Positions 1-33,558 of a DNA stretch of 33,558 nt are shown here, in pieces. The translations under genes were made by a program, and so were the position numbers. The notes beneath the pieces were generated by a model that searched no databases, was not told where the DNA came from, and saw only the letters and a program-made list of their open reading frames with translations. This DNA comes from a virus: positions 1 to 33,558 of IMG/VR virus record IMGVR_UViG_3300025154_000284, one strand, 5' to 3'. The stretch's first letter is position 1; each line of letters opens with the position of its first letter.

Positions 1-1
1 G

Positions 2-2281
2 CGGGTTGCGGACATCAAGCGTCAGATCGCTCAACAGAAGATCACCGAACTCAAACGGCAGGATCTGGCTACCACCAAGGAAGCGGCTCTTGCTCTGGCC
101 GAGATCGATGGTCAGTACTACAAGTCGCTCGACCTGCAGACCGAGCTTCTTGATATTGAGATGCAGCGAACTGACTTGCTGCCCGCACAAATCGAACTCC
201 TCAAGAAACAGCGGGAAGAGATCGAGCGGATGAAAGATCCGATGGACGCATGGGCCAAGGGGTGGGAAGATGTGGTTGAGCATCAGAAGACCTCAAGCGA
301 GTTGATGTATGATTTGGCTAGGACTACGGCGCAGGACATGCAGCAGGCGTTTTCGGACACTTTCTTCAATGTGATGAAAGGAAACTTCGAGGACATTGGG
401 GATGTCTGGAGTAACCTGTTGGACCGGATGCTCGACAATTTCCTGCGAATGATCGCTGATATGATCGCCGCCTGGGCCGCGTCTGAATTGTTCGAAATGT
501 TCACCGGAACCGAATCGGGCTTCACCTTCGCCGGGGCGCTCTCCGGGAAGAGTGGTGGGACGGGGGGTGCAGTTGCCGGGATCGTCGGAGAGCTCGGTAA
601 AGAATATATCTCTCAAGGGATCAAAGAGTCTGTAGCAGCGTATTTTACCTCATCTGCTGCGACGGCAGCCAGCACATCCACCAATCTGGCACAAGGGACT
701 GCGACTCCGGCGATACTCGATGCGGCGGCTAATTCTGGTTCGGGTTACAGTTCTCTGCTTGGCACTGCTGGTGGGGTGATCGGAGTAGCGGGCGGCGGAT
801 ACGGTATGTACTCCGGGGTACAGAATATCTCGAAAGGAAATTATGCTGTCGGGTCGGTACAAACCGGCCTCGGTGCGTATTCTACTTACCAAGGCGCTGT
901 CACTCTGGGCCTGATCGAGAAAGGGACCGCAACCGCTGCTTATGACGCTGTGGCCTCGTATTTCGCAACTGAGGCGGCAGGAACAGCCACTACGACAGCC
1001 GCAGCTACGACTGCTGGCACCAGCACTGGTGCAACCGCCGGGTTAGGTGCCGGTGCTACGCTCGGTATAGGCGCTGCCCTCATGGCTGCGGTTGCCATGA
1101 TCGGCCTCAATCAGATGGCGAACAATGTACCGACCCGGAATAGTCTTGGTCATACCGATCCTTCACAGCTCGGAGGTATCGGTCTCAATGGCGGTTTGTC
1201 CAATATCTCCAAGGAGCAGGTTGCGATTGCTGACGAGCTTGGAATGAAGATTAAACAGTTCGGTGCCGCCTCCATTGATACCGCAAATGGGGTGATGGTT
1301 GCAACCACGGCTCTTGCTGGACCGCGAGGTTTTGCCGAAGGCACCGAATTTGCGCTGAACACTTGGGATGAATCAACCCAGACTTGGTACAAAGGGGTTA
1401 AAGACAACCGGCACATTTGGGATGATATGCTTACCGAGATGTCCGCACTCAAACCGGCTTCCGAGGCTGCCACCATTGCCAACGCCCAATTGATCGCGTC
1501 TCAGCATGGTCTTGCCACCGTGGCTGACGAACTTGTGATCGCCTATAATGCCGGGGCTGGTAGTGCTCGTTTTATGGCTGATGCTCAGGTCCAGTTGACC
1601 GCTTTGATGGAAGCGGGCGTCATCACCATCAATGAGACTTCCGGAGCCTGGGAGGCACAGACAGGCCTGTACAGCGACATGGTTGATGAGATGAAACGGG
1701 TTGCCCCGGTCACCGAATCGGCCATCCAATCAACTGCTGAGTACATTGCGACCGCTCACGGCGTACCGCAAATGGCCGATGAACTCGCCGCGGCGTTCGC
1801 TCTTCTTTCCGGCGGGCTCTCTGGGCTTGGTGGTGCTGCGGGTGGTGCGGTCAGTAGTATCTATTCGGCACTGGCCAGCTTGCAGAATCCGTACCTCAGC
1901 GGCGGTCGTGATAACGCTCAGGATATACGAGCCTACATCGATTCGAACGGCAAGGCCCCATACACGCCTGAAGGTTACACTCCGACCGAATATATGGTTG
2001 GTACCAGTGACCCGAAGAAGAAGTATACGTACGCCACGTATGACGGCGCCATGGCGGACGGCGGCGATATTGGGCCGGGTCGATGGGGGATGGTTGGTGA
2101 GGCGGGTCCGGAGATCATTTGGGGCCCTGCACATGTCACCAGCACGAAAGACACCGGCAGTTTGATGCAGTCCAATAAAGAGATGCTGTCGGCAATTTTT
2201 ATCATGGGACGGAACATAGCAAGGATGAGTGAAGAGATCCAGACTATCAATAATCTTGGTATCAAGCAAAGGGACTCATGA
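2..2281 (+). CDS. Tail tape measure protein, C-terminal part (5' end off the window)
   Basis: The reading frame is open from the left edge, so the start lies outside the window; 759 residues are visible. The first ~100 residues are charged and Gln/Glu/Lys rich, as in a coiled coil. Next comes a segment typical of lambda-type tape measure C-termini (QAFSDTFFNVMKGNFED, then a hydrophobic amphipathic stretch). Long Ala/Gly/Thr-rich regions follow, one with a likely membrane segment near nt 1030-1110. The end carries a motif common at the end of tape measure proteins (GDIGPGRWGMVGEAGPEII, nt ~2065-2120). The protein sets tail length and may reach the host envelope during DNA entry. Its stop overlaps the next start (ATGA). 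The family call is firm from architecture; exact boundaries of the missing part are unknown. Confidence 0.88.
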   Translation, partial: RVADIKRQIAQQKITELKRQDLATTKEAALALAEIDGQYYKSLDLQTELLDIEMQRTDLLPAQIELLKKQREEIERMKDPMDAWAKGWEDVVEHQKTSSELMYDLARTTAQDMQQAFSDTFFNVMKGNFEDIGDVWSNLLDRMLDNFLRMIADMIAAWAASELFEMFTGTESGFTFAGALSGKSGGTGGAVAGIVGELGKEYISQGIKESVAAYFTSSAATAASTSTNLAQGTATPAILDAAANSGSGYSSLLGTAGGVIGVAGGGYGMYSGVQNISKGNYAVGSVQTGLGAYSTYQGAVTLGLIEKGTATAAYDAVASYFATEAAGTATTTAAATTAGTSTGATAGLGAGATLGIGAALMAAVAMIGLNQMANNVPTRNSLGHTDPSQLGGIGLNGGLSNISKEQVAIADELGMKIKQFGAASIDTANGVMVATTALAGPRGFAEGTEFALNTWDESTQTWYKGVKDNRHIWDDMLTEMSALKPASEAATIANAQLIASQHGLATVADELVIAYNAGAGSARFMADAQVQLTALMEAGVITINETSGAWEAQTGLYSDMVDEMKRVAPVTESAIQSTAEYIATAHGVPQMADELAAAFALLSGGLSGLGGAAGGAVSSIYSALASLQNPYLSGGRDNAQDIRAYIDSNGKAPYTPEGYTPTEYMVGTSDPKKKYTYATYDGAMADGGDIGPGRWGMVGEAGPEIIWGPAHVTSTKDTGSLMQSNKEMLSAIFIMGRNIARMSEEIQTINNLGIKQRDS

Positions 2282-3771
2282 AAGTAATCGTCCCTCATGA
2301 GATCGACTTGATCGAGACGAACGTTCTGGCGGATCCCGCTGAAGAGTGGGACCGGACGACTACCTACGGTGTTGGTGACATTCGCAAAGTAACCGCCGGG
2401 TTGTTGATGCCGGGCAGTTTGGAAATGCTTCCGGACCTTTTGATGTTCGCGGCGCCGACACCTCATACCGTCTACAAGAGCCTGCGACCGAACAACCTGA
2501 ACCGGTTCCCGGCTGACTACCTGGAGCCGGTTGTCGAAGAAGGCACCAGCGCGACGAGCATTGTGGTTACCGGGGCCGCGTCGATCGTTACCGGGACCAG
2601 CGCGACAACAGTAACGATGGCTGCCGGTCAGCTGGTATTCACGACTCAGACGGGTAAGGGTTTTGCCGCCGGTCAGCCAATAACCATCAAGAAGACCGCA
2701 ACGCCGATCAGTTTCAACATGCTGGCCGAAGTCTTGAGCTATGTCACCGGCACCGGTGTTCTGACGGTCAACGTCTATCAGGTTTCAGGAACCGGTGACC
2801 ACGCGGGCTGGACGATCACCGCGGAGATCCCCTTGGTCGGCAATGCCCGGACATTCATCACTCAGACCGGCAAGAGCTTCTTCCCCGGTCAAGTGGTTGA
2901 GATCGCCAAAGCGGCGACACCTCTTTCGGTAAATATGACCGGGGAGGTTACCGCTTACGACATTGCAACCGGATCAATGACGGTCGAAGTCAACAGCACC
3001 ACTGGCGAAGGAACGCATAGCGCCTGGGTAATCAAGACCAAGGATGAAAAAGGGTATTGGGAAGTGGTAAGGACCACGAACCAATGGGCTATGTGGAATC
3101 AGTACCTTTATGAGTACACTGAGAACGACGGTGAGATCCATTTCAAGCTACGGACGAATCGGGCGGACCACTCGGTTTTTTATGGCCTGGACGCTCAGAT
3201 CCTGAAGCAGATAATGTGGAACGCTGAACAGACGGAAATCCTTTGGGAAGACGAGATAAATCTGATTTACAGCAATCCTCTTACGCAACCTACGGATTGG
3301 TGGGAGTACTACTATGGTGAGGCCGGACAGACAAATGAGGTAATGCGGGAATTCGGCGTTGCTCCGTATGAAGGGGTGCTTGAAGTTCGGATCATCAACA
3401 CCGCTTCGAAAGCAAAGTGCGGCGACATGGTTCTTGGTAGGGCTTTCTATTTAGGTGAACTGGAGCTCAATCCGGAAGCAGGCATCATTGATTACACATT
3501 GCCGAAGGAAGAGGAAAATGGTCGTATCACTCTGAAAGAAGGTTATTGGGCTAAAGAGAATTCCCTTCTGGTTCGTGTTCCCGCGGAGAGAGCTGATGCA
3601 GTGTATAAGACTCTCGCTTCACTCCGGGCGACACCTGCGCCGTATATTGGTGATGATGAACCGGATGGCTATGAGGCGTTTAAGCTTCTTGGTATCGCGC
3701 AACGCTGGAGAATCGTTTTTCATTCAAGTAAGTATATCGGTTTAAGCATTGACCTAAAAGGATTCGTATGA
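2278..3771 (+). CDS. Phage tail protein with a tandem-duplicated beta-rich domain
   Basis: A 497-residue protein directly after the tape measure gene, translationally coupled by ATGA. By position it is a distal or minor tail component linking the tail tip to the fibres; I do not recognise a named family. It contains an internal duplication: residues ~121-181 and ~193-252 both begin with F-x-TQTGK-x-F-x-x-GQ and end near W-x-I. The C-terminal half is rich in Trp, Tyr and Glu (WWEYYYGEAGQ), and the extreme C-terminus resembles a globular domain. No signal peptide or membrane segment is visible. It could also be a baseplate-like or receptor-contact protein; the gene itself is secure. Confidence 0.75.
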   Translation: MKVIVPHEIDLIETNVLADPAEEWDRTTTYGVGDIRKVTAGLLMPGSLEMLPDLLMFAAPTPHTVYKSLRPNNLNRFPADYLEPVVEEGTSATSIVVTGAASIVTGTSATTVTMAAGQLVFTTQTGKGFAAGQPITIKKTATPISFNMLAEVLSYVTGTGVLTVNVYQVSGTGDHAGWTITAEIPLVGNARTFITQTGKSFFPGQVVEIAKAATPLSVNMTGEVTAYDIATGSMTVEVNSTTGEGTHSAWVIKTKDEKGYWEVVRTTNQWAMWNQYLYEYTENDGEIHFKLRTNRADHSVFYGLDAQILKQIMWNAEQTEILWEDEINLIYSNPLTQPTDWWEYYYGEAGQTNEVMREFGVAPYEGVLEVRIINTASKAKCGDMVLGRAFYLGELELNPEAGIIDYTLPKEEENGRITLKEGYWAKENSLLVRVPAERADAVYKTLASLRATPAPYIGDDEPDGYEAFKLLGIAQRWRIVFHSSKYIGLSIDLKGFV

Positions 3772-4676
3772 CCGCAATCAATCTAACCCCTGTTACCCTT
3801 GTGGATGTTCAGAGGGTACCAAGCAAGCAGAACCAGAGAATGTTCGCCCAATTCGCTGATGAGTTCAATGCCACAGTGATACCTCGACTGGCGGCGGAAC
3901 TGGCGGCGAATGTTCCAGAGCTGAACAAGCTTGTTGCCGGTCTTCATCTAGCTGTGGCACTCGACGCCTATAACCCTGCAACCACCTATAACTTTCCCAA
4001 CGCCGTGGCTTGCGCAGACGGGTATCCGAGATACTGCGTCGGTACTGAGGTGTCAGGCGATGACCCTGTAGTAAACGCGAATGGCAATTGGGTTAACCCG
4101 TATCAATTGCAGACAGCGGTGATGGCGGCATATGCTCTTTTGGACTCACCTGATTTTGATGGTGCCCCAAAGTGCGATACCGCACCTTCGGGAACAAACA
4201 CCCGGCAAATAGCCAACACCGCTTTTGTGCAGAATGTGGCAAACGGGCTGGTGAAACAGGGTGGGGGAATAGGACAGGCCGGTAATAAAATTGAGATTGG
4301 GTGGTCTGGAAGCCGGTTAAAGGCGACCATTGATGACACGTTTGATGTTGGGAATTTAACGTCAGATTCAATGCTCAATACCCTATTCCCCGGCTCTGTT
4401 TCCAACAAGATTCAGAAGTTCTCAAATGGGATCACTCTTCAATGGGGAACGGCTGTATCAAGCGCGGTAGCATTTGGGGCAACGACGGTAACCTTTACCA
4501 CTCCTTTTACAACATGCTTCGGGGTTATCCCGGTAGTATATGGACCTAATCAACCGAATGTATTGCGGACATATTGCTGGTTGAACGGCCTTCCTTCGGC
4601 GACTTCTTTCAGTTTCGGGGCGCAACAAGCAGGGGATCAGATATTCTGGATCGCTTTAGGGTATATCGCACCATGA
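3768..4676 (+). CDS. Tail fibre protein, gp53-like C-terminal domain
   Basis: A 302-residue protein starting in an ATGA overlap. The N-terminus (PVTLVDVQRVPSKQNQRMFA, then AANVPELNKLVAGL) looks like a virion attachment segment. The middle has a fibre-type motif (KCDTAPSGTNTRQIANTAFV). The last ~85 residues fit the gp53-like tail fibre C-terminal fold: LQWGT near 225, alternating Thr/Phe strands, and a closing FWIALGY. That domain is commonly the receptor-binding tip of fibres. No signal peptide is present, in contrast with several fibre-like proteins downstream, so this is the best candidate for an ordinary cytoplasmically assembled fibre. Confidence 0.8.
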   Translation: MTAINLTPVTLVDVQRVPSKQNQRMFAQFADEFNATVIPRLAAELAANVPELNKLVAGLHLAVALDAYNPATTYNFPNAVACADGYPRYCVGTEVSGDDPVVNANGNWVNPYQLQTAVMAAYALLDSPDFDGAPKCDTAPSGTNTRQIANTAFVQNVANGLVKQGGGIGQAGNKIEIGWSGSRLKATIDDTFDVGNLTSDSMLNTLFPGSVSNKIQKFSNGITLQWGTAVSSAVAFGATTVTFTTPFTTCFGVIPVVYGPNQPNVLRTYCWLNGLPSATSFSFGAQQAGDQIFWIALGYIAP

Positions 4677-5083
4677 AAATTACTCGTCATCAGGTAGAAA
4701 AAATATTGGGCCTCAATGAATGGTTGCCTACAGATCAGGAGTACTTGACTGTTGATGCAACTACCATGCAGAAGATGATAGATATGTTCCCTGATCCCTT
4801 TGGGTATATTAAAGGTTTACACCCGTGCTCGGATATCGCAATGGGTGTCATAGTGCGAATCAATGAATGGCGGGCAACGAATATCATTACTATCCCGGAA
4901 GATGAACACCTGCATTGGGCGGTTGGGCAAATCCTTATCAGTAAATGGCGTGGGATAAAACAAAAGCATCATGCTAATTTTTTTATAGATCACGACCTGG
5001 TGTTGTGGCATTTCGATATGCAAATTAAACAAATGTGGAGAGCGGATGAGAGCGATGATAAGAGATTTTTTGCTATTATGTAG
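4673..5083 (+). CDS. Hypothetical protein, 136 aa
   Basis: The start is taken at 4673 because the ATG overlaps the previous stop (ATGA) in the pattern of its neighbours. An in-frame ATG at 4574 would overlap the fibre gene by about 100 bases. The protein is cytoplasmic-looking, rich in Trp, His and Met, with no signal peptide, membrane segment or recognised motif. It sits between a fibre gene and a lipoprotein gene, which would fit a fibre chaperone or assembly factor, but nothing in the sequence shows this. Its 3' end overlaps the next gene's signal-peptide coding region by 38 bases. Confidence 0.65.
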   Translation: MKITRHQVEKILGLNEWLPTDQEYLTVDATTMQKMIDMFPDPFGYIKGLHPCSDIAMGVIVRINEWRATNIITIPEDEHLHWAVGQILISKWRGIKQKHHANFFIDHDLVLWHFDMQIKQMWRADESDDKRFFAIM

Positions 5084-6950
5084 CATTCCGATTCTGCTGT
5101 TCGGGTGTTCTGGAAAGTCCTTACAGGATCAATCAGCCGATGTGGAAGCACAGCAGACACTTACTTCCGGGGAAGGGGTTACTTGGGAGAGTCAGAAAAC
5201 GATATCGAACTCCAATTTCACCGAATTGTTTGGGCGGTTCTGCGGGGATGCCACAACTTGGCCGTGCTATGGCGGCCAGGCGGGCGGCGGGTCTTATATT
5301 CGGCTTCGGGGGGCTTCCGGTTTCTACAATCAATTGTCGGCCGGGAATACCGCAGCGAACCGGACATTGATACTGCCGATTGATGCTCTTCCGTCCGGCG
5401 CGAACACCAGACTATTCAATGTGAATAGCTCCGGTCAGATGGCCCTTATCGACCCTGCAATGTTCGAACCCGCATTAACCGCTGCAAGTCAAGCCGAAGC
5501 CGAAGCCGGAACGGAAACCGCCTTACGCTCATTCTCACCATTACGAATTAAACAGGCTATCGATGCCCTGGCGGCTGGCGGCACAGGCTCAAACGATGCC
5601 GCAGATATCCTTCTTGTTGATGCCGGGACATTTTTCCCAACTGATAATACCGAGGCGGCGCTTCAGTATATCATGGCGAATCTCGCTCCTAAAGTAGGGG
5701 CACAGTTAACCGGTGCCGTCTCTCTCCCTCCTCTTGCTCAGACGCTTGAAGTCGAAGGGGTTATTGTAGCGGATGAAGACGGGGAGAACGGTGTTGAGCT
5801 GCTAGAAAATACCGTCGAGAAAGACTTTTCCGGTAAAGGTGGTATGCAACTTGGGCCTAGTGGGGTGAGTATCCATCAGCCTGGTACCGACCCGTTATAT
5901 TTTGACAATATCCAGCGTCGTAACGACCCTGCATCTGCATTCAATATTCTAAGTTGGAACGACTTTAAGTTCAATGGTTCAAACGTTCTCAACGATTCCG
6001 GGGCTGGATCAGTCGACGAGATGTGGTCCAGCTCTAAAATTGCGATAGAGCTTGAAGCTCTGAGGGTATGGGCATCAGCTAATTTCGGCGGAAGCGGGGG
6101 TGGAACAGGAGGCTCGGCTTTCGCAACCCTCGGAGCAGCTCCATATTCGAACGTAACCTGTACCGCCTCTGCTTACTATGGGACCGATTTATACCTCTGT
6201 CTCGATGGGTATTACACCAGGAAAATAGCAACAACGGCGCATAGCAACGTCTACACGCCATCTACGTTACCCTCCCTTAACGCTGCAAGCGGTTATGCTA
6301 CATCGCTCCAACGCCTTTACGTCTTTGCGGAGAACTCCGGAACTACCGCCGATGACCTGTCAACAGCCAATGCAACAGCAACGGTAAGCACAGGTATATG
6401 GAGCACCAGGGGCGTGTCTTTTAGTACAAACGGTAATAAGGTTACTTTCCCGCTTGCCACAATTGGCAGTAGCGGAACGATAATGATCGCTTACACTTCA
6501 TTGGGGCAATCCGGGCAGTGTTTAGACCCTACATCAGATTATGCTAAATGGTTTTCCACATCCCCCGGAGCAACGGACCAATGGATGTTACAGCGGTTAA
6601 ACGACACCAATATTGCACTTCTAACATCCCCCACGTTAGCAACCAATATGTTTGTGGGTACTGATCTGTACAGTCAGGTGCGTCACGTTTTGACACTTAC
6701 ATGGGATGATACCGCCAATATCGTCAAAGTTTATCTTGACGGGGTACTGAAAGATACCGAAACTGGAGCGTTCGCTATATCGATTTCCGACACGACGATG
6801 ATTCTTGGCAACCGTGAAGCTGGAGACCGCGAAGGGATGGTGGAGATGGAATGGTACGGGCAATGGTCAATCATCCAACCACTTGCCGCTATCGAGTCGT
6901 TGAGCGCAAACCCATACCAGCTTGTTACTAACCCGCCTAGGAGTTGGTAA
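5046..6950 (+). CDS. Lipoprotein with tail-fibre motif and C-terminal LamG-like domain
   Basis: A 634-residue protein. The start at 5046 is supported by GGAG at 5037-5040. The N-terminus is a lipoprotein signal peptide: basic start, hydrophobic core, and lipobox L-F-G-C with Cys21. The mature part has a segment typical of phage tail fibres (QAEAEAGTETALRSFSPLRI, residues ~150-170), a Gly-rich linker, and from about 475 a concanavalin/LamG-like domain with a jelly-roll strand pattern (VRHVLTLTWDD, VKVYLDGVLKD) and a closing ANPYQL seen at the end of many fibre LamG domains. A fibre-type protein with a lipobox is odd: it should be exported and lipid-anchored in the host envelope, not simply packed on the virion. 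Possible roles are receptor masking or surface decoration (inference). Confidence 0.8.
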   Translation: MRAMIRDFLLLCSIPILLFGCSGKSLQDQSADVEAQQTLTSGEGVTWESQKTISNSNFTELFGRFCGDATTWPCYGGQAGGGSYIRLRGASGFYNQLSAGNTAANRTLILPIDALPSGANTRLFNVNSSGQMALIDPAMFEPALTAASQAEAEAGTETALRSFSPLRIKQAIDALAAGGTGSNDAADILLVDAGTFFPTDNTEAALQYIMANLAPKVGAQLTGAVSLPPLAQTLEVEGVIVADEDGENGVELLENTVEKDFSGKGGMQLGPSGVSIHQPGTDPLYFDNIQRRNDPASAFNILSWNDFKFNGSNVLNDSGAGSVDEMWSSSKIAIELEALRVWASANFGGSGGGTGGSAFATLGAAPYSNVTCTASAYYGTDLYLCLDGYYTRKIATTAHSNVYTPSTLPSLNAASGYATSLQRLYVFAENSGTTADDLSTANATATVSTGIWSTRGVSFSTNGNKVTFPLATIGSSGTIMIAYTSLGQSGQCLDPTSDYAKWFSTSPGATDQWMLQRLNDTNIALLTSPTLATNMFVGTDLYSQVRHVLTLTWDDTANIVKVYLDGVLKDTETGAFAISISDTTMILGNREAGDREGMVEMEWYGQWSIIQPLAAIESLSANPYQLVTNPPRSW

Positions 6951-6951
6951 T

Positions 6952-8808
6952 ATGAGGTACTTGTACATAATATTTATCCTGCTTTTAGGTCATCAGGCTC
7001 CGGCAGCAACGCTTGTTGACCTTGACTTTAACAATGGTTCATGGGCGCCGCTATCTAAAGACTCGTGGTGGAGTTACACGCCGAATGAAGGCACCAACGG
7101 GACTGGCGGGATGCGTCTTTTTATCACCCACGCTCAGACTGCGGGGCATCCTAATAGATCATTAACTTTTTCCAACAATACTGCTGGATTACAAGATTTC
7201 TGGATAGAATTTGATGCCAAGGTTTCCCCCCATGCGACGGGGGGCAGTAAATTTGTAAAGTTTTTCGGTAAATTGGACAGCGGAACCGTAGGGAATAACA
7301 TGACGATGGCTTTGCAGTATACCAGCATGTTGCAAAATAGGGTGTCCTATAGAGGGGATACCCTATGCGCCGATACCTGGGACGGCCCGATAGCTTATCC
7401 GTCGTCTGATTGCATACCACACTCAACGTACAATACTACGACGGCCACAGGCGGGAGTATTGATATCCGCGGCAGCGCGTACCACCACATAAAGATGCAT
7501 GTTAAAAGAGCAACCCAGGGAACCAGGAATGGCACCACGAAAATTTGGCACAACGGCGTTTTAGTCGGGGATGTGTCTGACCAAAACACGAATCCATACC
7601 CCTACGGGGATTCTACAGAATTCCAGGAAATAACTTTCGGTGGGTACGTCGATCCCCCAAATTTCACCGGCGCTGATTGGTATATGTGGATTGACAACCT
7701 TTATATCGGCACGACAGAGAAGAACGCAACGCCTCCGCCTGGACCTGTTTTGTCAAATCCAATCCCGACCACAACGCTCCCGGCAGGCACCGTTTCAACA
7801 ACGCTTGGCATTACCACCAGTGTAAATGCCACCTGTAAGTATTCGTTATCACCAGGAACGGCTTATCCCAATATGAACTATTTCACCACCGGGGCCGGAA
7901 CGACAACCCACACAGCGACCATTAACAACTTAGTTCCAGGGCAAAACGCTCCATATTATGTCCGATGCGCAAAGACTAGCGATGGTGAACAAAACGACAC
8001 GGATTATCAAATAAATATCGCGGTAGCCAACAATTACTCGACACTGACTGTCACGAAATCCGGGACCGGGACCGGTACAATTACATCATCCCCATCAGGG
8101 ATCAACTGTGGAACTGTTTGTTCGGAAAGCGTCTTGCAAAACACCGTCAAAACTTTGACGGCTAATCCAGGTAGCGATTCAGCCTTTACAGCTTGGACAG
8201 GGTGTGACTCAGTATCGGGCAATACCTGTACAAAAAACAATGCTTATTCGTCAACCGCAAATGCGCAGTTCACCAGTAGATTGCCCATTCTTTGTACAGA
8301 ACAAGATTTTTGGGCTTGCAATTATACGGAATGTTTAGCAATTAATGAGAATTATTGGGAGAATGCTTGTAGGAATATCCCGGCTCCTGACGATATGATC
8401 GGGGCAGACTTATCTACCAATGGTGATTTCGACGAATGGCTAGATGGTTTGCCCGTTGGATGGATAAGTGATAATACCACAAGAATAACCCAATCTTATG
8501 GAGGGGTTCAATTAGATGGAGCCGGTACAAAGATCTGTCAGACATTTCCCGACTTCGGAGCTTTCCGGGAAGCCATTAATGTGCGGAGCATAACTGGAAC
8601 TGCTAAACTGACAACGCTGAATTCCACAGTGACTTTCTCTACTCCTGGAACCAAATCACACGTCGTGCAGGATACACGAGTTTGTTTGGAAGTGGTTTCC
8701 GGCAGCATTGTTGTTGACGATTTTGTTCTGAAACGGTATGAAAGTACAATAAGCACGGAAACGCCGCCTGCGGTATTTCGGGCAAATGGCAAGGGATTAA
8801 ACTTTTAG
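6952..8808 (+). CDS. Secreted multidomain protein (LamG-like plus InlB-type repeat domains)
   Basis: The start is placed at 6952, eight bases after AGGAG at 6939-6943; an ATG ten codons upstream lacks this. The 618-residue product starts with a Sec signal peptide (MRYLYIIFILLLG, cleavage likely after A-P-A). Residues ~20-265 look like a jelly-roll polysaccharide-binding or lyase-like domain ending MWIDNLYIG. A Fn3-like region follows (YYVRCAKTSDGE). Then comes an InlB-type bacterial repeat: LTVTKSGTGTGTITSSPSG, INCGTVC, FTAWTGC. A carbohydrate-binding-like C-terminus (NGDFDEWLDGLPVGW) closes it. Several paired Cys suggest disulphides formed outside the cytoplasm. The composition resembles a bacterial secreted adhesin more than a virion part. 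Confidence 0.75.
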   Translation: MRYLYIIFILLLGHQAPAATLVDLDFNNGSWAPLSKDSWWSYTPNEGTNGTGGMRLFITHAQTAGHPNRSLTFSNNTAGLQDFWIEFDAKVSPHATGGSKFVKFFGKLDSGTVGNNMTMALQYTSMLQNRVSYRGDTLCADTWDGPIAYPSSDCIPHSTYNTTTATGGSIDIRGSAYHHIKMHVKRATQGTRNGTTKIWHNGVLVGDVSDQNTNPYPYGDSTEFQEITFGGYVDPPNFTGADWYMWIDNLYIGTTEKNATPPPGPVLSNPIPTTTLPAGTVSTTLGITTSVNATCKYSLSPGTAYPNMNYFTTGAGTTTHTATINNLVPGQNAPYYVRCAKTSDGEQNDTDYQINIAVANNYSTLTVTKSGTGTGTITSSPSGINCGTVCSESVLQNTVKTLTANPGSDSAFTAWTGCDSVSGNTCTKNNAYSSTANAQFTSRLPILCTEQDFWACNYTECLAINENYWENACRNIPAPDDMIGADLSTNGDFDEWLDGLPVGWISDNTTRITQSYGGVQLDGAGTKICQTFPDFGAFREAINVRSITGTAKLTTLNSTVTFSTPGTKSHVVQDTRVCLEVVSGSIVVDDFVLKRYESTISTETPPAVFRANGKGLNF

Positions 8809-8819
8809 GAGTAATAGAT

Positions 8820-9068
8820 ATGGAACTCACAAGAGACGCAGCGGGGCAGAAGATACAACTCTTTGTTTGGCAACCGGGGAGAGTAGCTGTAACAGAGGGG
8901 CCGCTTGTCAGTCCTAAAGCTGTCTACTGCGTTGTCGCAGGAACCATCGTGATCACCTGGCCCGATGCCAGTGAGAGTACTCGTGCTATGACGGAAGGCG
9001 AGTGTTTCAGTCTCGAAGGCAGCTCAAGTGTGGCTATAACGAGCGGCACATACGATTGGATGGCATGA
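8820..9068 (+). CDS. Hypothetical small beta-rich protein, 82 aa
   Basis: The start at 8820 follows AGGAG at 8807-8811, which overlaps the previous stop. The 82-residue product has alternating hydrophobic residues suggesting a small all-beta fold (VYCVVAGTIVITWPD, SSSVAITSGTYDW). There is no signal peptide and no recognised family. It lies between a secreted protein and a 990-residue fibre-like protein; a cap or accessory to one of them is possible but not shown. Confidence 0.65.
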   Translation: MELTRDAAGQKIQLFVWQPGRVAVTEGPLVSPKAVYCVVAGTIVITWPDASESTRAMTEGECFSLEGSSSVAITSGTYDWMA

Positions 9069-9069
9069 T

Positions 9070-12042
9070 ATGCTCGGGCTTAGATTACGACTGAGCAGTA
9101 ATCACGGTCTACCGCGCACCCCAGGCAGTCGCGGGCCTGTTGGAGTAGAGCTATCAACTGTCTATGAATCAAGATGGTTCAGGCCGCGTGTTGGTCCGTT
9201 CACTATTCCTGTGGGCGCTGAGTTCTTCCTTAACGACGAATGGCTCCCACCCGGAAGTTATTTGTGGGATGGTGGGGATGTGCTGCCTGCTGATGAGCTG
9301 GAATTTTTGGCTACGACCGAGAGCGGTTTGATTGATACTATCGGCTTATCAATCAAAAATATCGGCTCAGAATCTGGCAGTTTGCAATGGATGGGACTGC
9401 GTAACCTTTTCGGCCCGTATGCGTTTTTTGCCCAAGCTCCAGCCGGAAGCATGTTTGTTAATAGCGATGGGTCGATGCTGCTGGCCTCAGACTTCTATGG
9501 GTCGAAAGGGTGGGACGGAAACAAAATAAGCGGAACAGACAAGACCATATATATCAATGGTCGGATCAACTTCAAAGGAAGTGATGGAGTTTATTATTCC
9601 AGCCACTATGACACCACGGCAAAACGCGGTTGGATCGTAGAGTGCTCAAACGGATATAGTTTTGCAAAAATCCAGGAATATTATAACTCGACATTTGAGA
9701 AAGACGTTGGCGAAAGCATAAGCGTTGTTTCCTGGAATTTCACCGAGGATAAGAACGGCAATATTTGGACAGGTGAATACGGTCTCGGCACTCCCTTAGA
9801 ATTGTCATCCGCCGTTTTGTGGCGGAAAAGAAACGGCACCTGGGAGAATGTAATAGTATTTGACGGGGCAAACGGGACCATCAAGGAGCGGCATGTTCAT
9901 TGGGTTTATTATTGCCCCCATCAGGATAAGTTGTATGTGGCTCTCGGTGATAACGATAACGGCATCCTGTATCTGCCGGGGAGCAAACTCGATCAAGAGG
10001 TAATCACTTCTTCCGATTTTGTTCGCTTCAGGCCATACAATACTTCATGGCCGCTTGCGACCGGAAAAATGTGTGTGGTGCCGATAACATCGGACGCAAA
10101 TTACAGATATGCCAGTCTCGACATTCACGTTGATGGAGCAAATAACAGAGCCATACTCCGTTGGGCTGATGATGATGCGAATATCTCGGAGGTTGTCTAT
10201 GAAGAAAGTTACACCACAGGGGCTTATGGGGTTTTAGCGTGGTGGGCGCACTCTTATAACGGGGTGGTGGTATTCTCTTATGCTGTGGAGGGTACGACAG
10301 GCGAGAATAAAATAGTTTTTTCCGGCGACCAAGGCGAGACATGGACCGAGAGAATAACGTCGAACAAAACTAATGCCGCTGGTGGTTTGCGGTCAGCGTT
10401 TCTACCATCCTACTATGACACAACGTGGGCCGGGATATACGCTGGCGGGGCGGCATGCGTCGCCGATGATAGGCCTGTCGTTGGAAGAATTGGCACCGGG
10501 AGAATAAGTATCAGTCCGACTGGGTTTGATTATTCCCTCGGCTCTGAGGGCTATCCGCTGAAAAATCACGATTTTCTTCCAGCGCTATTATCCGACAATA
10601 AAAACGTCAGGTTTAACGGGGAGTTTACTCAGCCTGTCGCGGTTAATCTGTCGGGGTGCAAGCTCTCTGGCGGCAAATTCAGTGGAACCGCAGTCGGTGT
10701 GGCCGCAGGACTATCCGAAACTTTCGAGGCATTGCAGGCCAGTTGGACGTTCACATCTACTGCCGGAGCGTCGGCGGAATCAACCATCGTTGCATCGGGA
10801 TCACAATCAGCAAAAATACTGACTGCCGATGGAACGAGTAATCCAAAGATATACAAGTACTATTATTTTTGCGACAGTGGGGATGTATCCCACATAAAAT
10901 TCAAATACTACCTCGCCGCCAATGTGGTCGCGAACGGTAGATTTAAAATGGCTCAAATAAACGGCAGTAGCACCAGCAGATATGAAATTTACGTTCGAGG
11001 AGCAGGGGCAAGTTTTATCCAAAATGAATTGACCTTGGCCGAAACCAGCAGGGCTGCTCTGTGGATGCAATCAGGGTATACGGTGCCAGATCTCCCCGGA
11101 GTCGTAATATCTGCCGAGGAATGGCATGATATTGAGCTGATCATCGGGGGGCATGTCGATGAGGGCTATTTCAAAATACTGGTTGACGGAAAACTGGCTG
11201 CTCATGTAGTAGGCCAAACTCTCGCCACAGCCGCAGAGCGTTTCAGTTATTTCAGCCTTGAGGCATACGGCAGTGCCAACAGTTTCTATGTCGATGAATT
11301 CCAATCGTGGAAGAACACCGAGCCTGCTGATTTAGGGTCGTTGAATATTGCTGGCAGTGGAAATCTCGTATCTGCAATAACTGCCTCCGTCAATCCTGTT
11401 ATCAATAATGCAACAACGACTCGCTTTGCCAGTATGCTGCTCAGGGACATGACTGGCGATGCTTTCGAGACAACAGGCGATACCTCTGTTAAAAACTCAA
11501 TTTTTACTAATATCACCGGAAACGATATTGTTGACAATGGCGCAACTGTCACGGTTGCCGGGAATTTTACCGATGGCGATGGCGACCCGCTCATAGATCC
11601 GGCTGGAAGGCTCACCGCCACATCTATTTGTATTGGAGCAGGAATCAACCCATTTGTCCAGGCAGACGGCGATCAGTACGACGCAGACGGTTACAAAATC
11701 TATGCTGCAACTCTCGGTATCCCAGAAGGCCAATGGATCGACGGTGTTGATATTGGGGCGTATGCCTATGGCGGCGGGGACAAGGTTTATCTGCCACTAA
11801 CGGTTATTTCAGGCACAGGCCCTAGTGATTGGGTAGTTAAGCTCCCTGCTGCTCCTGATATCATCAATATTCTTGGACTCGACTCAATTTATTATGATGC
11901 CAGTGCAGTGCCGAAAGAAATCACATGGGCAACGCACACTGATAATGGTTTGATCCGCTTTGGCAGCAAAGGCGCAGTGTGTTATGCGGTTATGCAGGAT
12001 GCGGCGGCAATAGTCAAAATTGACAGATATATTGGCAACTGA
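9070..12042 (+). CDS. Large tail fibre/tailspike-like protein with Asp-box and jelly-roll domains
   Basis: A 990-residue protein, start one base after the previous stop. The N-terminal ~80 residues (GPFTIPVGAEFF, LPPGSYLWDGGD) look like a particle-binding cap. Residues ~85-500 read as a beta-propeller of sialidase type, with an Asp-box (SGDQGETWTERI, ~417-428). Around 550-750 is a LamG/jelly-roll-like region (GYFKILVDGKLAAHVVG). From ~800 comes a beta-helix-like end with the cap seen in right-handed beta-helix proteins: SICIGAGINPF near 853, then DGVDIGAYAYGG near 890. This fits a tailspike that binds or cleaves a surface glycan. No signal peptide is present, unlike neighbours on both sides, so it probably belongs to the virion. 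Catalytic residues cannot be assigned by eye. Confidence 0.75.
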   Translation: MLGLRLRLSSNHGLPRTPGSRGPVGVELSTVYESRWFRPRVGPFTIPVGAEFFLNDEWLPPGSYLWDGGDVLPADELEFLATTESGLIDTIGLSIKNIGSESGSLQWMGLRNLFGPYAFFAQAPAGSMFVNSDGSMLLASDFYGSKGWDGNKISGTDKTIYINGRINFKGSDGVYYSSHYDTTAKRGWIVECSNGYSFAKIQEYYNSTFEKDVGESISVVSWNFTEDKNGNIWTGEYGLGTPLELSSAVLWRKRNGTWENVIVFDGANGTIKERHVHWVYYCPHQDKLYVALGDNDNGILYLPGSKLDQEVITSSDFVRFRPYNTSWPLATGKMCVVPITSDANYRYASLDIHVDGANNRAILRWADDDANISEVVYEESYTTGAYGVLAWWAHSYNGVVVFSYAVEGTTGENKIVFSGDQGETWTERITSNKTNAAGGLRSAFLPSYYDTTWAGIYAGGAACVADDRPVVGRIGTGRISISPTGFDYSLGSEGYPLKNHDFLPALLSDNKNVRFNGEFTQPVAVNLSGCKLSGGKFSGTAVGVAAGLSETFEALQASWTFTSTAGASAESTIVASGSQSAKILTADGTSNPKIYKYYYFCDSGDVSHIKFKYYLAANVVANGRFKMAQINGSSTSRYEIYVRGAGASFIQNELTLAETSRAALWMQSGYTVPDLPGVVISAEEWHDIELIIGGHVDEGYFKILVDGKLAAHVVGQTLATAAERFSYFSLEAYGSANSFYVDEFQSWKNTEPADLGSLNIAGSGNLVSAITASVNPVINNATTTRFASMLLRDMTGDAFETTGDTSVKNSIFTNITGNDIVDNGATVTVAGNFTDGDGDPLIDPAGRLTATSICIGAGINPFVQADGDQYDADGYKIYAATLGIPEGQWIDGVDIGAYAYGGGDKVYLPLTVISGTGPSDWVVKLPAAPDIINILGLDSIYYDASAVPKEITWATHTDNGLIRFGSKGAVCYAVMQDAAAIVKIDRYIGN

Positions 12043-12082
12043 CCGTGATTGATAAGAAACTACAATTAACCAAAATTAAATT

Positions 12083-12268
12083 ATGAAATGTAAAGTAAGA
12101 GGCACATCAAGCGGAGAACACGGCACCCCTGTTGATTTCGTTTTTACATTTAACGGGGTTGAGACAGTGTTTACAATCACGACGCACTCAGAAGAAGCCA
12201 CGGAGCAGGCGCTTACCCAGGCGGGGGAGCACATAGTCAATCAAGACGGAACATATTGGGAATGGTGA
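12083..12268 (+). CDS. Hypothetical small protein, 61 aa
   Basis: A 61-residue ORF filling the gap between the large fibre-like gene and the next exported protein, three bases before it. The product looks like a single small domain (two beta-type stretches around FVFTFNGVETVFTITT, then a helix EEATEQALTQAGEHI). No strong ribosome binding site is visible upstream, so the coding call rests on packing, frame and composition. Function unknown. Confidence 0.5.
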   Translation: MKCKVRGTSSGEHGTPVDFVFTFNGVETVFTITTHSEEATEQALTQAGEHIVNQDGTYWEW

Positions 12269-12271
12269 GAA

Positions 12272-13276
12272 ATGAAGAAAATAGTAATAGCTGCGGCCAT
12301 TTTTTTTATGTCCGTGCAACTGAGCTTTGCCGACAAGCGGATAACCGATCTTACGGCACAAACCGATGCGATTTCAGCAAGTGATCTGATACCCGGCGTT
12401 GATGTTAGCGATACCACCGATAATGCCGCAGGATCGAGTAAGAAAATCACCTGGACGCAAGTAGGTACGTATCTTGCCAACCTGTTTCAAGGGAAAGACA
12501 CTGATCTTGATGATCTTGCGGATGGCTCTCTCTCTGGGTCGAAGGTAGGGACGGGAATCGACGGCTCAAATATCACATCGGGAACAGTTGCTGCTGCCAG
12601 GATTGATGAAGCCATTGCTCGCGATAGCGAATTGGTTACACCCCTGGCTACGGTAAGGACCACAGCTGGCGGTGGGAGCACTACGGCACCTCCGCAGGAA
12701 GCAGCTGTTGGTGATGCACTGGCTGGAAAACAGGCCGCGCTCACAAACCCCCTCGTCCAGGCGGATATCGATGATACCCCTAGCGATGGGAATACCACGC
12801 AACCAGCATCAAGCAACAGTGTGGCCGACCATATCGCGGCAACCGCAGCGCACGGCATTTCCGGGGCGGTAGTAGGCACTACCGACACCCAAACCCTTAC
12901 TAATAAAACATTTGATATAACGTCAGCTGGTAATGTTGTCACCCAGGAGTTTGTGCAACCCGTTACCTGGCTTACCCCCGGCGATACTGATGATCCAATT
13001 GTATTTTCGGAAGGAGTCGTGCGAACCCTGCAAGGGATGAAATGTATTTGCTTGGGCGGCGGAACAATTGCAGTTGATTTGCAGGAATGCAATAGCAATG
13101 CCACCAGTTGTGGAACGACCGGGGCAACCTTTACTTGTGGGGCAACGATGACAGCGGATTCGACGTTGACCGATACGTCAATAGCCTCAAATGCTGTGGT
13201 GAGGTTGTTTGTAGGAGCACCGTCTGGGACAGTTGACCAAATACATTGCACCGTGTGGGGAACGGAGGTCAGATGA
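12272..13276 (+). CDS. Tail-fibre-like protein with Sec signal peptide
   Basis: GGTGAG overlaps the previous stop and precedes the ATG at 12272. The 334-residue product begins with a clear signal peptide (MKKIVIAAAIFFMSVQLSFA, then DKR). The mature N-terminus has the phrase RITDLTAQTDAISASDLIPG, and the middle has LTNKTFD; both are typical of phage fibre or adhesin shafts. The C-terminal ~100 residues contain six Cys (CICLGGG, QECNSNATSC, FTCGA, IHCTVW), compatible with disulphides in the periplasm. It is coupled to the next exported gene by ATGA. An export signal on a fibre-like protein implies a role on the host envelope or assembly after secretion; which one is unknown. Confidence 0.75.
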   Translation: MKKIVIAAAIFFMSVQLSFADKRITDLTAQTDAISASDLIPGVDVSDTTDNAAGSSKKITWTQVGTYLANLFQGKDTDLDDLADGSLSGSKVGTGIDGSNITSGTVAAARIDEAIARDSELVTPLATVRTTAGGGSTTAPPQEAAVGDALAGKQAALTNPLVQADIDDTPSDGNTTQPASSNSVADHIAATAAHGISGAVVGTTDTQTLTNKTFDITSAGNVVTQEFVQPVTWLTPGDTDDPIVFSEGVVRTLQGMKCICLGGGTIAVDLQECNSNATSCGTTGATFTCGATMTADSTLTDTSIASNAVVRLFVGAPSGTVDQIHCTVWGTEVR

Positions 13277-14781
13277 GAATATTTTATGCAACCATTACAT
13301 TATTGGCATTTTGCTCTTATGCAGATGCCATGTTTATATTTCGTGGATCGGGTGGTGGAACACCAGAAGCAACCTGCGTCGGTACGGCTTATTACGTCTC
13401 TGCAACTGGGTCAGATGCTGCTGATGGCCTTTCGGTTGATACTCCTTGGCAGACCATAACAAAGGTCAACGGAGCAGCTGCAACACTTGTTCCTAGCGAT
13501 TGCGTTTTCTTTAAGCGTGGGGATACATGGGGATCAACTCTGATGCCAGAAACACAGGGGTTACTGATTCCGGATAGCGGCACGGCTGGTAATCCAATCA
13601 CATTCGGCGCTTATGGAACAGGGGACAAACCTGTCTTTGATGGCACTGGAGTAAACCTTCCTCAAAATCATGGCTTGATCAGGGGGGATTCGAAGAGCTA
13701 TATCACATTTCAAGATATTCGTGTCCAAGATTCCGGTATTGGTGATGCCGATGAAAATCCAGGGATAGGGTTCTATGCCGGAACGAACCTAATTGTTCAA
13801 CGTTGTGAAGTAGCAAATACTGAGTCATCAGGTATCAAGCTGAATACTAGTTCCAGCGTTTCGGTGCTAAATAATAATGTAACAATGACCAATTGCGAAG
13901 ATGCCAGTGAGCAGATTTCCCTATCTGCTGTAAACGGTTTTGAAGTAGCTTACAACGAGTCATATACCAACTGTGACCCTAGTTTTAGCCCTCCTGGCGG
14001 CGCAGGTATAGACTCAAAGCAAGGGTCCAAGAACGGGAGCATACACCACAATAATGTTTATGATATAGCAGGTGGCTCAAATGGCATCTATGTGGATGCA
14101 TACGATCAAGATACCTCGAATATCGAAGTGTATAACAATCGAGTTCACAATATATCAGGAGCTGCGGGGATTCAGATCGGCGCTGAGTTGGGTGGAGCAT
14201 TACACGATATTCTCGTTCACCACAATATTGTCTCACTCGCGTCAAACGGAGGTATCAACCTCCACAACGCTGGACCAACCGGAAGTCCCGTCTATGATAT
14301 TAAAATTTTTAACAATACGGTCTATCAAAACGGTACAAACGGCACCAATTATCTAGGCGGTGCCAGGATATTTGATCAGATGCTGGAACCAACAAGTGGA
14401 TATCCTGGGGTAACATTCAAAAATAATATTTTTGCCAACGGCTATTATTTTCAAATAGGGTTTGATCCACCCGTTGAGGCAGATGATATAGTGATGGACT
14501 ATAATGTTATTTACGGAACACACGCTGATTCAGGTGGATTTACCGCAATTACAGAAACCACACATCCAAATTCGCACCCTATCACGATTGACCCTTTATT
14601 CACTAATGCCGCTGGCGGCGATTTCACCTTACAGGCCGGTTCTTCGGCACTTAATGTGTGTGATAATTCCGTGTGGCAAGGAACGGCGAATGTAGTTGAC
14701 TACAATGGTGTAGCAATAACTGACGGCAGCGGGAACATTGTTGCTCCTGGTGGAACCGTTAACTGTGGAGCGTTTGAATGA
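13273..14781 (+). CDS. Secreted right-handed beta-helix (pectate-lyase-like) protein
   Basis: The start at 13273 is chosen because GGAGG lies at 13264-13268 and the ATG overlaps the previous stop (ATGA); a start at 13246 would put the signal peptide ten residues in. The 502-residue protein has a Sec signal (MRIFYATITLLAFCSYADA). It then has the standard entry of parallel beta-helix proteins: YYVSATGSDAADGLS, TPWQTITKVN, then a GD-x-x-x-FKRGDTW stretch and a GNPITFGAYG stretch. Rungs rich in Asn and Ile/Val follow (NNNVTMTNC, YNNRVHNISG, FNNTVYQNGTN). The C-terminus matches beta-helix ends (ALNVCDNSVWQG, VNCGAFE). It may bind or cleave envelope or capsule polysaccharide, but no catalytic site is assignable by eye. 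Confidence 0.82.
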   Translation: MRIFYATITLLAFCSYADAMFIFRGSGGGTPEATCVGTAYYVSATGSDAADGLSVDTPWQTITKVNGAAATLVPSDCVFFKRGDTWGSTLMPETQGLLIPDSGTAGNPITFGAYGTGDKPVFDGTGVNLPQNHGLIRGDSKSYITFQDIRVQDSGIGDADENPGIGFYAGTNLIVQRCEVANTESSGIKLNTSSSVSVLNNNVTMTNCEDASEQISLSAVNGFEVAYNESYTNCDPSFSPPGGAGIDSKQGSKNGSIHHNNVYDIAGGSNGIYVDAYDQDTSNIEVYNNRVHNISGAAGIQIGAELGGALHDILVHHNIVSLASNGGINLHNAGPTGSPVYDIKIFNNTVYQNGTNGTNYLGGARIFDQMLEPTSGYPGVTFKNNIFANGYYFQIGFDPPVEADDIVMDYNVIYGTHADSGGFTAITETTHPNSHPITIDPLFTNAAGGDFTLQAGSSALNVCDNSVWQGTANVVDYNGVAITDGSGNIVAPGGTVNCGAFE

Positions 14782-14861
14782 GCAAATTTCAGCAAGGGTT
14801 AATAATTGGTCTGATAATTGTTATGCCGTTTTGGTTTTTAATCTTCTCCCTATCGAGGTGA
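14778..14861 (+). CDS. 27-residue membrane peptide
   Basis: A very short ORF starting in an ATGA overlap with the previous stop and ending three bases before the next ATG. The product is a short basic/polar N-terminus (MSKFQQG), one hydrophobic segment (LIIGLIIVMPFWFLIFSL) and a final Arg, i.e. a single-pass membrane peptide. Its stop codon lies in the AGGTGA that serves the downstream lipoprotein, so translation of the two is probably coupled. Such micro-proteins occur in phage lysis regions; a role in lysis is inferred from context only. Confidence 0.6.
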   Translation: MSKFQQGLIIGLIIVMPFWFLIFSLSR

Positions 14862-14863
14862 TA

Positions 14864-15439
14864 ATGAAACGATTTTTGGTAGTAGCTGGTTTGGCTGTTT
14901 TGGTATCCGGGTGTGCGGGAACTGCAATCCCAGTAACAGAGGAAATCCTTGATGAAGCGGGCAATGTGATTAAAACCACGACGCGATACGTGGCCGATTC
15001 GTCGGTTGCAAAAGAAGAGATGGTGCACAAAACCCTGCAAAATCGTGACAAACAAATCGTTGAAGATGGCAAGAACTCTGGGTTTAGTGCTGAATTCGAA
15101 CTTGTGGATGCTGCTCCCGGCCTGAAAATTCAGGTGATGAAAAAAGTTTCATATTCAGAGAGGGGTAGATTCGAGCAGCAACTACCAACCGAACCCTCCG
15201 CCCACCCCGCCTGGAAAACTATTGAACGGCTCGGCGTCAAGGTTATTGATGGTACCATTATCGGCATGGGCATAAATGCCGGAAAGGAAGTTCTGCAAGA
15301 TGCTGTAGCCAAAAAAGACAATCAATATCTCGGCGACGTGCAATACAATCAGTCCCATAATCAAGGCGATGGTGTCGGGCCGGTGACGAATGAACTCGCT
15401 CCAGTTTTAGAAGAAATCAAATCAACAGGTGCTAAATGA
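14864..15439 (+). CDS. Phage lipoprotein, 191 aa
   Basis: The start at 14864 follows AGGTGA at 14856-14861; an in-frame ATG 42 codons upstream lies inside the previous gene and would bury the signal. The N-terminus is a textbook lipoprotein signal (MKRFLVVAGLAVLVSGCAG, lipid-attached Cys17, followed by Ala-Gly). The mature part is mostly polar, with a helical region (KEEMVHKTLQNRDKQIVEDG), a short Gly-rich amphipathic stretch (IIGMGINAGKEVLQ), and a C-terminus rich in Asn, Gln and Gly. It is longer than typical Rz1 spanins. It could act in lysis, receptor blocking or envelope modification; no family recognised. Confidence 0.78.
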   Translation: MKRFLVVAGLAVLVSGCAGTAIPVTEEILDEAGNVIKTTTRYVADSSVAKEEMVHKTLQNRDKQIVEDGKNSGFSAEFELVDAAPGLKIQVMKKVSYSERGRFEQQLPTEPSAHPAWKTIERLGVKVIDGTIIGMGINAGKEVLQDAVAKKDNQYLGDVQYNQSHNQGDGVGPVTNELAPVLEEIKSTGAK

Positions 15440-15469
15440 TCTATTGAATACAAAAGAACACAAAATTTA

Positions 15470-15483
15470 ACTACAGAGGTAGT
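15470..15483 (+). repeat. ACTAC/GTAGT hairpin, copy 1 (loop AGAG = Shine-Dalgarno)
   Basis: ACTAC-AGAG-GTAGT on the transcribed strand. AGAGG at 15475-15479 is the ribosome binding site of the gene starting at 15488, so the SD sits in the hairpin loop. This is the only copy in the + strand half. Confidence 0.85.
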
Positions 15484-15487
15484 CAAA

Positions 15488-15739
15488 ATGAACATTGTTA
15501 AACTTGTATTGGCTATAGCTATGAAGTTAATGGACGGAAAGAAAGCCTACTCAGGAGCAGCGTTGCTAATCCTGACTGGTATTGGTTCGCTGGCTACAGG
15601 TGTTGCCGGGATATTTAGTGATCCACAAATGTCGGTTGACGCGACTGCTGGATTCCTTATCGCTGGCTGTGGTGGAATTGGAGAGGGTATAAAGGGGCTT
15701 GGTTTGCGTGCCGCCATTACAAAAATTAAGGAGTCATGA
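15488..15739 (+). CDS. Small two-segment membrane protein, holin-like
   Basis: An 83-residue protein with SD in the upstream hairpin loop, eight bases from the ATG. The pattern is DGKKAYSGAALLILTGIGSL, a second apolar stretch (AGFLIAGCGGIGEGI), and a C-terminal GLRAAITK. This matches a common phage membrane-protein layout (GKK-x-Y, two hydrophobic segments, GLR-x-A-x-x-K) often placed with holins. Two membrane segments and small size fit a class II-like holin, but function is inferred from shape and neighbours. It is coupled to the next gene. Confidence 0.65.
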   Translation: MNIVKLVLAIAMKLMDGKKAYSGAALLILTGIGSLATGVAGIFSDPQMSVDATAGFLIAGCGGIGEGIKGLGLRAAITKIKES

Positions 15740-16047
15740 TGACTGAACCTCACGATGCAGCTGATATGGGCACAGACCGCCGCCGGTTTTCTGACGAAGA
15801 CATTGAAGCGTTAGTACAAGCGTTAAGTGCACGTTCTCATACCTGTAGATTTGGAGATCTTCATCCTGATCGTGTTTATGCAGCGGTAAGATTGACCGAA
15901 CACATTGAGTCCCTTCTTTCCGAAACAGGTTCTACTGTTCGTAAAACTATTCTCGTTGCGGGAATTGGTGGGCTATTAACCTTACTTATTCTTGGACTGT
16001 ATGCAAAATTAAAACAGGTTCTTGGTATGCCTCCGGTGTTACCATGA
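15739..16047 (+). CDS. Small C-terminally anchored membrane protein
   Basis: Two adjacent ATGs exist (15736, 15739). AAGGAG at 15728-15733 gives a better spacing to 15739. The product (102 aa) has an acidic/polar N-terminal part with HTCRFGDLHPD, then a helical segment, and one membrane helix near the C-terminus (ILVAGIGGLLTLLILGLY). Phage proteins with an H-x-CRF segment and a C-terminal helix are common next to holins; their function is not settled. It could be a holin accessory or antiholin (inference). Confidence 0.65.
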   Translation: MTEPHDAADMGTDRRRFSDEDIEALVQALSARSHTCRFGDLHPDRVYAAVRLTEHIESLLSETGSTVRKTILVAGIGGLLTLLILGLYAKLKQVLGMPPVLP

Positions 16048-16190
16048 GAAAATGTGTCAGGCCGGACATAAACAATGGACGAGCAGTATGTACTCGAAAG
16101 GTAGGAACGACTTGTGAAGAATGTATAGGTTGGAGACGTAAAAAGCAATTGCAGCTTATACGTATTCTGAAAAAGGTTTTATTTAAATGA
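16044..16190 (+). CDS. Tiny Cys-containing basic protein, 48 aa
   Basis: A 48-residue ORF joined at both ends by ATGA overlaps, which supports it as a real gene despite its size. It has Cys at 4, 16, 24 and 27 (CEEC), enough for one zinc site, and a very basic C-terminal half (WRRKKQLQLIRILKKVLFK) that could bind nucleic acid. Function unknown. Confidence 0.55.
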   Translation: MRKCVRPDINNGRAVCTRKVGTTCEECIGWRRKKQLQLIRILKKVLFK

Positions 16191-16390
16191 AAGTAATTTT
16201 ACGCCAATGCTGTGTGTGTAAAAGATTTCTAACAACAGAGGGCAGGTATGTAAAGCTCTTACCTACTTGCCCTCACTTAGCTATCACTAGCGGGTATTGC
16301 CCAGACGATCTTGCGGAGTGGCGGAAAGACATGGACCTACGAATCAGTCGTCGAGCCGGGGATCAATCTCATCGAAGTCGTCTAGCTTAG
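16187..16390 (+). CDS. Small zinc-finger-like protein, 67 aa
   Basis: The start overlaps the previous stop (ATGA). The 67-residue product has CCVCKRFLTTEG and, about 30 residues on, SGYCPDDL. This resembles small zinc-ribbon proteins with C-x2-C and a later SG/HG-x-CP pair, but the final Cys position is Asp, so the metal site may be incomplete or use other ligands. Its last ~47 bases overlap, on the opposite strand, a small acidic ORF of the convergent operon. The tail LRISRRAGDQSHRSRLA may therefore be constrained by that overlap. Confidence 0.55.
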   Translation: MKVILRQCCVCKRFLTTEGRYVKLLPTCPHLAITSGYCPDDLAEWRKDMDLRISRRAGDQSHRSRLA

Positions 16391-16481
16391 TTTGCTCTGG
16401 CAGTTCGTTTGGGTACTCAATTTCCAAGAGCATCATCTGCTTTGTTGTCCTTCCGGTCTTTCTAAAGTCATCATCATACAT
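16344..16481 (-). CDS. Small acidic protein, 45 aa (last gene of the leftward operon)
   Basis: A 45-codon ORF on the - strand whose start overlaps the end of the zinc-finger gene upstream by eight bases. GGGGA lies a short way before the ATG. The product is acidic at both ends (MYDDDFRKTG, LDDFDEIDPRLDD). It overlaps the 3' end of the convergent + strand gene by 47 bases. The coding call rests on the tight junction, the acidic composition shared with neighbouring proteins, and a good open frame; it has no recognised homologue. Confidence 0.5.
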   Translation of the reverse strand: MYDDDFRKTGRTTKQMMLLEIEYPNELPEQTKLDDFDEIDPRLDD

Positions 16482-16941
16482 CTCGTATCCCCATATGTTT
16501 TCTTAATAGCATAGGATATATGGCATTGTCATTTCTAGCTACAGTAACAACAGCTTTTTTCTCAACTTGTTCTCTAGCTTTTAGACAGTGAGCATGATAT
16601 ACTTCTGCTCGGTACAGCGCCAAGTCCTTATGCAGTACTCGCTTATTGCACCATACGCAATAAGAATTAATCTTAGCTTGCTCTTTTTGGTAATCACGTT
16701 TCTTCTTGTTCACCACCTCCTTTATCTCGTAACCAAGTTTTTTAATTTCGTCTCTTGCTTTGAGGATGCTGCGGAGTTGGTGCTTGTAGGTATCAGGCAT
16801 ACCAAAATCTTCGCATATCTCGGAAGCAGAGTGTTCTACAAAATCTTCTCGTCGGACTATAAGCACGGCTATGAGAGCAGCTATCTTATTGTGCTCGTCT
16901 GCGGCTTGTTCGACGTATTCTATTAACTCAGATTTTACCAT
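16474..16941 (-). CDS. Hypothetical protein with a CxxC-HxHC zinc-binding motif
   Basis: A 155-residue protein whose start overlaps the end of the helicase gene by 14 bases. The N-terminal half is helical (IAALIAVLIVRREDFVEHSA) with a possible HTH-like segment around residues 38-60. A charged helix follows, and then Cys95-x2-Cys98 and His116-x-His-Cys119, a plausible zinc site. A zinc domain at the end of a replication operon suggests nucleic-acid binding, but the family is not recognised. Confidence 0.65.
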   Translation of the reverse strand: MVKSELIEYVEQAADEHNKIAALIAVLIVRREDFVEHSASEICEDFGMPDTYKHQLRSILKARDEIKKLGYEIKEVVNKKKRDYQKEQAKINSYCVWCNKRVLHKDLALYRAEVYHAHCLKAREQVEKKAVVTVARNDNAIYPMLLRKHMGIRDV

Positions 16942-18319
16942 ATTTCTTTTCCCTCCATGCTTTTAAGGCTTCAAGAAAGCTCGTTTGATTCGCGTCTTTC
17001 TTATTTAACGAACTGAATACTGGCTCGTCCATCGTTCCCAACATAAGTAATATATGGTTAATAACTTTAGAAGCTACTTGCGCCATCCTAGCAAGCCTAG
17101 CTATGAACTGTTCCCACTCTTCTAGCGACCACGTTAAGCTGTACCATACTATGTCGCTTCCTCCTGACTGAAGGTTTAGGCCGTGCCCTATCGAGGCAGG
17201 GTGGGCTAGAAGAAGTGGAAGTTTACCAGCTTGCCAAGCATGGATAGTCTTCGCGTCATCTTTCTTTTTCGACTTAGAGTTTATGAAAGGTATGTCTTTG
17301 ATCTTCAAGTGTCGGAAAAGATAGTCTTGTATAAGAGGAACTTCCTCTTTGAATTGTATCGCTACAAGAACGTTATGCCCGCTTAACGACTGTATCAGCT
17401 CAGCTAAAGCTTTCAGCCTTTCCTCATGAATATTAACTACACTGTAGTCAGATTTATAAACAAAACCTGATACGAATTGTCGTAGCTTTTGAGTTTTAGA
17501 TTGCTGGTTTAAGGCTTCTATATCATAGCCACAGTTTAGAGTAGTAGAAAAATCCTTTTCGAGTTCATCGTACTTCTCTTGTAGTGGAGCAGACAGCTTC
17601 ATCTTTATAATGTTGTTATGCACGGGAGGTATACCTTCTTGATCCTTCTGGTCTACTACCATAACTATATCACCAATTAAGTCTACTATCTCATCCTTCG
17701 CCCCACTCTTCATGAAGTACTGATACTCTTTCTTTATACAGTATCTATCTCTGAACGCTGTTATGTTTGCCCCTAATCGCTTCCCTCTATCAAGAATAAA
17801 TATCTGCGACCATAGATCAGCTAACGAGTTCGGTGCAGGAGAACCAGATAGTATATTAATTCTTGGAATGAACCTTGTTAGCTCATGGAGTATCTTAGTT
17901 CTCTGTGCCGTAGGATTTTTTATCCATGTTGACTCGTCTATTATAGCCATATCGAAATGAGGAAAAGCATCCCTGTTATTCGACAGCCACCTAGCTCCTT
18001 CATAATTTATGGCTACTATATCTGAGTCTCTAGCTGCTAGAATATCGGCGCGTTTAGACAGGCCATGTATGAAAGAATATTTTAAATGCCTTGTATGCTT
18101 CCACTTAGCTATTTCGTCCGGCCAAGATATTGACGCTACCCTTATTGGGGCAAATAGAAGAACCCTACGAAGCATTAGGAACTCATACATAAGAAGGTCT
18201 ACAACAGTCAAGCAGGTAATAGTCTTTCCTGTTCCCATTCGCATGAACAATCCGAAACGAGGTTTCTGCATCATCATCCGCATAGCCTCGTTTTGCTTTT
18301 TCATTGGTAGGTAAAGCAT
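16928..18319 (-). CDS. SNF2-family DEAD/DEAH-type helicase
   Basis: The start is the ATG at 18319, which overlaps the preceding stop as TAATG. The 463-residue protein has the superfamily 2 core: Walker A MGTGKT (residues 28-33), motif Ia region LLFAPIRV, motif II DEST (128-131, in place of DEAH), motif III SGSPAPN (158-164), and near the C-terminus motif VI QFIARLARMAQ, a degraded form of the SNF2 QxxxRxxRxGQ. It is the phage SNF2 type often found with family A polymerase, DUF2815 and VRR-NUC proteins. Role: DNA translocation or remodelling in phage replication or recombination. Hairpin copy 2 lies inside it. Confidence 0.88.
   Translation of the reverse strand: MLYLPMKKQNEAMRMMMQKPRFGLFMRMGTGKTITCLTVVDLLMYEFLMLRRVLLFAPIRVASISWPDEIAKWKHTRHLKYSFIHGLSKRADILAARDSDIVAINYEGARWLSNNRDAFPHFDMAIIDESTWIKNPTAQRTKILHELTRFIPRINILSGSPAPNSLADLWSQIFILDRGKRLGANITAFRDRYCIKKEYQYFMKSGAKDEIVDLIGDIVMVVDQKDQEGIPPVHNNIIKMKLSAPLQEKYDELEKDFSTTLNCGYDIEALNQQSKTQKLRQFVSGFVYKSDYSVVNIHEERLKALAELIQSLSGHNVLVAIQFKEEVPLIQDYLFRHLKIKDIPFINSKSKKKDDAKTIHAWQAGKLPLLLAHPASIGHGLNLQSGGSDIVWYSLTWSLEEWEQFIARLARMAQVASKVINHILLMLGTMDEPVFSSLNKKDANQTSFLEALKAWREKKYGKI
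17436..17448 (-). repeat. ACTAC/GTAGT hairpin, copy 2 (inside the SNF2 helicase gene)
   Basis: - strand ACTAC-AGT-GTAGT, a three-base loop, located within coding sequence and not near a start codon. Confidence 0.75.
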
Positions 18320-18540
18320 TAGTTTCCCCAAAATATATATGTTTTTCCTGGGTACTTCTGTTGATCGGTGGTAAGCTCATAACCTCTTTCACGCAGCTTA
18401 TAATAAGCAGCAGTTGATATTTCTATCCACATTCCTCCTTCACCTTTTTTCGCTGATTGACGAATTAAAGAATCTATTCCCCTTAATTCACTTGGAAGTT
18501 TAGCTATCTCTCTGGCTTCTTGTGGCGTTATAAAAATCAT
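18319..18540 (-). CDS. Hypothetical protein, 73 aa
   Basis: The start is the ATG at 18540, nine bases after an AGGAGG that sits in the loop of hairpin copy 3. A TTG two codons upstream would be only three bases from the SD. The 73-residue product (MIFITPQEAREIAKLPSELR, later IEISTAAYYKLRERGY) looks like a small alpha/beta protein with no recognised motif. It lies between the VRR-NUC nuclease and the SNF2 helicase and is coupled to the latter. Confidence 0.65.
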   Translation of the reverse strand: MIFITPQEAREIAKLPSELRGIDSLIRQSAKKGEGGMWIEISTAAYYKLRERGYELTTDQQKYPGKTYIFWGN

Positions 18541-18545
18541 TTTCA

Positions 18546-18560
18546 ACTACCTCCTGTAGT
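18546..18560 (-). repeat. ACTAC/GTAGT hairpin, copy 3 (loop AGGAG = Shine-Dalgarno)
   Basis: - strand ACTAC-AGGAG-GTAGT. The stop codon (TAA) of the VRR-NUC gene overlaps its 5' arm, the loop plus next G is the AGGAGG ribosome binding site, and the next ATG follows nine bases later. Confidence 0.9.
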
Positions 18561-18955
18561 TATTTCATTAGCCATCGTGGAAGTTCAGGTACTAAGCCAT
18601 TTGCTAAAATCCATTTAGCTATAATTATTACCGCATCAAGCTGGCCGTAGCAGTCAACGACGAATACTATTGCTCCTAGCTCTCTTCTCTTCGCATGATC
18701 TTTCATCTGTTGAGGTGTCGCTGTTTCTTTAGGCTGCTTAAACTCGATAAAGAATATCAACGCGGACGGATAATCAGGAGCAGTTATTATATCATCTGGT
18801 ACAGAGCGCTTCTGTGGGGAAGTAAACTTCTCCATTATCCATCCGAGCTTTTTGAACTCGTCTCTCGCGTAGTCTTCGATATCCTTCTCCAAAAGTTTTC
18901 TTCCTACTCTATTCGTCAACTGCTTGAACGGTGGCGACATGTTCTTGAAGGGCAT
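18560..18955 (-). CDS. VRR-NUC domain nuclease
   Basis: An ATG at 18967 exists, but GAGG six bases before the ATG at 18955 favours the latter; this gives 131 residues. The fold matches the PD-(D/E)XK VRR-NUC family: Glu23 in LLEKDIEDYARD, then KRSVPDDI with Asp54, FFIEFKQPK with E71-x-K73, and PQQMKDH with Gln83. These are the expected metal-binding and catalytic residues. Phage proteins of this type are thought to act as structure-specific or Holliday-junction nucleases. The 5' end overlaps the previous small gene by 47 bases. Confidence 0.87.
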   Translation of the reverse strand: MPFKNMSPPFKQLTNRVGRKLLEKDIEDYARDEFKKLGWIMEKFTSPQKRSVPDDIITAPDYPSALIFFIEFKQPKETATPQQMKDHAKRRELGAIVFVVDCYGQLDAVIIIAKWILANGLVPELPRWLMK

Positions 18956-19118
18956 GTAATACCTCATTAAGTACGTTTAACTGGACATGTCTTCGACGCA
19001 TAGCTTGAGTACAGTATTGTATAGCAGCTCCTGCTAACTTACTATGCACCGCTTCGAGTAAAACGCCATCGTTTATACCCGCCTTTACGAGTTTTTCGTT
19101 TAAAGTTTTCCAGAACAT
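18909..19118 (-). CDS. Hypothetical helical protein, 69 aa
   Basis: The start is the ATG at 19118, supported by AAGGAG seven to eight bases upstream and by TAATG overlap with the previous stop. The product looks all-helical (MFWKTLNEKLVKAGIN, YCTQAMRRRHVQLNVLNEV). Its 3' end overlaps the VRR-NUC gene in another frame. No family recognised. Confidence 0.6.
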   Translation of the reverse strand: MFWKTLNEKLVKAGINDGVLLEAVHSKLAGAAIQYCTQAMRRRHVQLNVLNEVLHALQEHVATVQAVDE

Positions 19119-19330
19119 TATATAAGCTCCTTCTTTTCGGCTAACCACTCAGGAATTATCATCTTATAAGTTTGGCCTTTGATTAGGTCGAAGTCTTCAA
19201 TCTTACTCTTTGGTATCCAAGCTTGCTGTCCGTCGATTGATACAAGGTAGGCAAGATCAGTTTCATGCTCAAGGTCTACAGTAAGTTCTACGAAATCACC
19301 GTCTACTCCGAATAGTCTTTTAATTTTCAA
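19118..19330 (-). CDS. Hypothetical protein, ~70 aa, with a non-AUG start
   Basis: No ATG exists in this frame near the N-terminus. The two other hairpin-type junctions in this operon have ATG at the equivalent position; here the triplet is ATT (19322-19324). The alternative is TTG at 19328-19330, only three bases after AGAGG. The body (KRLFGVDGDFVELTVDLEH, QQAWIPKSKIEDFDLIKGQ) reads as a small beta-barrel-like domain and is clearly coding by composition. It follows the DNA polymerase directly. Function unknown; translation from AUU or UUG would make it weakly or specially expressed. Confidence 0.6.
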   Translation of the reverse strand: MKIKRLFGVDGDFVELTVDLEHETDLAYLVSIDGQQAWIPKSKIEDFDLIKGQTYKMIIPEWLAEKKELI

Positions 19331-19343
19331 CTACCTCTGTAGT
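19330..19343 (-). repeat. ACTAC/GTAGT hairpin, copy 4 (loop AGAG = Shine-Dalgarno)
   Basis: - strand ACTAC-AGAG-GTAGT. The DNA polymerase stop codon overlaps the 5' arm; AGAGG in the loop would serve the downstream non-AUG gene. Confidence 0.9.
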
Positions 19344-21328
19344 TATTTTTTAAATCTGTACCCCTCCCAACAGTCAGCAGCTATCGGGAAGCCCTTAGCC
19401 CATTCAGGAACAACACAAAGTAGCTGTTCGTACCGAGCTACCGTGTACCTGCTATCATCAGGAACCATGCTCATTCCTTCGTCATGCACGCTAAGGATAA
19501 GAGGTAGCCCTTCATCTTCTATCCTTAATTGCGCTTCCATAAGCAGGTCAGCACATAGAGCTTGAACAGCAGACTGGAAGAAACTCGCCCCTGTTATTAT
19601 ACGTTTAGACCATTTATTAGTGTAGCTGTCAACCCACATAGCGGCTACGCTTCTGCGCAAATGGCCTTTATAGAACTCTTCATGGATAGTAGGAAATGGG
19701 AACGACAGCTTTCGTCCGCTAGGAAGAACTAAGTAAAGATACTCGCCGTGCTTAATAAACTTAAAGCGCGTGTCAACAGGAAGTCCTTCTACTTCTGGAC
19801 TGCATACTACTCCAGGATTATCCATAGCGTTAAGCGCAGCATCACCGAAAGCCCACCAAGTTTTAACAAGCTGCTTACGACCGTTACGAAAATCTTTAAC
19901 GTAGCCTTTCGCTTGTATCTCGGTCATGACGATACCCATTTTACGAGCCATGTTTATCAAAGCGTTATGAGCGCCGCCGAAGCCCCCTGCAAGGACGGAT
20001 ATCTTTCCAGCCTGGCGTTCTTCTTTTGATATGGCGTCGATAGCTTTTGCGTACATCTTGGCAGCGGTTATACGATACACGTCCATCCCTTCGCCAAGCA
20101 TTTTCAGAACGTCCCATTCACGAGAAACCCATGCCGACCCTCTAGCTTCAATACCCTTCAAGTCACCGTTAAGAAACTTCATTCCAGGAAAAGCTTTAAT
20201 CATAGAGCGTATCAGCCCTGACGCTGTTCCGAGAATACCATTCCACAGGTGAACAAAATACAAATCCTCGTCTATGAAGCACTCTATCAATGGCTCTGGC
20301 TCCTTCTCTGCGGCGGATACTAGGTTCTGTACTTGGAACCCGGCCCCTGCAAGTCTACCAGTATTTGCCTTATGATAGATAAGATTGTTCTTTACAGTAC
20401 CATCAGCGCATACAGAATTAAGAATAGCTTGATACTTTGCGTTACTTGTTTTCGTTATCTCACTAGCTAGTTGCAGAACATGGAGAACTTTATCGCCTAA
20501 CCCACCAGCTAGAATAGCATCCCGTAATGTTTCTTTTTGCGTGTCTTCGATATGCAATCCATTCCTGTTAAGCCAGTTAAGGAACTTAGCTCTGTTAGTC
20601 GGTGAAGGAACGCCAGTCAGCAAATGGAACGCCACGCACAGAGAATCTTTTTCTTCTTCAATAGCTTTGGCTATCGCTCTTACAGCAACAAGGTCGATAG
20701 GCAAGCCTCGTTCGTTCATCCGTGCTACCATCAGCATTATCTCTCTATTCTTACCAGTAACATGGTAAGGGAGCAAGCTGTATATCTCGCGCTCTGCTCT
20801 TACATCTTGCTTACAATAGTTGTATAGTGAAGAGTATTCGGCTATGTGTTCGCTACGTTCTCGAAACTCGCCTTTCTTTTTACCGGCTGATATCGGCTTG
20901 CACAACCTACGGATTAAGTCTTTACCTGCTTTATCTTTCTTGATCGTAGCATTAACAGCCTCTCCACAAGCATCAAGACCAGCGGGTAAAGCAAGAGCAA
21001 GAGCGTCGGACATTGTATCATGATACTGTTCTAGCATTGGGGTAGGCCATCCGAATTTCGGCCCCATTATAACTTCGAAGATAGCGCGTTCAAACGATAA
21101 CGAGTTCCAACCATGAATATGTTTTCCTGACTTGAATGCTTCGAACAGTCTTATCGGTTGTGGCCCTCCTTCTACCCATATCTCTGGTTCGCTGTTACCA
21201 AAGGAGTAGGCTAAACACAGAGCTGATGTACTCGGGTCTTCAGCATATCTCCATGCGCCTACACTTTTCAAGTCTGCTCTGCTCCTGGTTTCAAAATCAA
21301 GAAAAATGTCGTCGCTTGTTATTTTCAT
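19343..21328 (-). CDS. Family A DNA polymerase with 3'-5' exonuclease domain
   Basis: The start is the ATG at 21328 after hairpin copy 5; the product is 661 residues. The N-terminal exonuclease shows DFE (11-13) and a late YCKQDVRAE motif (~172-180). The polymerase shows GRLAGAGFQVQNL (~325), motif A GDLKGIEAR (Asp389), motif B RQAGKISVLAGGFGGA (~438-453), and motif C SVHDE (~613-617). Motif A has Leu-Lys-Gly where cellular enzymes have Tyr-Ser-Gln, and motif B has GGFGGA; both fit the phage subgroup that travels with DUF2815 and DUF2800 proteins. This is the replicative polymerase of the phage. Upstream and downstream junctions both use the SD-in-loop hairpin. Confidence 0.95.
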   Translation of the reverse strand: MKITSDDIFLDFETRSRADLKSVGAWRYAEDPSTSALCLAYSFGNSEPEIWVEGGPQPIRLFEAFKSGKHIHGWNSLSFERAIFEVIMGPKFGWPTPMLEQYHDTMSDALALALPAGLDACGEAVNATIKKDKAGKDLIRRLCKPISAGKKKGEFRERSEHIAEYSSLYNYCKQDVRAEREIYSLLPYHVTGKNREIMLMVARMNERGLPIDLVAVRAIAKAIEEEKDSLCVAFHLLTGVPSPTNRAKFLNWLNRNGLHIEDTQKETLRDAILAGGLGDKVLHVLQLASEITKTSNAKYQAILNSVCADGTVKNNLIYHKANTGRLAGAGFQVQNLVSAAEKEPEPLIECFIDEDLYFVHLWNGILGTASGLIRSMIKAFPGMKFLNGDLKGIEARGSAWVSREWDVLKMLGEGMDVYRITAAKMYAKAIDAISKEERQAGKISVLAGGFGGAHNALINMARKMGIVMTEIQAKGYVKDFRNGRKQLVKTWWAFGDAALNAMDNPGVVCSPEVEGLPVDTRFKFIKHGEYLYLVLPSGRKLSFPFPTIHEEFYKGHLRRSVAAMWVDSYTNKWSKRIITGASFFQSAVQALCADLLMEAQLRIEDEGLPLILSVHDEGMSMVPDDSRYTVARYEQLLCVVPEWAKGFPIAADCWEGYRFKK

Positions 21329-21333
21329 TTTCA

Positions 21334-21347
21334 ACTACCTCTGTAGT
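21334..21347 (-). repeat. ACTAC/GTAGT hairpin, copy 5 (loop AGAG = Shine-Dalgarno)
   Basis: - strand ACTAC-AGAG-GTAGT between the 94-aa gene and the polymerase. The upstream TAA overlaps the 5' arm; the polymerase ATG lies nine bases after AGAGG. Confidence 0.9.
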
Positions 21348-21631
21348 TATTTATTCTCTAACCTTTCTCGGACGTATACCATGGCGGATAATATGATTAT
21401 ATCCAAAAGATCATCTCGTTTAATATTTACATGCAGTAGTTCTCTAAGATATTGGGTAGAACATCTATTGGCATCCCACCAGCCGTTTTTTCCTTCTGTC
21501 CGTTTTTCAGTTAACCTTTCTACCATTAACGTACTTATTATTGAAACTAACTGATTGTCGAGTTGTTTCTCTCTTTCAGTTATGATGCTCTGCATACTAC
21601 CATTTATATATTTCTTTCTTGCCTCTTCCAT
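21347..21631 (-). CDS. Hypothetical phage protein, 94 aa
   Basis: GGAGG lies four bases before the ATG at 21631. The 94-residue protein has a helical N-terminus, then GKNGWWD, and a C-terminal helix (LLDIIILSAMVYVRERLE). The GW-W/D motif followed by L-x-x-L-L and a D-x-x-D-type helix is a layout I associate with a family of small phage proteins of unknown function. It lies between the single-strand DNA binding protein gene and the polymerase gene, so a replication-associated role is plausible. Confidence 0.6.
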   Translation of the reverse strand: MEEARKKYINGSMQSIITEREKQLDNQLVSIISTLMVERLTEKRTEGKNGWWDANRCSTQYLRELLHVNIKRDDLLDIIILSAMVYVRERLENK

Positions 21632-21653
21632 ATATCCTCCGTGTTTTTAAATT

Positions 21654-21682
21654 GGGATGGCCGACACAATGCCGACCATCCC
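21654..21682 (-). other. Intercistronic hairpin (10-bp stem)
   Basis: Arms 21654-21663 and 21673-21682 pair over ten bases (GGGATGG core, one G-U pair in RNA) around a nine-base loop. No U-run follows on the - strand, so it is not a classical terminator. It may protect or process the mRNA after the single-strand DNA binding protein gene. Confidence 0.6.
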
Positions 21683-21710
21683 TTTCCCGATTATGTCTAC
21701 AGTGTTTTTG

Positions 21711-21746
21711 CGTGGCTTATATGGGCCTTGTTCACCATAGGCCACG
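21711..21746 (-). other. Intercistronic hairpin with interrupted stem
   Basis: CGTGGC (21711-21716) pairs with GCCACG (21741-21746), and inside it TATGG (21720-21724) pairs with CCATA (21735-21739). It lies in the same 138-base gap as the 21654-21682 hairpin. Confidence 0.5.
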
Positions 21747-21769
21747 GTTCCATGAAGTTGACCATATCG

Positions 21770-22480
21770 TTAACCTAACAAGGACATAAGCTCGTCCTTA
21801 TCCGCCGCTTGTTTTTGTCCGTTCATCAACGAACTAAGAAGATCGTCCGCTGCATCTTCAGGGAGCCCTGATCCGAGCATTTCGCCATAAAGACCATTGG
21901 CCGCATCGTCTATGCTATCCTTCGATGGACCACCAGAGAAACGCTCACCCTCCATGATAAGAGTAACACCATTAAGAGCTACCGCAACGCCGTTCTTCTT
22001 GTTGGCGAATGGGTACAGCGTAATATCCCATACGCACCAGTCTCCGGACTCAATGATACCTGATTCTGTCACCTCCTTACCATGGGCTTTAAGCCTTGGG
22101 CGACCGTCTTTCTCTCGCCTTTTAGCAGTAAAGTTCCAACACCCTGCATACGCGTCGTACTTCTCAGCAGACTCCTTAGCTTTCTCGTCGCCATTATTGA
22201 TCGGCAACTGAAGCTTCGCAGGTTTGGAACCGTTCCACTTCTTTCTGATACCAATCTCTATTGCGTCTTTCACTCCTTGGATAAGAACCGAGATGGCCTC
22301 TACCGGCGCATTTTTCGGGACGAGCACAGCAGACTTATAGCTCTTTGGTCCATCCTGTTTATCGTCGTCATCCAGCGTTGCCTCAAGGCAGTTGAAGTAA
22401 GACGATCTACCGGCGATAACTAACCGCACCTGGTCAGCAGGAGTGTCAATACGTTTTGCTTTGATATCTTGGGGTTTCAT
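21770..22480 (-). CDS. DUF2815 single-stranded DNA binding protein
   Basis: A 236-residue protein; AAGGA lies about nine bases before the ATG. It fits DUF2815, the phage single-strand DNA binding protein family: an early YFNCLEATLDDDD, KSYKSAVLVPKNAP, then YDAYAGCWNFTAK, WCVWDITLYPFANKKNG, and VAVALNGVTLIMEGERFSGG. The C-terminus is acidic and hydrophobic (DAADDLLSSLMNG, then DKDELMSLLG), like the flexible tails of other SSBs that recruit partners. The same tail type ends several neighbouring proteins. It would coat single-stranded DNA during phage replication. The 3' side is followed by two hairpins. Confidence 0.9.
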   Translation of the reverse strand: MKPQDIKAKRIDTPADQVRLVIAGRSSYFNCLEATLDDDDKQDGPKSYKSAVLVPKNAPVEAISVLIQGVKDAIEIGIRKKWNGSKPAKLQLPINNGDEKAKESAEKYDAYAGCWNFTAKRREKDGRPRLKAHGKEVTESGIIESGDWCVWDITLYPFANKKNGVAVALNGVTLIMEGERFSGGPSKDSIDDAANGLYGEMLGSGLPEDAADDLLSSLMNGQKQAADKDELMSLLG

Positions 22481-22491
22481 GTGATTTTTCC

Positions 22492-22520
22492 TTTTTAGTG
22501 GTTTTATGTGGTTTTATGTG
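22492..22520 (-). repeat. Leader element with CCACTAAAA-type direct repeats (copy A)
   Basis: In - strand sense the leader of the DUF2815 gene contains ACATAAAACC twice and then ACCACTAAAAA just before the SD. A related element lies upstream of the MoxR gene at 30518-30537. Confidence 0.5.
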
Positions 22521-22535
22521 ATTCTACGAGTTTCA

Positions 22536-22549
22536 ACTACACATGTAGT
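22536..22549 (-). repeat. ACTAC/GTAGT hairpin, copy 6 (loop ATGT)
   Basis: - strand ACTAC-ATGT-GTAGT just after the DUF2800 gene stop, about 55 bases before the DUF2815 start; no SD in the loop. Confidence 0.85.
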
Positions 22550-22553
22550 CGTT

Positions 22554-23852
22554 TTATTCTAACAAGCTACTCAGCAGATCATCATCTCCTTTTTCTTCCG
22601 CTGGTTCATTGAGAAGGTCATCGAGAAAGTCGCTCCCTTCTACAGTAACATGGTCTGTTAAACCTTCGAACAAGCCATCGATTACATCGTCAACCGATGC
22701 AAAGCTTACCGCTTCGCGAGGATCGTCTTCATGTACGAGTATCTTCTGGCCTTCGACCCATTGCACTTGAGCAGAGAATTGTTCTTTCGCTTTCTCCGAG
22801 TCAAGCTTTCCTTCTTTCTTCAATACCGTTTCAGCTTGCGGTGCGGTGATAAGAGTAGACTTGTACCTCGCCGCTATAGATACACCCTTTTTCTTCAAGA
22901 ACGCGTCTGCTTCTGCTTCGTTGATCCAGGATCGTTTACCTTTTCCATTTACAATCTTGAAACCTGGAACGTTCTCTCCGTTAAGAGCAATTTCAGTAGC
23001 TATAGAAAACGCTGTAGCAGTAAGATTCTTGATAGCTGTTTCATATCGCATGAGCTTCAAGAAGAAAGACCTATTATCGCGTCTAGGTATTTCTTTTGGC
23101 GTCATGTCCTCGAAGAAATATTCGTCGATAATACCGTCGATATTATCATTCGACTTCTGACACTTACCAGCCTTGTAAAGCTTACAGTATTTCTCACCAC
23201 ACCAAGGACCAGGATTGAAAGTACCTTTACCATCGAGGATAGTCTTCTGGACCTTAGACAGTACTTCTCTATCCCACTTACGTAGAGACTCAACGTTATC
23301 CTCGAATGTGGCTGCACCGTGTCCGATCTTTGGCTGAATGATAGACATTGCTACTCTTTCAACAACTGCATCTATCTCTGGATGCTCTTCCAAGAACGCT
23401 ATCCCGTACACTTTAAGCTGGCTGTTGTTAATGCAGTTTACACGGACTCGACCAAACTTATAGTCGATGATGTACAGCTTTTTACTTTCCGAGTCCCAAA
23501 TAATAATGTCCGCTGTGCCGAAACAATCTTCACGCCAACCTTTCATGTCAACGCGCTTTTCAAGATAAACTACAGCGATTTTGCTACAGCCTTTCAGTAT
23601 GTCTTTAGCTGCTGATACAGCTATAATAACTTCGTTCCATTCCTGCTCTGGGATGCCATCTGGAGTCGGCCCTCTTGGATCAATCTCACCTTTCCACAAC
23701 CGCTCTGCAAAGGAGTGTTGAATTGTACCCATCGATGACTGCTCCGATGATTGGTCGCCAAGATTCGCATCGATTACTGCTTGCGGCATGGCAGTACAAT
23801 TCAACCACAATCCAGAAGCAGAGGGCGATAGTAGTTTACTATGTTCCGCCAT
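22554..23852 (-). CDS. DUF2800 Cas4/RecB-like exonuclease
   Basis: A 432-residue protein; AGGAGG is seven bases before the ATG. It fits DUF2800, a PD-(D/E)XK nuclease related to RecB/Cas4. An early LSPSASGLWLNC carries Cys20. GTADIIIWD (Asp115) and LYIIDYKFG (D130-x-K132) give the nuclease core, and WCGEKYCKLYKAGKC gives Cys218, 223 and 231. With Cys20 these four could hold an iron-sulphur cluster as in Cas4/AddB-type enzymes. The C-terminus (EKGDDDLLSSLLE) is the acidic tail shared with neighbours. It probably makes single-stranded ends for recombination with the DUF2815 protein and polymerase downstream. Confidence 0.9.
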   Translation of the reverse strand: MAEHSKLLSPSASGLWLNCTAMPQAVIDANLGDQSSEQSSMGTIQHSFAERLWKGEIDPRGPTPDGIPEQEWNEVIIAVSAAKDILKGCSKIAVVYLEKRVDMKGWREDCFGTADIIIWDSESKKLYIIDYKFGRVRVNCINNSQLKVYGIAFLEEHPEIDAVVERVAMSIIQPKIGHGAATFEDNVESLRKWDREVLSKVQKTILDGKGTFNPGPWCGEKYCKLYKAGKCQKSNDNIDGIIDEYFFEDMTPKEIPRRDNRSFFLKLMRYETAIKNLTATAFSIATEIALNGENVPGFKIVNGKGKRSWINEAEADAFLKKKGVSIAARYKSTLITAPQAETVLKKEGKLDSEKAKEQFSAQVQWVEGQKILVHEDDPREAVSFASVDDVIDGLFEGLTDHVTVEGSDFLDDLLNEPAEEKGDDDLLSSLLE

Positions 23853-23882
23853 GTTTCTACCTCCTACTGTTAAAGAATTGAT

Positions 23883-23950
23883 TTGCCGCCATAAGCAGTG
23901 GTATCATTTAACGGACTGGATACCGTCTTCCGCACTGCTTATAACGGCAA
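23883..23950 (-). other. Long intercistronic hairpin (18-bp stem)
   Basis: Arms 23883-23900 and 23933-23950 pair over all 18 positions in RNA, with two G-U pairs in - strand sense. An inner GTATC/GATAC pair (23901-23905 with 23919-23923) can extend the fold. It fills the gap between the 141-aa gene and the DUF2800 gene. The length suits an RNase III processing site. On the + strand the 23950 side is followed by a T-rich run, so terminator activity for antisense transcripts is also possible. Confidence 0.75.
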
Positions 23951-23954
23951 GTTT

Positions 23955-24380
23955 TTATTTCTTAGCAGACCATTTTTCAACTACTTCGATTACCATTCCG
24001 CGTTTCTCGTCGGGGATGGCGCTCAGTTTGGCAACTTTCAGTTTCGTCAACACAGTCTGCAAGAACTCGGTTGCTTTGTCCTTACCCTTTGCAGCGATAG
24101 CTTTACCGATAACGCCTTTGATATCTTCAAGAGTAGGAACTTTCGGAGCCTCTTCGACGCCACCACCAATAAGAGAATCAAGATCATCAGACCCACCGCC
24201 TCCGAGAAGATCATCCATATCTGAACCAGATTCCCCGCCGAGATCAGCCATAGGATCAACTTCAGCAAGTGTAGTTTCTTCAAGCTGGTGTACGTGGTTG
24301 GATACGGCTTTCTGGCCGGAAAGAAATGCGATGGCAGCGGTAATATCATTCGGGTTTGTGAGATCGATTACGAGTTTCAT
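23955..24380 (-). CDS. Hypothetical acidic-linker protein, 141 aa
   Basis: The start is the ATG at 24380, supported by AAGGAG eight bases upstream; an upstream GTG would begin inside hairpin copy 7. The protein has a short N-terminal domain (MKLVIDLTNPNDITAAIAFL), a flexible Gly/Asp-rich middle containing MDDLLGGGG and DDLDSLIGGG, and a helical C-terminal domain (~88-141: TLEDIKGVIGKAIAAKG, then KLSAIPDEKRGMVIEVVEKW). The C-terminal part resembles helical domains in accessory proteins of phage recombination modules. The internal DDLL motifs match the tails of neighbouring proteins, suggesting a linker or mediator role (inference). Confidence 0.65.
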   Translation of the reverse strand: MKLVIDLTNPNDITAAIAFLSGQKAVSNHVHQLEETTLAEVDPMADLGGESGSDMDDLLGGGGSDDLDSLIGGGVEEAPKVPTLEDIKGVIGKAIAAKGKDKATEFLQTVLTKLKVAKLSAIPDEKRGMVIEVVEKWSAKK

Positions 24381-24408
24381 GGTTACTTCTCCTTCGTTAA
24401 GGTTTTTA

Positions 24409-24422
24409 ACTACACATGTAGT
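24409..24422 (-). repeat. ACTAC/GTAGT hairpin, copy 7 (loop ATGT)
   Basis: - strand ACTAC-ATGT-GTAGT, two bases after the stop of the HTH gene and ~30 bases before the 24380 start; an A-rich tract follows, as in most copies. Confidence 0.85.
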
Positions 24423-24424
24423 CA

Positions 24425-24736
24425 CTATGACAACATGCTTAACAGCTCTTCATCTTCAATTGGTTGTCTTGTTATCTTACTAGAACCTAAAACATATATG
24501 CGCTCACCGTCTTTTGTGTATCGTCTACCTCCTTTCTTAATAAGCTCATGAGGTTCAACAGCGCCCTGTGACCATCGAACGATCATAAGCGCAGCTTCTA
24601 AAGAGGGTGTTGCGGTGCCGTACACTATAGACTCGATAGTAGAATGCTTTGGCGACCCCCCGAAGATATCGGTTATCTCTTTCTCTACCTGTCTGAAAGA
24701 TAGGTTTTTTCTTTTCATGTACTCAAGTAATGTCAT
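24425..24736 (-). CDS. Small Cro/CI-type helix-turn-helix protein
   Basis: A 103-residue protein with a strong GGAGGG ribosome site. The segment LSFRQVEKEI ... KHSTIESIVYGTATPSLEAA, then LMIVRWSQGAVEPHEL, has the layout of Cro/CI-type HTH proteins: helix 2, recognition helix with ST-x-x-S-I, and a following helix used for operator choice. The C-terminus (IEDEELLSMLS) carries the acidic-hydrophobic tail seen in neighbouring replication proteins, which is unusual for a repressor. It could be the regulator that binds operators in this module; this is not shown by sequence. Confidence 0.75.
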   Translation of the reverse strand: MTLLEYMKRKNLSFRQVEKEITDIFGGSPKHSTIESIVYGTATPSLEAALMIVRWSQGAVEPHELIKKGGRRYTKDGERIYVLGSSKITRQPIEDEELLSMLS

Positions 24737-24752
24737 TCTTCCCTCCTTTCAG

Positions 24753-27587
24753 TTAAGGTTTAGAGAACCGCCACATGCTACACCCTCCAGGTCTAACACG
24801 ATCTAGTTCCCATCCTGTTACTGCTGTGATATCATTCTTTATACTGCTTAGGCGGATGCCAAATGTTCTTACTGATGTTGGCATTTTACGTAAGGATATC
24901 TCTACTACCGTGCCACCTAAATTAAACTGTTTTCCTGCGTTCTCGTTGGCAAACTTTTGAAATGTTAAGAACAGTTCACCCGGAGTCATCTGAAAATCTT
25001 GGCCGAAAAAAGTATTGGTGTCAGCAATAACCCATGCCATTATTTGGGAAGTTGTAGAGGATAGCATAGCTTCGTTAACATCCCGTTGCTGCTTTCTCTT
25101 TTTTATTTGAGCTAGGATAACTTTTTCATCGCCTTTAAGGTACCCAAGATGCTGCATTATTACTACCCTGGCGGCTACTCCCCACATATCCCTGTCATTC
25201 AAATCTGCTCTGATTAGGCGCTTTGTGTTAATGTACTTTATAACCTTAGATGCTAGTAGCATTAAACCCATACGCATACCACCTTTTTCTTGTTCCCAAA
25301 GTGCGTATATGTCACCTATTTTCTCTTTCTTTTTCTTACTTACTGCAACGCTAATAGACCTTGATCGTAAATCCTGGTTAGTTATTATCGGCGCAAGGCA
25401 GGTTAGTATTAATGGCTTCTTAATTACCAAACCTATAAACTCCTGAGTGTACATAACTCTCAGATCGAACTTCCAACCAGTAGCTATCGAGCATAACAAG
25501 TCTTGCATACTTGGAGATAAATTACTTAGATTATCGACAATAGTTATATGCCTTGACCTAAGTATCTTAGCCAAATCCTCCTTCTTGTAGAATCCATTAT
25601 GCAAGTCTTGACCCTCTCTGATATCTGAGCTAGTTGGGTCCACTAGTTCTTTCGTCAACAAAGCAGATACAGTTTTTCCATCTCCTGAAGCTCCTGTAAA
25701 CTCTAATAAATGCGCTGTGCCAGTGTTAACCAAAGCTTGAAGCTGCCAAGCTATAACATCTATCAGGGATTCAGAGTCTTCCACCGTAACAAAACGCCGC
25801 ATGTTTTTTATGAAACTAGATATGCTAAAATCTTTTTCCTCCTTAGAAAGATTTGGTCTATAGTCTATCTCAGCCGGACGAATTGTTTTGTCTGTGAGCC
25901 ATACAACAGGAGACTGCATACTTGGAATACATCTTACATCATCTTCCGTAACTACACATGTAGTCATTTCTTTATTGACTATGCCCATGTTGAAGTAGGT
26001 TACATTTTTTCCGTTTTCAAGACTTGTGTAACAGCGATTTTCTACTACGACTTTATTGAATAAGGTAGTTCCTTCTTCTCTTGACTTAGCTACTAACACC
26101 TTCATCATACTGTTCTCAAATTGTGGCGGAACAGCATCGGAAAATAGCTCAATAGCTTTCGAGTATAGGTCATTACGAACGCCGCTATCTAACCCTATCA
26201 AGCTATACCCTTTTCCATTGTTCTTACGGCAGTACATACCTTGATCTATAGACCCCTCTATCCAAGTAAACTGAGCGAAAACCTGATCCATCATCGACCC
26301 TATATCAGTTTTATTGAAGGAGCTTAAAGCCTTGTCTATATCCGCTACAGTTACTTTCCCTCTCAGCTTTGTCTTGATGATGTTTCTGATAGATGCCCAT
26401 TTTCCAGGGTCTTTTGATCGTATGGTACGATATGCTTCTATTATATCACGGTCAAATAGTATAGAAGGATTAGCCCCACCTATTACAGCTTTTAGTGCTT
26501 TAGCTACGTCATTTACTCTTTGGTCTGCGCCTTCTCCGAACTGCTTTTGCAATGCGGTGTTGAGGTAGTTACGGAACCGAGCTTTATCATAATACTCCCG
26601 GTCTTTCTTATCCCCACGAACGCCATGTTCATTAACAGATGACCATACTAACGTGAATATCTTCTCGACGTAGTAATTAATATTTTGTTGGACTACGTTG
26701 TTGCCGACTTCTTGGACGAGTTGAGCGCAAGCCCTATATGCTGGCTCGTTAATACCATGTTGAGCTGTACCGCACAGCTTCAGTGTTTCTTCCCAAGTTG
26801 TGTTTAACTTGTCAGAGTTTTTAACTACTCCTGTAGTTGAAATAGCTTGAGCATATGCACTCGACATTGATATCACCGACTGCATATGCCCCTCCAAGAC
26901 AGCCTTGTTTATAGTGGGGGCAAGGTTGTCACAATGCAAAGTAAGCCGGAGAGAGTCAGGAAGTGGGTCGATAAATCCCTGGCACTCTCTCCTAGATATA
27001 AAGTCCGGCTGCACTTGGAGGAACAATGTCGGATCAATTTTACATTTGGGGCTACTCTCATTATAAGCGCGGCCCCAATCATACAAAACAGATAGATTTA
27101 TTTTTTCAGATAACTCAAAATACACATGTGCCCTTAGCCGCTTCCAGTTCCAAAAGGAACTAGACAACAGAACACAACAAGCTACGTCCTTAAGCATAGT
27201 TAAGCCAACTTGATTAACTAACAGCTCTTTTACGGTGTCATATATGCCTTGTGGTGTTTTTAATGAAAAGCCATCTGGCACAGGCCAATCATCTGCGTCT
27301 ATCAGAAGCAGGTTTGTTCCAGCATCTGAGAAGTTGCATTTTTTTCTTCTTACTTCTTTGCCTATGTCAGGTAGCGGTGTTCCAGGTATACGTATAACAG
27401 GAATATCAGCGCACTTAGCTAGTAGGTCATGCCAACCTGCTAAACTATTTACCTCGATTGATTTATAATGGAAGTTCTCACCAAGTTTATATGGCTCCTT
27501 TAATACCGGCTTTCCATTCGCAAGAGAAAATAGCTTTGCTGTACGCGCCTCCTTCCATGTAGGTTTCAGCAACGTTATTGATATCAT
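24753..27587 (-). CDS. Primase-helicase (AEP primase plus P-loop ATPase)
   Basis: A 944-residue protein under its own promoter. The N-terminal part fits an archaeo-eukaryotic-type primase: LLLIDADDW (Asp97, Asp99), LSSSFWNWKRLRAHVYFEL (His154), and KIDPTLFLQVQPDF (Asp185). The C-terminal part is an ATPase/helicase: Walker A TGASGDGKT (~631-639), Walker B-like ITIVDNLSNL (~681-690), LLCSIATGW, and a sensor/arginine-finger stretch DLRSRSI (~739). This architecture is known in phage and mobile-element replication proteins. It should prime and unwind DNA for the family A polymerase. Two hairpin copies lie inside the gene and encode STTGVV and TTCVV. Confidence 0.87.
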   Translation of the reverse strand: MISITLLKPTWKEARTAKLFSLANGKPVLKEPYKLGENFHYKSIEVNSLAGWHDLLAKCADIPVIRIPGTPLPDIGKEVRRKKCNFSDAGTNLLLIDADDWPVPDGFSLKTPQGIYDTVKELLVNQVGLTMLKDVACCVLLSSSFWNWKRLRAHVYFELSEKINLSVLYDWGRAYNESSPKCKIDPTLFLQVQPDFISRRECQGFIDPLPDSLRLTLHCDNLAPTINKAVLEGHMQSVISMSSAYAQAISTTGVVKNSDKLNTTWEETLKLCGTAQHGINEPAYRACAQLVQEVGNNVVQQNINYYVEKIFTLVWSSVNEHGVRGDKKDREYYDKARFRNYLNTALQKQFGEGADQRVNDVAKALKAVIGGANPSILFDRDIIEAYRTIRSKDPGKWASIRNIIKTKLRGKVTVADIDKALSSFNKTDIGSMMDQVFAQFTWIEGSIDQGMYCRKNNGKGYSLIGLDSGVRNDLYSKAIELFSDAVPPQFENSMMKVLVAKSREEGTTLFNKVVVENRCYTSLENGKNVTYFNMGIVNKEMTTCVVTEDDVRCIPSMQSPVVWLTDKTIRPAEIDYRPNLSKEEKDFSISSFIKNMRRFVTVEDSESLIDVIAWQLQALVNTGTAHLLEFTGASGDGKTVSALLTKELVDPTSSDIREGQDLHNGFYKKEDLAKILRSRHITIVDNLSNLSPSMQDLLCSIATGWKFDLRVMYTQEFIGLVIKKPLILTCLAPIITNQDLRSRSISVAVSKKKKEKIGDIYALWEQEKGGMRMGLMLLASKVIKYINTKRLIRADLNDRDMWGVAARVVIMQHLGYLKGDEKVILAQIKKRKQQRDVNEAMLSSTTSQIMAWVIADTNTFFGQDFQMTPGELFLTFQKFANENAGKQFNLGGTVVEISLRKMPTSVRTFGIRLSSIKNDITAVTGWELDRVRPGGCSMWRFSKP
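25951..25964 (-). repeat. ACTAC/GTAGT hairpin, copy 8 (inside primase-helicase gene)
   Basis: - strand ACTAC-ATGT-GTAGT, the same loop as copies 6 and 7, here within codons 541-546 (MTTCVV). Confidence 0.8.
26824..26837 (-). repeat. ACTAC/GTAGT hairpin, copy 9 (inside primase-helicase gene)
   Basis: - strand ACTAC-AGGA-GTAGT within codons ~250-255 (STTGVV). Its loop looks like an SD, but no start codon follows in a useful position. Confidence 0.8.
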
Positions 27588-27603
27588 TTGATAAGCCCCT
27601 TTT

Positions 27604-27632
27604 TATTGTGACAATTACAATATACCACAATA
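27604..27632. promoter_or_regulatory. Candidate operator: TATTGTG / CACAATA inverted repeat over the -10 box
   Basis: Seven-base arms TATTGTG (27604-27610) and CACAATA (27626-27632), 15 bases apart, enclose the -10 box of the primase-helicase promoter. A protein bound here would block transcription. Confidence 0.5.
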
Positions 27633-27647
27633 TCAAGGACTTGTCAA
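27619..27647 (-). promoter_or_regulatory. Sigma70-type promoter for the primase-helicase operon
   Basis: - strand TTGACA (27642-27647), 17-base spacer, TATATT (27619-27624); the initiator region lies about 25 bases before the ATG at 27587. The -35 box overlaps the stop codon of the preceding gene. Confidence 0.8.
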
Positions 27648-28201
27648 GTTCTTTTCTCGTTACAGGGAAAATCCTGATCGCTCTTGATATCCACGTATTC
27701 CGCTTCGGCCTTGTACTTGATCCAGAACGGAGGATAGCCTGCGAGAATAGATGGCTCTCGCCCATACAGAATCGGACCTTGACTATCTATCACCTTATTT
27801 CCTTTCAAGATAACTCCAGGCAGTGCTATGTCAATAATAACCGAGTTATCCTCAGTCGTTCTTTGCCACCAAGCATGAAATTCATACGGAGGAAAAAACT
27901 CATATCCATAATACGCCGACATATCAGAGTTGTATACAAGGCATGAGCCTAGCATGATATGACCAAAACCAAAGCGCTCCTTGACTAACAAAGCTTTGGG
28001 CAAACAATCCCAGAAAGGATTAAGTCCTTTACATAATAAACCAATAATAAAATCTGCATTATCCTGACTAAGCAGACTACCGATGACAGGGTATCTCTCT
28101 TCACCTGTCATCTTTGCATTTTTGTCTTCGAGGATGCTACAAAACTGCGGCATAGGTGGGTCGCCTATCTTCCAAGCTGGTTTTAATAATTTTGATTCCA
28201 T
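27644..28201 (-). CDS. Hypothetical protein, possible papain/transglutaminase-like fold
   Basis: The ATG at 28201 has AGAGG eight bases upstream; an ATG at 28207 overlaps the previous stop but has a two-base spacing. The 185-residue product shows GSCLVYN (Cys87), EFHAWWQ (His109) and VIIDIALPG (Asp124). The order Cys ... HAW ... D with this spacing resembles papain-fold or transglutaminase-like enzymes, where those residues form the triad. This is a pattern match only; the family is not recognised. It sits after the metallopeptidase/VWA gene, and its 3' end carries the promoter for the primase-helicase. Confidence 0.6.
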   Translation of the reverse strand: MESKLLKPAWKIGDPPMPQFCSILEDKNAKMTGEERYPVIGSLLSQDNADFIIGLLCKGLNPFWDCLPKALLVKERFGFGHIMLGSCLVYNSDMSAYYGYEFFPPYEFHAWWQRTTEDNSVIIDIALPGVILKGNKVIDSQGPILYGREPSILAGYPPFWIKYKAEAEYVDIKSDQDFPCNEKRT

Positions 28202-28206
28202 TGTCA

Positions 28207-29397
28207 TTACCTCTTGTTAAAGATTAATACTTCGCCGAATGGTGGCTCGAACTTAAAGTGATTCTGCCAAATGAGCCAAAGAACAGGGTAGTTAGGAGTC
28301 GGTGGAAAACTACTACACTCTCCATCGGTCATGTACACCAGTACATCAGGCTCGATACCCTTTTCCTCAAGATAGATGAAAGGTGGTTTGAAGTCCGTGC
28401 CACCTCTACCTTTAGGCTGTAAATCAGGAATCTCGCCCTCTTCAAAAAACTGATAAGACTGAATCTTAGTGCCACACCACATAACATGCAGTTCTTCAGG
28501 CTCTACTTCTTCCACCATGCCGATTATTTCAGAAGCCATCTCCTTTATCTCAGCCAAAGATACTGAGCGAGAAGTGTCACCAGCAAAAGCAACTATTGGT
28601 CCACGTTCCGACCACATGCTAGGAAGAATAACGTCGCATGAATCAGATTTCTTGTTTGGCCTTGAGAATGTATAGTCGTCCATTCCAGTTGTACGAATAA
28701 GAAACTCAGCAAAGGCGTCTTTCCAGTTTATTTCAGCTTCTGTTAGTTTGTCCAAAATAGCGGCGACATCACCGGGCAAGTTGCCGGACATTTTAGCCAT
28801 CTGAATTGACTCTTGCATCTTCTGCTGGTGCTTGTCAATAAGCTCTTGTTGCTTTACAAGCAAAGTTCCTTTACCTCGATTTTGACTACCTTGTAGTTGA
28901 TCTTTCGTATTCTCCTTATCGTCGTTACCTAGCTCAGGATCAGGTTCAAGTTCCCCATGCTTATCTGGGTTATGCTGCTTCTGTGGTGGGAGTGGTTGTT
29001 TCTGAGTCTCGATCTCCTTGTATATCTCTTCAAATGACCAAGTAGACCATTTATGCTCATAAAGAGCATTAGCTGGCAACTGAAAATCAGAGTGCAGCAA
29101 TATAGAATTAACAGCTATGTCCGCCGCTACTTGTTGATTGTCGTTGTCCCAATCTTCATGATATCTTACATGATGGCCGAGGAATATATGTCCTAACTCA
29201 TGAGCAAAGTAGAACACCTGATCGTCTCTCGACCTAACAGCCCGAATAAATGCAGGATTGTATTTTACATCTGTTCCGTCAGTAGATAACGTTTTAACAT
29301 TTTCGTCAGCTACAAACGGAGTATCCACCAAGAACTTTATGAACAGCGGCATCTTGATAGCCAGCATTGCTCTTATATCATCAATTTTAAAGTCCAT
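28207..29397 (-). CDS. DUF2201-type protein: metallopeptidase-like domain plus VWA domain
   Basis: A 396-residue protein with GAGG before the ATG. The N-terminal domain has AHELGH (His66, Glu67, His70), the HExxH zinc site. A charged Gln/Pro-rich linker runs from ~130 to 190. The C-terminal domain is a von Willebrand A-like fold with MIDAS motifs DTSRS (274-278), GGTDF (332-336) and TDGE (357-360). This matches the DUF2201 layout, which pairs with MoxR-type ATPases such as the one just upstream. Together such pairs are thought to work as chaperones or remodelling machines for protein maturation. Target in this phage unknown. Confidence 0.85.
   Translation of the reverse strand: MDFKIDDIRAMLAIKMPLFIKFLVDTPFVADENVKTLSTDGTDVKYNPAFIRAVRSRDDQVFYFAHELGHIFLGHHVRYHEDWDNDNQQVAADIAVNSILLHSDFQLPANALYEHKWSTWSFEEIYKEIETQKQPLPPQKQHNPDKHGELEPDPELGNDDKENTKDQLQGSQNRGKGTLLVKQQELIDKHQQKMQESIQMAKMSGNLPGDVAAILDKLTEAEINWKDAFAEFLIRTTGMDDYTFSRPNKKSDSCDVILPSMWSERGPIVAFAGDTSRSVSLAEIKEMASEIIGMVEEVEPEELHVMWCGTKIQSYQFFEEGEIPDLQPKGRGGTDFKPPFIYLEEKGIEPDVLVYMTDGECSSFPPTPNYPVLWLIWQNHFKFEPPFGEVLIFNKR
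28885..28897 (-). repeat. ACTAC/GTAGT hairpin, copy 10 (inside the DUF2201-type gene)
   Basis: - strand ACTAC-AAG-GTAGT, in the linker-coding region (codons ~167-172, QLQGSQ). Confidence 0.75.
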
Positions 29398-29406
29398 AGC
29401 TTCACC

Positions 29407-30504
29407 TCAGAATGAACTTGTTTTATTCTTCAATGCTGACAAGTAGATATCTGCATTCTCCGCGCACCATGTCCGGGCTTCCCGACTTTTTATCAAGTCG
29501 TTGTTCATAGCCGATATGGTCCGCATAAAAATAATCTGATATTCTTTGGCGAACTTCTTAACAACTTGAATTACCTTCGGCAAGTCTTTTACTTTAGCCC
29601 TGTTTGCCATCATACCCATTATAGCGTACCTAACGTCTGCGGTATGGTTTATCTCGAATCCTTCTGGGTCTGCTATAATCTCTTCATACCGAGGAAGCCT
29701 CAGATACATCTTACAGAAGGCATTGAACTTTTTCCCATAGCCTTCTCCGATGGTAGACTCACATACTTTTCGAACAAAAATGTCGTCCGCTCCTTTCATT
29801 GCAACCAAGAACTTACCGAGCTTTTCCCATAAACGCGGACAAGGACTGTTCTCCATTCCTATGTTTGGATTCCAGTCATGCAGGGCTTGCGTATCATAGT
29901 TCAAATAATCTATGACTACATGAGGTAGTTGTTTTTTGTACCAGTAGTCGCGAAAGCTATCCAGATCAGCTACCAGCTCAACAATAATACCGAAACGTGA
30001 TTTCACAGGTTCAAGCAGACCTTTGACTCCAGCTTTATCTTCCCGGCTATTGGTGGCCGCAATGATATGTATACAGTCCGGTATTTTTCTTTCACCTAAC
30101 TGACGCGATCCTAGAAATTGCATATATCCTGCTTGTACAGATGCTGGAGCTTGCCCGAAGTCGTCAAGGAACCACAGAGTAGGTTCAGTTGCTTCCATAA
30201 GGCGTAGCTGCTGTCCGAATGGCAAATGTGTAGCGTATTCTTGCTGTACAGGAGCGTTACCTAGCATAACATCAAGCTCGTCACCTACGATCCGCGTAGC
30301 CTTCGCAGGGTATCCAGAACGTTCAGTAGGGTCTTCAATAGCCGGATGGGATAATTCAACATGAAAATTATTATCATCGGCGAACATATTAACGCCGACC
30401 GTCTTCCCGATTCCAGGCTTACCGACGATAAGCAGATTTTCCCTTGTGCGTACAGCAAGGTCAATGAAAGATGGCAATTCAGCATGAGTGATTTTAGGTA
30501 TCAT
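29407..30504 (-). CDS. MoxR-family AAA+ ATPase
   Basis: The start is the ATG at 30504, with AGGAG seven bases upstream; an ATG 14 codons earlier lies in the leader. The 365-residue protein has Walker A GKPGIGKT (28-35), Walker B LWFLDD (110-115), sensor 1 AATN (149-152) and the GLLEPVKSRFG segment expected in MoxR proteins. It is followed by its usual partner type, a metallopeptidase/VWA protein, nine bases downstream. The pair likely forms an ATP-driven remodelling or metal-insertion complex. Hairpin copy 11 lies in the gene. Confidence 0.9.
   Translation of the reverse strand: MIPKITHAELPSFIDLAVRTRENLLIVGKPGIGKTVGVNMFADDNNFHVELSHPAIEDPTERSGYPAKATRIVGDELDVMLGNAPVQQEYATHLPFGQQLRLMEATEPTLWFLDDFGQAPASVQAGYMQFLGSRQLGERKIPDCIHIIAATNSREDKAGVKGLLEPVKSRFGIIVELVADLDSFRDYWYKKQLPHVVIDYLNYDTQALHDWNPNIGMENSPCPRLWEKLGKFLVAMKGADDIFVRKVCESTIGEGYGKKFNAFCKMYLRLPRYEEIIADPEGFEINHTADVRYAIMGMMANRAKVKDLPKVIQVVKKFAKEYQIIFMRTISAMNNDLIKSREARTWCAENADIYLSALKNKTSSF
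29915..29929 (-). repeat. ACTAC/GTAGT hairpin, copy 11 (inside MoxR gene)
   Basis: - strand ACTAC-CTCAT-GTAGT, a five-base loop, within the coding sequence (QLPHVVI). Confidence 0.75.
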
Positions 30505-30517
30505 AGTGTTTCTCCTG

Positions 30518-30537
30518 TTTTTAGTGGTTTTAGTGGC
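30518..30537 (-). repeat. Leader element with CCACTAAAA-type direct repeats (copy B)
   Basis: - strand CCACTAAAA repeated twice, ending in the AGGAG of the MoxR gene. It is related to the element at 22492-22520. Confidence 0.5.
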
Positions 30538-30538
30538 G

Positions 30539-30883
30539 TTATACAAACATTTCCGGGATATCTCTTAACGTATAATTTAAGGACCGCCAGGCGTCAGATA
30601 TATTGCCTTTTAATCCTCCGTTTTCAACAATCTTATAGGCAGCAGATCGGCATTGCTCTTTCTGTTTTTCAGGTAAATGACTAATAGCTTGTTTTGCCCA
30701 ATTGTAATTAAGCTCTTTCGTAACATCGATTTGTATGTTTAGCGTGCGATTCTCAATGTGGCAAGACTTAAAACCGTCGCGTGCTTTGATAGTTTTATGA
30801 TCGTCTTGCACTTCCAGATCAAATAATTTTATAGCGTGGTTCAGTTCATTCAAGTTATCGAAATGTGCTATTATAGTTAGCAT
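30539..30883 (-). CDS. Hypothetical protein, 114 aa
   Basis: AGGAGG lies before the ATG at 30883. The product has an N-terminal beta-type region (MLTIIAHFDNLNELNHAIKL, then RTLNIQIDV) and a helical C-terminus (NYNWAKQAISHLPEKQK). It is the first gene after the 31004-31032 promoter, with a 110-base leader containing two hairpins. Early position and strong leader suggest a regulatory or takeover protein; nothing in the sequence identifies it. Confidence 0.65.
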   Translation of the reverse strand: MLTIIAHFDNLNELNHAIKLFDLEVQDDHKTIKARDGFKSCHIENRTLNIQIDVTKELNYNWAKQAISHLPEKQKEQCRSAAYKIVENGGLKGNISDAWRSLNYTLRDIPEMFV

Positions 30884-30905
30884 AAAATGTCCTCCTAAGT
30901 TTTCA

Positions 30906-30918
30906 ACTACAAGGTAGT
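30906..30918 (-). repeat. ACTAC/GTAGT hairpin, copy 12 (leader of 114-aa gene)
   Basis: - strand ACTAC-CTT-GTAGT, followed by TGAAAA as in the RBS-type copies; the SD (AGGAGG) follows a few bases after. Confidence 0.85.
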
Positions 30919-30946
30919 TAACCGGTCCTCAAATTTTGATAACGGA

Positions 30947-30971
30947 TCATTCGTTTAAATGCCACGAATGA
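30947..30971 (-). other. Leader hairpin (8-bp perfect inverted repeat)
   Basis: TCATTCGT (30947-30954) and ACGAATGA (30964-30971) with a nine-base loop, between the promoter and the 30883 start. It could be an RNA hairpin or a DNA operator. Confidence 0.65.
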
Positions 30972-30982
30972 CGCCATATATG

Positions 30983-31054
30983 CCCCATATATTCAATGAT
31001 CTTAATATAACATGACTGTTAGTATATATCAAGTTTAGCATCAAATATATGGGG
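30983..31054. promoter_or_regulatory. Perfect 11-bp inverted repeat flanking a promoter (candidate operator pair)
   Basis: CCCCATATATT (30983-30993) and AATATATGGGG (31044-31054) lie on either side of the -10/-35 boxes, 61 bases apart centre to centre. A related CCCCATATAT is at 32250-32259, next to the start of another gene. Confidence 0.6.
31004..31032 (-). promoter_or_regulatory. Sigma70-type promoter
   Basis: - strand TTGATA (31027-31032), 17-base spacer, TATATT (31004-31009). It lies in a 190-base gap and would drive the 114-aa, MoxR and metallopeptidase/VWA genes. Confidence 0.75.
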
Positions 31055-31073
31055 TGTTTTCGAGGCGTTGAGA

Positions 31074-31349
31074 TTATTGGCAAAGCGATTGCTCTTGTTC
31101 TTCTGTGAATGGTACGCGAGACTGATAGAAGACGCCATATCCTACGCAATCGACTTTGTAAATCTGTTCAGATTGTGAATAGAAGAAGCATGCGAGTAAT
31201 ATGCAAGCTAGTAAAATTATAGCTCTTAATTTTCGATTGGGCTTTCCACTCGGCCCAAACAGATAGCAAGTGCATAATCTACATTGTGCCATTGCGTCTC
31301 TGTCACCTTTACAAGTGTAGCCGACTGCATCTTGATATTTGCATATCAT
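31074..31349 (-). CDS. Small Cys-rich membrane protein, ~91 aa
   Basis: Two ATGs are possible (31355, 31349); GGAG is eight bases before the second. The N-terminal part has Cys at 3, 13, 23, 26 and 28 (CRLCTC), a possible metal or redox site. One membrane helix follows (RAIILLACILLACFFYS, ~42-58). The C-terminal ~30 residues have two more Cys and would lie on the other side of the membrane. It directly follows the Cys-X-X repeat protein gene (overlapping its stop), and both are cysteine-rich, suggesting a joint function. Confidence 0.6.
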   Translation of the reverse strand: MICKYQDAVGYTCKGDRDAMAQCRLCTCYLFGPSGKPNRKLRAIILLACILLACFFYSQSEQIYKVDCVGYGVFYQSRVPFTEEQEQSLCQ

Positions 31350-31351
31350 AG

Positions 31352-31960
31352 TCATATCTCCATAAGTTGAAATACTTGATCTATAAGAGCATTGTATCTT
31401 ACTCCATACTCGTTTTCTCCATGCGTTTTATTTACAGCTTCTAAAAACTGATAAATGTTACCGTTAAAACAGCCACAGATAATCTGAGTATCGCCGAAAC
31501 AATCCCAGTACACTTTTATCTCAGATTTTCTACTTCCGATATTCTGAAAGAAAATTCTAAAAGGATTATGCTTAAAGTGGGAACAGTCTAAACAGTCTAA
31601 ACAGCCGGAACAGCTGGAACAGCTGGAACAGCGGGAACAGCGGGAACAGCGGGAACAGCGGGAACAGCGGGAACAGTCTAAACAGCGGGAACAGTTGAAA
31701 CAGCTGGAACAGCCGGAACAGTCGGAACAGTCGGAACAGTGGGAACAGTTGAAACAGCTGGAACAGTCGGAACAGTCGGAACAGTAGAAACAGTCGGAAC
31801 AGCGGGAACAGTGGAAACAGTTGAAACAGCTGGAACAGTCGGAACAGTCGGAACAGCCGGAAAGACTTTTACTCTTTTCTTCAGCTTGTTTTTTCGTGTT
31901 AGTATTGCAGCTCCACGAGTTATTATTATCGTCAATCCATCTGTTATTTAACTTTTTCAT
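31352..31960 (-). CDS. Cysteine-triplet repeat protein (31 x Cys-X-X)
   Basis: A 202-residue protein; AGGAG is seven bases before the ATG. Residues 36-128 are 31 consecutive Cys-X-X triplets, mostly CSD, CSR, CSS and CFN, with runs such as CSR x5. A 70-residue C-terminal domain follows (EIKVYWDCFGDTQIICGCF, then FLEAVNKTHGENEYG). This C-terminal type, I believe, recurs in phage proteins that carry other short repeats, but has no assigned function. A period of three puts every Cys on one face of a polyproline-II or 3-10 helix, so metal binding or disulphide packing is possible. The gene is AT/GC-atypical because of the repeat. Confidence 0.8.
   Translation of the reverse strand: MKKLNNRWIDDNNNSWSCNTNTKKQAEEKSKSLSGCSDCSDCSSCFNCFHCSRCSDCFYCSDCSDCSSCFNCSHCSDCSDCSGCSSCFNCSRCLDCSRCSRCSRCSRCSRCSSCSSCSGCLDCLDCSHFKHNPFRIFFQNIGSRKSEIKVYWDCFGDTQIICGCFNGNIYQFLEAVNKTHGENEYGVRYNALIDQVFQLMEI
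31577..31855. repeat. Tandem 9-bp repeat array (31 units) coding Cys-X-X
   Basis: Units are GGAACAGNN on the + strand (TGTTCC on the coding strand) with variants such as GAAACAGNN and TAAACAGNN. Five identical GGAACAGCG units in a row point to recent slippage. The unit length preserves frame on expansion or loss. Confidence 0.9.
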
Positions 31961-31976
31961 AGTTATTCTCCTTTTG

Positions 31977-31990
31977 ACTACATAGGTAGT
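31977..31990 (-). repeat. ACTAC/GTAGT hairpin, copy 13 (leader of the Cys-X-X gene)
   Basis: - strand ACTAC-CTAT-GTAGT, followed by CAAAAGGAG, so the SD lies just after the hairpin. Confidence 0.85.
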
Positions 31991-31995
31991 TGATT

Positions 31996-32241
31996 TTAGC
32001 TATGGAAAGAATACTCGCCATTGTCTCTTAAAACAGCACCTATTGTATAAAGTAATCTTCCATTAACATCATGATAAGTCGCTACAAAGTCAGTCTTACC
32101 ATCGTTGAATATTCGTACAATAGGATATTTACTACCCGCCCAAACTGATAATCTACCTATGGCGTACTGCGCTTCTTTAGATAAAATAGAATCGTCAAGA
32201 AATAAATGCACAGACCTTGAAAAATCGTTTGTATCAGCCAT
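31996..32241 (-). CDS. Hypothetical protein, 81 aa
   Basis: ATGs at 32247 and 32241; GGGGGA fits the second better. The product is a small soluble protein with a beta-rich C-terminus (IVRIFNDGKTDFVATYHD, then YTIGAVLRDNG). No family recognised. It lies just after a terminator, so it depends on read-through or an unseen promoter. Confidence 0.55.
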   Translation of the reverse strand: MADTNDFSRSVHLFLDDSILSKEAQYAIGRLSVWAGSKYPIVRIFNDGKTDFVATYHDVNGRLLYTIGAVLRDNGEYSFHS

Positions 32242-32271
32242 AGCCATTCCCCCATATATGCCCTTAACATT

Positions 32272-32298
32272 TTAAAAAACAGGGTAAGCTACCCTGTT
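32272..32298 (-). terminator. Rho-independent terminator
   Basis: - strand stem AACAGGGTA / TACCCTGTT with a three-base loop (GCT), followed by TTTT: arms at 32278-32286 and 32290-32298. Ends the 333-aa gene transcript. Confidence 0.85.
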
Positions 32299-32317
32299 CG
32301 CCTTATAAACACTATGA

Positions 32318-32348
32318 AAAGAGCTAGACTGATTGGACCTAGCTCTTT
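32318..32348 (-). terminator. Second terminator-like hairpin
   Basis: Ten-base arms AAAGAGCTAG (32318-32327) and CTAGCTCTTT (32339-32348), 11-base loop, with a short T stretch on the - strand side. It lies in tandem, 20 bases before the terminator at 32272-32298. Confidence 0.7.
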
Positions 32349-32377
32349 CTAACTGGTTATAATGCCTTACTTACTGA

Positions 32378-33379
32378 TTATGCAAGCCCGTCTAACAAGT
32401 CTTCGACTTCATTCTCAGCCATTGCAGGCTCAAGCATTTCATTCAGAATCGGAAGAACCGACATATCCGCATTGAGCCATGCTTTCAAGTTTTCCTTTGA
32501 CAGCTTTTTGGCAAGGCGAGACATCTCAACAAAAATCTTGTTCACGTCTTTTTCCGATTGTGTTTCCTGCTCGTTGGTATTAACAGTTCCTTTGCCCTTG
32601 TTCTGTCCCGGCTTCATCTCAGGATTTAGCTTGGTAAACATCCGAGACGCACGGTTAACCATGTATCCAGCGCCTTGCAAGCCTTGCTCTTTTTCCGCTT
32701 CATACACGCCTTTGTATCCGGCAGGTACTGTAAATCCATCGACTTCAAATGGAATACCATCTTTGTTCTTCTTATCCGGCCACATGCCCTCTTTATGCAA
32801 CTCAGTGATAAGCCCGGATACACTGAAGCTATACTTATCAGCAAGTGGTTGCCAGATAGAGATAAGCTCACCTTCTACCTTGTCAGTAGTGGTAACTGCG
32901 ACTGCCAATTGATCGAAAATCGGGTGACTACCATCAGCATTCGGGTTTGCAGGTTTTACCGGCGGTTCTTTAGTTGCTGGCGGTGCATCAACAATATCGT
33001 TACCGTCGGCATCTTTCTTGACCTTTGCCGTACTTTTCTCAGGTTGTTTCCCGCTCTGCTCACGGTCGCCTTGAGCCTTATCGGCTTTGAGCGGTGATGC
33101 CTGGATAGGTACAGTCAATCCTTCAATCGGAGTGTGTACTTTCTGAGTACCAGCGTCAAGTGACTTGATACAGGCGACCAAAGCGGCGTCAGTACAGGTT
33201 GCAAGTACAATTGTTTGACTTACACCGTCACGATTCAAACGAACAGTTTTGGCGGTGAATGCTACAGAAGTGTCATTTTTACTAGTGAATACTCCTTTTT
33301 TCTCTGTCCAGCCGTTTTTGAGCAGAGATGCTTTGAATTTCGGAACGTTTACACTGTATTGCGCTTTGTTTGTTTCCAT
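32378..33379 (-). CDS. Unknown early phage protein with acidic C-terminal tail, 333 aa
   Basis: The start is the ATG at 33379, preceded by AAAGGAG and by a promoter at 33434-33462. The frame is open further upstream to the window edge, so a longer form cannot be excluded. Residues ~1-95 look like a small globular domain (KFKASLLKNGWTEKKGVFTS); 95-165 is a charged, Pro-rich linker; the rest is helical with PIFDQLAVAVTTTDKVEGEL and ASRMFTKLNPEMKPGQ. The C-terminus is ENEVEDLLDGLA, the tail type shared with replication proteins. It has its own promoter and double terminator, so it may be strongly and separately expressed. Confidence 0.7.
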   Translation of the reverse strand: METNKAQYSVNVPKFKASLLKNGWTEKKGVFTSKNDTSVAFTAKTVRLNRDGVSQTIVLATCTDAALVACIKSLDAGTQKVHTPIEGLTVPIQASPLKADKAQGDREQSGKQPEKSTAKVKKDADGNDIVDAPPATKEPPVKPANPNADGSHPIFDQLAVAVTTTDKVEGELISIWQPLADKYSFSVSGLITELHKEGMWPDKKNKDGIPFEVDGFTVPAGYKGVYEAEKEQGLQGAGYMVNRASRMFTKLNPEMKPGQNKGKGTVNTNEQETQSEKDVNKIFVEMSRLAKKLSKENLKAWLNADMSVLPILNEMLEPAMAENEVEDLLDGLA

Positions 33380-33433
33380 GGTTGTAACTCCTTTGTTATT
33401 GGTTGTTGTTTTGGCACTCCCCTCATTCTTAAT

Positions 33434-33462
33434 AATATAATAACTATTATTTATAATGTCAA
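33434..33462 (-). promoter_or_regulatory. Sigma70-type promoter at the right edge
   Basis: - strand TTGACA (33457-33462), 17-base spacer, TATATT (33434-33439). It lies 55-83 bases before the 33379 start. The same open frame continues through it, so it may also be coding. Confidence 0.7.
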
Positions 33463-33558
33463 GTAATGCTTTAAGATCGGGCTTTTCAGCCATACTTAGA
33501 GATAATTTGTGGTTTTTACCTGCTACTAATATCGTCTGATCTATGACTTTGATAGTCA
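33463..33558. other. Right-edge sequence, no clear gene
   Basis: Two readings are possible: the 333-aa gene extends to the right edge in frame, or a 13-codon C-terminus (frame ending at TAA, 33516-33518, on the - strand) belongs to an upstream gene outside the window. Nothing else is visible. Confidence 0.4.

Follow-up and report, generated by a model that had tools for sequence, protein, structure and literature searches.

Exact short palindromes, probably binding sites for one protein, recur in lineage-specific spellings along the genomes of related phages

Introduction

Only a few of the systems of dispersed sites in phage genomes are understood. The conserved inverted repeats of phiC31 and the repeats of SPbeta are dispersed palindromes near promoters, bound by a phage regulator. 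Cluster A mycobacteriophages such as L5 and Bxb1 carry 20-30 or so dispersed stoperators per genome, with a lineage-specific consensus; these 13-bp asymmetric sites are bound by a monomeric repressor, lie mostly in one orientation and in some cases at promoters (PMC6550527, PMC9283540). The KorB operators (OB) of plasmid RK2 and ParB/parS-type sites are short palindromes for one protein that acts along DNA (PMC11790492). Start-associated sequences (SAS) of cluster K mycobacteriophages are asymmetric, start-associated and overlap ribosome-binding regions (PMC3203893), and promoters of the N4 virion RNA polymerase are small directional hairpins with a 3-base loop whose bases are required (PMC4496689).

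Here we describe a family of short palindromes in a bacteriophage from metagenomic data (IMG/VR record IMGVR_UViG_3300025154_000284; the window is this whole stretch, 33,558 nt) and in its sister phages. The palindromes are arranged as if they formed a genome-wide set of docking sites for one protein.

Exact palindromic sites in the window

A sequence-only reading of the window had reported 13 copies of ACTAC-N3-5-GTAGT between positions 15470 and 31990. All 13 are present at the coordinates given (Table 1), there is no further copy in the entire record, and the reported span is correct, with zero sites in positions 1-15,469. The reversed control pattern had 0 matches in the window, and 100 dinucleotide-preserving shuffles, a check which that reading had proposed, gave a mean of 0.05 copies and a maximum of 2, versus the 13 observed. 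The copies occur about once per 1.4 kb through half of the window length.

As first described, the arms never deviate and loop length ranges from 3 to 5. The motif holds as far as it was given but is too short, and the all-or-none nature of the copies and their spread over whole sister genomes had been missed. The longer motif is YRACTAC-N3-6-GTAGTYR (total length 13-16), in which Y then R stands outside the arms in 142/142 half-sites of the window and two sister genomes (G001 and G003); the site consists of two inverted copies of the half-site KGTAGTYR. Loop bases are not conserved, and several copies hold a Shine-Dalgarno sequence within the loop (for instance the Shine-Dalgarno-like AGGAG in the variable spacer of site 3). 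The A-rich tract noticed on the transcribed side is real: among 69 sites in the same three genomes, A occurs at +3 to +6 past the right arm of the coding strand in 86, 81, 78 and 57%, respectively. The core is palindromic; in most cases the A-rich flank lies 3' of it on the coding strand, with a few copies antisense to their own gene by this tract (e.g., at 33245 and 40025 in G003). Site 1 is the sole copy in the window oriented with plus-strand genes. Five of the 13 copies (17436, 25951, 26824, 28885 and 29915) are intragenic and not close to any start.

Table 1. Palindromic sites and other features of the window; columns are numbered along protein alignments
Feature	Position	Strand	Sequence or codons	Context	Related phages and remarks
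Site 1	15470..15483	+	TA-ACTAC-AGAG-GTAGT-CA	4 bp 5' of ATG of 83-aa ORF (15488..15739 +)	
Site 2	17436..17448	-	TG-ACTAC-AGT-GTAGT-TA	within SNF2-family helicase ORF (16928..18331 -)	reading frame GAC TAC AGT GTA GTT; column 319 also in G001, G003
Site 3	18546..18560	-	TA-ACTAC-AGGAG-GTAGT-TG	between stop of 18560..18967 and start of 18319..18546	
Site 4	19330..19343	-	TA-ACTAC-AGAG-GTAGT-TG	immediately past DNA polymerase ORF stop	junction also occupied in G001, G003 (type 1) and G004, G005, G009 (type 2)
Site 5	21334..21347	-	TA-ACTAC-AGAG-GTAGT-TG	immediately ahead of DNA polymerase ORF	
Site 6	22536..22549	-	CG-ACTAC-ATGT-GTAGT-TG	past DUF2800 ORF stop	
Site 7	24409..24422	-	TG-ACTAC-ATGT-GTAGT-TA	past XRE-like ORF (24425..24736 -)	
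Site 8	25951..25964	-	codons TTCVV	within 944-aa ORF (24753..27587 -)	column 568, common to window, G001, G003
Site 9	26824..26837	-	codons TTGVV	within 944-aa ORF (24753..27587 -)	column 272; type 1 in window, G001, G003, type 2 in G004, G005
Site 10	28885..28897	-	codons QLQGS	within DUF2201 (metallopeptidase/VWA) ORF (28207..29397 -)	column 205, common to all three type-1 phages
Site 11	29915..29929	-		within MoxR-like ATPase ORF (29407..30546 -)	common to window and G003; G001 site 63 codons upstream instead
Site 12	30906..30918	-	TA-ACTAC-CTT-GTAGT-TG	upstream of 114-aa ORF (30539..30883 -)	
Site 13	31977..31990	-	CA-ACTAC-CTAT-GTAGT-CA	between 83-aa ORF (31996..32247 -) and 202-aa Cys-rich ORF (31352..31960 -)	
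Site-free left half	1..15469			tail/adsorption part of contig, 15.5 kb	
XRE/Cro-like protein, 103 aa	24425..24736	-			family by reading of sequence
392-aa protein	32378..33556	-		first gene of leftward operon	open at contig end; candidate binder

Sister phages and three spellings

Sister phages carry 26-39 copies each, about one per 1.4 kb across the whole genome, at gene junctions and within genes in all three reading frames. The spelling described above (type 1) is that of the window, G001 and G003. A second lineage, with 45-50% protein identity (G004, G005 and G009), has YAACTAAC-N1-2-GTTAGTTR (type 2), and a distant third group has GAYTGCCACYRGTGGCARTC (type 3), a 20-bp palindrome with 9-bp arms around a 2-bp centre. 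The type-1 spacer is never shorter than 3, and spacing is fixed in type 3 only. From ACTAC to ACTAAC and, farther out, to TGCCAC, the difference is symmetric over the whole arm, and both arms therefore switch together from lineage to lineage. Near misses are rare or absent, with exact versus one-mismatch copies numbering 13/0 in the window, 26/4 in G001, 32/0 in G003 and 39/0 in G009.

Type-1 positions are retained across proteins that are 60-70% identical, in three reading frames, and a single column of the SNF2 gene has sites of length 13 and 14 in different phages. Some type-1 positions bear the type-2 spelling in the second lineage, namely the polymerase stop codon and column 272 of the 944-aa protein (sites 4 and 9 in Table 1), and the same is true of column 519/520 of a 607-616-aa protein. 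Elsewhere a copy was lost and another gained nearby, as in the 944-aa protein of G009 and in the MoxR gene of G001 versus the window. The concerted switch of spelling together with nearby replacement of lost copies argues that site density itself may be under selection. In all five genomes tested the copies are more evenly spaced than under random placement (coefficient of variation 0.34-0.67; P 0.03 or less).

The left half of the window is largely unrelated to the sister phages; in type-2 phages there are homologues of the ORF at 6922..8808, and two other ORFs have weak or distant ones only. No DNA similarity to cultured phages was found in near mode, and one 78-bp match in distant mode. A search with the 944-aa protein found no prophage relatives in bacterial genomes, and no convincing dispersed palindromes were seen in the distant relatives KPP23 and Donnerlittchen (first 50 kb each), MW202496 or G008.

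DNA sites or RNA hairpins

The sequence-only reading had offered either a protein site or an RNA structure, and had proposed that fixed arms with drifting loops would point to the former and covarying arms to the latter. Within a lineage the arms are fixed and the loops drift, orthologous intragenic sites included, whereas the symmetric, concerted change of arms between lineages would be allowed by either model. Hairpins of the form ACUAC-loop-GUAGU in phage transcripts, as targets of an RNA-binding protein or a ribonuclease in translational control at an operator, antitermination or processing, would account for the Shine-Dalgarno sequences in several loops, and on average the type-1 stem is formed in 0.60-0.77 of the in silico ensemble. 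The minimum spacer of 3 and the A-rich flanks of the coding strand would also be shown by an RNA hairpin and count against the protein-site reading, as do spacers of 3-6 bp, which a rigid dimeric operator would not usually have. However, at homologous positions the type-2 copies make poor hairpins (mean stem probability 0.33-0.38), the arms of type 3 enclose a centre of just 2 bp, the strict YR flanks do not covary as stem pairs (A.C and C.A are commonest), antisense copies occur, and there was no Rfam match at the gathering threshold. DNA is favoured over RNA because the YR flanks are unpaired, type-2 hairpins are poor, and type 3 is a fixed 20-bp palindrome that goes with a ParB-family gene. 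We thus consider it likely, from sequence comparison, that the repeats are double-stranded DNA sites for a sequence-specific protein, and quite unlikely that they act as RNA hairpins.

Hairpins in single-stranded DNA could serve as N4-like promoters or as lagging-strand priming sites at Okazaki-fragment spacing, and the short stem with at least 3 bases in its loop, an orientation that follows transcription and the spacing of 1-2 kb are compatible with this. Although small directional hairpins recall N4 promoters, loops vary here and the polymerase of N4 depends on particular bases in the loop (PMC4496689); in addition, no RNA polymerase gene was recognised among the proteins scanned, and sigma-70-like promoters of the ordinary kind are present. 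We regard this explanation as most improbable.

Possible functions of the sites

We suggest, with a probability of roughly 0.45, that these are lineage-specific palindromic sites in double-stranded DNA at which one protein loads genome-wide and controls or silences transcription. One protein would contact the two inverted half-sites across the short flexible spacer, load at sites along the genome and then act on transcription; this role is proposed tentatively, by analogy with the L5 repressor at stoperators and KorB at RK2 operators. In four sister phages a copy adjoins the main rightward promoter, lying upstream of its strong -35 element by 4 (G001), 10 (G003), 11 (G004) and 11 bp (G005), and that copy would therefore be an operator. 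Copies at junctions would have room between the stop codon of one gene and the Shine-Dalgarno sequence that follows, and intragenic copies would keep the spacing in long genes. Neither an integrase nor a recognised repressor turned up, and silencing in a lysogen is therefore offered as a suggestion only.

The sites resemble stoperators in copy number (13 in the window and 26-39 in those sister genomes that are near-complete), spread over the genome, presence of some copies at promoters, lineage-specific consensus and perhaps, as far as the A-rich flank of a palindromic core can show it, in orientation relative to transcription. Unlike stoperators, they are palindromes of two half-sites with variable spacing and exact arms, and many copies lie deep in genes; no repressor was recognised in these phages. 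KorB and ParB sites are likewise short palindromes, and type-3 phages encode a ParB-family protein, but no ParB-family gene was found in the window lineage, and half-site spacing varies (3-6 in type 1, 1-2 in type 2). RK2 also has far fewer operators than there are sites in these phages. As a repeated phage motif that overlaps ribosome-binding regions and keeps its position across relatives, the family recalls SAS, from which the intragenic copies set it apart; unlike the repeats of phiC31 and SPbeta, it tiles the genome with exact arms.

The same kind of site could instead serve whole-genome handling, in which a clamp, ParB-like or of another kind, would coat, condense, partition or protect the DNA. 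Tiling is even whatever the type of gene (the 5-kb tape-measure gene of G004 contains three sites), lost sites are replaced nearby, and the type-3 group has a ParB-family gene. Yet neither ParB nor ParA was found in type-1 and type-2 phages, orientation mostly tracks transcription, the promoter-adjacent copy is conserved, and the 15.5 kb without sites in the window are tolerated. We judge DNA handling to be somewhat unlikely.

A further explanation is that the host reads the sites, as a self-marker, as targets of a methyltransferase or restriction-related enzyme, or in a Chi-like manner, so that each spelling reflects a different host. All-or-none exactness and YR-type degeneracy are like those of enzyme recognition sequences, and the search of phage proteins yielded no binder. 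Given that promoter and junction positions are kept over large divergence, and that type-3 phages encode a candidate binder of their own, this is very unlikely.

More broadly, it is possible, if still doubtful, that exact palindromic loading sites tiling a whole genome every 1-2 kb to serve a dedicated DNA-binding protein (of ParB type in one group, possibly of a new family in another), with density under selection, represent a recurrent and previously undescribed phage strategy. The sites are exact, countable and overlap coding sequence, related phages spell them in three ways, and copies have clearly been gained and lost; they therefore provide a natural experiment in how the specificity of a protein shifts in step with dozens of its sites.

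Candidate binding proteins

The predicted DNA-binding protein of the window lineage is probably phage-encoded and may belong to a new family. The XRE-like protein, which had no match in Pfam and PHROGs, is disfavoured as the binder because its recognition-helix residues differ among the window, G001 and G003, although the site is the same in all three. The 392-aa protein occurs only in the six phages with type-1 or type-2 sites and is a candidate binder. Its assignment as a ParB found no support, and its predicted structure (mean pLDDT 47 at full length and 63 in the C-terminal part, with no PDB match of use) is too weak to name a fold. Searches of type-1 and type-2 phages with an HMM of the type-3 ParB and with Pfam and PHROGs gave no ParB.

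By contrast with related G008, which has neither gene nor palindrome, a ParB-family gene is present in every type-3 contig that covers the locus. This link of a ParB-family protein to dispersed palindromes is directly testable, as is the predicted binder of the window lineage.

Origin iterons were also considered as members of the family. The iteron TGTCAACTAA of G004 includes a half-site, which we treat as coincidence because the repeats of G001, G003, G005 and G009 do not. The search of bacterial genomes for sites, which covered the type-3 spelling, returned 13 stretches with that pattern; several copies occur together in one contig only, which has 0.57x coverage and was binned with an archaeon.

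Sites in the window and in related phages

The window, 33,558 bases, makes up a complete IMG/VR virus record. The sequence-only reading had listed 13 copies of ACTAC-N3-5-GTAGT in it, and each was found at its listed position, against 0.05 expected in a check run with dinucleotide-preserving shuffles. Gene junctions hold eight of the 13; at 18546, 19330 and 21334 the spacer carries a Shine-Dalgarno-like sequence, with a stop codon on one side and the next start on the other.

Relatives, found in IMG/VR by scanning for the pattern and by searching with proteins, their genes called as simple ORFs, are metagenomic contigs without exception, and types 1 and 2 of the palindrome are represented by six genomes. 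Type 1 (YRACTAC-N3-6-GTAGTYR) is common to the window and three sister phages (G001, G002, G003) whose replication proteins are 60-70% identical to those of the window. Type 2 (YAACTAAC-N1-2-GTTAGTTR) occurs 29, 27 and 39 times in a second lineage (G004, G005 and G009, respectively), where polymerase identity is about 48-50%.

In the window, G001 and G003, a Y and then an R stand outside the arm in 142 of 142 half-sites (71 sites), with about five A/T-rich positions beyond; site length is 13 in 43 sites, 14 in 20, 15 in 7 and 16 in one. Read on the coding strand, the sites have YR-AAAA as their right flank, in agreement with the A-rich tract described earlier, and the spacer tends to start with A or C and end with G or T. 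Copies are all-or-none (exact versus one-mismatch: 13/0 in the window, 26/4 in G001, 32/0 in G003, 39/0 in G009).

Near-complete sister genomes carry about one site per 1.4-1.6 kb, in structural and replication genes alike, and in each of the five genomes tested the sites are spaced more evenly than random placement would give (CV 0.34-0.67; P <=0.03). Three sites lie in the 5-kb tape-measure gene of G004. The left 15.5 kb of the window has none; of its ORFs, only 6922..8808 is clearly homologous to one in a site-bearing phage, the homologues of two more being weak or distant. The simplest reading is that this tail/adsorption module was acquired recently and has gained no sites. Across window positions 1-16000, G+C drops from 0.56 to 0.45 within the left half and is 0.41 thereafter, and the sister phages have no homologues of most left-half ORFs. 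This suggests a mosaic join near 15-16 kb, an assembly join being less likely.

Positions of sites, genes and regions
Feature	Position	Occurrence
Type-1 copies, G001		26 in 40.6 kb
Type-1 copies, G002		15 in 31.4 kb; largely redundant with G001
Type-1 copies, G003		32 in 43.6 kb
Intragenic window sites	17436, 25951, 26824, 28885, 29915	5 of 13
Site at polymerase gene	directly 3' of stop codon	6/6 phages with types 1/2
Site in SNF2 protein	column 319	window, G001, G003
Site in DUF2201 protein	column 205	three phages
Site in 944-aa protein	column 272	type 1 in window, G001, G003; type 2 in G004, G005
Site in 607-616-aa structural-region protein	column 519/520	type 1 in G003; type 2 in G004, G005, G009
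392-aa protein	32378..33556	window
Early proteins	21770-22480, 22554-23852, 24425-24736, 32378-33493	window
202-aa protein	31352-31960 (-)	window
Pentapeptide-repeat protein	17649-18437	G003
ParB-family protein	36138-37250	G007
ParB-family protein, type-3 group	L269:16138-17250 (-); L286, L328, L317, L283	uncultured phages with dispersed 20-bp palindrome

Conserved positions and turnover

Intragenic sites fall in all three reading frames, so the constraint acts on nucleotides. The SNF2 site at column 319 measures 13 in the window and G001 and 14 in G003, its right arm falling on the same codons throughout. The 944-aa protein, which has no match among cultured phages, lacks the column 272 site in G009 and has one at column 137 instead; the MoxR-gene site of G001 lies 63 codons from the position common to the window and G003. 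In both genes, copies have been replaced elsewhere in the same gene. Given that orthologous positions are kept with either spelling and that copies are replaced, the spelling changed in concert between lineages, which implies a trans-acting recogniser.

DNA site or RNA hairpin

The sequence-only reading had allowed a protein site or an RNA structure; we favour the former, in double-stranded DNA, with two half-sites recognised across a flexible link. This preference rests on four observations. A.C and C.A are the commonest combinations of the flanking YR pairs, where a stem continuing into YR predicts them to be rare; in native context the RNA stem forms with probability 0.60-0.77 in type 1 and 0.33-0.38 in type 2, whose poorly folding sites sit at positions homologous to type-1 sites; no Rfam family matches the sites; and type-3 spacing is fixed. 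An RNA or single-stranded DNA hairpin is less likely, though consistent with the type-1 spacer minimum of 3 and the A-rich flanks on the coding strand.

The sites resemble cluster A mycobacteriophage stoperators in number, dispersal and lineage-specific spelling, and perhaps in orientation tendency, although stoperators, which are repressor-bound, are asymmetric and the sites here palindromic (PMC6550527, PMC9283540). KorB operators, too, are short palindromes, and their protein acts along the DNA (PMC11790492), but types 1 and 2 come without a ParB relative. The sites do not show the defining features of cluster K start-associated sequences or N4 hairpin promoters. We would place the family among dispersed operators, with a putative mechanism.

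Candidate binders

A third spelling is found in the distant phage G007 (polymerase identity 30%; SNF2, DUF2800 and related genes in common), with 15 copies of TGCCAC-YR-GTGGCA, mostly inside GAYTGCCACYRGTGGCARTC. Many IMG/VR contigs carry this family, with at least two copies on each of 47 fetched loci, not all of them from separate contigs. A ParB-family protein encoded by G007 (PHROG 723 E 8.5e-7; Pfam ParB_N 0.0018, HTH_ParB 0.03) is present, at 57-68% conservation, in all type-3 contigs covering its locus; it was matched only on type-3 contigs in a profile search and has no match among cultured phages. In the related G008, ParB and dispersed palindromes are both absent. We infer that this protein is a candidate binder of type-3 palindromes. 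One 5.9-kb contig with three type-3 sites, L372 (JABCTV010000177.1, coverage 0.57 in its title), is binned as Thorarchaeota and is probably a mis-binned phage fragment.

No binding protein was found in the type-1/2 phages, and ParB was undetectable there; a host protein is a possible binder. The XRE-like 103-aa protein is an unlikely one, because its recognition helix differs among the window, G001 and G003. The 392-aa protein heading the leftward operon is present only in the six type-1/2 phages, as are other core genes; its structure prediction is weak, with no PDB match.

The rightward operon is read from a strong predicted sigma-70-like promoter (0-1 mismatches), and a site lies upstream of its -35 box at a distance of 4 bp in G001, 10 bp in G003 and 11 bp in both G004 and G005. 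An adjoining site is absent from most other predicted promoters. The window's counterpart of this region lies beyond its right end.

Several early window proteins and their homologues end in similar acidic-hydrophobic tails (DELMSLLG, DDLLSSLLE, DEELLSMLS, VEDLLDGLA; DDLLNSL in G004 and G005), as if they shared a single docking partner. The 202-aa window protein consists of CSDCSDCS-type cysteine-serine repeats; at a comparable place G003 has a pentapeptide-repeat protein. Non-coding divergent regions carry lineage-specific repeats that look like replication-origin iterons: AAAGTCCACTATA in G001 (38.6-39.5 kb, L128), TGTCAACTAA in G004 (42-43.3 kb, L135) and CACTTGACAC in G005 (23-25 kb, L137).
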